Shown here piece after piece: positions 1 to 52,963 of a DNA stretch of 52,963 nucleotides. This DNA comes from Polaromonas sp. UBA4122 (GTDB lineage: Bacteria; Pseudomonadota; Gammaproteobacteria; Burkholderiales; Burkholderiaceae_C): the NCBI GenBank assembly GCA_002381615.1, contig DFWY01000140.1, positions 1-52,963 on the forward strand. The letters run 5' to 3'. The notes under the pieces are model-generated. The model ran no database searches and was not told the origin of the DNA. It saw nothing but the letters and a program-made list of their open reading frames with translations. The first letter of the stretch is position 1; every line of letters starts with the position of its first letter. The position numbers and the translations under genes were made by a program.

Positions 1-18
1 TGTGTGGATTCACTTTAG

Positions 19-135
19 TCAGAAGGGCCCCGCGCCGCCCACCGGGGCCCCGCCCGGGCCCCCGCGCCCCGCCTCGTCAACGCCCGCGATCAGCCCGGGA
101 GTGTCCCAGGACAGGGGGGTTTGCTCAGTCTTCAA
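19..135 (-). pseudogene. rnhB: 5' fragment of rnhB (ribonuclease HII), sequence corrupted
   Basis: Reading the minus strand from a TTG at 135, which overlaps the end of lpxB by 11 bases, gives a start region followed by [11 protein letters not shown], the first catalytic motif of RNase HII, an enzyme that removes RNA from RNA-DNA hybrids. After that motif the family continues with PLAGPVVAAA, but here the reading is [11 protein letters not shown] and the frame closes with TGA at 19-21. The last ~60 readable bases are almost only G and C. Gene order lpxB-rnhB is usual in beta- and gammaproteobacteria, so the identity is fairly safe. The damage looks more like poor sequence at a contig end than biological decay, but I cannot separate these. 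The 18 bases before it cannot be assigned. Confidence 0.6.
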
Positions 136-1354
136 GAATTTTCTGGATTGCATTGCTTGCTAATTGAGAAGTGTCGCGCTGCAGCTCGGCATGCAGTTTT
201 GTGAATCGTTGTTCAACAGCCGCTATTTTGTCAGGTGCTGAAAATTTTGCATCCACCCACTGCAGCAGCGCGCCCGCCATCGCCTCGGGCGTGGCGGCAT
301 CCTGCAGCAATTCGGGCACCACAAATTCCCGGCAGAGGATATTGGGCAGCCCGACCCATGGCTGCAGCTTTTTGCGCCGCATGATCTGCCACGACAGCCA
401 GTTCATGTTGTAGGCAATCACCATGGGGCGCTTGAACAAAGCGGCCTCCAGCGTGGCAGTGCCGCTGGCGATTAACGTGATATCGCAGGCGGCCAGTACG
501 GTGTGCGACTGGCCTTCGACAATCTGCAAATCAGCCCGCACGCCGGCCTCATCTGCCAGCTGCTCAATCTGGTTTTTCAGCAAGGGGACTGCAGGCACTA
601 TGAATTTGATAGCTGGCTGCACCCGTTTAACAAGCGCGGCAGCCTTGAAGAACCTGCTCGCGAGGTACTTTATTTCCGACGCGCGGCTGCCAGGCAAGAT
701 GGCGATGACCGTATCTTCATCCTGCAAGCCCAGCTTACGTCTGGCGGCAGCCCGGTCCGGCTGCATGGGAATCACGTTGGCCAGCGGATGTCCCACATAG
801 GTTGCAGCAATCCCGTGAGCAGCCAGCAATGCGGGCTCAAACGGGAAAATGCACAGCACGTGGTCCACACTGCGCCTGATTTTTTCGACGCGGTCGGCGC
901 GCCAGGCCCAGACGGAGGGGCTGACAAAATGAACGGTCTTGATGCCTTGGCTTTTAAGCGCAGCCTCAAGATCAAGGTTGAAATCGGGGGCGTCCACACC
1001 GATGAAAATATCGGGGCGCTGATCACCTTCGTTAAGCAGCCGGTTTTTCAGTTGCTCACGGATGCCGACGATTTCACGGTAGTGCCGAAGTACCTCAACA
1101 TAACCGCGCACCGCCAGTTTGTCGCTGGGCCACCAGGCTTGAAAACCCCGGCTCGCCATCTGCGGCCCGCCTATGCCGCCACATGTCAATGCCGGCCAGC
1201 GCGCCTTGAGTCCATCCAGCAGCAAGCCCGCCAGCAAATCACCGGAAGCTTCGCCCGCCACCATGACCACGCTTGGCGCTCCTTCTGCGGAGGGTCTTGT
1301 GGCGAGTCCAGCAGCCTCTCCACGGGTGGGCAGAGGGGTCGACGCAAACGACAT
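125..1354 (-). CDS. lpxB: Lipid-A-disaccharide synthase LpxB
   Basis: This 409-residue glycosyltransferase (GT19) joins UDP-2,3-diacylglucosamine and lipid X to make the lipid A disaccharide at the inner face of the cytoplasmic membrane. Family hallmarks are visible: VAGEASGD near residues 32-39, [10 protein letters not shown] near 116, PSVWAW near 146, VGHPL near 188 and [10 protein letters not shown] near 219. The ATG at 1354 lies 6 bases after the lpxA stop, which supports translational coupling. The N-terminus is ~25 residues longer than in E. coli LpxB and is Ala/Pro-rich. It is the last intact gene of the lpxD-fabZ-lpxA-lpxB run. The stretch 598-655 resembles the dispersed palindromic element weakly, but the protein has normal length there. 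Confidence 0.96.
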
Positions 1355-1360
1355 GAGCGC

Positions 1361-2173
1361 CTACCGGACGATACCGCGCTGCGGTGAGGTTTGCTGCAAA
1401 AAGGAGAGCATCATCTGCACATCCGGTGCTGATTCCGGGTATTTTTCAGGCAACTCGGCAATGCGTGCCCGGGCCTGGTCCAGCGTGAGGTCGTCGCGGT
1501 AAAGCGCCTTGTACATGGCCTTGACGGCGGAAATCCGCTCGGGCACAAAACCCCGGCGGCGCAGCCCTTCAAGATTCATAGTCCGCGCTTGGGCCGGCTG
1601 GCCTTGCGACATCACGAACGGCGGCAAATCAGCGAACAGCAGCGAACACATGGCTGTCATGCTGTGCGCGCCCAGCCGGACAAACTGGTGCACCACCGTA
1701 AAACCGCCCAGAATGGCCCAGTCACCCACATGCACGTGACCAGCCAACTGGGCGTTGTTGGCAAAAATGGTGTGCTTGCCCACCACGCAGTCATGCGCCA
1801 GATGCACATACGCCATGATCCAGTTGTCGTCGCCCACACGCGTCACGCCGCTGTCGCCCGGCGAGCCAATATTGAAGGTGCAAAATTCGCGAATGGTGTT
1901 GCGGTCGCCAATGACCAACTCGCACGGCTCACCCGCATATTTTTTGTCCTGCGGAATTGCACCCAGCGAGTTGAACTGGAAAATTCGGTTGTCGCGGCCT
2001 ATCGTGGTGTGGCCTTCAATCACGCAGTGGGCACCAATGCTGCTGCCCGGCCCTACCCTGACGTGGGGACCGATGACGGTATAAGGTCCGACGCTGACAG
2101 AGCTGTCCAACTGAGCCAGTGGATCAACGATGGCCGTGGCATGGATGCCCGGCACGGCGACTGAAGACGTCAT
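1361..2173 (-). CDS. lpxA: Acyl-ACP--UDP-N-acetylglucosamine O-acyltransferase LpxA
   Basis: The product adds a 3-hydroxyacyl chain to UDP-GlcNAc, the first step of lipid A synthesis, in the cytoplasm. The N-terminal two thirds is a left-handed beta-helix of hexapeptide repeats (for example SVSVGP, SSIGAH, TTIGRD). The catalytic histidine region HLAHDCVVG and the segments [13 protein letters not shown] and [11 protein letters not shown] are typical. I place the start at the ATG at 2173 (270 residues, close to the ~262 of E. coli). An in-frame TTG at 2194 would overlap fabZ by 8 bases and has no better ribosome site. It lies directly between fabZ and lpxB in the same transcription unit. Confidence 0.96.
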
Positions 2174-2186
2174 GTCTGGCTCGGGT

Positions 2187-2627
2187 TTAAGCAATGGTGC
2201 GCATGGTGCACATGAGTTCGGCCTCGCAAACGACGTTCTCGCCTACGCGCGTCACCCCCTTGAATTTGAGAATGCCGGCCTTCATGCGCTCCAGCGTGAC
2301 GTCCATGATCAACTGGTCACCAGGTTCGACAGGCCGTTTGAAACGGGCACCGTCAATGCCAGCAAAGTAATACACCGTTTTGTCATCGGGGGTCACCCCC
2401 ATGGCATCGAAAGCCAGCAAGGCAGCCGCCTGCGCCATGGCTTCGAGCATGAGCACCCCCGGCATGACCGGACGGTGAGGAAAATGCCCCATGAAAAACG
2501 GCTCATTGATCGTGACGTTTTTGAGCGCCTTGATTCTTTTGCCTTTTTCTATTTCGAGCACACGGTCGACCAGCAAAAAGGGGTAACGATGCGGCAGCTG
2601 CTTGAGAATTTGGTGAATGTCCATCAT
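2187..2627 (-). CDS. fabZ: 3-hydroxyacyl-ACP dehydratase FabZ
   Basis: A 146-residue hot-dog fold dehydratase of type II fatty acid synthesis that converts 3-hydroxyacyl-ACP to trans-2-enoyl-ACP. The catalytic motif [16 protein letters not shown] is intact, with His in GHFP and Glu in MLEAMAQ. The protein begins [22 protein letters not shown], as usual for the family. Its ATG overlaps the lpxD stop by 4 bases, so the two are likely translationally coupled. FabZ competes with LpxA and LpxD for 3-hydroxyacyl-ACP, which explains why the three genes travel together. Confidence 0.97.
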
Positions 2628-3679
2628 GATTTTTCTTGGAGGTGCGAGAGGGATTTTTCAGCCTGTTTGAGTCTTTCACGTAAAACGTGAAGTTGCTTGA
2701 GCGTCGCAGCATTTTTTTCCCACGCAGCATTGTCGTCGATGGGAAAAAAGCCAGTGTAGTGCCCCGGCTTCAAAATGGATCTCGTCACGACGGATGCCGC
2801 CGAAACATTCACATGATCGGCCAGACTCAAATGGCCCAGCACAATGGCACCTCCGCCAACCGTGCAATGCGAACCAATCGTTGCGCTGCCGGCGACGCCG
2901 GCACAACCGGCCATGGCGGTGTGTTTGCCTATCCGGACGTTGTGACCGATCTGCACCAGGTTATCGAGCTTGACGCCGTCTTCCAGCACGGTGTCTTGCA
3001 AAGCACCGCGGTCAATACAGGTGTTGGCTCCGATTTCCACATCATTGCCGATGTGCACCGCGCCGAGTTGCTCGATCTTTACCCACTGGCCGTCGTGCGG
3101 CGCGAAGCCGAAGCCATCAGCGCCAATGACCGCACCGGAATGAATGATGCAACGCTCACCAATACGGCAGCCATCTGCCACGGTAACCCGGGCTGACAAG
3201 CGGCTGTCGGCACCAATAAACACCTGCCGCCCGATGACGCAATGCTCCGAAATGCGCGCGCCCGCCTCAATCACGGCACCTGCTGCAATACAGGCAAATG
3301 CCCCGATGGAAACACCGGATGCAAGCGTGGCTCCAGGATCGATAAATGCGCTGGGATGAATTTGCGGGGCCATCTCCGGAAAATGTCGCTGCTTCCAGAG
3401 CTGCGTGATCAGCGCAAAGTAATGGTACGGATCGTCCACCACGATGCAGGCACCGCGGTTTATGGCGGCCTCACGGGCACTCGGAGCCACCACGACACAG
3501 GCCGCTGCAGACTGCGCGAGTTTGCCTAGATACTTGGGGTGACTGAGGAAAGCCAGGTCGTGGGGGCCGGCGGCTTCCAGGGTGGACAGCCGCTTTATCA
3601 GCACATCAGGGTTGCCGACCAGTTCGGCATCCACCGCACCCGCCAGAGACTGAACGATATCGGCAAGACGGAGCGTCAC
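2624..3679 (-). CDS. lpxD: UDP-3-O-acylglucosamine N-acyltransferase LpxD
   Basis: This 351-residue enzyme adds the second 3-hydroxyacyl chain in lipid A synthesis. It has the LpxD N-terminal uridine-binding domain (residues ~1-105, including [10 protein letters not shown]) followed by a hexapeptide beta-helix. The catalytic region around [20 protein letters not shown] and the segment [13 protein letters not shown] are characteristic. The C-terminal helix ([18 protein letters not shown]) is predicted to be coiled. The start is a GTG at 3679, 47 bases after the skp stop. The 3' end overlaps fabZ by 4 bases. Confidence 0.96.
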
Positions 3680-3726
3680 ACTGCGCCTGCCATTTTTATG
3701 CCAATGCGCGGGTTAACCACCCACAA

Positions 3727-4233
3727 TTAGCGGGTGGCGTCCAGCGCCTTGATCACCTTGTCGGTAATGTCATGCTTGGGATTCACATAGACTGAATCCT
3801 GAAGGATTAGGTCGTATTTTTCACTTTCTGCCAGCGTTTTAATGACTTTGTTAGCACGCTCAATCACCTGCTGAAGTTCTTCATTTTTCCGCGCGTTCAG
3901 GTCTTCCTGGAATGCTCGGCGTTTGCGCTGGAATTCCCGGTCCTGGTCGACCAGCTGTTTCTGGCGCGCAGTGCGCTGGCTTTCTGCAAGGGTGGGAGCC
4001 TCGCGCTCGAACTTGTCGGACAGCGTTTTCAATTGCGTCGCGAGATCGCCCAGCTCTTTCTCGCGCTTGCTGAACTCCTGCTCCAGCTTGGTCTGGGCGG
4101 TCTTGGCTGAGTTGGCTTCACGGAATATCCGGTCAAGGTTGACAACGCCGACCTTGAATTCCTGCGCAGTGGCGGAAAAACCTGCCAATGCAATGACAAG
4201 GCCCAGGAAAATTTTGCTTGAAAGATGCTTCAT
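3727..4233 (-). CDS. skp: Periplasmic chaperone Skp/OmpH
   Basis: A 168-residue precursor with a clear Sec signal peptide (MKHLSSKIFLGLVIALAGFS, cleavage after ATA-Q) and a long charged, heptad-like body (residues ~45-135) that forms the tentacle helices of the Skp trimer. It holds unfolded outer-membrane proteins in the periplasm for delivery to BamA. Its ATG shares one base with the bamA stop (TAATG), showing strong coupling. The position between bamA and lpxD is conserved in proteobacteria. Confidence 0.93.
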   Translation of the reverse strand: MKHLSSKIFLGLVIALAGFSATAQEFKVGVVNLDRIFREANSAKTAQTKLEQEFSKREKELGDLATQLKTLSDKFEREAPTLAESQRTARQKQLVDQDREFQRKRRAFQEDLNARKNEELQQVIERANKVIKTLAESEKYDLILQDSVYVNPKHDITDKVIKALDATR

Positions 4234-6530
4234 TAGAAAGATGTACCAATTTGGAATTGCAACCGCTCTATTCTATCGTTTGGCTGTTTGCGTAGTGGCA
4301 CCGCATAGGCAATACGTAGCGGACCCACCGGAGAAATCCAGCTGATACCGATACCGGCAGAAGCCCTCAGGTCATTCAGGCGATAGCTTTCATTATCGCC
4401 ATACACGTTACCCGCATCGACAAAACCATAGAGCCGCAGTGTACGGTCATTTCCTGCGCCCGGAAATGGCGCGAGGACTTCGGCATTGAGCGTCAGCTTC
4501 TTCGGACCTCCGGTCGCCAGGTCTGATGCATCACGGGGACCCAGGGAGCCCTGCTGAAATCCGCGCACCGAGCCCAAACCGCCTGAATAGTAATTCTTGA
4601 AAAGCGGGTAAGGTTGGCCGTTGAGGCCTTTACCCCAGCCCAACTCGCCATTCAGGGCAATCGTGAACTGCTTGTTGAGCGGTATGTATTGCTGAATCTG
4701 GTAATTGGCACGTACAAACTTGATATCGCCTGCCACGCCCCAGTCTCCGTAGACGCGCTGATAGCGTCCCGACGTGGGTACCAGCGCACTGTCCCTGTTG
4801 TCGCGCGACCAACCCACGGTCAAGGGAATGGAGATGCTCTTGTAGCCAAACTGATTGGCGTAATTCTGGTAACTAACGGGAAGAAGGGTGCCGGGTACGA
4901 TCGTGAGGGATTCGTAACCGCTGCCAAAATAAACCGTGTCGTTCTCGGTAAAAGGAACGCCGAAACGAATGCTTGCGCCCTTCGTCACCAGGCTGTAGTC
5001 CCCCCCCTGACCCGACAGGGGCATGGACGTACGGTCGTACACATCAATGGTGCGCGAAATGCCGTCGGCCGTGAAATAAGGGTCAATCGTGCTCAAAACA
5101 AGCTGGCGATTTGATTTGCTGGTATTGAGTTCAATGCCAAGGTAGTTGCCGGAGCCGAAAACATTTTCCTGTTTGATACCGAACATCAGGGAAAGTTTGT
5201 CGGCGCTGGAGAAACCGGCGCCCAATTGCAGGTTGCCCGTTGGTTTTTCAACCACAGACACGGTCAAATCAACCTGGTCAGCAGTACCGGTTACTTCCTG
5301 CGTCTCCACATTCACGTCCGTGAAAAATCCCAGACGGTCAACGCGATCACGCGAAAGACGGATTTTGTCGCCGTCATACCAGGAAGATTCGAACTGACGG
5401 AATTCCCGGCGCACAACCTCATCGCGTGTGCGGTTGTTGCCTGCTACATTGATGCGCCGTACATAGGCCCGGCGCGAAGGATCTGCCTGCAACACAAAAG
5501 CCACCCGGTTGTTGACCCGGTCAATTTCAGGTGTCGCTTCCACTTTGGCGAAAGCAAAACCGAAAGTACCGAAGTAGTCGGTAAAGGCCTTGGTCGTTTC
5601 TGCAATCGCGTCGGAATTGTAGGGCTCTCCCGGCTTGATCGTCACCAGGGATTTGAATTCTTCGTCCTTGCCCAGGTAATTACCCTCAAGCTTGACACCC
5701 GAAACCACGAAACGCTCGCCCTCGGTGACATTGAGCGTGATCGCGATGCTCTGCTTGTCGGGAGAAATCGCGACTTGGGTTGAATCTATCTTGAACTCAA
5801 GATACCCGCGGGACAGGTAGTAGGAGCGCAGGGTCTCGATATCCGCATTGAGCTTGGCGCGGGAGTAGCGGTCAGACTTGGTGTACCAGCTCAGCCAGCC
5901 GCCCGTATTCAGGTCAAACAGGCCCAGCAGCGTCGACTCGCTGAACGCCTTGTTGCCCGTGATGTGGATTTCCTTGATTTTTGCAACATCGCCTTCGACA
6001 ACGTTGAAAGTTAGGTTCACGCGATTGCGTTCAATCGGCGTGACGGTGGTGATCACCTCGACACCGTACAGGCTCTTGTTGATGTACTGGCGCTTGAGTT
6101 CCTGCTCGGCCTTGTCGGCGAGCGCCTTGTCGAAAGGCTGGCCATCCGCGATGCCCGCCTCGCGAAGCGCCTTTTTGAGCACTTCCTTGTCGAATTCCTT
6201 GGTTCCGACGAAGTCCACGTCGGCCACGGTAGGACGCTCTTCAACAATCACCACCAGTACGTCGCCGCTGACTTCAAGCCGCACGTCCTTGAACAAACCC
6301 AGGCCGAACAGCGCACGAATGGCCGTCGAGCCCTTGTCATCGTTGTAGGTTTCACCGACGCGAAAAGGAAGCGAGGCAAAAATCGTTCCGGGCTCGACGC
6401 GTTGCAAGCCCTCAACCCGAATGTCACGAACCGTGAATGGATCAACTGCCCAAGCGGCGTTGACTACAAACAAACCGGCGGCAATAGCGCAGACTGCACG
6501 AACTTTGAATCGATTTAACTGTTTTTGCAT
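4233..6530 (-). CDS. bamA: Outer membrane assembly factor BamA
   Basis: The central Omp85-family subunit of the BAM complex, which folds beta-barrel proteins into the outer membrane. I use the ATG at 6530 (MQKQLNRFKVRAVCAIAAG...), which gives a normal signal peptide ending NAAWA and 765 residues. An upstream ATG at 6581 would lie inside rseP and add 17 non-signal residues. Five POTRA repeats span ~25-345, starting FTVRDIRVEGLQRV, and the 16-strand barrel follows. VRGFQQGSLGPRD is the conserved L6-loop VRGF/Y motif, and the C-terminus ends in Phe (QIGTSF), the usual barrel signal. Confidence 0.97.
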   Translation of the reverse strand: MQKQLNRFKVRAVCAIAAGLFVVNAAWAVDPFTVRDIRVEGLQRVEPGTIFASLPFRVGETYNDDKGSTAIRALFGLGLFKDVRLEVSGDVLVVIVEERPTVADVDFVGTKEFDKEVLKKALREAGIADGQPFDKALADKAEQELKRQYINKSLYGVEVITTVTPIERNRVNLTFNVVEGDVAKIKEIHITGNKAFSESTLLGLFDLNTGGWLSWYTKSDRYSRAKLNADIETLRSYYLSRGYLEFKIDSTQVAISPDKQSIAITLNVTEGERFVVSGVKLEGNYLGKDEEFKSLVTIKPGEPYNSDAIAETTKAFTDYFGTFGFAFAKVEATPEIDRVNNRVAFVLQADPSRRAYVRRINVAGNNRTRDEVVRREFRQFESSWYDGDKIRLSRDRVDRLGFFTDVNVETQEVTGTADQVDLTVSVVEKPTGNLQLGAGFSSADKLSLMFGIKQENVFGSGNYLGIELNTSKSNRQLVLSTIDPYFTADGISRTIDVYDRTSMPLSGQGGDYSLVTKGASIRFGVPFTENDTVYFGSGYESLTIVPGTLLPVSYQNYANQFGYKSISIPLTVGWSRDNRDSALVPTSGRYQRVYGDWGVAGDIKFVRANYQIQQYIPLNKQFTIALNGELGWGKGLNGQPYPLFKNYYSGGLGSVRGFQQGSLGPRDASDLATGGPKKLTLNAEVLAPFPGAGNDRTLRLYGFVDAGNVYGDNESYRLNDLRASAGIGISWISPVGPLRIAYAVPLRKQPNDRIERLQFQIGTSF

Positions 6531-6543
6531 GAAATGTAAGGAT

Positions 6544-7932
6544 TTAACCCAAAAGACGGGTGACATCATTGAACAGGGCAACGCACATCATACCCAGCAA
6601 GATCGCAATGCCACCGCGCTGCAACCGCTCCATCCAGGCGTCGGACACGCCTCGACCGGTAATCCCCTCCCAAAGATAATACATCAGGTGTCCACCATCC
6701 AGAACCGGTAGCGGCAGTAAATTCAGCACGCCGAGGCTCACGCTGATCAGGGCCAGAAACAGCAGGTAAGCCGTCCAGCCCAGGCTGGCCGACTTAGCGG
6801 CGTAATCCGCGATGGTGAGCGGGCCGCTCAGATTCTTGAGGGAGGCTTCTCCGATCACCATTTTCCCCATCATCTTGAGCGTAAGAAGGGAAACTTCCCA
6901 GGTGCGAACAGTCCCCTGCCACAAACCATCGAGGGGTCCGTAACGAACCATCACGAATTCTGGCGGCGCACCCACATAGGCCCCTATTCGGGCCACCGCT
7001 ATCCCACCCTCCTGCATGATTTGGGGGGTAACCTGCAGCACCAGGGGCTGCCCAGCGCGCAGGATTTGCCAGCGCTGCGGAGTAACGGTCGCGGCGCTCC
7101 CGCTGGCGGAGCGCGCAGAAGTCCCCCCATAGGCCCGAATAACTTCGCGCAACTGCTGTCCATCCACAATGGCGGTATCGCCCACACGCTGGACCACATC
7201 GCCCGCGTGCAAACCGGATTTTTCGGCGGCACCACCCGCCACGACCTCACCCATCACGGGTCGGGTCCATGGCCCGAGAATGCCGATTTTTCTGAATAAC
7301 TGCGCGTCGGCTTCGGGTGTACCAAGCTTGCTGAGCTCCAGCAACACAGGTCGGGCAGAACCGTCCGAATCGCCACCCAGCACGAGTGTCAGATCGCGGC
7401 CGTCGAGTGCGCCTTGTGTGAGCCTCCAGCGAAGGTCTTCAAAAGAACGCACGGTTTGCAGTTCATCGCCCGCGAAAGCCGCCTGCTGGACAGTTTCGTG
7501 ACCGCGCAGCCCCGCCCGGTCGGCCAGAGACCCGGCCACGGGACTGGCCAGAACGGCCTTGGGTTCCTGCAAGCCGCTCCAGTTGACAACGGCGTAGAGC
7601 AGCACGGCCAAAAGCAAATTGGCCATTGGGCCGGCAGCCACGACGGCAGCACGGGACTTCAGGGGCTGGGTGTTGAAGGCCAGATGACGCTCGACCGGAT
7701 CGACCGGAGCCTCGCGTTCGTCGAGCATCTTGACATAGCCGCCCAGCGGCAGCATGCCGATGGCAAATTCCGTGGGTTTGTTCTTGAGCCGCCAGGTGTA
7801 GAGGGGCTTGCCAAATCCGATTGAAAACTTCAGGACCTTGATGCCGCAGGCCACCGCAACCCGGTAATGGCCGTACTCGTGCACGACAATCAGGATACCC
7901 AGCGTAACTACAAAAGAAACCAGTGTCAGCAT
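6544..7932 (-). CDS. rseP: Site-2 protease RseP (zinc metalloprotease)
   Basis: A 462-residue intramembrane protease that cuts anti-sigma factors such as RseA after DegS and so releases the envelope-stress sigma factor. The zinc motif HEYGH is at residues 18-22 in the first membrane helix. PDZ-like domains fill the periplasmic middle (~110-300). The third zinc ligand lies in LPVLDGGHLMYY near residue 400. It ends 13 bases before the bamA ATG and begins one base from the end of dxr. Its placement beside bamA, skp and the lpx genes links envelope surveillance to envelope synthesis. Confidence 0.96.
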   Translation of the reverse strand: MLTLVSFVVTLGILIVVHEYGHYRVAVACGIKVLKFSIGFGKPLYTWRLKNKPTEFAIGMLPLGGYVKMLDEREAPVDPVERHLAFNTQPLKSRAAVVAAGPMANLLLAVLLYAVVNWSGLQEPKAVLASPVAGSLADRAGLRGHETVQQAAFAGDELQTVRSFEDLRWRLTQGALDGRDLTLVLGGDSDGSARPVLLELSKLGTPEADAQLFRKIGILGPWTRPVMGEVVAGGAAEKSGLHAGDVVQRVGDTAIVDGQQLREVIRAYGGTSARSASGSAATVTPQRWQILRAGQPLVLQVTPQIMQEGGIAVARIGAYVGAPPEFVMVRYGPLDGLWQGTVRTWEVSLLTLKMMGKMVIGEASLKNLSGPLTIADYAAKSASLGWTAYLLFLALISVSLGVLNLLPLPVLDGGHLMYYLWEGITGRGVSDAWMERLQRGGIAILLGMMCVALFNDVTRLLG

Positions 7933-7933
7933 G

Positions 7934-9121
7934 TCAGGTTTCCAGACGTTCAGCTATTTGACCAGCGACAAGGCGCGCGCGCGCATCCAGCGCGAGCAAA
8001 CCCTCAATATCGTTCACATCAGAGACCGCCACGGCGTCCAAAGTTGCATGATTTACATGGTGGATATGGTCAAACCGGATTCGCTTGTCCAGAAAAGCGG
8101 CCACGGCCACCTCATTGGCCGCATTGAGCACCGCGGTGCTGCCCACAGGCGCATTCAGAACCTCCCAGGCCAGCGGCAGACCCGGAAACCGCGCCTCGTC
8201 AGGCACCTCAAACGTCATGTTGGCCAGCGAAGCGAAGTCCAGCGCCTTGGCGCCCGAGATGATCCGGTCCGGCCATGCCAGACCGTAGGCAATCGGCACC
8301 CGCATGTCTGGCGTTCCCAATTGCGCCACAACAGACGCGTCGCGGTACTGCACCATGGAATGGATGATGCTTTGAGGATGGATCACCACCTCGATTTGCT
8401 GCGGCGTCAAACCAAACAGGTACTTGGCTTCGATGACCTCCAGGGCCTTGTTCATCATGGTCGCCGAGTCAACCGAAATCTTGCGTCCCATCACCCAGTT
8501 CGGATGTGCACAGGCTTCGTCGGGCGTGACATGCCGCAGGCTGCCAGGCTCCCGGGTCCGAAACGGCCCGCCTGACGCGGTCAGGATGATCTTCTCAACC
8601 CGCTGCGGCCAGGTCACCGGATCGTCGGGCAATGACTGGAAAATGGCTGAATGCTCACTGTCAATAGGCAGCAGTTTCGCACCGCCCGCGCGCACCGCCT
8701 GCATAAACACGTCACCGCCCACCACCAGCGCTTCCTTGTTGGCCAGCAAAAGGCGCTTCCCTGCCTTGGCAGCTGCCATGCAGGCCATCAGGCCAGCGGC
8801 ACCCACAATGGCGGCCATTACAGTGTCAACGAGCTCGTGAGACGCTATCATTTCGAGAGCGTCTGGCGCCGATAAAACCTGAACAGGAAGCCTATTTTCC
8901 TTGATTTTTTCAGCCAGAAGGCGGGCATGCGGCTCGCTTACCATCACGACATACTGAGGCTTGAATTGCATGCACTGCGCCAGCATCAGGTCGGTCTGGG
9001 TCGCCGCACTGAGCGCAAACACCTCAAAACGCTCAGGGTGACGCTTGATCACGTCGAGGGTATTGACGCCTATGGACCCGGTAGAGCCCAAAACGGTCAC
9101 GCACTGCTTCTTGAAGGGCAT
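7934..9121 (-). CDS. dxr: 1-deoxy-D-xylulose 5-phosphate reductoisomerase
   Basis: The second enzyme of the MEP isoprenoid pathway (also called IspC). It converts DXP to MEP with NADPH and a divalent metal. Visible features are the nucleotide-binding LGSTGSIG at residues ~10-17, AAIVGAAGLMACMAAAKAGKRLLLANKEALV around 122-153, the metal site PIDSEHSAIFQSL and the flexible loop HPNWVMGRKISVDSATMMNK. Its 395-residue length is normal. The isoprenoid made here feeds UppS, encoded two genes upstream. A stretch at 8843-8898 looks slightly like the palindromic element, but there is no insertion relative to E. coli Dxr. Confidence 0.97.
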   Translation of the reverse strand: MPFKKQCVTVLGSTGSIGVNTLDVIKRHPERFEVFALSAATQTDLMLAQCMQFKPQYVVMVSEPHARLLAEKIKENRLPVQVLSAPDALEMIASHELVDTVMAAIVGAAGLMACMAAAKAGKRLLLANKEALVVGGDVFMQAVRAGGAKLLPIDSEHSAIFQSLPDDPVTWPQRVEKIILTASGGPFRTREPGSLRHVTPDEACAHPNWVMGRKISVDSATMMNKALEVIEAKYLFGLTPQQIEVVIHPQSIIHSMVQYRDASVVAQLGTPDMRVPIAYGLAWPDRIISGAKALDFASLANMTFEVPDEARFPGLPLAWEVLNAPVGSTAVLNAANEVAVAAFLDKRIRFDHIHHVNHATLDAVAVSDVNDIEGLLALDARARLVAGQIAERLET

Positions 9122-9131
9122 GCAATAAAAC

Positions 9132-10007
9132 CTAGAGAGTAGCCAGCATCATCGCTAGCGGCAAGGTGGGCAACAGGGCATCAATGCGGTCCAGCACACC
9201 GCCGTGGCCTGGCAGCAGGCCACTGGAATCTTTCACGCCCGCGCTACGTTTGACCAACGACTCGACCAGATCGCCCACCACGCTCATGGCCGCCAGAAAG
9301 ACGACCGCCAGCAACATTATCGCGATGCCATGGCGCTGGGACAGGCCGCTGTAGAGGGTCTGCCCCGCCAGGAAACCGGCACCCGATATGCTGCCTGCAG
9401 TACTTAGGCCGCCCAGCGCGACCCAGGCCAGCGACAAAAGCACCACACCCGCCATGCCGCCCCACACCCCTTCCCAGCTTTTGCCCGGGCTGATGGAAGG
9501 CGCCAGTTTGCCTTTGCTGAACCGTCCACCGAACGTGCGGCCGGCAAAGTAAGCAAAGATGTCGGCCATCCAGACCAGCAGCAGTACCGACAGCAAAAAT
9601 GGAACACCGATCACACGGGCCTGTGCGACGGCCAGCCAGGCCAGCCAGAGCGCCGCCAAGCCGCCCAGCAGGCGCAGCATCTTCGGAATGCGCGGCCAGC
9701 CGAGAACGCCATTGTGTAAGAGCCAGCCCCCGGCCAACACCCAGACAGCGCCTGCAGCAGTCCAGAGAAGGGCTAAGGATTTTTCAAGCAGGCCGCCGTA
9801 CCAGGACAAGCCGCAGACCAGCACGCATACCGCAGCAAGCCCGATCGAGCCGACAGGCCCCAGCGCATTCAGACGGCCCCATTCCCAGGCACCGGCTGCA
9901 ATCAGCACAAGCGCGACGGCACAGAAAGGAGAAGGGGTCTTGTAGAAAAGTGCCGGCAACAAAATCGCCAGCAGGACCATGGCTGTAATAACACGCTGCT
10001 TAAGCAT
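9132..10007 (-). CDS. cdsA: Phosphatidate cytidylyltransferase CdsA
   Basis: An integral membrane enzyme (291 residues, about eight hydrophobic segments) that makes CDP-diacylglycerol, the precursor of all phospholipids. The signature KDSSGLLPGHGGVLDRIDALL lies at ~263-283. The conserved VWMADIFAYFAGRTFG with its Asp pair region lies at ~148-163. The ATG overlaps the uppS stop in a TGATG arrangement, so translation is probably coupled. The gap to dxr is 10 bases. Confidence 0.95.
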   Translation of the reverse strand: MLKQRVITAMVLLAILLPALFYKTPSPFCAVALVLIAAGAWEWGRLNALGPVGSIGLAAVCVLVCGLSWYGGLLEKSLALLWTAAGAVWVLAGGWLLHNGVLGWPRIPKMLRLLGGLAALWLAWLAVAQARVIGVPFLLSVLLLVWMADIFAYFAGRTFGGRFSKGKLAPSISPGKSWEGVWGGMAGVVLLSLAWVALGGLSTAGSISGAGFLAGQTLYSGLSQRHGIAIMLLAVVFLAAMSVVGDLVESLVKRSAGVKDSSGLLPGHGGVLDRIDALLPTLPLAMMLATL

Positions 10008-10735
10008 CAGGCGGCCTTTTCAATTTGGTTTTTGTCATGCCCGCTGACTTGCGCCGAGGTCTGACCGAAACGGCGCTCACGGGTACGATAAACCGCAATC
10101 GCTTCATCCAGCGCTGCTTCATCAAATTCGGGCCAGAGCTTATCGGAGAAATGCAATTCCGAGTATGCCGCCTGCCACAGCAAAAAATTGCTGATACGCA
10201 ATTCGCCACCGGTGCGAATCAGCAAATCGGGGTCGGGCACATACGCCAGCGCCATCGCCCGATCCAGCGACAACTCGGTAATGGCTTCACCCCGGCTGGC
10301 AAGCTTCTGTGCCGCTTGGGCAATATCCCAGCGCCCGCCATAGTTGAAGCACACATTGAAAATCAGTCGTTGGTTGCCTGCCGTACTAAGCTCGGCCTGC
10401 GCCAGCCCCGCCTGGACTTTTTCGGAAAGTCGCTGACGGTCTCCCACAAAATGGATCCTGACACCGTTGGCATTCAGGCTGGGCACCTCCCTGGAGAGGG
10501 ACAGCGCCAACAGCGCCATCAAGCCAGACACTTCTTCAGAGGGCCGGTTCCAGTTTTCGGATGAAAAAGCAAAGACCGTCAGGACACCGATACCGCGCTC
10601 CAGGCAAGCCCGAACACAGCGGTTCAGCGAATCGACCCCCTGCTTGTGGCCGGCGATACGCGGTAGAAACCGTTGGGTAGCCCATCGGCCATTGCCATCC
10701 ATGACGATGGCCACATGATGCGGAACCTGATTCAT
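10007..10735 (-). CDS. uppS: Undecaprenyl diphosphate synthase UppS
   Basis: A cis-prenyltransferase that extends farnesyl-PP to the C55 carrier lipid used for peptidoglycan and O-antigen. The catalytic IVMDGNGRWA motif is at the N-terminus. FAFSSENWNRP and the C-terminal DLLIRTGGELRISNFLLWQAAYSELHF are family hallmarks. I start at the ATG at 10735 (242 residues). A TTG at 10747 is also in frame but has no visible ribosome site. The 105 bases to frr hold a dispersed repeat, which separates it slightly from the upstream gene. Confidence 0.96.
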   Translation of the reverse strand: MNQVPHHVAIVMDGNGRWATQRFLPRIAGHKQGVDSLNRCVRACLERGIGVLTVFAFSSENWNRPSEEVSGLMALLALSLSREVPSLNANGVRIHFVGDRQRLSEKVQAGLAQAELSTAGNQRLIFNVCFNYGGRWDIAQAAQKLASRGEAITELSLDRAMALAYVPDPDLLIRTGGELRISNFLLWQAAYSELHFSDKLWPEFDEAALDEAIAVYRTRERRFGQTSAQVSGHDKNQIEKAA

Positions 10736-10761
10736 GATGTCGGTCAAGGAAGGCTTGAACG

Positions 10762-10834
10762 CCGCCGGGTCACCCCAAGCAAGTTCAACCCCCTCGGGGG
10801 GCAGCGTAGTACGCGAAGCGACAAGCGTGGGGGC
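10762..10834 (-). repeat. 72-bp dispersed repeat, copy 1 (family R2)
   Basis: On the minus strand this stretch begins GCCCCCACGCTTGTCGCTTC and ends GGGGTGACCCGGCG. It matches 52402-52472 over about 72 bases with roughly eight differences. Both copies contain a short C-run/G-run hairpin in the middle (CCCCcgaGGGG here). It fills most of the frr-uppS gap and comes within 7 bases of the frr stop codon. Its role is unknown. It could act on mRNA structure between two co-transcribed genes. Confidence 0.75.
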
Positions 10835-10840
10835 ACTACG

Positions 10841-11401
10841 TCACACTGCCATGATGTCTTGTTCCTTGCCGATGACCAGTTTGTCAACCTCGGCAATGAA
10901 ACGGTCCGTGAACTTCTGGATCTCATCCTGCGAACGGCGCTCGTCATCTTCAGAGGCCAGTTTCTCCTTGACCAACTTCTTGACGCCGTCATTGGCATCC
11001 CGGCGCAGATTACGAATAGCCACCTTGGCATGCTCGCCTTCGGCCCGCACGACTTTGGTGAGTTCCTTGCGGCGCTCTTCGGTCATCGCCGGCATGGGAA
11101 CGCGGATCAGGTCGCCCTGAGCCGCAGGGTTGAGCCCCAGATCGGAATCACGGATGGCTTTTTCTATTTTTGCACCCATGCCTTTTTCCCAAGGCGAAAC
11201 GCTGATGGTGCGCGCATCCAGCAGCGACACATTGGCCACTTGGCTGATGGGCACCATCGAGCCGTAGTAGTCAACGTGCACCGTGTCGAGCAAGCCAGGG
11301 TTGGCGCGGCCGGTACGGATTTTCGTCAGGCCGTTTTTGAACGAATCCAGGGACTGCTGCATTTTTTGCTCTGCATGCTGCTTGATCTCAACAATGCTCA
11401 T
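10841..11401 (-). CDS. frr: Ribosome recycling factor
   Basis: A 186-residue protein that, with EF-G, splits post-termination ribosomes. It starts [21 protein letters not shown] and has the typical [15 protein letters not shown] and the C-terminal helix [24 protein letters not shown]. The three-helix domain I and small domain II fit the family length of ~185. It lies 88 bases downstream of pyrH, as in nearly all proteobacteria (rpsB-tsf-pyrH-frr). Confidence 0.97.
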
Positions 11402-11489
11402 GGTCGAATCTCCAGATTTTTAGGTGCAAAAAAAAGTACAAGAACTGCGAAAGGTGAGAAAAGTGCAAAAGCACGGCTCATGGCGAAAG

Positions 11490-12200
11490 TCAAACGTGAA
11501 CCAGGGTTCCTTCGTCTTCGCCCTGCACCACGCGCTTGAGCGCGCCGTGCTTGAAGATGCTAAATACCTTGATGGGCAGCTTCTGGTCGCGGCAAAGCGC
11601 AAACGCTGTGGCATCCATAACCTCGAGGTTCTTGCCCATGACCTCATCAAAAGTGATACTGGTGTAACGCGTGGCCTTCGGATCTTTCTTGGGGTCGGCG
11701 CTGTACACACCATCAACCTTGGTGGCTTTCAGGACGATTTCAGCCCCGATTTCAGCGCCGCGCAAAGCCGCTGCGGTGTCCGTGGTAAAGAAAGGATTGC
11801 CGGTGCCGGCCGCAAAAATAACGACCTTGCCTTCTTCCAGGTATTGCAGTGCCTTGGGCCGGACATAAGGCTCGACCACGCGCTCGATGCCGATAGCCGA
11901 CATGACGCGTGGAATCAGGCCGGCCTTGTCCATGGTATCCCCCAAAGCCAGCGCATTCATCACGGTCGCCAGCATGCCCATGTAGTCGGCGGTAGCGCGG
12001 TCCATGCCGACCGAGCCCCCCGCCACACCGCGGAAAATATTACCGCCACCAATCACTACCGCCACCTGAACACCCATGCGCGTGACTTCGGCGATTTCTT
12101 CCACCATGCGTACGATGGTAGCGCGATTAATACCAAAGGCATCATCCCCCATCAAGGCCTCACCTGACAGTTTTAACAAGATCCGCTTGTAGGCTGGCAT
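11490..12200 (-). CDS. pyrH: Uridylate kinase (UMP kinase)
   Basis: A hexameric UMP kinase of the amino-acid-kinase fold that phosphorylates UMP to UDP in pyrimidine synthesis and is normally controlled by GTP and UTP. Diagnostic segments are [40 protein letters not shown] and [18 protein letters not shown]. The 236-residue length is normal. It follows tsf by 63 bases in the conserved order. Confidence 0.97.
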
Positions 12201-12263
12201 GTGAGGGCTTTCTATGATTGCGTTGGACTGAAGTTTAGCGGCCTTCCGGCTGGACTGAAATGC

Positions 12264-13178
12264 TTACGTAGCCTTGGCAGCAGCGACCTGGGCAGCGACC
12301 TCAGCGGCGAAGTCGTCCACCTTCTTGTCAATACCCTCGCCCACCACGTACAGGGTAAAGGACTTGACCGTGGTACCACGCTCTTTCAGCATCTGCTCAA
12401 CCGTCTGTTTGTCGTTCTTGACGAAGGTCTGGTTGTGCAGGCTGACTTCTTTCAGATACTTCTGAACACCACCATCGATACGCTTTGCAACAATTTCAGC
12501 GGATTGAACCGACTTGCCTTCGGCTTGGGCCTTGGCGGCATCTTCGGCAGCTTTGGCAGCAGCGACTGAGCGCTCTTTTGCGACCAGTTCGGCCGGCACA
12601 TCAGCACTGGACAAGGCAACGGGCTTCATCGCAGCCACGTGCATGGCGACGTCTTTGGCGGCGGTTTCATCGCCCTCAAACTCTACCACCACGCCGATAC
12701 GCGTACCGTGCAGGTATGAGGCCAGCTTGCTGCCGGAAAAACGCTTGAAGCGGCGTACGCTCATGTTCTCACCGATCTTGCCGATCAGGCCTTTGCGCAC
12801 ATCTTCCACCGTCGGGCCAAAGCCGTCCAGCGACAGGGGCATGGCACCAATGGCGACTACGTCAGCCGGGTTGTTCTTGACAATGCCTTCGGCCACAGCT
12901 TGGGTAAAAGCCAAAAAACTGTCATTTTTGGTCACAAAGTCGGTTTCGCAGTTGATTTCAACCAGCGCGCCCACATCGCCTTCGCGGTGTGCGGCAACCA
13001 CGCCTTCAGCTGTGATGCGCGAAGCCGCCTTGCCGGCCTTGCTGCCCAGCTTCACGCGCAGGATTTCTTCGGCTTTCTCAAAATTGCCTTCGGCTTCAGT
13101 CAGTGCTTTTTTGCACTCCATCATGGGGGCATCGGTTTTGGCGCGCAGTTCAGCGACCATGCTTGCAGTAATTACCAT
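12264..13178 (-). CDS. tsf: Elongation factor Ts
   Basis: The guanine-nucleotide exchange factor of EF-Tu, 304 residues. It starts [26 protein letters not shown], the standard N-terminal UBA-like domain, and carries the core motif [11 protein letters not shown] near residue 75 that inserts into EF-Tu. The C-terminal part is Ala-rich. A hairpin with a T run lies 84 bases upstream (13262-13288), between rpsB and tsf, so tsf levels may depend on read-through or on a separate promoter. Confidence 0.97.
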
Positions 13179-13261
13179 CTCTTGATTCTCCGTTTGTCGT
13201 GTTGACTTCGAGGGGCGCTAACGTGGCACCCGCTCGTATCTGTAGTATCTTTTAGCTTGTG

Positions 13262-13288
13262 AAAAAGGGGCTACGCGAGCCCCTTTTT
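13262..13288 (-). terminator. Intrinsic terminator or attenuator between rpsB and tsf
   Basis: A perfect 11-bp stem (AAAAAGGGGCT paired with AGCCCCTTTTT) encloses a 5-base loop. The minus-strand product ends in a run of U. It lies 39 bases after the rpsB stop, inside the rpsB-tsf operon, so it may set the ratio of S2 to EF-Ts rather than end transcription completely. Confidence 0.8.
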
Positions 13289-13326
13289 CGCGTCTGGCTC
13301 AGCGCCAAAACTAACAGGCGCCGTTA

Positions 13327-14079
13327 TCAAACAGCTGCGTTTTGCACTTCCACAAATTCATCCGAACTCTCAGGCGAAACCGTCTTGACGAGATCGTTCC
13401 CGGCATTGGCTCGGCCTTCGAGGACCGCGTCGGCGAGACCGCGGGCGTACAAGGCCACAGCTTTGGACGAGTCGTCGTTACCGGGAATCACGTAGTCAAT
13501 GCCAATGGGGGAATGGTTGGAATCCACCACACCGATCAGCGGAATGCCCAGCTTCTTGGCTTCCAGAACTGCGATTTTATGGAAGCCCACGTCGATCACG
13601 AAAATAGCGTCCGGCAGGGCGTTCATGTCCTGAATGCCGCCAATGTCTTTTTCAAGCTTCTCAATTTCGCGCTTGAAGGTCAGCTGTTCTTTTTTGCTGA
13701 CGGAATCCATGCCGGCTTCTTGCTGGGCTTTCAACTCTTTCAGGCGCTTGATCGAGGTCTTGACCGTTTTGAAATTGGTCAGCATGCCACCCAGCCAGCG
13801 CTGGTCAACATAAGGAATACCGGCGCGCTTGGCCTCAAGGGCGACGGTTTCGCGGGCAGTGCGCTTGGTGCCGACCATCAGGATGGTGCCGCGGTTGGCG
13901 GACAGCTGTTTCGCGAACTTCATCGCGTCCTGAAACATCGGCAGCGATTTTTCCAGGTTGATGATGTGAATACGGTTGCGATGGCCAAAAATGTAGGGGG
14001 CCATCTTGGGATTCCAGAAGCGGGTTTGGTGACCGAAATGGACGCCAGCTTCCAGCATTTCACGCATGCTTGTCGACAT
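13327..14079 (-). CDS. rpsB: 30S ribosomal protein S2
   Basis: A 250-residue ribosomal protein of the small subunit. It begins [26 protein letters not shown], and the two family signatures are present (the N-terminal one and [36 protein letters not shown]). The ATG at 14079 follows a ribosome site (TTTGGAG). It is the first gene of the long minus-strand cluster. In other bacteria S2 represses its own mRNA through the leader. The 148-base region upstream would hold such a leader. Confidence 0.97.
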
Positions 14080-14208
14080 ATATATAACTCCAAAGGTTGT
14101 GTCTAAAATCAGCGCTTATCATCCGAAAGAATTTCCGGACAACACCTTGAGTGGCTGATTTGCGATTAACTTTGCAAACAACAAAAGCGTCATTCACAAA
14201 GCCTGCTA

Positions 14209-14214
14209 AGTATA
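14209..14214 (-). promoter_or_regulatory. rpsB: Candidate -10 element for rpsB
   Basis: The minus strand reads TATACT here, 130 bases before the rpsB ATG, a good match to a sigma-70 -10 box. No convincing -35 box is visible at the usual distance. The same bases read on the plus strand give TATAAC, 11 bases before the amidase ATG, so divergent promoters could overlap. Expression from this site is inferred only. Confidence 0.35.
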
Positions 14215-14227
14215 ACACCCCTACCCC

Positions 14228-15592
14228 ATGAGCCAGCCGATCCCAATGCCCACCCAAGGCGACCTTCACGCCACTCGCCAGGCCCTTCAAGCAGGCCAGA
14301 CCAGCCCCCAGGAAATCCTTGAGCGCGCCGCCGCCATCGCTCAAAGCGAGGCTTGCCGCCATGTTTTTCTGCCAGGCCAGGTGAAAAGCCCGCTTTTGAC
14401 CTCCAAAGCTCCGCCAAAATCCGCCTTCAATGATCCGGCCTTGCCTCTGGCGGGCATTCCCGTCTCAATCAAGGATCTGTTTGACGTGGCGGGCCAAACC
14501 ACTGCAGCTGGATCGACCGTACTCGCCGGTGCCGCAGCGGCCGAGACAGACTGCCCCGCCGTGGCACGGCTGCGCGCGGCGGGCGCGGTGCTCACCGGAC
14601 GCACCAACATGGTGGAGTTTGCGTTCTCCGGCGTCGGCATCAACCCGCACTACGGCACGCCGCTCAATCCGGCTGACCGCACCGCAGGCCGCATTCCGGG
14701 CGGCTCATCGTCGGGCGCGGCTGTGTCGGTGGCCACGGGCGCCGCCCTGGTGGGCCTCGGCTCAGACACGGGCGGTTCCATCCGCATCCCTGCGGCGCTA
14801 TGCGGTATTGTGGGTTTTAAAAGCACGGCACGCCTGGTGCTTACCCTAGGTGCCGTGCCGCTATCCACCAGCCTGGACACCGTGTGCGCCCTGACGCGCT
14901 CGGTACGCGACGCGGTCACGGTGCATGAGGTTCTGGCGGCGCGCACCGTGAAGCTCGCCGGCAAACCCCTGCCATCATGCCGCCTCGCGGTGGCGCGCAC
15001 GCAGATGCAGGACGCGCTGGACGACACCGTGGCCCGGGCTTTCGGGCACAGCCTTCAGGTTCTGCGCGATGCCGGTGCGCACATCGAAGAAATTGCCCTT
15101 GACGAAATCAGCGATCTGGCCGCCATCAATGCAACCGGCGGCTTGTCGGCCGCAGAAGGTTATGCGTGGCACCGGACCCTGATTGCCGAGCACGAGGCCG
15201 AATACGACCCGCGGGTGGCGATGCGCATTCTGCGGGGTGCCCGCATGAGCGCCGCCGACTATATCGATTTGCTGGCAGCGCGCAAGCAGTGGATGGCACG
15301 CATGGAAGCCCGCCTGAGCGGCTTTGACGCAGTGCTCTCTCCCACCGTGCCCATCGTGGCGCCGCCGATTGCCAGCGTGCTGGACGATGACAACGAGTTT
15401 TTCCGGATCAACGGGCTTTTGCTGCGCAACACGGCGGTGGTGAACATGCTCGACGGTTGCGCGATTTCGCTGCCCTGCCACACTCCCGACCAATTGCCCG
15501 TGGGCCTGATGCTCTGGCACGGGGCGCTGCACGACGACGCGGTGCTGGACCTGGCACTCCAGGTTGAAACGGCGCTAGCCCATTCACTATAA
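14228..15592 (+). CDS. Amidase (amidase-signature family, AtzF/GatA-like)
   Basis: A 454-residue amidase-signature hydrolase. The Ser-cisSer-Lys triad is visible: Lys in PVSIKDLFD (~81), cis-Ser in PGGSSSGAAVSVATG (~157) and nucleophile Ser in GSDTGGSIRIPAALCG (~181). Such enzymes hydrolyse small amides such as allophanate, indole-acetamide or aryl amides. The substrate cannot be told from sequence. GatA is unlikely, since gatB and gatC are absent nearby. There is no purine-rich ribosome site before the ATG, so a leaderless or very short-leader mRNA is possible. The stop codon TAA lies inside a palindromic repeat element that begins at the end of the gene. Confidence 0.85.
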   Translation: MSQPIPMPTQGDLHATRQALQAGQTSPQEILERAAAIAQSEACRHVFLPGQVKSPLLTSKAPPKSAFNDPALPLAGIPVSIKDLFDVAGQTTAAGSTVLAGAAAAETDCPAVARLRAAGAVLTGRTNMVEFAFSGVGINPHYGTPLNPADRTAGRIPGGSSSGAAVSVATGAALVGLGSDTGGSIRIPAALCGIVGFKSTARLVLTLGAVPLSTSLDTVCALTRSVRDAVTVHEVLAARTVKLAGKPLPSCRLAVARTQMQDALDDTVARAFGHSLQVLRDAGAHIEEIALDEISDLAAINATGGLSAAEGYAWHRTLIAEHEAEYDPRVAMRILRGARMSAADYIDLLAARKQWMARMEARLSGFDAVLSPTVPIVAPPIASVLDDDNEFFRINGLLLRNTAVVNMLDGCAISLPCHTPDQLPVGLMLWHGALHDDAVLDLALQVETALAHSL

Positions 15593-15644
15593 AAATAATA
15601 GCTGCGCACGCCCGATGGTATTGGGCTATAGGCCTGTTTTATGC
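15587..15644 (+). repeat. Palindromic element R1, copy A (intergenic)
   Basis: About 58 bases starting CTATAAAAATAATAGCTGC, with an inner hairpin GCCC..GGGC and ending TATAGGCCTGTTTTATGC. It supplies the last sense codon and stop of the amidase gene. It aligns with the copies at 16353, 17570, 26405, 35193 and 51006. Confidence 0.8.
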
Positions 15645-15708
15645 ATAAAAAAATGAATACGAACCTGTTCCGCTTTAAATTTATCGCTGTTCTGCCCGGC
15701 ACCACCGC

Positions 15709-16968
15709 ATGAGGGTAGCGGTCATTGGCGCCGGCATCATCGGAATCACCACCGCCTATGAGCTGGCCATGGACGGTCACGAAGTCACCGTGTTTGAACG
15801 CAGGGGCGCCGCGGCGGAAGAAACCAGCTTTGCCAACGCTGGCATTGTCGCGCCCGGCTACATCGCGCCCTGGGCGGCACCCGGCATGCCGGGCAAGGTC
15901 CTCAGCCACCTCTTCAGCCGCCATGCAGCGGTCAAGCTGAGCCTGCCTTTGTCGGGCCGCGAGTTGGCGTGGATGTGGAAGTGGTTTCGAGCCTGCAAGC
16001 TTGAAGCCTACCTGGTCAACCGCTCGCGGTTGCAGCGCCTGGCGTTTTACAGCCGCGAAAGGCTGCACCACCTGAGCACCAAGCTACAGCTGGAATACGA
16101 GTACAGCCTGGGCTACATGGTGCTGCTCCGCTCTGAAAAAGACAGCCAACTGGTTCAACCCGGCCTGCAGGTGCTGCGGGAGGCGGGAGTCGCGTTCAGG
16201 CAAATCAATGCCGACGAGGTTCGCCAGATCGAGCCGGCGCTCAACCCCGACGCCGCCTTTCTGGGGGCCGTGCACTTGCCTGATGATGAGGTGGCAAACT
16301 GCCGGCAGTTTGCGCTGCTACTGAAGATCGAAGCCCAGCGGATCGGCGTCAGTTTCGAGTTCAATACGGTTGTAGCCCAATTGGATCGGGCGCAGGCAGC
16401 TAGTATTTTAATAGCGGGTGAAACCTCGCCGCGCACCTTTGACCGGGTGGTCCTGTGTGCCGGCCTGGCCTCCGCCCAACTCCTCAGGCCACTTGGCCTG
16501 AAGATTCCCATGGTCGCCGTTTATGGCTATTCCATCAGCGCGCCGATTCGCGAACCCCTCAATGCACCGCGCAGCGCACTGATGGACGAGCGCTACAAAG
16601 TGGCCATTTCCCGCCTGGGCAACCGCGTGCGCGTGGCCGGCAGCGCAGAAATCGGCGGTTCGCTTGAACGCAAGCGCGCGTCCTCCCTGCAGACGCTGTA
16701 CAAGGTCTTGCACGACTGGTTTCCGGGGGCGGCCCAGCTCTCCAATACCGGCGCCGGCGTACAAGAGTGGAAAGGTGCGCGACCCATGCTGACCGACGGG
16801 CCCCCCATTGTCGGCAACAGCGGACTGCCCGGCCTCTGGCTCAATATCGGCCATGGCTCCAGCGGATGGGCGCTGAGCTGCGGCAGCGCGCGCGCGCTGG
16901 CCGACCTGATGGCGGGCAAATCCGCAGACATCGACATGGAAGGACTGGACATCAGCCGCCTAGGCTGA
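15709..16968 (+). CDS. dadA: D-amino-acid dehydrogenase (FAD-dependent, DadA family)
   Basis: A 419-residue flavoprotein that oxidises D-amino acids to 2-oxo acids and passes electrons to the respiratory chain at the inner membrane. The dinucleotide-binding motif VIGAGIIGITTAYELAMDGH is at the start, and GLWLNIGHGSSGWALSCGSARALADL at the C-terminus closes the FAD site. FANAGIVAPGYIAPWAAPGMP is typical of DadA. Residues ~215-236 (reading VVAQLDRAQAASILIAGE) are encoded by a palindromic element in reverse orientation. The gene follows the amidase by 116 bases, so the pair may share a role in amino-acid or amide use, which is inference. Confidence 0.88.
   Translation: MRVAVIGAGIIGITTAYELAMDGHEVTVFERRGAAAEETSFANAGIVAPGYIAPWAAPGMPGKVLSHLFSRHAAVKLSLPLSGRELAWMWKWFRACKLEAYLVNRSRLQRLAFYSRERLHHLSTKLQLEYEYSLGYMVLLRSEKDSQLVQPGLQVLREAGVAFRQINADEVRQIEPALNPDAAFLGAVHLPDDEVANCRQFALLLKIEAQRIGVSFEFNTVVAQLDRAQAASILIAGETSPRTFDRVVLCAGLASAQLLRPLGLKIPMVAVYGYSISAPIREPLNAPRSALMDERYKVAISRLGNRVRVAGSAEIGGSLERKRASSLQTLYKVLHDWFPGAAQLSNTGAGVQEWKGARPMLTDGPPIVGNSGLPGLWLNIGHGSSGWALSCGSARALADLMAGKSADIDMEGLDISRLG
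16353..16416 (-). repeat. Palindromic element R1, copy E (inside dadA)
   Basis: Read on the minus strand it starts CTATTAAAATACTAGCTGCC, continues GCGCCCGATCCAATTGGGCTAC and aligns closely with copy A. The dadA frame passes through it without a stop and yields AQLDRAQAASILIAG. The right end of the element is less well conserved. Confidence 0.75.
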
Positions 16969-17013
16969 ACCAGCCGACTGGCGGGACGACTCGTCAGCCC
17001 TCACAATCATGCG

Positions 17014-18624
17014 ATGCAAAGAATATCCAGCACCTTCAGCCAGCCGCTTTACAGCATAGCAGCGACCCGCCAGATTGAACTGCAGGCCGCAGCCAGCCTG
17101 CCGCCGCACACGCTGATGCAACGTGCCGGTCTTTCCATTGCCCGCCTGGCGCTGGCACTGGCGCCCCATGCCCAGCGCATCTGGGTCGCCTGCGGGCCCG
17201 GCAACAACGGCGGCGACGGTTTCGAAGCCGCACTACACCTGCATCAGTGGGGCAAAGCGGTGGTTGTGACCTGGACCGGGTTGCCCCCCGACAAAGCCGG
17301 GTTGCCCCCGGATGCCCACGCATCCCGCGAGCGGGCCCTGGCAGCTGGCGTGCCGATGGCGACCGAGCCGCCACAGGATTTTGATTTGTGCATTGATGCC
17401 CTGCTCGGCATGGGTGCCAGGCTGGACCCCAACCGCGTCGGCACCGGGCTGATGCAGCAGTGGCTGGAGGTGATGCAGGCCAGCCAGGCGCCACGGCTTG
17501 CGGTGGATGTGCCGACCGGGCTTGACGCCGATACTGGCTTCGCAACAGCACTTACAACAACCACTAGCGCTACAAAATCCATAGCTATCTCATCCCTTCC
17601 AGCAAGGGATACAGGCATTTTTACCTTAAGCCTTTTAACGTTGAAAGCGGGGCTGTTTACCGCCAACGGTCGGGACAGCGCCGGCCAAGTGTGGTTTGAT
17701 GATCTCGGCATTAACCCCGAAAATACAGCAAGCACCGCAGAGCCTCGCGCCTGGCTGCTGGGTGCCGACCATGCCAACCAGCCGCGGCGAACCAAAGCCC
17801 TGCATGCCAGCCACAAAGGCAGTTTTGGCGATGTCGCCGTTGTGGGCGGCGAATCCACCGCCACTTCCGCCACGCACATGACGGGTGCCGCCTTGCTGGC
17901 CGCCCGCGCTGCACTGCATGCGGGCGCAGGCCGGGTCTTCGTGGCTTTGCTCGGCAACGCCGGCCCGACCGTGGACCCCCAGCAGCCCGAACTCATGTTC
18001 CGCACGCTAGATGCACTGGATTTGAAGCAACAGGTCGTGGTGTGCGGCTGCGGTGGCGGCGAAGCGGTCAAAACCGTCATCGCCAAAGTGTTGTCAACGG
18101 CGACGCGAGCGGTGCTGGATGCGGACGCGCTCAATGCCATTGCCATGGATCCGCAACTGCAAACCCTGTTGAAAACGCGTCAGCAACGCGCTTACAGCAC
18201 GGTGCTGACGCCCCACCCGCTGGAAGCCGCACGCTTGGCTGGAACCACTAGCGCCGAGGTGCAAGCCGACCGTTTGGCAGCGGCCCGACAGCTGGCAGAG
18301 CGATTTCAGTGTGTGGTGGTGCTCAAAGGTTCGGGCACGGTCATCGCCGCCCCGGGCCAGCAAATCCATATCAATGCAACCGGCAATGCCTTGCTGGCGA
18401 CGGCGGGCAGCGGCGATGTACTGGCGGGCATGCTCGGGGCTTACATGGCCAGCGGGCTGAGTGCTTTTGAAGCGGCCTGCAGCGCGGTGTTTGTGCACGG
18501 TAACAGAGCCGATACGTGGGCGGTCGAGCGGCCCGGCCAGACCCTGACTGCATCGGCACTGGCTGGCGCACTGACCGGCTCTGGCCAACCCTTAGACCAA
18601 CACCATCAGGCCGATCTGCAATAA
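17014..18624 (+). CDS. nnr: Bifunctional NAD(P)H-hydrate epimerase/dehydratase Nnr
   Basis: A fused repair enzyme of 536 residues that rescues hydrated NAD(P)H. The N-terminal epimerase (YjeF_N, ~15-235) shows GPGNNGGDGFEAA at 61-73 and VDVPTGLDADTG near 167. The C-terminal ATP/ADP-dependent dehydratase (~250-530) shows KGSFGDVAVVGG, LDADALNAI, LTPHPLEAARL and GSGDVLAGMLGAYMASG. Residues ~186-206 (SATKSIAISSLPARDTGIF) come from a palindromic element and lie where homologues have a short loop. The 3' end overlaps the opposite-strand yggT gene by 33 bases. Confidence 0.93.
   Translation: MQRISSTFSQPLYSIAATRQIELQAAASLPPHTLMQRAGLSIARLALALAPHAQRIWVACGPGNNGGDGFEAALHLHQWGKAVVVTWTGLPPDKAGLPPDAHASRERALAAGVPMATEPPQDFDLCIDALLGMGARLDPNRVGTGLMQQWLEVMQASQAPRLAVDVPTGLDADTGFATALTTTTSATKSIAISSLPARDTGIFTLSLLTLKAGLFTANGRDSAGQVWFDDLGINPENTASTAEPRAWLLGADHANQPRRTKALHASHKGSFGDVAVVGGESTATSATHMTGAALLAARAALHAGAGRVFVALLGNAGPTVDPQQPELMFRTLDALDLKQQVVVCGCGGGEAVKTVIAKVLSTATRAVLDADALNAIAMDPQLQTLLKTRQQRAYSTVLTPHPLEAARLAGTTSAEVQADRLAAARQLAERFQCVVVLKGSGTVIAAPGQQIHINATGNALLATAGSGDVLAGMLGAYMASGLSAFEAACSAVFVHGNRADTWAVERPGQTLTASALAGALTGSGQPLDQHHQADLQ
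17570..17626 (+). repeat. Palindromic element R1, copy B (inside nnr)
   Basis: It starts CTACAAAATCCATAGCTATC and has the inner hairpin ATCCCTT..AAGGGAT, then ACAGGCATTTTTACC. Compared with copy A (GCCC..GGGC) both hairpin arms have changed together, which keeps pairing. It is translated in frame within Nnr. Confidence 0.78.
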
Positions 18625-19161
18625 CACCAGCAGCACGAGCGTTGACAGATCCACGCCACCTATCGTGGGAATCATGCGCCGTATCGGTGTCAGCAAGGGT
18701 TCGGTCAGGCGCGCCAGCAGGCCATAGACCGGCGAGCCGGGTTGAATCCATGACAGGATGGCATAGCCCAGCACCAGAATAAGCAAGGTCTGCAGGGCCA
18801 CCCGGACCATCATCTTCAAGGCAAACAACAGCAGCGCCAGCACGGCCATGGGTGCGAAGCCCGAGGTCCAGTACGTAGACTCCAGCAGCACGCCGAATAG
18901 CGCACCCCACAATAAGGCATAGACCAGGGCCAGCAATACGGCGGCCAGCACACTGGCCCAGTCCACCCGCGACCGGGTCAGTGACTTGGGCAAAGCACGC
19001 CGCAGCGGCTTGACCAGCCAGTCAGTCAATGCCATCACAAAGCTGCCAGGTTGCGCGCTCATGTTGACCCGCACCCAGTTCATCCAGGCGCGCAGCAGCG
19101 CCGCCCCAATCAGCACGAAGAAAAGGGTCTCAAGCAAAAAGACCAAAATCCGGATCAACAT
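18592..19161 (-). CDS. YggT family membrane protein
   Basis: A 189-residue protein made of two YggT repeats: hydrophobic segments at ~5-25 and 65-110, then ~115-140 and 165-189. Each repeat ends in the amphipathic pattern LTDWLVKPLRRALPKS and LTEPLLTPIRRMIPTIGGVDLS. YggT proteins sit in the inner membrane. Roles in osmotic tolerance, cell shape or photosystem sorting are proposed in various bacteria, and none is settled. It is convergent with nnr with a 33-base antisense overlap and lies 47 bases after rnr on the same strand as rnr. Confidence 0.85.
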   Translation of the reverse strand: MLIRILVFLLETLFFVLIGAALLRAWMNWVRVNMSAQPGSFVMALTDWLVKPLRRALPKSLTRSRVDWASVLAAVLLALVYALLWGALFGVLLESTYWTSGFAPMAVLALLLFALKMMVRVALQTLLILVLGYAILSWIQPGSPVYGLLARLTEPLLTPIRRMIPTIGGVDLSTLVLLVLLQIGLMVLV

Positions 19162-19208
19162 AAATTCCCAAGTTTGCGAATAAAAGAAAAAGTCAGCTTC
19201 AAGAAATC

Positions 19209-21491
19209 TTAGCGGTGGGGTTTTTTGCCGTGCTTGCGGCTGGGATTGCTGGCTGATTTCTTGACTGCTGCCTTGAGCGCCTGAATCGGCGATTTGGGCG
19301 TTCTATTAGCCGTCTTGTCCGCTGTTCTGTCGGTGGCCGCGCTGCGGCTTGCCGAACCGGCACTGCGGCCGCTGGATTGCGACTCCGAACGCTTTCCCGC
19401 GCTTTCGCCGCTCCCTTTGCCTGCACCCTTGCCTCCGGCATGGCGCGTTGCACCACGCTCCTGCGCGGGCAGTTCGGCGGCATGGCCACCGGTCTTGTCC
19501 TTCATGGCCCGGCCCAGCAGTTCTTCGCCCTCATGCACCAGACGGAAGTCGATTTTGCGGCCGTCCAGGTCCACGCGGCTAACCTGAACCCGGACCCGCG
19601 TCCCAATCGCATAGCGCATGCCGGAGCGCTCGCCGCGCAACTCCTGGCGGGCTTCGTCAAAACGGAAGTACTCGCCCCCGAGCTCAGTGATATGCACCAA
19701 CCCTTCCACATACATGGCGTCGAGCGTCACAAAGATGCCAAAACCGGTTGCTGCCGTCACCACGCCACCAAATTCTTCACCCAAATGCTCGCGCATGTAC
19801 TTGCACTTGAGCCAGGCTTCCACGTCGCGGCTGGCTTCGTCGGCCCGGCGTTCATTAGCACTGCAATGCAAACCGGCAGCCTGCCAGGCCAGCTGGTCAG
19901 CACTGATTTTTTTTGGCTTTTCCGTCGGTTCCTTGACGCGGGACGCCAGCCGTTTGGAAAGCTTGGCCTCGGCCTCGCCCGGTGTCGGCAGGATGGGCAA
20001 CTGGTATTTGGTCTTGCCCAGGATGGCCTTGATGACCCGGTGCACCAGCAAGTCGGGGTAACGGCGAATCGGGCTGGTGAAGTGCGTATATGCCTCGTAG
20101 GCCAGACCAAAATGGCCGCTGTTCATGGGCGTGTAAATCGCCTGCTGCATGGAGCGCAACAGCATCGAATGGATTTGCAGCGCGTCGGCCCTGTCTTTGG
20201 TAGCCACAGCAATCTGCTGGAACTCACCCGGCGTCGGCTGGTCGCCGATCGTCATGCCAATGCCCATCGCCTTGAGGTAGTTGCGCAGCATCTCGACTTT
20301 TTCGGGTGTTGGACCTTCGTGCGCGCGAAACAGGCCAACGTGCTTGCTCTGCGTGATGAAGTCGGCCGAGCAGACATTGGCAGCCAGCATGGCTTCCTCA
20401 ATCAGGCGGTGCGCCACGTTACGGGTACGGGGCACAATCTTTTCAATGCGCCCGACCTCATCGCAGACGATCTGGGTTTCGGTGGTTTCAAAATCCACTG
20501 CCCCGCGTACCCCTCGCTCCTTGAGCAAGGCCTGGTATACATCGTGCAGGTCCAGCAAATGCGGCACCAGCACCTTGCGCTGCGCGGCTTCAGGGCCGCG
20601 CGTATTGGCCAGGATGGCGGCCACTTCGGTGTAGGTAAACCGTGCCTGGCTGAACATCACGGCCGGGTAAAACTGGTAGGCGTGAACCTCACCCTTGGCG
20701 TTGACCAGCATGTCGCACACCATGCACAGACGCTCGACATTGGGGTTGAGCGAGCACAGGCCGTTGGAGAGTTTTTCCGGCAGCATGGGAATCACGCGAC
20801 GCGGGAAATACACGCTGGTGGCGCGGTCGTAAGCGTCAATGTCGATGGCGCTGCCGGTTTCCACGTAATGGCTGACGTCGGCAATAGCGACCAGCAGCCG
20901 CCAGCCCTTGCCGCGCCCGACCTTGGCCGGTTCGCAATAAACGGCATCGTCAAAGTCGCGGGCATCTTCACCGTCAATGGTGACCAGCGGAACATCGGTC
21001 AGGTCAACGCGGTGTTTTTTGTCAGTGGGTCGCACCGAGTCCGGCAAGCTGCGGGCCAAGGCCAGCGCCGCGTCGCTGAATTCATGCGGTACACCGTATT
21101 TGCGCACGGCAATCTCTATTTCCATGCCTGGGTCGTCCATCTCACCCAGCACTTCCGTGACACGGCCAACGGGCTGGCCAAACAGTGCGGGGGGTTCAGT
21201 CAGTTGAACCACCACGACCTGACCGGTCTTGGCGATGCCCGTAGCGCCTTTGGGAATCAGCACATCCTGCCCGTAGCGCTTGTCTTCGGGCGCTACCAGC
21301 CAGACGCCACTTTCCTGCAGCAGGCGGCCGATGATGGGGTTGGATGAGCGCTCAATGATTTCGGTCACGCGGCCTTCGGGCCGATTTTTGCGGTCATGCC
21401 GCACAATGCGCGCCTTGACACGGTCCATGTGCAGCACTGCGCGCATCTCGTTGGGCGGCAGGTAAATGTCCGCCTCGCCGTCGTCGCGCAA
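19209..21491 (-). CDS. rnr: Ribonuclease R (RNB family exoribonuclease), start uncertain
   Basis: A processive 3'-5' exoribonuclease for structured RNA. The catalytic RNB domain carries TIDGEDARDFDDAVYCE (metal-binding Asp cluster), followed by HFTSPIRRYPDLLVHR and an S1 domain near ~555-640. The C-terminus is Lys/Ser/Ala-rich (KSQSSGRSAGSASRS..., ending KHGKKPHR), as in RNase R tails. The only usual start codon in frame is a TTG at 21491, but the frame stays open to 21698 and encodes EGTVSGHRDGHGFV directly upstream, which is the normal cold-shock-domain sequence. That upstream part has no ATG, GTG or TTG, so the true start may be rare or lost by a frameshift. The N-terminal helix-turn-helix of E. 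coli RNase R is not seen. Confidence 0.9.
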   Translation of the reverse strand: MRDDGEADIYLPPNEMRAVLHMDRVKARIVRHDRKNRPEGRVTEIIERSSNPIIGRLLQESGVWLVAPEDKRYGQDVLIPKGATGIAKTGQVVVVQLTEPPALFGQPVGRVTEVLGEMDDPGMEIEIAVRKYGVPHEFSDAALALARSLPDSVRPTDKKHRVDLTDVPLVTIDGEDARDFDDAVYCEPAKVGRGKGWRLLVAIADVSHYVETGSAIDIDAYDRATSVYFPRRVIPMLPEKLSNGLCSLNPNVERLCMVCDMLVNAKGEVHAYQFYPAVMFSQARFTYTEVAAILANTRGPEAAQRKVLVPHLLDLHDVYQALLKERGVRGAVDFETTETQIVCDEVGRIEKIVPRTRNVAHRLIEEAMLAANVCSADFITQSKHVGLFRAHEGPTPEKVEMLRNYLKAMGIGMTIGDQPTPGEFQQIAVATKDRADALQIHSMLLRSMQQAIYTPMNSGHFGLAYEAYTHFTSPIRRYPDLLVHRVIKAILGKTKYQLPILPTPGEAEAKLSKRLASRVKEPTEKPKKISADQLAWQAAGLHCSANERRADEASRDVEAWLKCKYMREHLGEEFGGVVTAATGFGIFVTLDAMYVEGLVHITELGGEYFRFDEARQELRGERSGMRYAIGTRVRVQVSRVDLDGRKIDFRLVHEGEELLGRAMKDKTGGHAAELPAQERGATRHAGGKGAGKGSGESAGKRSESQSSGRSAGSASRSAATDRTADKTANRTPKSPIQALKAAVKKSASNPSRKHGKKPHR

Positions 21492-21885
21492 TACAAAGCC
21501 ATGGCCGTCGCGGTGGCCCGAAACGGTGCCCTCGAATTCAGCGAGGAGCCCGGACGATGTGCCAGCAGTTTGATGAGTTGTTTTGATAAAAAGTCTCTTT
21601 CGTGAGATGCCGCTAGCAACAGACTGTTGAACCAGGGACTTGAATAATGGGATTGACCATATATGGGTTAGTTTTTGTATCAGTTTCCAAACCAGATACT
21701 AGCCGCGATCCATGAAAAGCCAGCGTCCCGAGTTGAGGGATGGCCTGGTATCGGCAAGATTTTGTGGGGCTTTCTGCTTGCCTGCGGCTCTTGCAGTTCT
21801 GAAGCATCGAATTTCCACAGAAAAATGAAATATTTCAGGGGTGTGGCCCGTTGAAAGGTTGATGCAATGGTACACTGCCTGATGT
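21492..21885. other. Region between rnr and tRNA-Leu, includes probable rnr 5' coding part
   Basis: Bases 21492-21698 are probably the translated start of rnr (see that entry) although no standard start codon is in frame. An ATG at 21660 in the neighbouring frame opens MVNPIIQVPGSTV and would join the rnr frame if one base were removed near 21620. Bases 21702-21870 hold no recognisable gene. A TACACT at 21871-21876 could be the -10 box of the tRNA gene. Confidence 0.4.
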
Positions 21886-21970
21886 GCCCGGGTGGCGGAA
21901 TTGGTAGACGCGCACGGTTCAGGTCCGTGTATCGCAAGATGTGGAGATTCGAGTTCTCTCCCGGGCACCA
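21886..21970 (+). tRNA. leuX-type tRNA-Leu(CAG): tRNA-Leu (anticodon CAG)
   Basis: An 85-base class II tRNA. The acceptor stem GCCCGGG pairs with CCCGGGC and the CCA end is encoded. The D arm is GGCGGAATTGGTAGACGC. The anticodon stem CACGG/CCGTG encloses the loop TTCAGGT, with anticodon CAG reading CUG. The long variable arm is of Leu type, and the T arm contains TTCGAGT. It is followed after 20 bases by a strong terminator. Confidence 0.97.
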
Positions 21971-21990
21971 AAATTACTCAAGTCAAGCAA

Positions 21991-22020
21991 AAAGGCCACT
22001 GCCAACCAGTGGCCTTTTTC
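21991..22020 (+). terminator. Intrinsic terminator of tRNA-Leu
   Basis: A perfect 11-bp stem (AAAGGCCACTG paired with CAGTGGCCTTT) with loop CCAAC, followed by TTTTT-like U residues. It is placed just after the tRNA and can work in both directions because of the A-rich left flank. Confidence 0.93.
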
Positions 22021-22151
22021 CTTTCCGGGCTTGTGATCGTGGTTCTTAGTTCGAACAAACTCCCTTCCAGAATCCGGCTTAATGCAGTGTAAGCAGCACG
22101 ACCCGTACAGAAGTAGGGGTCGGCAAGACGCGTGCATGCATTGAAAATGGC

Positions 22152-23561
22152 TCAGACCGGCACAGCAATCAGGTCATGCCCCTGGGTTCCGACAATGCGA
22201 GCCCTGGTGAATTCACCCACCTTCAACGTTTTGCTGATTTTCTCGGGCGGCAGCAGCTTGACCACGCCATCAATCTCGGGCGCGTCGGCATAAGAGCGGC
22301 CTATGCCGCCCTTTCGACCCAGCGCCGGTGCCGAGTCCACCAGCACCTGCATGGTGGCGCCCACGCGCTGCTGCAGCTTCTGGCTTGAGACCGCTTCAGC
22401 CACCGCCATGAAGCGCGCGCGCCGCTCTTCACGCACCTCCAGCGGCAGCATGCCCGGAATGTCGTTGGCGGTGGCACCCGCCACGGCGCTATAGGCAAAA
22501 CAGCCTGCACGGTCAATTTTGGCCTCGCGCATGAAATCAAGCAAATGCTCGAATTCAGCTTCGGTTTCTCCCGGGAAGCCTGCAATGAAGGTGCTGCGAA
22601 CGACGATCTCGGGGCATATCTCTCGCCAGCGCGCGATGCGCTCCAGGTTTTTCTCGCCGCTGGCCGGCCGTTTCATGCGCTTCAGAACATCCGGGTGGCT
22701 GTGCTGCAAAGGCACATCCAGATACGGCAGCACCTTGCCTGTGGCCATAAAAGGCAACACTTCGTCCACGCTCGGGTAGGGATACACATAGTGCAAACGC
22801 ACCCAAGCCCCGTAAGGCTCGGCGATATCACCAAGCGCCTGAACCAACTCCAGCATACGAGTCTTGATAGGCTTGCCGTCCCAGAAGCCGGTTCGGTATT
22901 TCACATCTACACCATAGGCAGAGGTGTCCTGGCTGATCACCAGCAGTTCTTTCACGCCACCTTCAAACAATGCACGCGCTTCGTTGAGCACATCGCCAAT
23001 CGGCCGTGACACCAGATCACCACGCATGGACGGAATGATGCAGAAGGTGCAGCGATGGTTGCAGCCTTCGCTGATTTTCAGGTAGGCATAGTGTCTTGGC
23101 GTGAGCTTGATGCCGGCAATGCCAAAGGTATTAGGAACCAGGTCAACAAACGGGTCGTGCGGCTTGGGCAGATTCAGGTGCACCGCATCCATGACCTCTT
23201 GCGTGGCATGCGGGCCGGTCACTGCCAGCACGCTGGGGTGCATCTGGCGCACCAGATTGCCGCCGCCTTCAATCGCCTTGGCCCCCAGACAGCCGGTGAC
23301 GATGACCTTGCCGTTTGCGGCCAATGCCTCGCCGATGGTGTCCAGGCTTTCCTTGACGGCGTCGTCAATGAAGCCGCAGGTATTGACGATCACCAGGTCC
23401 GCGCCTTCAAAGGTTTTGGAGGTCTGGTAGCCCTCCGCGCTAAGTTGCGTGAGGATCAACTCGGAATCGGTCAGCGCCTTGGGGCAACCCAGGCTGACAA
23501 AGCCGACGCGCGGGGTCGGCTTGACACTGGAAGATGGAATCGGGGAAAGAACTTCGCTCAT
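22152..23561 (-). CDS. rimO: Ribosomal protein S12 methylthiotransferase RimO
   Basis: A 469-residue radical-SAM enzyme that puts a methylthio group on the conserved Asp of ribosomal protein S12. It has an N-terminal methylthiotransferase domain ([19 protein letters not shown], with the auxiliary-cluster Cys residues in [14 protein letters not shown] and VTGCLG), the radical-SAM motif CNHRCTFC near residue 165, and a C-terminal TRAM domain (~400-469). The wording SLGCPKA.TDSE separates RimO from MiaB. The ATG at 23561 is 75 bases after the phaR stop. Confidence 0.96.
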
Positions 23562-23636
23562 GGCCTCTATTGTCTCAGAGCAGGCGGGGCACCGAGCGGA
23601 CAGCCCGTTAATGGGCTTCGGGCAATAAGTTTAAGG

Positions 23637-24257
23637 TCAGCGCTTCAGCCCGAAAGCCGACAGCATCTGTTCGCTTTGCTTCTGCATTTGTTCCTGCATC
23701 TGCGTAAAAACATTTTTGGACTGCTCGACATAGTTACCCATCATGCCTTGCATCATGGGGGATTTTGCGTTCATGAACTGCGCCCACATTTCGGGGCTCA
23801 GCCCCTTGGATTGCTCAGCCATTTTGACCTGCAGATCCATGAAAGTCTGGACATTTTTCTCAAGATAAGCCCCCATGAAGCTCTGCATCGAGTTACCGTA
23901 AAAACGGATGATGTTGGCCAGCACCGCTTCAGTAAACATGGGTGCTCCGCCTGCCTCTTCTTCAAGAATGATCTGCAGCAAGATGCTGCGCGTGAGGTCT
24001 TCGTTGGTTTTGGCATCACGCACGACAAACAGCTCGCTGTCCATCACCAATTGCCGAACTTCGGCGAGCGTGATGTAGCTTGAAGTTTCGGTATCGTAAA
24101 GCCGCCGGTTCGGATATTTCTTGATGACACGGGGTGTTGCAGCCTTGCCGCCAGCATCGGACTTGCTGCTTTTGACGCCGGAAATACCATCCTCAGAGGA
24201 ACTGCCTTGTGAAGGCGGCACGCCGGATTTCGGGGTGGTGAATTTGCTTTTTTGCAC
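23637..24257 (-). CDS. phaR: Polyhydroxyalkanoate synthesis repressor PhaR
   Basis: A 206-residue regulator that binds DNA and PHA granules and releases phasin genes when PHA accumulates. The DNA-binding PHB_acc_N region starts at VIKKYPNRRLYDTETSSYITLAEVR (~residue 45). Two PHB_acc repeats follow (for example FTEAVLANIIRFYGNSMQSFMGAYLEKN). The end is Gln/Met-rich (QMQEQMQKQSEQML). It is a sign that the organism stores PHA, though phaC and phasin genes are outside the window. Confidence 0.93.
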   Translation of the reverse strand: MQKSKFTTPKSGVPPSQGSSSEDGISGVKSSKSDAGGKAATPRVIKKYPNRRLYDTETSSYITLAEVRQLVMDSELFVVRDAKTNEDLTRSILLQIILEEEAGGAPMFTEAVLANIIRFYGNSMQSFMGAYLEKNVQTFMDLQVKMAEQSKGLSPEMWAQFMNAKSPMMQGMMGNYVEQSKNVFTQMQEQMQKQSEQMLSAFGLKR

Positions 24258-24365
24258 TGATTACTCCTCTGAATAGAGTTAGTTCGGCGAGATCATTGAG
24301 TACGTCATCGGTGTCAGCGTCGGCCAGATCGCCAAGCTGAATTTCGCCGGTGACCAGCTCTGGTC

Positions 24366-24701
24366 TCAGTCAGACGCAGGCAAACCCTTCGGATTATTGA
24401 GCTGTCCGAAGGTGCTATCAAGCAGCCGTTCCAGCTTTTCGGCTGCCCCGTTAATGGCCTGATCGAGAGTCGCCGCGAAGTGCGTCACGGCAACAGGTTG
24501 GAGGCCCGCAGCTCGGGCCTCCAAGACACACTTCTTGCCGTCGCCCTGAGATTTGTGGCTGCTTTCGTCGCTTAGGTGAGCTTCCACACGGGTGATCTGT
24601 GCGCCGAAACGGTGCAACCTCGTATCAATAGCCGTCTTGACGTAATGGGTTAGGCGCTCGCCACCCTCGATATTCTTGTCGGTGTTGACTTGAACTTGCA
24701 T
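24366..24701 (-). CDS. HPF/RaiA-type ribosome-associated protein
   Basis: A 111-residue protein with the beta-alpha-beta-beta-beta-alpha pattern of the ribosome hibernation factor family: MQVQVNTDKNIEGGERL..., RVEAHLSDESSHKSQGDGKKCVLEARAAG and the C-terminal helix DQAINGAAEKLERLLDSTF. Such proteins bind in the decoding centre of idle ribosomes. I start at the ATG at 24701, which has AGGAG 9 bases before it. An upstream ATG at 24746 lacks one. The degree of match is moderate, so a divergent paralogue rather than the main HPF is possible. Confidence 0.75.
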   Translation of the reverse strand: MQVQVNTDKNIEGGERLTHYVKTAIDTRLHRFGAQITRVEAHLSDESSHKSQGDGKKCVLEARAAGLQPVAVTHFAATLDQAINGAAEKLERLLDSTFGQLNNPKGLPASD

Positions 24702-24977
24702 GTCGCGTTCTCCTGGTATCCAAATAAGTGTGCGTTTTCGCAGCACAAGGCGTGCCGGATGGCTTGAAACTGCATCCTAACTCAACGAGGCATCCTCACC
24801 CAATCGTATCAACGGTAGCCCTACTTGCCTGACGAGGCTGTAATAAAACCCCGAAGTGACACAGCAAACGCCCCTCTCTTGAAGCCGGGTGTTCGCCTGA
24901 TCGAACCCAGGGGTTTGGGCGCGCTGGCTGGGGCGTATTTCCCAGAAGATAAGACCGCTTCTTGCGCATGCCTTCTG

Positions 24978-25340
24978 TCAGGACAAGAAGCCCAGCGCGA
25001 CAAGCACGGTGAGGATTCCCACGAGCAAGGCACCGGCGCTCAGCAACAGAACGGCCCCCGCTGCGCAGTCCTTGGCAGTCTTGATGGCGGGGTGAATTTC
25101 GGGGTGCAGGTGATCGACGAGAACCTCCAGCGCCGTGTTGAACAGTTCTGCGGCCAGCACCAGAACGGCAGAGATCACGCACAATGCCCACCACAGGGAA
25201 GGCGGCCGTAGCAGCAGGAGCACAACGACCAGGCCGATGGCAAAAATGGTCTGGATGCGGAAACTCCGCTCGTTTCGCCACGCCACGACAATACCCGCCC
25301 AGGCAAACCCAAACTGTTGTTTCATTCCCTTGTTCTTCAT
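24978..25340 (-). CDS. dgkA: Diacylglycerol kinase DgkA
   Basis: A 120-residue trimeric membrane kinase that phosphorylates diacylglycerol in the inner membrane and so recycles lipid released by periplasmic glucan or lipid A modification. Three hydrophobic segments are seen. The active-site motif AELFNTALEVLVDH and the nearby KTAKDCAAGAVLL are diagnostic. The ATG at 25340 has AGGAG 8 bases upstream. A GTG at 25349 is also possible. The ribosome site overlaps the stop of the decayed DedA-like gene, suggesting an old operon. Confidence 0.92.
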   Translation of the reverse strand: MKNKGMKQQFGFAWAGIVVAWRNERSFRIQTIFAIGLVVVLLLLRPPSLWWALCVISAVLVLAAELFNTALEVLVDHLHPEIHPAIKTAKDCAAGAVLLLSAGALLVGILTVLVALGFLS

Positions 25341-25345
25341 GAAGA

Positions 25346-25733
25346 TCACTCCTGTTCGCTATTCAGCAGCACGGCCTTATTCCAAACGATCTTTGCGCTG
25401 GCAGATTCCGGGACGTCGCTGCGGTTGACAAGGCGCACCGGCAAGTCTGACAGACTCTCAATCCATCATCGCCAATGCCTCCCGCCACCACCGGCATCGC
25501 GGGACGTATTGGTCCGACGAAGCGCCCCAGGAAAACGCTCATGCCAGCGTGGCCCGCAGGTCCAGCGAGCTGGCGGCCACGACGGCACCCACGCCGAACA
25601 TGACGAGCGCGCCAGGAACGAACAGTCCCCCGAGCACGAGAGACTCGGTGAGCGCAGCAAAAAAAGTCGCGTACGCCCAGTGCGGATGTTGGGCAATCCA
25701 TCCGATCAGCGCGTTGATGTCAACAATGTCCAT
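25346..25733 (-). pseudogene. Decayed DedA-family membrane protein gene
   Basis: The minus strand from 25733 begins MDIVDINALIGWIAQHPHW and FFAALTESLVLGGLFVPG, the normal start of DedA/SNARE-associated proteins, but stops after 64 codons at ATLA. In the next frame the family motif SVFLGRFVGPIRPAMPVVAG follows at once, which in intact proteins lies some 60 residues further on. A third reading frame then gives IESLSDLPVRLVNRSDVPESA to a stop at 25346. So at least two internal deletions with frame changes have removed most of the gene. Nothing suggests a functional short product. Confidence 0.7.
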
Positions 25734-25826
25734 AGTCGCGAATTTGGATCCGGAATCATGGGTCCAAGCATCGAAGGAATAGGTGGGGCGATACCCAACG
25801 GTATATCCCCATCACGGACTTCGACA

Positions 25827-26228
25827 TTAACGCATGAGGACCAGGACCATACTCACCGTAGCGGCCAAGCCCACAGCAGCAAGCGCACCGGCAAGCCATA
25901 CCATGCGAATGCGCATGGCCTCGATGCGAAGGATCAGTTGCGTGTTCTGATCTGCAAGCGCCTTGATCAGCCCGGAAGATGCGATCATCTGGTTTTGTAG
26001 GTCAGCCACAGCAGTCTCCAACTCCAGGATTCGCGACTTCAGTTCGGAGACGGCCTGAGCCTCAGGCGAAAGTGCAACCTGCGCCTCAGTGGCTGTGTTC
26101 GACGTTGGCGCGGATTTCTTCGCGACAGCGTTCCACAATTTTTTAGCGCCGGAAGCGACCTTGGGCGCATTGCTGGCTACGTCAGACCAGGGAACACTCT
26201 GTAAAACGGTAAGCCAGCCTATAGCCAT
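25827..26228 (-). CDS. Hypothetical coiled-coil protein with C-terminal membrane helix
   Basis: A 133-residue protein not assigned to a named family. Residues ~55-100 form a likely coiled coil (LSPEAQAVSELKSRILELETAVADLQNQM). Residues ~108-131 form one membrane helix (MVWLAGALAAVGLAATVSMVLVLMR), ending with a single Arg. There is no signal peptide, so a tail-anchored topology with the coil in the cytoplasm is likely. Codon use resembles the neighbours. It stands alone, and no function can be inferred. Confidence 0.6.
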   Translation of the reverse strand: MAIGWLTVLQSVPWSDVASNAPKVASGAKKLWNAVAKKSAPTSNTATEAQVALSPEAQAVSELKSRILELETAVADLQNQMIASSGLIKALADQNTQLILRIEAMRIRMVWLAGALAAVGLAATVSMVLVLMR

Positions 26229-26404
26229 TTAGAAACCTTTCAAGGAAGTCTTGTCGCCCAACCCGATAGAGCCACACCAAACTGCCACCCTAACATGGCG
26301 CCTGTCCCCTAACCCAGCCGGCCTCGTTGAAACACACACCCATGAAAAAAGCACCTGCGGACTGAACCGGAGACGCTTTTTTGTTCTATTTTTTTCTGAC
26401 TATC

Positions 26405-26463
26405 GCTATAAGTTCAATAGCGTCTTACACCCGTCCTGCCTGGGCTAGAGCGAAAAAAGTATT
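26405..26463 (+). repeat. Palindromic element R1, copy H (intergenic)
   Basis: It starts CTATAAGTTCAATAGCGTC, continues ACACCCGTCCTGCCTGGGCTAG and aligns with copy A across ~58 bases. It lies 21 bases after the end of ppa, in the gap before the hypothetical gene. The A-rich tail (GCGAAAAAAGTATTAAAATTT) reads as a U run on the minus strand, so it might double as a weak terminator for ppa. Confidence 0.75.
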
Positions 26464-26483
26464 AAAATTTACACCAAAAAGGC

Positions 26484-27023
26484 TCAGGCCTTGTTGGCTG
26501 CGGCGTAGTTGGCCATGCCGTCCATGATTTCCTTCTTGGCAGACTCCGGGCCTTCCCAGCCCACGATCTTGACCCATTTGCCTTCTTCCAGATCTTTATA
26601 GTGCTCAAAGAAATGGGCAATGGTCTTCAGTCGCAGCGGGTTCAGATCTTCCGGTTTTTGCCACCTGGTGTAAATCGACAGAATCTTGTCGGTAGGCACA
26701 GCCAGCACCTTGCCGTCTTCGCCAGCTTCGTCGGTCATCTTCAGGATGCCAATGGCGCGGCACGTCACCACCACACCAGGAATCAGGGGAACGGGGGTGA
26801 TGACCAGTACATCAACCGGGTCGCCGTCACCGCTGATGGTTTTGGGAACATAGCCATAGTTGGTCGGGTAGTGCATGGACGTGCTCATGAAGCGGTCCAC
26901 AAAAATCGCGCCCGTCGCCTTGTCTACCTCGTATTTCACCGGGTCGGAGTTCATCGGGATTTCGATGATCACGTTGAAAGAATCGGGAGCGTTTTTACCG
27001 GGAAGAACATTGTCTAAGGACAT
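26484..27023 (-). CDS. ppa: Inorganic pyrophosphatase (soluble, family I)
   Basis: A 179-residue cytoplasmic enzyme that hydrolyses pyrophosphate and pulls biosynthetic reactions forward. The signature [13 protein letters not shown] with its three metal-binding Asp residues is at ~62-74. [18 protein letters not shown] and [10 protein letters not shown] also fit. I start at the ATG at 27023 ([10 protein letters not shown]). An ATG at 27092 would add 23 unrelated residues. It is divergent from hppA, with 284 bases between the two starts. Confidence 0.96.
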
Positions 27024-27307
27024 GGTGGCTTTGCGTAGATAGAAAGACGTTGATGGAAAGACAGAGGGATTGAAGTCACACGGGACTAACAACCAGGAAC
27101 AAATGCCAAAGCGGCCAGCGCTGACTGCTTGTTATTTACCCTCATTTTACTGATTCCGACCCTACGGATCGTCAACTTGTCATGTTTTGGCGTTAAAGTT
27201 CCCCGGTTGGCCAATCGTCTCCATGCGAGCAACGAGGAAGCAACGCAGCGGGGGTGCCGCTAGCGTGGCACCTCCTCCAAGCGAAAAACAACGTAGGAGC
27301 TTTTTTT

Positions 27308-29551
27308 ATGACAGGCAACTCAGCGCTCATCCTTGCGCTTGTCTGCGGACTTATTGCCGTAGGTTACGGCATTTGGGCACGCAGCTGGATTCTTTCCCAG
27401 GACGCAGGCAACGCGCGCATGCAAGAAATTGCAGCCGCAATCCAGACCGGCGCCGCCGCCTATCTGGCACGGCAGTACAAAACCATCGCCACCGTGGGCG
27501 TCATCCTGGCCGTGCTGATCGGCTTCTTCCTTGACGGCAAAACAGCCATCGGCTTTGTGGTCGGTGCGGTGCTGTCAGGCGCCTGCGGCTTTATCGGCAT
27601 GAATGTCTCGGTGCGTGCCAATGTGCGAACCGCACAGGCCGCCACGCGCGGCATCGGCCCCGCGCTGGACGTCGCATTTCGCGGCGGCGCCATCACCGGC
27701 ATGCTGGTAGTGGGCTTGGGGCTTTTGGGCGTGACCGGCTTTTACTGGTTTCTGGTGGGCAACGGCAACTACACGCCGGACCGCAAGCTCGCCGAACTGC
27801 TCAACCCGCTAATCGGTTTTGCGTTTGGTTCCTCCCTGATCTCCATCTTCGCCCGTCTGGGCGGCGGCATTTTCACCAAGGGCGCTGATGTGGGCGCCGA
27901 CCTGGTGGGCAAGGTCGAAGCCGGCATCCCCGAAGATGACCCGCGCAACCCGGCCGTGATTGCCGACAACGTGGGTGACAATGTCGGTGACTGCGCTGGC
28001 ATGGCCGCCGACCTGTTTGAAACCTATGCGGTGACGCTGATTGCCACCATGGTACTGGGTGCGCTGCTGGTCGCCTCTGCCCCAGTCAACGCGGTGATGT
28101 ACCCGCTGGCCTTGGGGTCCGTGTCCATAGTCGCCTCCATCATTGGCTGCTTCTTCGTGAAGGCCACACCGGGCATGAGAAACGTGATGCCGGCCTTGTA
28201 CAAAGGCTTGGCGATTGCCGGCGTGCTGTCGCTGATTGCTTTCTATTTCGTCACGATGTGGCTGATTCCTGACAACGCGATCACGGCCAGCGGTAGCCAA
28301 ATGAAGCTGTTCGGCGCCTGCGCCGTGGGCCTAGTGCTGACCGCAGCGCTGGTCTGGGTGACCGAGTACTACACCGGCACGCAATACGCGCCGGTCAAAC
28401 ACATTGCGCAAGCCTCTACCACCGGCCACGGCACCAACATCATTGCCGGCCTGGGTGTGTCCATGCGTTCGACCGCCTGGCCTGTGGTGTTTGTGTGTAT
28501 CGCCATTCTGGTGTCGTACACGCTGGCTGGCCTCTATGGCATTGCGATTGCTGCAACGTCCATGCTCAGCATGGCCGGCATTGTGGTGGCGCTGGACGCG
28601 TATGGCCCGATCACCGACAACGCTGGCGGCATTGCCGAAATGGCCGATATGCCCAGCAGCGTGCGCGACATCACCGACCCGCTGGATGCCGTGGGCAACA
28701 CCACCAAGGCCGTGACCAAAGGCTACGCCATTGGCTCGGCCGGCCTGGCATCCCTGGTGCTGTTCGCCGACTATACCCACAAGCTGGCAGGATACGGCCA
28801 TTCCATCAGCTTTGACTTGAGCGACCCAATGGTGATTGTGGGCCTGTTTATCGGCGGCCTGATCCCCTACCTGTTTGGTGCCATGGCCATGGAAGCCGTG
28901 GGCCGCGCTGCCGGCGCTGTGGTGGTTGAAGTGCGCCGCCAGTTCAAAGAGATCAAGGGCATCATGGAAGGCACGGCCAAGCCCGAGTATGGCCGCGCCG
29001 TTGACATGCTGACCACCGCAGCCATCAAGGAAATGATCATTCCTTCGCTGCTGCCCGTGGTCGTGCCGATTCTGGTCGGCCTGCTGCTGGGCCCCAAAGC
29101 GCTGGGCGGTCTGCTGATGGGTACCATCGTGACCGGCATCTTCCTGGCCATCTCAATGTGTACCGGCGGCGGTGCCTGGGACAACGCCAAGAAGTACATT
29201 GAAGACGGCAACCATGGTGGCAAAGGCTCGGATGCGCACAAGGCCGCCGTGACCGGCGACACCGTGGGCGACCCCTACAAAGACACCGCAGGCCCCGCTA
29301 TCAACCCGCTGATCAAGATCATCAACATCGTGGCGCTGCTGATTGTGCCTTTGATGATGAAGTTCCACGGGGGCACAGCGCAGGCGGCACCGGTAGCCCC
29401 GATGGCAACGCCCGCTACGATAAGCGCGCCGGCCGCCACCCCGACGGCACCCGCCATGCCCGCGCCGGCGCCTACCCAGGCACCCGACGCAGCAGGGATA
29501 TCGACGCCGGTGCCGGCGGTGACCGCACCGGAGCCAGCCGCTTCCAAATAG
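27308..29551 (+). CDS. hppA: Membrane-bound proton-translocating pyrophosphatase HppA
   Basis: A polytopic inner-membrane pump (747 residues, ~16 hydrophobic segments) that couples pyrophosphate hydrolysis to H+ export. The substrate site [54 protein letters not shown] is intact. [16 protein letters not shown] has Lys where K+-dependent enzymes have Ala, so it should be of the K+-independent class. The start at 27308 is preceded by GTAGGAG. The last ~60 residues are an unusual Ala/Pro/Thr-rich tail ([20 protein letters not shown]... ending PEPAASK) absent from most relatives. A terminator follows. Confidence 0.95.
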
Positions 29552-29570
29552 GGCATCTGCTCTTCAACAA

Positions 29571-29597
29571 AAAAGCCCGCTTTGGCGGGTTTTTTTA
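29571..29597 (+). terminator. Intrinsic terminator of hppA
   Basis: The stem AGCCCGC/GCGGGTT (one G-U pair) with loop TTTG is followed by seven T residues, 20 bases after the hppA stop. Confidence 0.88.
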
Positions 29598-30097
29598 CGG
29601 ATACCCGGCGTTATCTAGCTGTTGCCCATCGACAGCCAGGAAGTGATTATTTTCAACAAGCGCTTTGCCGACACTCCAAACTTTACAGTTGTCTATGGAA
29701 GCGCAGCACTGCTTTCGGGCATAAAGACTGTTGCCGCCGACCGCATATTGACCATCCAAAGCTGATTGTTCCGACTCAATATGACCAGTTGTATCACTTC
29801 GATAACACTGGTCATAATTAAATCGGCACGGCTGGCTCAGACTGGTCTCAGCGGAACAATCACATGCTCGAGTGACTGCTATGCGGAAAATACTTGACCG
29901 TCTGCAATCTGATAGTGGCCCCAAAGTCAGGTTGTGGCCGGCTGCATTAGTTCGAGAAATTCCGGCGGTGACCATCTCCAGCCGCAGACAGGAGCCTTCT
30001 GCGCTCACCACAAACCCTGGAAGTCGTCTTGTGTAACAGCTAAATAATGCCGACAGATACCCACTAGACTTCCGCAGAGGCAACACTTTCACGCAAA
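29598..30097. other. 500-bp region without a recognised gene
   Basis: This gap has lower GC than its surroundings. One minus-strand open frame spans it (ATG at 30092, stop at 29595, 165 codons). It is Cys-rich in the second half (CDCSAETS..., FNYDQCYRSD, ARKQCCASIDNCKVW), and its codons end in A or T more often than in neighbouring genes. I do not recognise it and see no ribosome site, so I do not call it a gene. A 9-bp inverted repeat (ATGACCAGT..ACTGGTCAT, 29781-29815) could be an operator or chance. Confidence 0.4.
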
Positions 30098-30106
30098 ATG
30101 ATAGGT

Positions 30107-31540
30107 ATGCAACTCAATTACATCGCCAACGCGTCTGTCCCTTCATCTTCCGGCAAAACCATCCCCGTCATTGATCCTTCAGACGGCCAGGTCTTTGACG
30201 AAATACAGCGCAGCAACGCACACGACATCGACGTGGCCGTGGGCAGCGCCCGCGACTGCCTGGAACTGGTCTGGAGAAGACTCAGTGCGGCGGAGCGCGG
30301 CCGCCTGCTGATGCGGCTGTCTGCCAAGGTGGCCGAGCATGCCGAAGAGCTGGCCCTGATTGAGCAGCGCGACTGCGGCAAACCCGTCAGACAGGCCAAG
30401 GCCGATGCGGCGGCGCTGGCGCGTTACTTTGAGTTTTACGCCGGTGCCTGCGACAAGCTGCACGGCGACACCATTCCCTACCTCGACGGCTACAGCGTGA
30501 TGACCTGGCGCGAGCCGCACGGTGTCACGGGCCACGTCATTCCGTGGAACTACCCCATGCAAATTTTTGGCCGCAGCGTGGGCGGCGCGCTGGCTGCCGG
30601 CAATGTGTGCGTGGTCAAGCCGGCTGAAGACGCCTGCCTGTCGTTGATCCGCGTGGCCCAGCTGGCCGCCGAAGTCGGCTTTCCAGCAGGAGCGATCAAC
30701 ATCGTGACCGGATACGGCCACGAAGTAGGCGACGCACTGGCCCGTCACCCGGGTATTGACCACATCAGCTTTACCGGCAGCCCCAGTGTTGGCACGCTGA
30801 TCCAGCAGGTGGCAGCGGAGCGCCATTGCCCGGTCACGCTGGAACTGGGCGGCAAGAGCCCGCAGATTGTGTTTGCCGATGCCAACCTGGACGCCGCCAT
30901 TCCCGCCATAGTCAACGCCATCGTGCAAAACGCCGGGCAGACCTGCTCGGCTGGTTCCCGCCTGCTGGTGGAACAGTCGATTTATGAGCCGCTGCTGGAG
31001 CAGTTGGGCCAGGCCTTCGAGAAGCTGCGCGTCGGTCCGGCCGCGATGGACCTTGACGTCGGTCCGCTGATTCGGCAAAGCCAGCAGCAGCGCGTGTGGG
31101 ATTTTTTGAGCGACGCGCAGGTCGCCAACATCCCCATGGTGGCGCAAGGCCAGATCGTTGATGAAGCGCCCGAAACCGGCTTTTACCAGGCGCCCACCCT
31201 GCTGCGCGACGTGCCGGTGATGCACCGCTTGGCGCAGGAAGAGGTGTTTGGCCCGGTGCTGTGCGCCATGAGCTTCAACGACGAAGACCATGCGGTTGAA
31301 CTCGCCAACGCCACGCAGTTCGGGCTCGTTGCCGGCGTCTGGACACGTGACGGGGCCCGCCAATTCCGCATGGCCAAACGAGTGAGAAGCGGCCAGGTGT
31401 TCATCAACAACTATGGTGCCGGGGGGGGCGTGGAACTACCCTTTGGCGGCGTGAAATCCTCAGGTTATGGCCGCGAGAAGGGCTTTGAGGGGCTGTATGG
31501 CTTCACGACGCTGAAGACGGTGGCCTTCCGGCACGACTGA
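30107..31540 (+). CDS. Aldehyde dehydrogenase family protein
   Basis: A 477-residue NAD(P)+-dependent aldehyde dehydrogenase. Motifs in order: NYPMQIFGRSVGGALAAGN with cofactor-contact residues (~150-165), FTGSPSVGTLIQ, the general base in LELGGKSPQIVFADANLD (~247), the catalytic Cys in NAGQTCSAGSRLL (~284) and EEVFGPVLCAMSF (~380). It resembles betaine- or gamma-aminobutyraldehyde dehydrogenases, but the substrate is not determined. ATG codons at 30098 and 30107 are both possible. It lies 59 bases before an SDR gene on the same strand, and the pair may act on one alcohol-aldehyde-acid route (inference). Confidence 0.87.
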   Translation: MQLNYIANASVPSSSGKTIPVIDPSDGQVFDEIQRSNAHDIDVAVGSARDCLELVWRRLSAAERGRLLMRLSAKVAEHAEELALIEQRDCGKPVRQAKADAAALARYFEFYAGACDKLHGDTIPYLDGYSVMTWREPHGVTGHVIPWNYPMQIFGRSVGGALAAGNVCVVKPAEDACLSLIRVAQLAAEVGFPAGAINIVTGYGHEVGDALARHPGIDHISFTGSPSVGTLIQQVAAERHCPVTLELGGKSPQIVFADANLDAAIPAIVNAIVQNAGQTCSAGSRLLVEQSIYEPLLEQLGQAFEKLRVGPAAMDLDVGPLIRQSQQQRVWDFLSDAQVANIPMVAQGQIVDEAPETGFYQAPTLLRDVPVMHRLAQEEVFGPVLCAMSFNDEDHAVELANATQFGLVAGVWTRDGARQFRMAKRVRSGQVFINNYGAGGGVELPFGGVKSSGYGREKGFEGLYGFTTLKTVAFRHD

Positions 31541-31599
31541 TATTCCGCCCCGAACCCGGGGATGCAATAAGCTCACGTAACAAATCAGGAGAAAAACCC

Positions 31600-32361
31600 A
31601 TGCGGGTCAAAGACAAATCCATCATCGTCACCGGCTCCGGCGCAGGCATTGGCGAAGGCATCGCCAAACGGCTGGCCGCTGAAGGCGCCAAGGTCATTGT
31701 GAATGACATCAACGTGGCGCTGGGCGAAAAAGTGGTGGCCGCCATCGTCAAGGCGGGCGGCACGGCCTCGTTTTTTGCAGCCGATGTCACGAAGTCGAAT
31801 GAGGTCAAGGCGCTGGTGGATGCCGCCGTGCAGCGCTACGGCAAGCTGGACGTGATGGTCAATAACGCGGGCTGGACGCACCGCAACCAGCCTGCGCTCG
31901 ATGTAAGCGAAGACGAATTTGACAAATGCTACGCCATCAACGTCAAAAGCATTTACCTTGCCACCATTCATGCGACGCCGGTGTTTCGTGCCCAGGGCGG
32001 TGGCAGTTTCATCAACATTGCCTCGACGGCCGGTGTGCGCCCCCGCCCGGGCCTGACCTGGTACAACGGCTCCAAAGGTGCAGTCATCACCACGTCGAAA
32101 TCGCTGGCGGCTGAGTTGGGGCCTGACAATATCCGCGTGAACTGCATCAACCCGGTGTTCAACCCTGACACGGGCTTGTCGGCTGAGTTTGCCGGCGGCC
32201 CGCTGGATGAAGAACGCAAGGCCCGGTTCCGGGCCAGCATTCCGCTGGGGCGTTTTTCCACCGCCCTGGACGTGGCCAACGCCGCCCTTTACCTGGCCAG
32301 CGACGAAGCCGATTTCATCAGCGGCGTGTGCATTGAGGTGGATGGCGCCCGCTGCGTTTAG
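31600..32361 (+). CDS. SDR family oxidoreductase
   Basis: A 253-residue classical short-chain dehydrogenase. The cofactor motif TGSGAGIGEGIAKRL is at ~11-25, NNAGW at ~88, the active-site Ser in INIASTAGVRPR (~140) and the YNGSK form of YxxxK at ~152. FISGVCIEVDGARCV ends the protein as in glucose-1-dehydrogenase and 3-oxoacyl reductase types. A good ribosome site (AGGAG) precedes the ATG by 8 bases. The substrate is unknown. FabG is unlikely because the gene is not near fatty-acid genes. Confidence 0.87.
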   Translation: MRVKDKSIIVTGSGAGIGEGIAKRLAAEGAKVIVNDINVALGEKVVAAIVKAGGTASFFAADVTKSNEVKALVDAAVQRYGKLDVMVNNAGWTHRNQPALDVSEDEFDKCYAINVKSIYLATIHATPVFRAQGGGSFINIASTAGVRPRPGLTWYNGSKGAVITTSKSLAAELGPDNIRVNCINPVFNPDTGLSAEFAGGPLDEERKARFRASIPLGRFSTALDVANAALYLASDEADFISGVCIEVDGARCV

Positions 32362-32429
32362 CCCGCTGCCGGTAAGCGCCATTGCAGCCCGAGTGGTCCG
32401 GCTATAACGTGTTCCTGTTGGGGATAAGA

Positions 32430-32449
32430 GCCTGCCCTCAGCGGCAGGC
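32430..32449 (+). other. Short hairpin between SDR gene and moaA
   Basis: A perfect 7-bp stem GCCTGCC/GGCAGGC with a 6-base loop lies 68 bases after the SDR stop and 40 before moaA. It lacks a T run, so it is a poor intrinsic terminator. It is too simple for the molybdenum-cofactor riboswitch known upstream of some moaA genes. Confidence 0.4.
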
Positions 32450-32488
32450 ACAGCCAATAGGGTAAATTCTCCGCCAGGGCCTTCCACC

Positions 32489-33622
32489 ATGACAGACAAA
32501 TCATACAAAGTTATTCCTCTGGCAGATATTCGCTACGCCAGCCGCGTGCCGCCTATCCCTGCCCAACTGTTGGCCCCCACCGGCTTGCTGAGCGATACCC
32601 TGGGTCGGCCGCTGCGCGATTTGCGCATCAGCGTGACGGACCGCTGCAACTTCCGCTGCAGCTACTGCATGCCCAAGGAATTTTTTGACAAGGACTACGC
32701 TTACCTGCCCCACAACTCGTTGTTGAGCTTTGAGGAAATCACCCGGTTGGCGCACATTTTTGTGGCGCACGGCGTTGAAAAAATCAGGCTGACGGGTGGC
32801 GAGCCTTTGCTACGCAAAAACATTGAGGCCTTGATTGAAATGCTGGCCAAGCTGCAAACGCCCGAAGGCAAGCCGCTGGACATCACGCTGACCACCAACG
32901 GCTCGCTGCTCGCCAAAAAGGCACAGTCGCTCAAAGATGCCGGACTGCAGCGCGTCACCGTTAGTCTGGATGGACTGGACGACGCCGTTTTTCGCAGCAT
33001 GAATGATGTGGACTTTCCGGTGGCCGATGTACTCAAGGGCATTGACGTGGCGAGACAAGTCGGCCTGGCACCCATCAAGATCAACATGGTGGTCAAGCGC
33101 GGCACCAACGACGCCGAGATTGTGCCCATGGCGCGCCATTTCCGCCATTCCGGCGCGGTACTGCGCTTCATTGAATACATGGATGTGGGCGCCAGCAACG
33201 GCTGGCGCATGGACGAGGTGATGCCCTCAAAGCAAGTGCTTGAACGCCTCAACGCCGAGTTTCCCCTCACAGCCATCGACCCGAACTACAGCGGCGAAAC
33301 AGCCGAGCGCTGGCGCTATGCCGACGGCGCCGGTGAAATCGGCGTGATCAGCAGCGTCACGCAGGCTTTCTGCAGCGACTGCAACCGGGCCCGGCTGTCC
33401 ACCGAAGGCAAACTGTTTTTGTGCCTGTTTGCCAGCCAGGGCCATGATTTTCGCGCCCTGCTGCGGGGCGACTACTCCGACGAGCAGATCGCGGCGGCGG
33501 TTGGCTCCGTTTGGCAGGCCCGCACCGACCGTTATTCGGAACTGCGCGCAGCACTGCCCGCAGATACCAGCCCCGCTGACACGACGCTCAAGCGGGTTGA
33601 AATGAGTTACATCGGAGGATGA
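32489..33622 (+). CDS. moaA: GTP 3',8-cyclase MoaA
   Basis: A radical-SAM enzyme (377 residues) that starts molybdopterin synthesis by cyclising GTP. The N-terminal cluster motif CNFRCSYC is at ~52-59 and the C-terminal cluster uses Cys residues in [33 protein letters not shown] and [11 protein letters not shown] are typical. The C-terminal GG (SYIGG) needed for activity is present. The stop overlaps the mobA start (ATGA), so moaA-mobA-moeA are translationally coupled. Confidence 0.97.
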
Positions 33623-34272
33623 TTTTGAGCACTACAGTTACCCGCGATCCGTTACATGTTGAAGCTATTACCGGCGTGATCCTGGCCGGCGGGCGCGGCT
33701 CGCGCATGGGGGGTGTGGACAAGGGCCTGCAAAACTTCAATGGCGTGCCACTGGCTTTGCACACGCTGATGCGGCTGTCGCCCCAGGTGGGCGGCATCAT
33801 GATCAATGCCAACCGCAATCTGGCCGCTTACGAGTCGTTTGGCGTTCCGGTTTGGCCCGATAGTACTGGCCTGGGCGAGTACGCCGGGCCGCTGGCCGGT
33901 TTCCTCACAGGCCTGGAGCGCGTTGAGACGCCTTATATGCTCATGGTGCCCTGCGACACTCCCCTGTTCCCGCAAGACCTGGTGGCGCGCATGGCTGAGG
34001 CTTTTGCGCGCGAAGATGCCGACTTTGCCTTGGCGGCTGCGCCAGAGGAAGACGGACAATTAAGGCCACAGCCGGTGTTTTGCCTGATGCGCATCGGCAT
34101 GCTCGAAAGCCTGGTGCGTTTTACGCAAAGTGGAGGCCGGAAAATTGACGCGTGGACCGCGCAGCACAAAACCGTCATCGTGCCGTTTAACCAGCCCGGC
34201 GACGACCCGCGCGGCTTTTTCAATGCCAACACACTGGCTGAGCTGCACCAGCTGGAGTCGCGCCTGCCATGA
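33619..34272 (+). CDS. mobA: Molybdenum cofactor guanylyltransferase MobA
   Basis: A 217-residue GTP:Moco transferase that makes the guanine dinucleotide form of the cofactor for DMSO-reductase-family enzymes. The nucleotide-binding motif [19 protein letters not shown] is at ~19-37, and [12 protein letters not shown] is the metal site. The ATG at 33619 overlaps moaA by 4 bases, and the stop overlaps moeA by 4 bases in the same way. The ribosome site GGAGG for mobA lies inside the last codons of moaA. Confidence 0.95.
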
Positions 34273-35615
34273 AAACACTGGACCAGATTGCCGACGAGCT
34301 GCAGGGCTACGATCCACAGGCCATGTCCGCCGACGATGTACTGGCCTTTTTGTCGAAGCTGGTCACGCCGGTTCAGGATGTCCTCGAACTGCCCCTGTTT
34401 GAAGCGCTGGGCCGCGTACTGGCGGAAGACGTGATATCGCCCTTTGATGTGCCGCCGCATGACAACTCGGCCATGGATGGCTACGCGTTTGACGGCCAGC
34501 AGCTATCGGCTGATGCTCCGCTGGAGTTGCAGGTGATGGGCACGGCGCTGGCCGGTAAAGCCTGGCAAGGCAGCGTCAACGCTGGCCAGTGCGTCAAGAT
34601 CATGACGGGCGCCATCATGCCGCAGGGCCTGGACACGGTGGTGCCGCAGGAGTTCGTCAAGCTGAGTCAGGTCGGTGAGACCAGCCGCATCACCATTCCG
34701 CCCGGCTTGCTGCGCACTGGGGACAACCGCCGCCGGCGCGGCGAGGACCTGATGCAAGGCAAACCGGCGCTACAAAAAAGTGAGCCTCTTACGCCCGCTC
34801 GTCTTGGTCTGGCAGCCTCTTTGGGCCTTAAAACACTCAAAACATGGCGTCCGCTGCGGGTGGCCTACTTTTCAACCGGCGACGAGATCCTGTCGCTGGG
34901 CGAAGCGCCGCGTGAAGGCGCCGTGTACGACAGTAACCGCTACACCGTCTTCGGCATGTTGAGCCGCATGGGCTGCCAGATGATAGACATGGGTGTGGTG
35001 CGTGACGACCCGGCCATGCTGGAAGCGGCGTTTACCCATGCGGCAACGCAGGCCGACGCCATCATCACCTCGGGCGGCGTCAGCGTGGGTGAGGCCGACT
35101 TCACCAAAGCCATGATGAAAAAACTCGGAGATGTGGCGTTCTGGCGCATTGCGATGCGGCCTGGCCGCCCCATGGCTGTGGGCCGCATATTACCAATCAA
35201 ATCAGCCTCTAGCCCAGACGGGAAGGGCGCAAGCAGCTATAAACAACATAGCAACCCTGATGGTGCTGTTCTATTTGGCCTGCCCGGCAACCCGGTGGCA
35301 GTGATGGTGACTTTTCTGGCTTTTGTGCGCCCTGCCCTGCTGCAGATGATGGGCGCCAGCACTGCACCGGCGCCACAGCTCAAAGCGCGAAGCATGGAGG
35401 CGATTCGCAAAAAACCGGGTCGCACCGAATACCAGCGCGGCTGGGTATCAACCGCGCCCGATGGATCTTTGCAGGTAAAAACCACGGGCAGCCAAGGCTC
35501 GGGCGTGCTGCGTTCCATGGCTGAAGCCAATGGCTTGATGGTGTTGCACCACACACAAGGCAACGTCGCCATTGGCGATGAGGTCGATGTGATGATGTTC
35601 GATAGCGTCATTTAA
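34269..35615 (+). CDS. moeA: Molybdopterin molybdenumtransferase MoeA
   Basis: A 448-residue enzyme that inserts molybdate into adenylylated molybdopterin. Visible motifs are [13 protein letters not shown] (~57-70), [15 protein letters not shown] (~114), the catalytic [11 protein letters not shown] (~202), the MoCF-like [12 protein letters not shown] (~272) and the C-terminal domain IV. Residues ~309-328 ([16 protein letters not shown]) are encoded by a reversed palindromic element inserted between AVGRI and [18 protein letters not shown], where homologues have a direct join. That explains the ~35-residue excess over the usual ~410. Confidence 0.95.
35193..35251 (-). repeat. Palindromic element R1, copy C (inside moeA)
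   Basis: On the minus strand it starts CTATGTTGTTTATAGCTGC, continues TTGCGCCCTTCCCGTCTGGGC and ends TAGAGGCTGATTTGATTGG. It aligns with copy A over its whole length. MoeA is read through it in a frame different from that used in dadA and dnaX. Confidence 0.8.
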
Positions 35616-35684
35616 TCCATCCAACACCCCACAGTTTCAACCAACCTGCGGATAGAAAAATCCACAAGCCCACTTCAGGGCTGC

Positions 35685-38600
35685 TTATTTCGCCACGTAT
35701 TCCGAAGGCTCGTGGTGTTCTTGGGGATGACCCGGCTGGTCTTTGGCGATGGTCTTGTTGGCGCCCGGTATGGCTTGGCGGGCAAACAGCGTGTACATGG
35801 TGGGCACCACAAACACGGTGAGCAAGGTGCCCAGCGACATGCCGCCCACAATGACCCAGCCAATCTGGGTGCGGCTTTCAGCACCCGCACCATGCGCCAA
35901 GGCCAGCGGCAACGCGCCCAGCACCATGGCACCGGTTGTCATCATGATCGGGCGCAGGCGCTGGGAAGACGCTTTCACCAGCGCATCAATCATCTCCAGT
36001 CCCTGCCCGCGCAACTGGTTGGTGAACTCCACAATCAATATGCCGTGCTTGGTAATCAGGCCCACCAGGGTAATCAACCCGATCTGTGAATATACGTTGA
36101 GCGAGCCGCCGCTCCATTTCAGCGCCAGCAACGCCCCGATCATGGACAGTGGCACCGACAGCATGATGACCAGCGGGTCGACAAAGCTTTCGAACTGCGC
36201 GGCCAGCACCAGGAAAATGAACAGCAGCGCCAGCACAAACACAATGGCCAGCGCGCCCTGCGAGTTCCTGAACTCGCGTGACGTGCCATTCAGGTCTGTG
36301 CTGTAGCCGGACTTGAGCACTTTGGCCGCTGTCTGGTCCATGAACGTGAGCGCTTCACCCAGCGAATAGTCGCCTGTCAGGCTGGCCGTGATGGACACCG
36401 AGCGGCGTTGCCCGAAATGGTTCAATTCGCGGGGCGACACGCTTTCACGTACCTTGACCAGTGCCGACAGCGGGATCACGGCGTCGTTGCGGCCCCGCAC
36501 ATAAATGCGGTCGATGTCTTCGGGCGTGGTACGGCCGCTAGCCTCGGTCTGCACGATCACGTCGTACTGCTCGGCGTCACGCTTGTAGCGGGTCACGTTG
36601 CTGCCACCGAGCAGGGTCTCTACTGCCTTGGCCACCACTTCAACGCTGACGCCCAAGTCAGCCGCCTTGTCTCGCTCCACCTCAATGCGTAACTCGGGTT
36701 TGTTCAGCCGCAAGTCCACATCCGGCGACACAATGCCGGGGTTTTTGGCAATCTCTTCCAGCATCTGACGCACCACGGCGTTAAGGTTTTCGTAGCTGTC
36801 CGAGGTCTGGATCACGAAATTGAGCGGCCGCTCGCGAAAGCCCTGGCCCAGCGACGGCGGTGTGATCGGAAAGGCCGTCACGCCTGGCAGTGCGTTGAAC
36901 TTGGGTTGCAGCTCACGCGCCATTTCCATCGTGGAACGCTTGCGCTCATCCCAATCGACGGTGCGGTACACCACACTGGCTTGCGCCACCGTGGGGTTGC
37001 CGACGTTGGCGAAAATGCGGTCGAATTCCTTGTAGGACTCACCCATTTTCTCAAGTGCCTGCGCGTAGCGGTTGGTGTAATCCAGCGTGGCGCCATCGGG
37101 GGCATTGACGTTGGCCAGTATCACGCCGCGGTCTTCGATGGGCGAGAGCTCCTGCTTCATGGTGGGAAAGATCAGCGCAATGGCCAGCGCACTTGCCAGC
37201 ATGACGCCGACGACAATCCAGCGCGCCTGAAGGACAACGCCTTTCACCCGCTGGCCCATACTTGGCTCGCCGGCCAGCGGCTGGTAGCGCGCCGTGACCA
37301 CCCAGCGCAGCGCAGCGCCATAACGGTCAGATATCGACGTTAACACCCGCTCCATGGTGCGGTCGAAGCGGTTGGGTTTGGGGTTGTGCCGGAGCAGTTG
37401 CGTACACATCATGGGCGTCAGGGTCAACGCCACAAAACCCGACACCACCACAGCGCCCGCCAGGGCCAGTGCGAACTCGACAAACAGACGGCCCGTGCGC
37501 CCCGGCGTGAAAGCCAGTGGCGCATACACCGCCACCAGCGTGGCCGTCATGGTGACGATGGCAAAGCCAATCTCACGGGCACCCTTGATGCCGGCCGAAA
37601 AAGGATCCAGGCCCTCTTCAATGTGGCGGAAGATGTTTTCCAGCATCACGATGGCATCGTCCACCACCAGGCCGATCGCCAGCACCAGCGCCAGCAGCGT
37701 GAGCGTGTTGATGCTAAAGCCTGCCAGCGCCATCAGCCCAAAGGTACCGATGAGGCTCACCGGAATGGTGACGATAGGAATGATGGACGCACGCGGCGTG
37801 CGCAAAAACACAAAGATCACCAGCGCAACCAGCCCAATCGCTTCGGCGATGGTTTTGTAGACGTTTTTGACCGAGCGGTCGATGAACACCGAATTGTCAT
37901 TGGCCACATCAATCAGCAGGTCCGGCGGCAGGTCAGCTCTTAGTTTGGGAATGACCTCCCTCACACCTTTGGACAAATCAAGCGGGTTGGCCGTAGCTTG
38001 GCGGATCACGCCAACCGCCACGGCAGGGCGGCCGTTCAGCCTGACTGCGGTGCGATCGTCAGCTGCCCCTTCCTGTATCCGGGCCACATCGCGAAGCTTG
38101 ACAGGAAATCCGTTGGCGCTCTTGATCACAATCTCGCCAAACTGGTCGGGCTTGAGCAGATCGGTCTGCGACGTCACGCTGAATTCACGCTGTTGCGATT
38201 CAATCCGGCCGGCCGGCAGCTCCAGGTTGCTACGGCGAATCGCGTCTTCAACATCCTGCGGGGTCAGTCGGTAGGACGCGAGCCTGTCGGTGTCCAGCCA
38301 GACGCGCATGGCGTACTTGCGTTCTCCAAAAATACGGACATCGGCCACACCCGTCACGGTTTGCAGGCGGGGCTTGACGATGCGATTCACCAGATCGTTG
38401 ATCTGCAGCTGTGTCAACGATTCGCTGGAAAACGCAATCTGAATGACGGGGAAGGCATCCGCCTCAACCTTGGCAATCACCGGCTCTTCAATCGCCTGGG
38501 GCAGTCGGTTGCGCACGCGTGACGTGCGGTCGCGCACCTCGGCGGCGGCGGAGTCGGCGTCTTTTTCCAGCCGGAAGCGCACGCTGATCTGCGCCTGGTC

Positions 38601-38858
38601 AGCGCGGCTGATGGAGGTAATCACGTCCACCGCATCAATGCCCGCGATGGAGTCCTCCAGCGGCTTGGTCACCTGCGACTCGATCACCTCGGCAGAAGCT
38701 CCCGCGTAACGCACGCTCACGGTGACGACAGGCTCATCGATCTTGGGGTATTCACGGACCGAGAGGCGGTTAAAGCTTACCGCGCCGATCAATACGATGA
38801 GTAGCGACAGCACGGTGGCAAAAACCGGACGGCGTATGGAGACTTCAGCGAGTTGCAT
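35685..38858 (-). CDS. RND efflux pump inner-membrane permease (AcrB/MexF-like)
   Basis: A 1057-residue HAE1-type transporter. It starts MQLAEVSIRRPVFATVLSLL with the first membrane helix. Two large periplasmic loops alternate with 2 x 6 membrane segments. The proton-relay Asp pair is in AIGLVVDDAIVMLENIF (~410), and the GLITKHGILIVEF region near 960 carries the relay Lys of TM10. It works as a trimer with the adaptor encoded 18 bases upstream. The substrate is not predictable. No outer-membrane channel gene is adjacent, so a TolC-like protein from elsewhere is probably used. Confidence 0.93.
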   Translation of the reverse strand: MQLAEVSIRRPVFATVLSLLIVLIGAVSFNRLSVREYPKIDEPVVTVSVRYAGASAEVIESQVTKPLEDSIAGIDAVDVITSISRADQAQISVRFRLEKDADSAAAEVRDRTSRVRNRLPQAIEEPVIAKVEADAFPVIQIAFSSESLTQLQINDLVNRIVKPRLQTVTGVADVRIFGERKYAMRVWLDTDRLASYRLTPQDVEDAIRRSNLELPAGRIESQQREFSVTSQTDLLKPDQFGEIVIKSANGFPVKLRDVARIQEGAADDRTAVRLNGRPAVAVGVIRQATANPLDLSKGVREVIPKLRADLPPDLLIDVANDNSVFIDRSVKNVYKTIAEAIGLVALVIFVFLRTPRASIIPIVTIPVSLIGTFGLMALAGFSINTLTLLALVLAIGLVVDDAIVMLENIFRHIEEGLDPFSAGIKGAREIGFAIVTMTATLVAVYAPLAFTPGRTGRLFVEFALALAGAVVVSGFVALTLTPMMCTQLLRHNPKPNRFDRTMERVLTSISDRYGAALRWVVTARYQPLAGEPSMGQRVKGVVLQARWIVVGVMLASALAIALIFPTMKQELSPIEDRGVILANVNAPDGATLDYTNRYAQALEKMGESYKEFDRIFANVGNPTVAQASVVYRTVDWDERKRSTMEMARELQPKFNALPGVTAFPITPPSLGQGFRERPLNFVIQTSDSYENLNAVVRQMLEEIAKNPGIVSPDVDLRLNKPELRIEVERDKAADLGVSVEVVAKAVETLLGGSNVTRYKRDAEQYDVIVQTEASGRTTPEDIDRIYVRGRNDAVIPLSALVKVRESVSPRELNHFGQRRSVSITASLTGDYSLGEALTFMDQTAAKVLKSGYSTDLNGTSREFRNSQGALAIVFVLALLFIFLVLAAQFESFVDPLVIMLSVPLSMIGALLALKWSGGSLNVYSQIGLITLVGLITKHGILIVEFTNQLRGQGLEMIDALVKASSQRLRPIMMTTGAMVLGALPLALAHGAGAESRTQIGWVIVGGMSLGTLLTVFVVPTMYTLFARQAIPGANKTIAKDQPGHPQEHHEPSEYVAK

Positions 38859-38876
38859 AAGAGGCTGTTACGTCAA

Positions 38877-40163
38877 TCACTCAGGCTGGATCGCGCGATG
38901 CCGGGCTGGCATCTTGGCTGATGACGCTTCGGAGACCACCACGCCACAGGGATTGGAGCCCGACAACCCCGCCGGGGCCGCTGCATCCGACACACCAGCC
39001 ATGGGCCGGTCCACTGCCGGTCGCGCCGATCGGGTGCTTGCCAGGTCCACCACCGTGACTAGGGTACCGTCACGCTGCACACGCTGCTGACCCGTCGTCA
39101 CCACGGTATCACCGGGCTCCAGTCCTTCAAGGATTTCCACCTTGCCAGGGCTGCGCAGACCCACTTTGACCTCGACGCGTTGGGTCGTTTTGGTCTGGGC
39201 ATCAGGTCCGTTCAGCAGCTTGATAACAAATTGCCTGCCGCCTTGCGGAACAATGGCTTCTTCGGGAATCACCCGTGCGTTGTTCCTTATGCCAAAAACG
39301 GTATTGACCCGTGCGAACATGCCAGGTCGTAACTTCAGTTGGCGGTTGTCAATACAGGCACGCACACCCACAGAGCGCCCATTCGCGTCAATCAGAGGGT
39401 CGATGGCCTGGATCTGCGCCGTGTATGGGTGGCCAGGCAGCGCATCCATGTCCAGCAGGGCCGTCTGGCCGCGCTTGACCTTGGCTTGATAACGCTCCGG
39501 CAACCTGAAATCTACAAAAATGGCTTCGATGTCTTCAATATTGACAATGTCGGCACCGTCCTTCAGATAGTCACCCACATTGACCTGACGAATACCGGCA
39601 ATGCCATCAAACGGTGCGACGATTTTCAGTCGTGCAGCCGTCGCCTTGGCCAGCGACAGCTTGGCTTGGGCCACTTGCAGGTTGGCAGCGCTTTCATCGA
39701 GAGAGCGCTGACTGATGAAGTTTTGCGCCACCAGTTCCTGGTTGCGTTTCTGATTGGCCTGGGCAATTAAGAGTTCGGCCTGGCTTTGCTGGACTTGAGC
39801 CAGTTGCAACTGGTCGTCAAACTGCACCAGCACCTGCCCTTTCCGTACCTGCTGGCCATCGGTGAAATTGAGCTGAGTAATACGTCCGCTGACCTCAGGA
39901 CGCAGCACCACACCCCTGCGCGAACGCAGACTGCCCACCGCCTGGGTGTCGTCCGTGAGCCGTGCAAGTTCTACCCGGGCAACCTCCACCGTCGGTGGTC
40001 TGCCGTCTGCAGTCCGATTGACGGCCCCCTGCGCTGGCGCAGCCGCCGAGGAGGCCCCGGCAGCGCCGTCATTGGCTTTGGGTTTCTGGTACCACCATGC
40101 AGCGCCCGAAGCCGCTGCGATGCCCGCGACGGCAACCACGATGTAAATTGCTTTTGATGCCAT
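38877..40163 (-). CDS. RND efflux periplasmic adaptor subunit (membrane fusion protein)
   Basis: A 428-residue HlyD/AcrA-type adaptor. An N-terminal membrane anchor (IYIVVAVAGIAAASGAAWWYQ) is followed by a Pro/Ala/Gly-rich linker, a lipoyl half (VSGRITQLNFTDGQQVRKGQVLVQFDD), a helical hairpin with heptads (QVQQSQAELLIAQANQKRNQELV...), the second lipoyl half (IVAPFDGIAGIRQVNVGDYLKDG) and beta-barrel and proximal domains. It has no lipobox. The last ~45 residues are an extra low-complexity tail. It is the first gene of a two-gene unit with the permease. Confidence 0.92.
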   Translation of the reverse strand: MASKAIYIVVAVAGIAAASGAAWWYQKPKANDGAAGASSAAAPAQGAVNRTADGRPPTVEVARVELARLTDDTQAVGSLRSRRGVVLRPEVSGRITQLNFTDGQQVRKGQVLVQFDDQLQLAQVQQSQAELLIAQANQKRNQELVAQNFISQRSLDESAANLQVAQAKLSLAKATAARLKIVAPFDGIAGIRQVNVGDYLKDGADIVNIEDIEAIFVDFRLPERYQAKVKRGQTALLDMDALPGHPYTAQIQAIDPLIDANGRSVGVRACIDNRQLKLRPGMFARVNTVFGIRNNARVIPEEAIVPQGGRQFVIKLLNGPDAQTKTTQRVEVKVGLRSPGKVEILEGLEPGDTVVTTGQQRVQRDGTLVTVVDLASTRSARPAVDRPMAGVSDAAAPAGLSGSNPCGVVVSEASSAKMPARHRAIQPE

Positions 40164-40512
40164 GAAAGAGATAGGAACAGCTAACTTGTTATGAAGTGAA
40201 ACAAACTTCCAATATAGCAGGACCCATGGCGCATGCAGCGTTACCTGTTATCGCTGAGGGGACTCTGCGTCAGCTTTACCACGGCTTTACCAAACGGCTT
40301 GGCAGTCTGTCGGCGTTCGGGACACCCTCCCGGAACCGGCGTGGTGAAAGTCGTCTTTAAATTATTGAGACTTTCATCATTCACGACACCGTTCGGGCTG
40401 AGCTTGTCGAAGCCTGGTACCAAGGTGCGAACCCTTCAACAGGCTCAGGGCGAACGGGGGAAAAATTGTCACGAATTCGGGAAAGACCAATAAAAGAAGC
40501 GGCCGATGCCTA
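40164..40512. other. 350-bp intergenic region
   Basis: No gene is seen between the start of the adaptor gene and the end of the chloride channel gene. The part next to 40163 should hold the promoter of the efflux operon, but I could not pick convincing boxes. The right half contains a long imperfect palindrome (40389-40457), listed separately. Confidence 0.5.
40389..40457. repeat. 69-bp imperfect palindrome (GCTGAGC-TTGTCGAA type)
   Basis: Arms 40389-40412 (CCGTTCGGGCTGAGCTTGTC...) and 40434-40457 are complementary at 20 of 24 positions around a 21-base centre. The arm sequence is of a type I know as a frequent intergenic repeat in proteobacterial genomes. Only this copy is in the window. 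It lies between two convergently placed minus-strand units and might act as a terminator or be a REP/MITE-like element. Confidence 0.65.
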
Positions 40513-41917
40513 TCAGCGCGCCGAGCTTTCGCGCACGGCTTCTGGCGATGCATCCGCTTCGCGCCGGAAACGACGGGCGACGGCGTGGTAGAACGGCCGC
40601 GGGCAAAACTGCCGCGACACGAACGACGCGCCCAGCGTCGTTGCCAGCAGCAACAGCGTCAAGTCGTGGCCACGTGTCATTTCCATCACGATCACGCTCG
40701 CGGTAATCGGTGCCTGGGTCGCGGCCGCAAGGAAGGCGGCCATAGACAGCAGCGCGACCAGCCGTGCATCGACCACGCCAGGCAGCAGATGTGCGATGTT
40801 ATCGCCGATGCCGGCACCAATCGCCAGCGAGGGCGTGAATATGCCGCCCGGAATGCCGGCGAAATAGGACGCCAAGGTGGCCCCCAACTTCGCGATGCCG
40901 AAACCGAGGCCTGGTCCGGGCAGGCCATTGAGCAGCGCGGCGGCCTGGTCGTAACCGGTGCCGTAAGTCGAACCGCCGACCGCCATGCCAAGCAGCGCGA
41001 CCAGCAGGCCACAGGCGGCGGCACCAGCGATTGGCCACCGCATCGGCAGCGTGCGCCATCGGGTCGGCAGCAAACCGACGGGGCCGACCAGCAAGGCCTT
41101 GGCGAACAGGCCACCGAGCACGCCGTTGACGAGCGCGCACAACACCACGGCAGTCCATGAGGTATGGAGCGCGAGAATCGAATAGGTAATCGGAAAATAG
41201 GTGTGGTTACCCAGTATCGCCAGCGACAAAAACCCCGCCGCCAGAACGCCCGACAGCACCAGCCGGTCCCAGCGCATCGCGGTGCCACGGCTCAGCTCCT
41301 CGATGGCGAACACGACGCCAGCCAGCGGCGTGTTGAAGGCTGCAGCCAAACCGCCGGCTGCACCGACGGCGATCAGCGCTTCCGGCCGGAAACTCACTGC
41401 GAAGCGCCGCCGCCCTTGCCACCATCGTCCCCAAGCCAACATCACCGCCGCGCCCACCTGCACCGACGGCCCCTCGCGGCCAATTGACGCGCCAGCCAGC
41501 AGGCCGCCCGCCGTCAGCGCAATTTTCCACAGCGATTGACGCAGCGACACCAGCAGCGTCTGCTGCGGTCCTGTCGGCATCGACATGGCGGCAATCACCT
41601 GCGGAATACCACTGCCGCGCGCCTGCGGCGCCACCCGAATGGTCAGCCAGCGCAAGGCCGAGAAACCGGCCAGCACCAGTAGAAATCGCGCTCCACCAGT
41701 ACGCGTGCATCAGCCGCTGGTTCAAGGCCAGCATGAGTTCGGCAAGCCAGGCGAAGGCCAGCGAGAACAGCGCCACGCAGGCCGCGCCGCCAAGAAACAC
41801 CGCGAACCGGAGAGAATGCCGCGACAGCTGTGCGGTATGCCGCACCCTGCGCGACAGCGATAGCCGGGCGCGCTTTAGCATTGAGCGGTCGGCTGGGTGG
41901 TGGTCATCGGCAGGCAA
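40513..41917 (-). pseudogene. clcA: CLC-family chloride channel/antiporter, frameshifted
   Basis: The N-terminal ~75 codons are read from 41917 (MPADDHHPADRSMLKRARL...) to LMHAYWWSAI. The rest lies in another frame from about 41685: LVLAGFSALRWLTIRVAPQARGSGIPQVI. Removing one base of the AAA at 41683-41685 would join them smoothly. The CLC selectivity motifs are all present: GSGIPQ, GREGP with the gating Glu, and GIPGGIFTPSLAIGAGIG. VFAIEEL carries the inner proton Glu, so the intact protein would be an H+/Cl- antiporter of ~467 residues. It is either a recent pseudogene or a single sequencing error. Confidence 0.85.
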
Positions 41918-42033
41918 TCGATAAGGGCGAAAAATTTATTGATACAGCGACGACAGGTTTGTCATGCCGCGCTGACGGCAGCGGAAAAATCATGAACGTT
42001 TACGGTGCAGGCTTTATTTTTTCCCTGCCCCAG

Positions 42034-42510
42034 TCAGAGGCGGCCCAACGCCCGTTCCACGCCTTTGTTGGCCAGCGCGTCGGCGCGCTCGTTGCCGGGG
42101 TCGCCAGCGTGGCCCTTGACCCAGCGCCAGTTGACGTCGTGGCCACTCGAAAGGATCAGCGCATCCAGCCGCTGCCACAAATCAATATTTTTCACGGGCG
42201 CCTTGGCGGCAGTGCGCCAGCCTCGGGCTTTCCAGCCGTGAATCCACTCTGTGATGCCTTTGCGCACGTATTCGCTGTCGAGGTACAGCGTGACGCAGCA
42301 GGGCCGCTTGAGCGCCCCCAGAGCTTCGATGACGGCGGTCATTTCCATGCGGTTGTTGGTGGTCCCAAGCTCGCCGCCAAACAGTTCTTTCTCGGTGCCT
42401 CCCGTCGTCAGCAGCGCACCCCAGCCGCCGGGTCCGGGGTTGCCTTTGCAGGCGCCATCGGTGTAGATAACCACGTTTTTTTGGGTCGTATCCGTCTTTG
42501 AATCGTTCAT
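42034..42510 (-). CDS. rnhA: Ribonuclease HI
   Basis: A 158-residue cytoplasmic endonuclease that cuts the RNA strand of RNA-DNA hybrids. The four carboxylates are visible: Asp in [18 protein letters not shown], Glu in [13 protein letters not shown], Asp in [12 protein letters not shown] and Asp in [13 protein letters not shown], with the conserved His in [12 protein letters not shown] 15-residue hydrophilic N-terminal extension precedes the fold. It follows the methyltransferase gene by 54 bases on the same strand, as yafS-rnhA do in E. coli. Confidence 0.96.
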
Positions 42511-42564
42511 TCGTTGTTGTGAATTTTAGGAAAATTTCAAGCGAGTGCCTGGTGTTTGAAAAAA

Positions 42565-43401
42565 TCAGAATTGAGGACTGCTGCGAGTTGTCAAGTCTTT
42601 ATTGGCCACGGCGGCAGGCGCAGCCGCCGTGGCTTTACGCGCCTTCCAGCCGGGCTCCAGCAGGCGGACACCGCGCACGCGCTTAACCGCCACCAGAAAG
42701 TAGACGGCTCCGAAAATGGGCCACCAGCGCTCACCGGCTGCATCCATCCACTCAAAGCGATCCAGCCACTTCTGGCTGGTCAGGGCCGGACGGTAGCAAC
42801 CAAAGCGCCCCGACTCTACATCAAAGTTGAGCAGCCTCAGCCAGTCGCGCAGACGCCAGTAGCCAATTAGCTCACTGGTCTTGGGTAAAAACTGGCCGTT
42901 GTATCCCAAGCGCTGATGAAAATGGCCGCGCCGCTGGTGCAGCCCCCACAGGCTGGTCGGGTTGAGCCCACAGATAACCACACGTCCTTCAGGAACCAGC
43001 ACGCGCTCGACCTCGCGCAAAGTGGCATGGGGATCACGGCTAAGCTCCAGCGTATGCGGCAATACCAACAAATCCAGACTACTCTCGGGAAACGGCAACG
43101 CGCCCGGATCTGTGAATAAGGCGGCACGCAGGGAACTTAGTGCACTCGGGGCAGTCGCACCCATGGTCCGTCCCTGCGACGAAACCTGGTCAGGCTCTGG
43201 CGGTGCCGACACCAAGGCGAGCCATTTGTGTGGCATGCGGTTGGCTTGCAAGGCATCGAGTTCAGGCAGGCCCACTTGTAAGGCATGGTAGCCAAAAATA
43301 TCGCTCACAGCTTCGTCAAATTGTGAGCGTTCCCAGTCCAGCAAATAAGCGCCCGGCGGCGTCTTCAGCCAGTCGGTCAAACCTATAATTTCCGAGTTCA
43401 T
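42565..43401 (-). CDS. SAM-dependent methyltransferase (YafS-like)
   Basis: A 278-residue class I methyltransferase. The core shows a motif I-like ALFTDPGALPFPESSLDLLVLPHTLELSRDPHATLREVERVLVPEGRVVICGLNPTSLWG: acidic loop, LPFP and HTLEL, then the R-E-V/L-x-P-x-G block. This layout is typical of methyltransferases encoded between gloB and rnhA. The substrate is unknown. I start at the ATG at 43401 (MNSEIIGLTDWL). A longer frame exists to 43545, but it overlaps gloB fully on the other strand. Only 12 bases separate its start from that of gloB. Confidence 0.85.
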   Translation of the reverse strand: MNSEIIGLTDWLKTPPGAYLLDWERSQFDEAVSDIFGYHALQVGLPELDALQANRMPHKWLALVSAPPEPDQVSSQGRTMGATAPSALSSLRAALFTDPGALPFPESSLDLLVLPHTLELSRDPHATLREVERVLVPEGRVVICGLNPTSLWGLHQRRGHFHQRLGYNGQFLPKTSELIGYWRLRDWLRLLNFDVESGRFGCYRPALTSQKWLDRFEWMDAAGERWWPIFGAVYFLVAVKRVRGVRLLEPGWKARKATAAAPAAVANKDLTTRSSPQF

Positions 43402-43413
43402 CGAGACCCATGC

Positions 43414-44196
43414 ATGTATTTGATTCCCATTCCCGCTTTTGCCGACAACTACCTCTGGTTGCTGCATGACGGCAAGCGCGCCCTGGTAGTGGACCCAGGT
43501 GATGCCGAGCCGGTGCTGCGCGCACTGGAGCAGCACGCGTTGCAATTAGAGTCGATTCTAGTCACGCATCACCATGCGGACCACACGGGCGGTGTGGATG
43601 TTCTGCGCCAAGCTTGCGGCGCCAAAGTCTATGGCCCAGCCACCGAGCGCATCCCAAAGCCCTTCACACCATTGCACGGGGGGGACACGGTACACGCCTT
43701 GGGTCGGGATTTTCAGGTACTGGATGTACCCGGTCACACGGCAGGCCATATCGCCTTTTACACCCCGTGTTGCAAGCTTGAGGGGAACAGCAAGCCGCTG
43801 CTGTTTTGTGGCGATAGCCTTTTTTCAGGCGGTTGCGGTCGCCTGTTTGAAGGCACACCGGCGCAAATGCTTGCCTCGCTCGACAAGCTGGCTGCCCTTC
43901 CCGGCAACACGGTGGTGTGTTGCACCCATGAATACACCCTGAGCAATCTGCGCTTTGCGCTGGCCGTGGAACCTGGCAACGCCGACTTGGTGGCCTACCA
44001 GGCGCGCTGCGTGCGCCTGCGCGAGGAAAACCAGCCGACCTTGCCAACCTCGATAGCCCAGGAACTGCTGGTTAACCCCTTTCTACGGACCCGGCAAGCC
44101 ACTATCATGGCAGCAGCCCGTCGCTTTGATGCGTCGGCTCATGACGACAATACCGTATTTGCCGCCATCAGGCAGTGGAAAAACCAATTCAAATGA
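43414..44196 (+). CDS. gloB: Hydroxyacylglutathione hydrolase (glyoxalase II)
   Basis: A 260-residue metallo-beta-lactamase-fold enzyme that hydrolyses S-D-lactoylglutathione in methylglyoxal detoxification. The dinuclear metal motif VTHHHADHTGG is at ~49-59. Further ligands are in VPGHTAGHI (~109), FCGDSLFSGGCGRLFEG (~137) and CCTHEYTLSN (~174). The C-terminal HAGH domain is complete. Its stop overlaps the mltD start (ATGA), so the two are coupled. Confidence 0.95.
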   Translation: MYLIPIPAFADNYLWLLHDGKRALVVDPGDAEPVLRALEQHALQLESILVTHHHADHTGGVDVLRQACGAKVYGPATERIPKPFTPLHGGDTVHALGRDFQVLDVPGHTAGHIAFYTPCCKLEGNSKPLLFCGDSLFSGGCGRLFEGTPAQMLASLDKLAALPGNTVVCCTHEYTLSNLRFALAVEPGNADLVAYQARCVRLREENQPTLPTSIAQELLVNPFLRTRQATIMAAARRFDASAHDDNTVFAAIRQWKNQFK

Positions 44197-45719
44197 CGCC
44201 TCACTACCGAATCGCTGCTGCCTCTACCTTTTTCAGCACTCGTCTTGTTTCGCTTGCACTCCTCCTCGTGATGGCGGTGCTGGCGGGCTGCGCCACCCAG
44301 CCGGGCATGCCGGGTGATCCCGTGCTCACGACGGGATCGAGCCCCGGCCTCAAGCCGCTGATTCCCAATGGTCCGCTGCAAGCCATCACACCAGGCCAAG
44401 CGGGCTCGCACCAGATTGCCTCCACCGAGCCCCCCAAGGAGTTGTGGGATCGCATTCGCCGCGGCTTTGCCATGCCCGACCTGCAAAATGAGCTGGTGAC
44501 AGAGCGTGAGCAGTGGTATGCGAGTCGGCCAGACTACATGCAGCGCATGACCGAGCGCTCCAGCAAGTATCTTTTCCACATTGTTGAAGAGCTTGAACGC
44601 CGCCAGATGCCCACGGAACTGGCCCTGCTGCCCTTCATCGAAAGCGCCTTCAACCCACAGGCGGTTTCCAGCGCCAAGGCCGCTGGCATGTGGCAATTCA
44701 TGCCGGCTACCGGCAAGTTCTTCGCCCTGAAGCAAAACATGTTTCGCGATGACCGCCGCGACGTTCTGGCTTCCACCCGTGCGGCACTGGACTATCTGCA
44801 AAAACTTTACGGCATGTTTGGTGACTGGCACCTGGCATTGGCCGCCTACAACTGGGGCGAAGGCAGCGTGAGCCGCGCCATCGCAAAGAACCAGAAAGCT
44901 GGCCTGGGCACCAGTTACAACGACCTCAATATGCCGGCGGAAACCCGGCTTTACGTGCCCAAACTGCAGGCCATGAAAAACATCGTTGCCAACCCGCAGG
45001 CTTTCGACACTGAATTGCCGTTAATTGAAAACCACCCTTACTTCCAGCAGGTGCTGATCACGCGCGACATTGATGTGGCCCTGGCCGCGCGGCTGGCTGA
45101 CGTGAAGATTGAAGATTTCAAGGCGCTCAACCCCTCGGCCCGCCGTCCCGTCATCATCGCCTCAGGCACGCCGCAAATTCTGCTGCCGTGGGACAACGCC
45201 CTTATATTTCAGCGAAACTTTGACGCTTACAGCCAGGGCCAATATGCCAGCTGGACCGCCTGGACCACCCCGAGCACCATGAACCCGACTGAAGCGGCGC
45301 GGCACACCGGCATGAGCGAAGCCGACCTGCGCGACGTGAACAACATACCGCCACGTATGCTTATCAAGGCCGGCTCTACCCTGTTGGTGCCGCGCTCGGC
45401 CAAGATGGGAAACGACGTGACCAGCGCTGTGGCCGACAACGCTCAAGTCTCACTGACGCCTGAAATCGTCACGCGGCGTACGACGGTCAAGGCACGCAAG
45501 GGTGAATCGGTGGCCACCATCGCCAGGCGCTTCGGCTTGAGCGCTCCCAGCGTAGCCGCATGGAACAGCGTCGGCACCTCTGCGGCTTTCAAGCTGGGGC
45601 ATCAGGTGGTGGTGTTCCTTCCGGTCAAGAGCGCCGCGCCTTCTGCAGGTCGCAGCCATATCAAGGCGGTCAAACGCAGCACCAGCCGGGCGATTGTGAA
45701 ATCGAAGAAACGCCGATAA
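44193..45719 (+). CDS. mltD: Membrane-bound lytic murein transglycosylase D
   Basis: A 508-residue lipoprotein that cleaves the glycan strand of peptidoglycan and forms 1,6-anhydro ends. The signal peptide ends in a lipobox, MAVLAGC (Cys near 36). The SLT domain carries the catalytic Glu in LLPFIESAFNPQAVSSAKAAGMWQFMPATGKFF and the later AAYNWGEGSVSRAI. One degenerate and one clear LysM-like module follow (~365-410 and ~425-470, VKARKGESVATIARRFGLSAPSVAAWN), and the tail is basic. I choose the ATG at 44193, which overlaps the gloB stop. An ATG at 44175 is also open. Confidence 0.94.
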   Translation: MTPHYRIAAASTFFSTRLVSLALLLVMAVLAGCATQPGMPGDPVLTTGSSPGLKPLIPNGPLQAITPGQAGSHQIASTEPPKELWDRIRRGFAMPDLQNELVTEREQWYASRPDYMQRMTERSSKYLFHIVEELERRQMPTELALLPFIESAFNPQAVSSAKAAGMWQFMPATGKFFALKQNMFRDDRRDVLASTRAALDYLQKLYGMFGDWHLALAAYNWGEGSVSRAIAKNQKAGLGTSYNDLNMPAETRLYVPKLQAMKNIVANPQAFDTELPLIENHPYFQQVLITRDIDVALAARLADVKIEDFKALNPSARRPVIIASGTPQILLPWDNALIFQRNFDAYSQGQYASWTAWTTPSTMNPTEAARHTGMSEADLRDVNNIPPRMLIKAGSTLLVPRSAKMGNDVTSAVADNAQVSLTPEIVTRRTTVKARKGESVATIARRFGLSAPSVAAWNSVGTSAAFKLGHQVVVFLPVKSAAPSAGRSHIKAVKRSTSRAIVKSKKRR

Positions 45720-45740
45720 GCAGCTCGGGCGAAGCTTGAT

Positions 45741-45893
45741 TTACAGCCGAAACGACCCCGTCCCGAACAGGCCAATCAAGCCGATGACGATCAGGTAGAT
45801 CGCGACGATGTAGTTCAGCAGACGGGGGATGAGCAGGATAAGAATGCCCGCGATCAGAGAGACGATAGGAGTGATACTGTGTGAGAGATTCAC
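45741..45893 (-). CDS. DUF3096 family small membrane protein
   Basis: A 50-codon gene with a GTG start preceded by AAAGGA. The product reads MNLSHSITPIVSLIAGILIL, then PRLLNYIVAIYLIVIGLIGLFG, with a short basic end. It has two hydrophobic stretches split by the PRLLNY turn, so it would form a small hairpin in the inner membrane. This matches the DUF3096 pattern I know from many proteobacteria, whose function is not known. It is convergent with mltD, with 21 bases between the stops. Confidence 0.78.
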   Translation of the reverse strand: MNLSHSITPIVSLIAGILILLIPRLLNYIVAIYLIVIGLIGLFGTGSFRL

Positions 45894-46060
45894 GGTGTTT
45901 CCTTTGTGTTGGTAGCCGGCTCACCGCGGTCTCAATAAAGTACCGAGGCCATCGCAGAGATCGGACTCTTAACTTTACGCAGCCGCACAAGATACGGCTG
46001 TAGGACGACAGGAAGAGTTGTGAAAAAGCTGCCTGACCGAAGATATTTAAGACGTCTGGT

Positions 46061-46909
46061 TTAAAGCTTTTCAGTCTCGCCGGTACGCGGTTGCCACTTC
46101 ATGAGGCGCTTTTCCAGCTTGCCAACAATGCCATCGAGCAGCAACGCGAACGCTGTGAGAACCACGATACCCGCGAACACGGTGTTCACGTCAAAGGTGC
46201 CTTCAGCCTGCAAAATGAGGTAGCCCACCCCGCGTGCCGAGCCGAGGTATTCGCCCACCACCGCACCGACAAACGCCAGGCCCACCGAGGTGTGCAGGCT
46301 GGAGAACACCCAGCTTGTTGCGCTCGGCAGGTAGACGGTGCGCAGCAGTTGCCGCTGGTTGGCGCCCAGCATGCGGGCGTTGGCCAGCACCACCGGGCTG
46401 ACTTCTTTCACCCCCTGGTACACATTGAAAAAAACGATGAAAAAGACCAGCGTCACGGCCAGAGCCACCTTGCTCCAGATGCCCAAACCAAACCACAGCG
46501 CAAAGATCGGCGCCAGAATCACGCGGGGCATGGAGTTGGCGGCCTTGATGTAGGGGTCGAGGATGGCACTCGCCGTGGGGGCCAATGCCAGCCACAGGCC
46601 ACAACCCAGTCCCAGCACCGTGCCAATCCCGAAGGCCAGCACGGTTTCCAGCAGAGTGGTGCCAAGGTGAAGGTATATGTCGGCATTACCTGGAAGGCCG
46701 TCAGGAAAGAGGCGACTCTCGCCAAAACCGAAGGGCATGAACCAGCTCCAGACGCGGCCGGCCACGTTGATCGGTTCGCCCATGAAAAAGGCGATTTGCT
46801 GGTCTCGCGACGCAAGGTGCCAGCCTGCCAGCATGAGAACCAACAAAGCAAGTTGCCAGAGACGCAAATTGTTTTCTGAAGGTTTGATCAGTCGCCACAT
46901 ATCAAGCAA
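46061..46909 (-). CDS. ABC transporter permease (nitrate/sulfonate/taurine type)
   Basis: A 282-residue inner-membrane permease of the SsuC/TauC class with about six hydrophobic segments. The EAA-type loop is seen near ARMLGANQRQLLRTVYLPSATSWVFSSLHTSVGLAFVGAVVGEYLG. The start overlaps the end of the ATPase gene by 8 bases. Together with the two upstream genes it forms a complete importer. The substrate (sulfonate, thiamine precursor, riboflavin, phthalate or other) cannot be told. Confidence 0.9.
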   Translation of the reverse strand: MLDMWRLIKPSENNLRLWQLALLVLMLAGWHLASRDQQIAFFMGEPINVAGRVWSWFMPFGFGESRLFPDGLPGNADIYLHLGTTLLETVLAFGIGTVLGLGCGLWLALAPTASAILDPYIKAANSMPRVILAPIFALWFGLGIWSKVALAVTLVFFIVFFNVYQGVKEVSPVVLANARMLGANQRQLLRTVYLPSATSWVFSSLHTSVGLAFVGAVVGEYLGSARGVGYLILQAEGTFDVNTVFAGIVVLTAFALLLDGIVGKLEKRLMKWQPRTGETEKL

Positions 46910-47741
46910 CCTTCTTTAATTGCTGCGCATAGCCCTTGAGCACTTCGTCGCGCAGCACGTTCCATATCTGCGTGTGCAGCGCCACAAAGCGCGGCTGATT
47001 TCGGGCCTCGGCCACATCACGGGGGCGTGGCAAGTCAATAATGAATTCTCCGATGGGGTGCGTCCCCGGGCCAGCCGAGAGCACCACCACGCGGTCACTC
47101 ATGGCAATCGCTTCGTCCAGATCGTGCGTGATAAACAGCACCGCTTTCTTTTTAGCCGCCCACAAGTCCAGCACTTCATTTTCCATGAGCTGGCGAGTCT
47201 GGATATCCAGCGCGCTGAAAGGCTCGTCCATCAGGATGATGTCGGGGTCCAGTGCCAGGACTTGCGCCAGCGCCGTGCGCTTGCGCATGCCGCCCGAGAG
47301 CTGGTGCGGGTAACGATCACCGAACTCGCCCAGGCCCACACGCTCCAGCCAGACTTGTCCCTGCGCGCGGGCTTCGCTATCGGGGACGCCGCGGTATTGC
47401 AGGCCCATCATGACGTTGTCCAACGCGCTGCGCCAAGGCATCAGCGCGTCACTCTGGAACATGTAGCCTGCGCGCGTGTTGATGCCGCGCAGCGGCTCGC
47501 CAAACACCCTCACTTCACCCAACGAAGACTCCAGCAGACCGGCGCCAATATTGAGCAGCGTGGACTTGCCGCAACCCGTGGGGCCGACCACCGATACAAA
47601 CTCGCCAGCGTTGATGCGTAGCGTGGTGTTGCTGACGGCGGTGTAGCGCTGGCCCGCATCATCCCGCGACCGGAAGGTGCAGGTGATATCGAGCAACTCA
47701 AGGGCGTAATCGTTGTGGTTATGGTTGGTGATATCTGGCAT
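46902..47741 (-). CDS. ABC transporter ATP-binding protein (SsuB/TauB type)
   Basis: A 279-residue nucleotide-binding subunit. Walker A GPTGCGKSTLLN is at ~55-66, the Q-loop in GYMFQSDALMPWRS, the signature LSGGMRKRTALAQ at ~148, Walker B IILMDEPFSALD at ~169 and the switch His in LFITHDLDEAIAMSDR. It hydrolyses ATP on the cytoplasmic side to drive the permease that follows, with which it overlaps by 8 bases. Confidence 0.93.
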   Translation of the reverse strand: MPDITNHNHNDYALELLDITCTFRSRDDAGQRYTAVSNTTLRINAGEFVSVVGPTGCGKSTLLNIGAGLLESSLGEVRVFGEPLRGINTRAGYMFQSDALMPWRSALDNVMMGLQYRGVPDSEARAQGQVWLERVGLGEFGDRYPHQLSGGMRKRTALAQVLALDPDIILMDEPFSALDIQTRQLMENEVLDLWAAKKKAVLFITHDLDEAIAMSDRVVVLSAGPGTHPIGEFIIDLPRPRDVAEARNQPRFVALHTQIWNVLRDEVLKGYAQQLKKVA

Positions 47742-47816
47742 GGCGGGAGCTTACAGCAAGCGGCCTGCCCCGCTGAAGGCGGGCAGCAGGTGCGTCTGCA
47801 GTCTGTATAAAGCCGC

Positions 47817-48866
47817 TTAAGCCTTGAACCGATCTTTCGCCCGGCGTGCAAACACGTTGGTATAGGTTTTGGCAAGGTCGATCTTGTCGGCCTTGATGCT
47901 CGGGTCAAAACTTGCCAGTGCCTTCAGGGCCGTCCGAGCGCCATCGTCAGGGATGATGCCATCGAGCGCGATGGAATCGCGCACCTTGTTGAAAGAAGCC
48001 AGATACAACGCACGGTCACCCAACAAATAGCCCTCAGGCACGGTCTTGATGATGTCTCCAGGCCCCGCGGTCTGCAGCCACTTGAGGCCGTGAACGATGG
48101 CATTGGCCAGCGCCTGGCAGGTGTTGGGGTTCTTCTGGATGAAGGCCACAGGCGCATACAGGCAAGCCGCCGGCATGGGGCCGCCAAACACATCGATCGT
48201 GCCCTTGAGCGTGCGCGTGTCACTGATGATTTTGACCTCCCCCTTTTGCTCCAGCATGGTCATGACCGGATCGATGTTGCAGATGGCGTCAATCTGGCCC
48301 GAGCGCAGCGCGGTGAGTGCGCCCGCAGCGGTTCCTACACCGATAAAGCTCACGTCGCTGGCCTTCAGGCCGCCGCGCGACAACACCAGATTGGCCATCA
48401 TGTTGGTGGACGAGCCGGGTGCCGATACACCGATCTTCTTGCCCTTGAGGTCGGCAATCGATTTGTAGCCGGCCATGTTTTTGGTGGAAACGCCAAACGC
48501 AATCTGCGGCGCCCTGCCCTGCAATACAAAAGCCTGAAACATCTGGTTCTTGGCCTGCAGGTTGATGGTGTGTTCAAAGGCGCCTGAGCAGACATCAGCC
48601 GACCCACCGACCACAGCCTGCAAAGCACGCGAGCCACCAGCAAAGTCGCTGATTTCAACGTCCAGGCCTTCCGCCTTGAAGTAGCCCAGCTGCTCGGAAA
48701 TCGTCAGCGGCAGGTAATAAAAAGCAGCCTTGCCACCCACGGCGAGTGCGATTTTTGTTTTCTCAAGCCTGGACTGCGCACGCAGGGAGGGCAAGGCAAG
48801 CGAGGCCGCAGCCAGCGCGGCACCGCTGGCAAAGCGTCGACGGGAAACAAGGGGTTGGCGGTTCAT
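47817..48866 (-). CDS. ABC transporter substrate-binding protein (SsuA/NMT1-like)
   Basis: A 349-residue periplasmic binding protein. The start MNRQPLVSRRRFASGAALAAASLALPSLRAQS has a twin-arginine motif (SRRRFA), so export by Tat is likely. The ATG at 48866 has AGAGGA 7 bases before it. Upstream in-frame ATGs at 48884 and 48935 are less likely. The body shows the NMT1/THI5-like pattern LGYFKAEGLDVEISDFAGGSRALQAVVGGSADVCSG. It is the first gene of the importer unit. The 75-base gap to the ATPase gene has no clear signal. Confidence 0.9.
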   Translation of the reverse strand: MNRQPLVSRRRFASGAALAAASLALPSLRAQSRLEKTKIALAVGGKAAFYYLPLTISEQLGYFKAEGLDVEISDFAGGSRALQAVVGGSADVCSGAFEHTINLQAKNQMFQAFVLQGRAPQIAFGVSTKNMAGYKSIADLKGKKIGVSAPGSSTNMMANLVLSRGGLKASDVSFIGVGTAAGALTALRSGQIDAICNIDPVMTMLEQKGEVKIISDTRTLKGTIDVFGGPMPAACLYAPVAFIQKNPNTCQALANAIVHGLKWLQTAGPGDIIKTVPEGYLLGDRALYLASFNKVRDSIALDGIIPDDGARTALKALASFDPSIKADKIDLAKTYTNVFARRAKDRFKA

Positions 48867-48915
48867 TGCAGAGTCCTCTGTCATTTTGGATAGCATGAGC
48901 ATAGAGGGGCCAAAT

Positions 48916-48949
48916 AAAACCCGCATTGGGGTCATCCCGTGCGGGTTTT
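48916..48949 (-). terminator. Hairpin terminator between MAPEG gene and ABC operon
   Basis: A perfect 10-bp stem AAAACCCGCA/TGCGGGTTTT with a 14-base loop, T-rich on both sides. It lies 70 bases after the MAPEG gene stop and 50 bases before the binding-protein start, so it probably ends MAPEG transcripts. It could also act as a leader hairpin if the importer promoter lies further upstream. Confidence 0.7.
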
Positions 48950-49018
48950 TACTGAAGGATCGGTCGAAGTTACAAACAGTTACATGTCCGCTAACGCCCG
49001 CGACACATCGGAAAAGAA

Positions 49019-49432
49019 TCAGCGATAGCCTGAAAAAAGAATGCCCATGTTGACGAACAGCGCAAGCGCCCAGATCGTCGACCGGGCTTTGGCCAGGTCA
49101 GCGACATACATCATGATGTAGGCGATGCGCAGCACGACAAACAACAGGGCCAGAATGTCCAGTTGGGTCTGCCCCGCCTGCAGCAGGTGCGCAATGATGA
49201 CCGCCGCAAAGAAAAACGGCAGCGCCTCAAAAGTGTTGGCCTGGGCTGCATTGGCTCGGGCGCGCCAGTCGGTCTGCCGCGCCAGCCAGGCGCGCGGATT
49301 GTTGTTGTCGTAGCCGCCCTCGCGTTTGGGCGTGCTCACCATGCCGGACTTGGCGATCCCGGCGCACACCATGGGTAGCAAGGCGGCGACCAGAACACAC
49401 CAGTAAGCGATGGTGAAGCGCGCAGACGTCAT
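49019..49432 (-). CDS. MAPEG family membrane protein
   Basis: A 137-residue protein with four hydrophobic segments. It has the MAPEG pattern: RARANAAQANTFEALPFFFAAVIIAHL (the conserved N-E-x-x-x-F-like helix) and VVLRIAYIMMYVADLAKARSTIW. MAPEG members include glutathione-dependent enzymes, but the bacterial ones of this type have no proven reaction. I start at the ATG at 49432 (MTSARFTIAYW). The frame stays open to 49552, but that overlaps recR. Confidence 0.83.
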   Translation of the reverse strand: MTSARFTIAYWCVLVAALLPMVCAGIAKSGMVSTPKREGGYDNNNPRAWLARQTDWRARANAAQANTFEALPFFFAAVIIAHLLQAGQTQLDILALLFVVLRIAYIMMYVADLAKARSTIWALALFVNMGILFSGYR

Positions 49433-49493
49433 GATGAAAGTCCTTTGTTTGTATTTTTTCCCAGCGAGGGCGCCTATGCATTCATTGCCGTAC

Positions 49494-50120
49494 TCACCGC
49501 CGGTCAACCAGCGCGTGGGCAATCGTTCCCAAATCGACGTATTCGAGTTCACTGCCCACCGGCACGCCGCGCGCCAGGCGCGTCACCTGCACGCCGCGGC
49601 TTTTCAGCGCCTGCGCGATCACATGCGCCGTGGCCTCGCCCTCGGCGGTGAAATTGGTCGCCAGAATGACCTCCTGCACCTCGCGCGAGTCCGCTGGCAG
49701 CGGCTCACCGCGCTCGTCCCTGGGTACCACCCGGTCAAATAGTTTTTGCAGGCCAATGTCGTTGGGGCCCACGCCGTCCAGCGGGCTGAGCTTGCCCATG
49801 AGCACGAAGTACAGGCCCCTGTAGGCCAGCGTACGCTCCAGCGCCGCCTGGTCGGCAGGCGTTTCAACCACGCACAGCTTGCTGCGGTCACGCTGCGGGT
49901 TGGCGCAGGTTGCGCAAACTTCCTGCTCGGTCAGGGTGTTGCACAGTGTGCAGTGCCGGATGCTGTTGACCGCATGCTCCATGGCCCGCGCAATCTGCAG
50001 TGCGCCGGGCTTGTCGTGCTGCAGCAGATGAAAAGCCATGCGCGCAGCCGACTTGGCACCCACGCCCGGTAACTTGCGCAGCGCCTGGGTCAGGCCTTCA
50101 AGCGCATTGGAGTTAGCCAC
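49494..50120 (-). CDS. recR: Recombination protein RecR
   Basis: A 208-residue protein that with RecF and RecO loads RecA on gapped DNA. An N-terminal HhH motif ([20 protein letters not shown]) is followed by a C4 zinc finger ([16 protein letters not shown]), a Toprim domain ([16 protein letters not shown]..., [18 protein letters not shown]) and the C-terminal [24 protein letters not shown]. The order dnaX-ybaB-recR is conserved across bacteria. The gap to ybaB is 27 bases. Confidence 0.96.
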
Positions 50121-50147
50121 AGTGGTTGAATGCTACGACAGCTTGGC

Positions 50148-50480
50148 TTAGAAAGGAAACTTCATGCCGCCGGGAAGTGCCGGCATGCCTGAGGTCAGCT
50201 TGCCCATTTTTTCCTGGCTGACTTCCTCGGCCTTGCGCACGGCGGCATTGAACGCAGCGGCCACCAGGTCTTCGAGCATGTCTTTGTCATCGGCCAGCAG
50301 GCTGGGGTCGATTTCAACGCGTTTGACGTCGTGCTTGCAGGTCATCGTGACCTTTACAAGGCCGGCGCCAGCGTCCGCAGTCACTTCCACAAAAGCCAAC
50401 TCATCCTGCGCTTTTTTAAGGTTGTCCTGCATCGCCTGCGCCTGTTTCATGAGGCCGGCAAGTTGTCCTTTGTTAAACAT
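50148..50480 (-). CDS. ybaB: Nucleoid-associated protein YbaB/EbfC
   Basis: A 110-residue dimeric DNA-binding protein. It starts [28 protein letters not shown] (charged helix) followed by [32 protein letters not shown] and [18 protein letters not shown]. The ATG at 50480 follows AAAGGAAAAAAC. The C-terminus is Gly/Met/Pro-rich ([14 protein letters not shown]), as in homologues. It lies between dnaX and recR as usual. Confidence 0.94.
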
Positions 50481-50520
50481 GTTTTTTCCTTTAAATTTTG
50501 ACTCTAAAAACTGGTGTCGA

Positions 50521-52371
50521 TCATATCGACTGGGACACAACAGGCCGGATGCTGCCCGGAATAATCCTGGCGTCCCAGTCGCGAATCATGTCCTGCACCA
50601 ACGGGTCCTTGTGAATCAACTCTTCGGCGGCGCGTTGTTTTTCAGCCAACGCAGCGGCGTTGCGGCGCGCCGGGGTGTCCATCACAGCGCCCACTTCCAC
50701 GGCCAGCTGGACGAAAGAGTCTCCCAACAGTTGTTGTAACGCCGCCTGCAACTTCTCGCGGGCGGCGGGTTGGCTCAGGGCTTCGCGCTCGACGCGCAAG
50801 GTCCACACGCCACCGTCCTGACTGCGCAGCTCGGACTGCAATGCAAGTTCGCGCGTCAGTGCAGCAACCGCTTCGGCGGCTACCAGCTGGTTCACGGTCT
50901 GGCTCCATGCATCGCCGAGCGGAGTAACCGCCAAGGATGCCGTTGGCACAAAGGCTTGCGGTAGCTGCGCGGGGGCCGGTGCGGCAAGCTGCTCAACAGT
51001 CGCTTCTGTATTGATAGCAATAGACGCCCTATCCACCTGAGCTAGAGCCTCATGTGACTCATGAATTTTGCCCGAAGCAACTTCCGCTACACGCTCAGCC
51101 ACCTGCGCTACTGCCTGCGCCGCCACCGGCCTTTGAGGCAGCGCAGGGTCGCAGGCCTTAGCCTCTTCGATGTGGCTCAGGACAGGCAGCTCAGGCTGTG
51201 GCTTTTTTCCAGGCTCGGCGGCGCTCCCCGGCGTAGCGGCCTGCGCGGCAAACACCGTAACCCCTGGGGGCTTGAAAGCCAGCAGGCGCAGCATCACCAT
51301 GGTTAGCGCGGCATATTCGTCGGGTGCCAGGCCCAACTCACCGCGGCCATGCAGGCACAGGCTGTAGAGAAGCTGGGTTTCATCGGCGGGCAAGATGTGG
51401 GCCAGCCGTGCCGTTTCAGCGACTTCGGGGTCACTGTCGTCGCCTCCAGCGCCCATATCGGGCACCGCCTGCAGCACCGCCATGCGCTGCAGCACCGTTG
51501 CCATTTCTTCCAGCGTGGAAGCAGCGCTCAGGCCATTGAGCCGCAAGACTTCAGAGGTTTCCACCACCGTCCGGCCATCGCCGCGCGCCAGCGCGTCCAG
51601 CAAGCGAAACACATAACTGCGATCCACGCTGCCCAGCATGGTGCGCACGCTGCCCTCTTCCAGGCGGCCCGAGCCAAAGGAAATGGCCTGATCGGTCAGC
51701 GACAAGGCATCGCGCATGGAGCCGCGCGCGGCACGTGCCAGCAGGCGCAAGGCCTGCGGTTCAGCCGGTACGCATTCTGTGGTTAGCACCTGCGTCAAAT
51801 GCTCCAGAATGGTCTCGGGTGCCATGGGCCGCAGGTTGAACTGCAGGCAGCGCGACAACACCGTAGCCGGCACTTTTTGCGGATCGGTCGTGGCCAGTAC
51901 AAATTTGAGGTATTCGGGCGGCTCTTCCAGCGTCTTGAGCATGGCGTTAAACGCCGTGTTCGTGAGCATGTGAACCTCGTCAATCATGAAGACCTTGAAG
52001 CGGCCCACCACCGGCTTGTAAACCGCCTGCTCCAGCAACTGCGCAATTTCATCCACGCCGCGGTTGGACGCTGCGTCCAATTCGGTGTAGTCCACAAAGC
52101 GGCCGCTGTCGATGTCGGTGCACGCCTCGCAAACACCGCAAGGTTCGGCAGTAATGCCGCCCTGCCCGTCGGTGCCCGTGCAATTGAGCGACTTGGCCAG
52201 AATGCGCGATACGGTTGTCTTGCCGACCCCCCTGGTGCCGGTAAAAAGGTAGGCATGGTGCAAGCGCCCGGTGCTGAGCGCATTGCCAAGCGCCTGCACC
52301 ACATGCGACTGACCCACCATTTCAGAGAAATTTCGGGGGCGGTATTTGCGGGCAAGAACTAGATAGGACAT
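50521..52371 (-). CDS. dnaX: DNA polymerase III subunits gamma and tau
   Basis: The clamp-loader ATPase, 616 residues. Walker A is [15 protein letters not shown] (~45). A zinc site uses the Cys residues in [23 protein letters not shown]. Walker B is [12 protein letters not shown], and SRC in [10 protein letters not shown] is the sensor segment. The tau-specific C-terminal part is long and ends in a Pol-binding domain. Residues ~438-456 of the linker ([18 protein letters not shown]) come from a palindromic element. I do not see the A-rich slippery site that makes gamma in E. coli. Confidence 0.96.
51006..51060 (+). repeat. Palindromic element R1, copy D (inside dnaX)
   Basis: It starts CTGTATTGATAGCAATAGACGCCC, with centre TATCCACCT, then GAGCTAGAGCCTCATGTGAC. 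It is shorter and more diverged than copy A, but TAGC, CGCCC and GCTAGAG line up. It is translated (opposite strand) as part of the variable DnaX linker in the same frame used in dadA. Confidence 0.65.
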
Positions 52372-52401
52372 TTAACCATTCTAAATTGGCTGAAGGATAT
52401 G

Positions 52402-52472
52402 GCCCCCACGCTTGTCGCTTCGCATACTGCGCTGCCCCCTAAGGGGCTGAACTTGCTTGGGGCGGCCCGGCG
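52402..52472 (+). repeat. 72-bp dispersed repeat, copy 2 (family R2)
   Basis: It starts GCCCCCACGCTTGTCGCTTC, centre CCCCtaaGGGG, and ends GGGGCGGCCCGGCG. It pairs with copy 1 at 10762-10834. It fills the space between the dnaX start and the 4.5S RNA gene. The arm changes (cga to taa in the loop, stem kept) suggest that the hairpin matters. Confidence 0.75.
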
Positions 52473-52542
52473 CTGCGTTCGGCGGCCCATGCTTTTCACG
52501 TCGTGTAATGCGCTAGCCCGGTAAGGTCATTGCCAATGCCCT

Positions 52543-52548
52543 TACAAT
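52543..52548 (+). promoter_or_regulatory. ffs: Probable -10 box of the 4.5S RNA gene
   Basis: TACAAT, 7 bases before the predicted 5' end of the RNA, is close to the consensus TATAAT. No good -35 box is visible at 17 bases. Confidence 0.5.
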
Positions 52549-52554
52549 CGCAAA

Positions 52555-52650
52555 TGACGGGCCTTCCCGCATGGTGAAGCGGCCAACCGGGTCAGATGGG
52601 GAACCAAGCAGCCCTAACTGCGGAGCCAGTGCCGGGGTCAAGGCTCGTCA
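52555..52650 (+). ncRNA. ffs: Signal recognition particle 4.5S RNA
   Basis: The ends pair as TGACGGGCCTT with AAGGCTCGTCA (one G-U pair) and form a long rod. Near the tip lies GGGTCAGATGGGGAACCAAGCAGCCC. It has the GGAA tetraloop, the asymmetric loop with AGCAGCC and the GTCAG strand that form the Ffh-binding domain. Length ~96 fits the short bacterial SRP RNA. With Ffh it targets membrane proteins to the translocon. Position next to dnaX is common in beta- and gammaproteobacteria. Confidence 0.92.
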
Positions 52651-52659
52651 ACTAATACT

Positions 52660-52688
52660 TTGAAACCCGCATGGATAAAGGGTTTCAA
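52660..52688 (+). terminator. Hairpin after the 4.5S RNA gene
   Basis: A perfect 9-bp stem TTGAAACCC/GGGTTTCAA with an 11-base loop begins 10 bases after the RNA. It lacks a T run. It could be a terminator of weak type or part of an attachment site used by the integrase remnant that follows. Confidence 0.45.
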
Positions 52689-52767
52689 GCCAAAACCGCT
52701 GCATTCATCTCTGGTATGTATCAGTTTCATGTGTCACTTTCAGCAAGTAGACATGAATCGGACGATC

Positions 52768-52944
52768 ATGGCAAAACTTCCAGGCCTCTTCCGGCGAGAC
52801 GGCATTTATCAGATTCGCGTGGTAATTCCACAAAATCTCCAAGCGACTTTTGGGGGGTGAACCAAAATAATTCAATCGCTCAGGACAACAAATCGTCGTG
52901 ATGCCAGTATTTTGGAGGGCGTTGCACCGGGCAAAGTTACTTAG
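52768..52944 (+). pseudogene. N-terminal remnant of a tyrosine recombinase (DUF6538-type integrase)
   Basis: From the ATG at 52768 the frame gives MAKLPGLFRRDGIYQIRVVIP and QNLQATFGG, then TGA at 52858-52860, then TKIIQSLRTTNRRDASILEG before TAG at 52942. The whole reads like the start of phage-type integrases with a DUF6538 domain (LFRR-x-x-Y-x-x-R-x-x-IP ... G-R-T-K-x-x-x-SL-x-T-x-x-R-x-A). A CGA-to-TGA change would explain the stop in the place of Arg. The rest of the recombinase is missing or beyond the window end. It lies 118 bases after the 4.5S RNA gene, a plausible integration site. Confidence 0.65.
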
Positions 52945-52963
52945 AACTTATCCGTAAATAAAG

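Follow-up and report, generated by a model that had tools for sequence, protein, structure and literature searches.

The six copies of a motif predicted in a 52,963-nucleotide stretch of Polaromonas sp. UBA4122 DNA (the window) are instances of a 67-base DNA word that recurs hundreds of times in Polaromonas and related bacteria, and inherited sites of this word have been rewritten in parallel, in place, into species dialects. We see about an even chance that the copies constitute a ~67-bp recognition sequence read in trans, most likely by the DNA uptake apparatus. The motif has the core GCTAT-N7-ATAGCTGCTTGCGCCCGT-N6-TGGGCTAGAGGC-N2-ATTT, with A/T-rich tracts at either end, and an information content of 53-59 bits.

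In the genome that holds the window (G000), we identified 21 matches to the strict pattern, 2 of them inside the window (0 for the pattern read backwards), and at least 150 matches to a profile model. A relative from the same GTDB genus, Polaromonas (G014), carries 240 copies of at least 12 bits in 1.2 Mb, and the chromosome of P. naphthalenivorans CJ2 (G024) carries 69 copies in the 400 kb sampled; the best scores in reversed-sequence controls were 9.8 bits (G014) and 8.9 bits (CJ2). Across 1.65 Mb (G014, CJ2 and the window), 273 copies reached at least 20 bits, compared with 0 of at least 15 bits in the same sequence reversed. The GC content of strong G014 matches is mostly 0.35-0.54. The length of the motif is nearly fixed: only 7 of 297 copies deviate, each by one base, a count preferred to the 0 of 273 that took in copies fetched by a fixed-spacing pattern. 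Presence across the genus is patchy, and many of its members share copies at orthologous places. The original prediction of a real, dispersed family is borne out, the model search of its own genome and of relatives having found many further copies. It had also named the same residues in orthologues as a sign of chance or ancestral coding; such sharing was found in part, as copies at orthologous places in many members of the genus, and it points to sites that are inherited and maintained, not to chance.

All six predicted copies are present at their stated positions. They were recovered by a profile that took its final training rows from G014 alone and that had been seeded with a profile containing window copies (Table 1). 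A second model, R1, assigns them E-values of 2 × 10−17 to 6 × 10−11, which are partly circular because R1 itself was built with the six copies. With strand taken into account, the six align without internal gaps, and four lie in genes as predicted (dadA, nnr, moeA and dnaX, hosts assigned by Pfam search). The G014-trained profile finds three weaker extra copies in the window (597-646, 8841-8903 and about 34768-34832). The copy at 15582..15649 covers the final 11 bases of an amidase gene, the rest being intergenic and ahead of dadA. The dadA copy is translated as SFEFNTVVAQLDRAQAASILIAGE, and scores at the same position in relatives are graded from 53 down to 16 bits. In protein alignments, the nnr copy lies in a length-variable loop, and the moeA copy at 35189..35254 lies in a 20-residue stretch that element-free relatives lack or have in a shorter form.

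Table 1. Motif copies in the window, with scores in bits.
Position	Strand	Feature	R1 model	G014 model	G014 orthologous copy	Remark
597..646	+	Extra copy inside lpxB (125-1270 -)		26.5	39.6	Orthologous copy gapless
8841..8903	+	Weak candidate, within dxr (7934-9121 -)		19.2	14.0 (orthologous place)	
15582..15649	+	Motif copy	51.6	44.1	55.9	
16353..16416	-	Motif copy in FAD-dependent oxidoreductase 'dadA' (15709-16968 +, PF01266)		44.8		
17567..17627	+	Degenerate copy within nnr (17014-18624 +; YjeF_N, Carb_kinase)		15.7	52.3	Orthologous copy gapless
26402..26454	+	Intergenic motif copy		33.3		
34768..34832	+	Weak second moeA site		16.8		13.5 bits; codon alignment
35189..35254	-	Motif copy in moeA (34269-35615 +)		47.2		
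50998..51065	+	Motif copy in dnaX linker (dnaX 50521-52371 -)		20.2	55.9	

The dialects differ between species in the core (TGGGCTAGAGGC vs. TGCGCAAAAGGC), and the hairpin register differs with them (GCCC/GGGC, and GCGCTT/AAGCGC in Acidovorax). We compared 23 orthologous pairs of copies from G014 and CJ2 (22 distinct sites per side), using models trained on other sites. The ordering of dialect scores within pairs was correct in 23 of 23 (Wilcoxon p = 2 × 10−7), with the CJ2 copy fitting the CJ2 dialect in all 23 and the G014 copy fitting its own in 18, under a choice of sites by each genome's own model that is biased towards this result; a common-model scan of both genomes gave the same dialect letters, unscored. 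Identity within pairs was 0.62 at low-information columns (0.31 for random pairing) and 0.86 at conserved columns, but only 0.39 at the columns that define the dialects (44 and 47-49). A full swap from G44/T47 to C44/A47 occurred in 11 pairs and the reverse swap in none, and columns 44-49 were identical in one pair. This rewriting of inherited sites is the weightiest evidence against a mobile element.

The copies are restricted to the chromosome in the one species compared: CJ2 plasmid DNA contained 1 copy in 535,165 bp vs. 92.3 expected, in a scan that covered 535 kb of about 956 kb of plasmids that may be recent arrivals. Where windows have the lowest GC, density falls to 0.25-0.33 copies per 10 kb, compared with 1.2-2.6 elsewhere. 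No clear strand preference was observed in G014 (108 vs. 129, p = 0.19), and the spacing between copies is random rather than regular (coefficient of variation 0.86-1.12 vs. 0.98).

Copies within genes differ in their effect on protein length. G014 has 26 genic copies of at least 30 bits in its first 400 kb; of these, 18 were submitted to a gap test and 30 listed matches were fetched as loci; dropping 3 copies without a homologue among these, and one comparison that did not span the element, left 15 loci and 32 comparisons. At 8 of the 15 loci, length changed by two residues or fewer relative to at least one element-free relative (by zero at four of these), and at 6 a gain of 8 or more residues was found in every comparison made, with stretches 8-24 residues longer. 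Gains of this size occurred in 15 of the 32 comparisons at elements vs. 1.4% of 552 flanking segments. For the G014 orthologues they amounted to 8 to 17 residues in moeA and 12 to 19 in a dapE-like gene, and some approached the unit length (19 in the dapE-like gene, 24 at locus 67899 and up to 20 at locus 93885); gene names in G014 (dapE, ligA, prmB, purL etc.) were assigned by eye, the Pfam search having covered the window genes. With 6 of the 15 copies in longer stretches, insertion may have given rise to some sites. Insertion into genes, which the original prediction proposed, agrees with the moeA and dapE-like stretches that element-free relatives lack, but it is not a general rule, since copies lie at gapless positions at 4 of the 15 G014 loci and the dadA copy shows no length gained relative to orthologues and no unit-sized stretch relative to solved glycine oxidases. 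At the second moeA site, scores among relatives range from undetectable to 49.8 bits (G012), while the protein segment is conserved and keeps its length. The predicted translation within genes is confirmed and uses few frames: in G014, two of the six frames account for 55 of 61 copies inside genes.

If the motif is an uptake sequence, it would be recognised in trans and kept site by site through selection or biased exchange. Fragments bearing the word would be imported preferentially and then recombined over the same locus, so that better copies would spread where they are already located, frequently through base changes and at times together with gained sequence. The outcome would be hundreds of chromosomal copies, scarcity on plasmids and in low-GC DNA, and species dialects, with genes tolerating copies only in frames that yield a bearable peptide. 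The traits of this class that we found are a very high chromosomal copy number on both strands, dialects and scarcity on plasmids; from these we infer the existence of a trans-acting recogniser and its identity with the uptake machinery. Known uptake sequences carry far less information than this motif, which counts against the uptake reading, as does the excess of gained sequence at in-gene copies over their flanks. ComEC scored above the cut-off in 26 of the 31 genus genomes, including five of the six element-free genomes, and so fails to separate the two groups. In the transformation tests described in PMC4212676, Acidovorax temperans, A. facilis and Verminephrobacter eiseniae were naturally transformable, none of the tested Acidovorax took up DNA from another Acidovorax species, and uptake by V. 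eiseniae was only slightly lowered by excess foreign DNA; the passages of that study on self-specificity report signs of it in both genera without naming a motif. Loci of A. temperans carry the motif, as do records of A. defluvii (among the 80 titles listed of 120 stretches), a species that was not transformed in those published tests (PMC4212676). For transformation in the Comamonadaceae at large, the chances seem evenly balanced that a candidate self-recognition of DNA through a 67-base word drives hundreds of sites, coding ones included, along a changing dialect.

A different reader would be a protein that organises or marks the chromosome, its binding sites being held by ordinary selection and rewritten upon a change in the protein. 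We consider this unlikely, although the near-fixed length, the parallel rewriting, the scarcity on CJ2 plasmids and the dyad-like arms would all fit such a site, as would the scattering of strict CJ2 matches between 0.3 and 4.2 Mb. It would then take selection strong enough to rewrite protein-coding positions at each of some 800-900 sites, and the sites of MatP, SlmA and Noc, the models for such a protein, are shorter than the motif and normally one constant sequence throughout a family. Patchy occurrence across the genus and the 6 of 15 in-gene loci with longer stretches than in the element-free relatives compared would also be expected of a non-autonomous mobile element whose ancient insertions were later inherited and decayed. 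Rickettsia palindromic elements, which are short, capable of forming hairpins, translated within genes and regarded as insertions, would be a parallel; unlike them, about half of the testable copies of the motif leave protein length unchanged, and copies persist at their sites and are rewritten there. Decay alone could not make inherited pairs conform to the local dialect, and the CJ2 plasmid DNA yielded just the one copy. Among 132 strong G014 copies there are neither near-identical copies nor clear subfamilies: the top identity over 15 low-information columns was 12 vs. 11.8 expected from shuffled columns, and the variance of pairwise identity at such columns was 3.50 vs. 3.20 shuffled (0 of 500 shuffles reached 3.50), with a similar small excess in the flanks of copies. 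Gene conversion between copies is likewise disfavoured, because uninformative columns flanked by conserved ones vary almost independently. At two loci (L314 and L315) an IS200-like Y1 insertion sequence adjoins a motif copy, the orientation differing between the two, which may reflect targeting or be left over from mobilisation; however, 22 of 30 Y1 loci have zero copies within about 3 kb, and Y1 genes occur in 30 of the 31 genomes, element-free ones included. Any match was found at 8 of the 30 fetched Y1 loci and a match above 30 bits at 2, both adjoining an IS200-like element; a REP/RAYT system was rejected on the same count, the Y1 transposase not being flanked by copies at most loci. A mobile element of this kind is improbable, and the original suggestion of one is unsupported in view of the absence of visible duplication between copies, the lack of target duplications at the copies searched for them, the near-absence from plasmids and the rewriting in place.

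A hairpin acting at the transcript level (a terminator or an RNA-processing or stability element, like REP/BIME sequences) could account for the arrangement of intergenic copies in G014, which are more frequent than expected between convergent genes (43 vs. 18.1) and less frequent between divergent genes (20 vs. 44.4), although avoidance of promoters explains this pattern equally well. Copies inside genes and on both strands speak against such an element, as do the lack of any Rfam match to the copies above the gathering threshold, weak or absent base-pair covariation and folding near the shuffled level, and we regard it as very improbable. The covariation of hairpin arms in the original prediction did not extend to 232 copies from one genome, in which pairing was at the shuffled level in stem A (0.904 vs. 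0.907) and barely above it in stem B (0.884 vs. 0.873, with 5 compensatory cells vs. 2.3 expected). The six window copies fold about like shuffles (z = −1.8 to +0.4); one consensus of the GCGC type, folded as DNA, does better than its shuffles (z = −2.6).

The literature considered describes uptake sequences in two families, the Neisseriaceae (PMC3630211) and the Pasteurellaceae (PMC1626085). If the uptake explanation is true, the motif would be a third and much longer one, and could account for the barrier between Acidovorax species seen in the published transformation tests. Because the letters at one inherited site differ between dialects, such sites would offer natural replicates on which biased uptake and function could be tested as the cause of spreading. 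Even with another protein as reader, chromosome-wide parallel rewriting of inherited sites is unusual, and the peptides in moeA and in the dapE-, purL- and ligA-like genes would be shaped by a DNA word and not by protein function. The motif resembles the DUS of Neisseriaceae in its very many chromosomal copies and species dialects, but DUS have ~10-12 bases and a tested uptake role, as opposed to ~67 bases and a candidate role (PMC3630211). With the USS described in PMC1626085 it shares a core with flanking segments and types that differ between clades; USS arise by substitution in pre-existing coding sequence, as some copies of the motif may have done, and have a 9-base core and rare gaps (few in Haemophilus), whereas 6 of the 15 Polaromonas loci lie in gained stretches.

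The BRE repeat has also been counted in Polaromonas, Rhodoferax, Acidovorax and Bordetella, with some copies in genes, but at ~90 bp, 69% GC on average in Bordetella and sometimes in tandem (PMC3110155) it was rejected on composition, compared by description with a dispersed motif of ~67 bp and mostly 35-54% GC. GTAG/CGTC REPs were set aside as well, the main text of their description (PMC3733652) never mentioning Polaromonas, Acidovorax, Rhodoferax or Comamonad-. Candidate viral carriage of the motif amounts to 12 stretches in a scan of IMG/VR. A 2017 scan listed for CJ2 the motif pair ATAGCT(N)22CAAAAG, with 125 copies, 81% of them intergenic and unexplained; the part of that paper dealing with the pair gives it without full length, dialects, orthology or family-wide spread (PMC5217627). 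Judged by spacing and letters, which agree with those in G024, this pair is the same motif in its CJ2 dialect.

All six copies reported for the window are present there as described, and the claim that they align end to end holds once strand is corrected, with a 26-copy set aligning without internal gaps. The shared parts of this alignment are, in order, GCTAT, seven A/T-rich bases, ATAGCTGC, GCGCCC, a variable centre, GGGCTA and AGGC. Conservation among the 46 copies above 40 bits extends from about column 4 to about column 70, so that the unit is about 67 bp long, with A/T-rich ends. With a profile retrained on rows from G014, a motif-rich relative in the GTDB genus Polaromonas, the six copies score 47.2 to 15.7 bits and three additional window copies are found (table); because its seed had window copies, this profile is not wholly independent of the window. 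The family extends beyond the window, as the original prediction had it: a strict pattern matches 21 times in the window's genome, twice within the window itself, and 69 times in G014, compared to zero matches in either genome when read backward. Among the 31 genomes of the genus sample, 25 have matches at E ≤ 0.001 (11 of these with at least 150 matches each), and six have no match at E 0.001 (element-free genomes). We identified 240 copies of at least 12 bits in 1.2 Mb of G014 (about 900 per 4.5-Mb genome, if uniform) and 69 copies in 400 kb of G024, which is Polaromonas naphthalenivorans CJ2, so that the window and CJ2 share a GTDB genus. In an order-wide sample of 150 genomes, matches at E 1e-6 under stricter filters occur only in the window's genome and one same-family genome. 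A pattern scan of named genomes gave at least 120 stretches with the motif pattern; the 80 listed come from Simplicispira, Acidovorax, Rhodoferax, Polaromonas, Ottowia, Giesbergeria, Diaphorobacter, Variovorax, Comamonas and Paenacidovorax, all of which we take to be Comamonadaceae, as well as from MAGs and genomes named to higher ranks only. Three copies on one contig of the window's genome (C90) are atypical of the family and perhaps reflect a segmental duplication.

Coordinates of additional motif copies and accompanying features
Sequence	Position	Feature	Remark
Window	597-646	motif copy	G014-retrained profile
Window	8841-8903	motif copy	G014-retrained profile
Window	34769-34832	motif copy	G014-retrained profile
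Window	10763-10834 and 52402-52472	GC-rich inverted pair	~41.6 kb apart; arms 45 and 38 nt, 87-91% complementary
Window	52556-52652	Bacterial small SRP RNA (Rfam RF00169)	past dnaX start
Window's genome, contig C90	383-418, 4398-4433, 10373-10408	near-identical motif copies	within ~10 kb
G014, contig C9	28393-30175	three motif copies	two adjacent dnaE2-like and imuB-like genes (names by eye)
G014, contig C12	394126-396261	split ComEC match	
Y1 transposase locus L314	1287-1345	motif copy adjoined by IS200-like Y1 insertion sequence	motif orientation opposite to L315
Y1 transposase locus L315	235-280	motif copy adjoined by IS200-like Y1 insertion sequence	motif orientation opposite to L314

DNA alignment of G014 and CJ2 gave 23 orthologous pairs with the motif in both (22 distinct sites per side). 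The low-information columns of these pairs agree in 0.62 of cells vs. 0.31 for random pairing, which indicates that the sites were inherited. Agreement is 0.86 in the conserved columns and only 0.39 in columns 44 and 47-49, where G014 copies tend to carry TGGGCTAGAGGC and CJ2 copies TGCGCAAAAGGC, that is, species-specific dialects. Under models trained on other sites, 23/23 CJ2 copies and 18/23 G014 copies prefer their own dialect, and the ordering is correct within all 23 pairs. Eleven pairs show the complete exchange of letters at columns 44 and 47, and no pair shows the reverse; one pair is identical at columns 44-49. The sites were picked with each genome's own model, which leans somewhat toward this result; scanning both genomes with one model gave the same dialect letters. 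A third variant, GCGCTT...AAGCGCTAGAGGC, occurs in Acidovorax, at loci fetched by a pattern that itself fixes some of those letters. Parallel rewriting at so many inherited sites implies that something must read all of them.

Do the copies arise by insertion? The dadA copy adds no length, orthologues whose motif scores span a gradient of 53 to 16 bits being equally long, and its region aligns through with solved glycine oxidases (gap of at most 3 residues in the printed alignments). At the weak moeA copy (34768..34832, plus strand), the protein segment is conserved and has one length among the genus members aligned, with motif scores ranging from undetectable to 49.8 bits (G012). At the other moeA copy (35189..35254, minus strand), the stretch is absent or shorter in element-free relatives. 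We compared 15 G014 loci to fetched homologues in the element-free genomes G005, G013, G023 or G043. Eight differ by at most 2 residues net from at least one such relative (four of them by zero), six are longer by 8 residues or more than all, and one is longer by 3 and 9; a gain of 8 or more is seen in 1.4% of 552 flanking segments of matching size. Clean insertion, as originally predicted, is not supported as the general rule. Both classes of site exist, many copies lying within proteins that already had that length and others in gained sequence; at the latter sites, insertion of the unit, in whole or in part, has real support.

The proposal of a small mobile element fares worse. Recent copying or full-length homogenisation would leave shared letters at uninformative columns. 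Among 132 strong G014 copies, identity over 15 low-information columns reaches a maximum of 12 vs. 11.8 in shuffled columns, with a top-ten mean of 11.2 vs. 10.9, neither of which bears a signature of copying, so the copies do not visibly derive from one another. The variance is slightly above that of shuffles (3.50 vs. 3.20), and flanks are similar (6.11 vs. 5.86). Using all columns, copies do show excess identity, as expected once conserved positions and uneven decay enter the comparison. Direct repeats flanking the unit, the predicted target duplications, do not exceed chance (best excess about 5/232). Length is unchanged in 290 of 297 copies of at least 15 bits and off by one base in seven; 25/281 copies are half-degenerate, the register of the other half being kept, by eye. 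Y1 transposase genes occur in 30/31 genus genomes, element-free ones included; 8 of 30 Y1 loci have a motif match, two of them above 30 bits. In both of these, homology to an IS200-like element begins at the end of the motif copy, in two different orientations. This Y1 insertion sequence, common to the window's genome and G016 (87% identity over 676 bp), may target the motif, as some insertion sequences do with REPs, but its adjacency to the two copies is also the sole trace of motif mobilisation.

The motif's marks are those of DNA uptake sequences, and we liken it to that class, giving about an even chance that it would work in this way. The gap argument applied here also served to show that USS in Haemophilus did not arise by insertion (PMC1626085), and the DUS of Neisseriaceae are, like the motif, marked by dialects, which define them (PMC3630211), as described in the parts of both papers considered here. 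An insertion-free origin, a feature of this class, applies to the motif only in part. The chief rival is that the motif is read by a chromosome-organising protein. The 535,165 bp of CJ2 plasmid DNA scanned (of ~956 kb) carry one copy vs. 92.3 expected from the chromosome. The motif is itself A/T-rich, yet density per 10-kb segment is lower in DNA below 56% GC (0.25 in four G014 segments and 0.33 in three CJ2 segments, vs. 1.2-2.6 in other GC classes), and in the CJ2 DNA sampled, the longest run lacking any copy spans 30.5 kb and has 48% GC.

For the reading as an uptake sequence, we found nothing in the open-licence literature joining DNA uptake sequences with Comamonadaceae; on competence and uptake sequences of Polaromonas and Acidovorax, PMC4212676 alone looks relevant among the papers found. 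The portions of that paper considered here report natural transformation of Acidovorax temperans, A. facilis and Verminephrobacter eiseniae, the last requiring type IV pili. None of the Acidovorax strains tested took DNA from other species of its genus, and excess foreign DNA lowers V. eiseniae uptake only slightly; the paper's authors proposed sequence specificity, those portions naming no motif. The same tests gave no transformation of A. defluvii or A. delafieldii (PMC4212676), and A. defluvii records are among the 80 stretches listed. ComEC is above cut-off in 26/31 genus genomes, including five of the six element-free ones. Its matches are split by ~150-320 bases near profile position 274-301 in several genomes, which suggests that their ComEC carries an extra segment.

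A simple gene caller (88% of sequence coding) placed 61 G014 copies within genes, 34 across gene ends and 145 between genes. Intergenic copies are enriched in convergent gene pairs (43 vs. 18.1 expected) and depleted in divergent pairs (20 vs. 44.4). Two frames account for 55/61 genic copies, antisense LAQ..RAQ.AI (32) and sense AT..IA..AR..WA.G (23). Of 130 intergenic copies, 38% have the antisense frame SASSP..TGASSY open, a frame used by only 3 genic copies, so that the peptide itself matters, beyond stop codons alone. Copies in dnaE2/imuB-like and ligA-like genes and in dnaX hint at a link to DNA maintenance genes, an association reported for Neisseria uptake sequences. In nnr, one in-frame stop per match was seen in G044, G024, G042, G015, G012 and G043, which may be a match-end artefact.

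As far as the sections considered here show, a 2017 motif scan found ATAGCT(N)22CAAAAG in CJ2 (125 copies, 101 intergenic), agreeing in spacing and letters with the CJ2 dialect, and most motif pairs in the Rhodoferax ferrireducens genome (PMC5217627); we matched them to our motif for CJ2 alone. The BRE of Hot and co-workers (PMC3110155), as described in the part considered, is a different, GC-rich repeat; the GC-rich inverted pair in the window fits it in composition and host family, compared by description rather than sequence.
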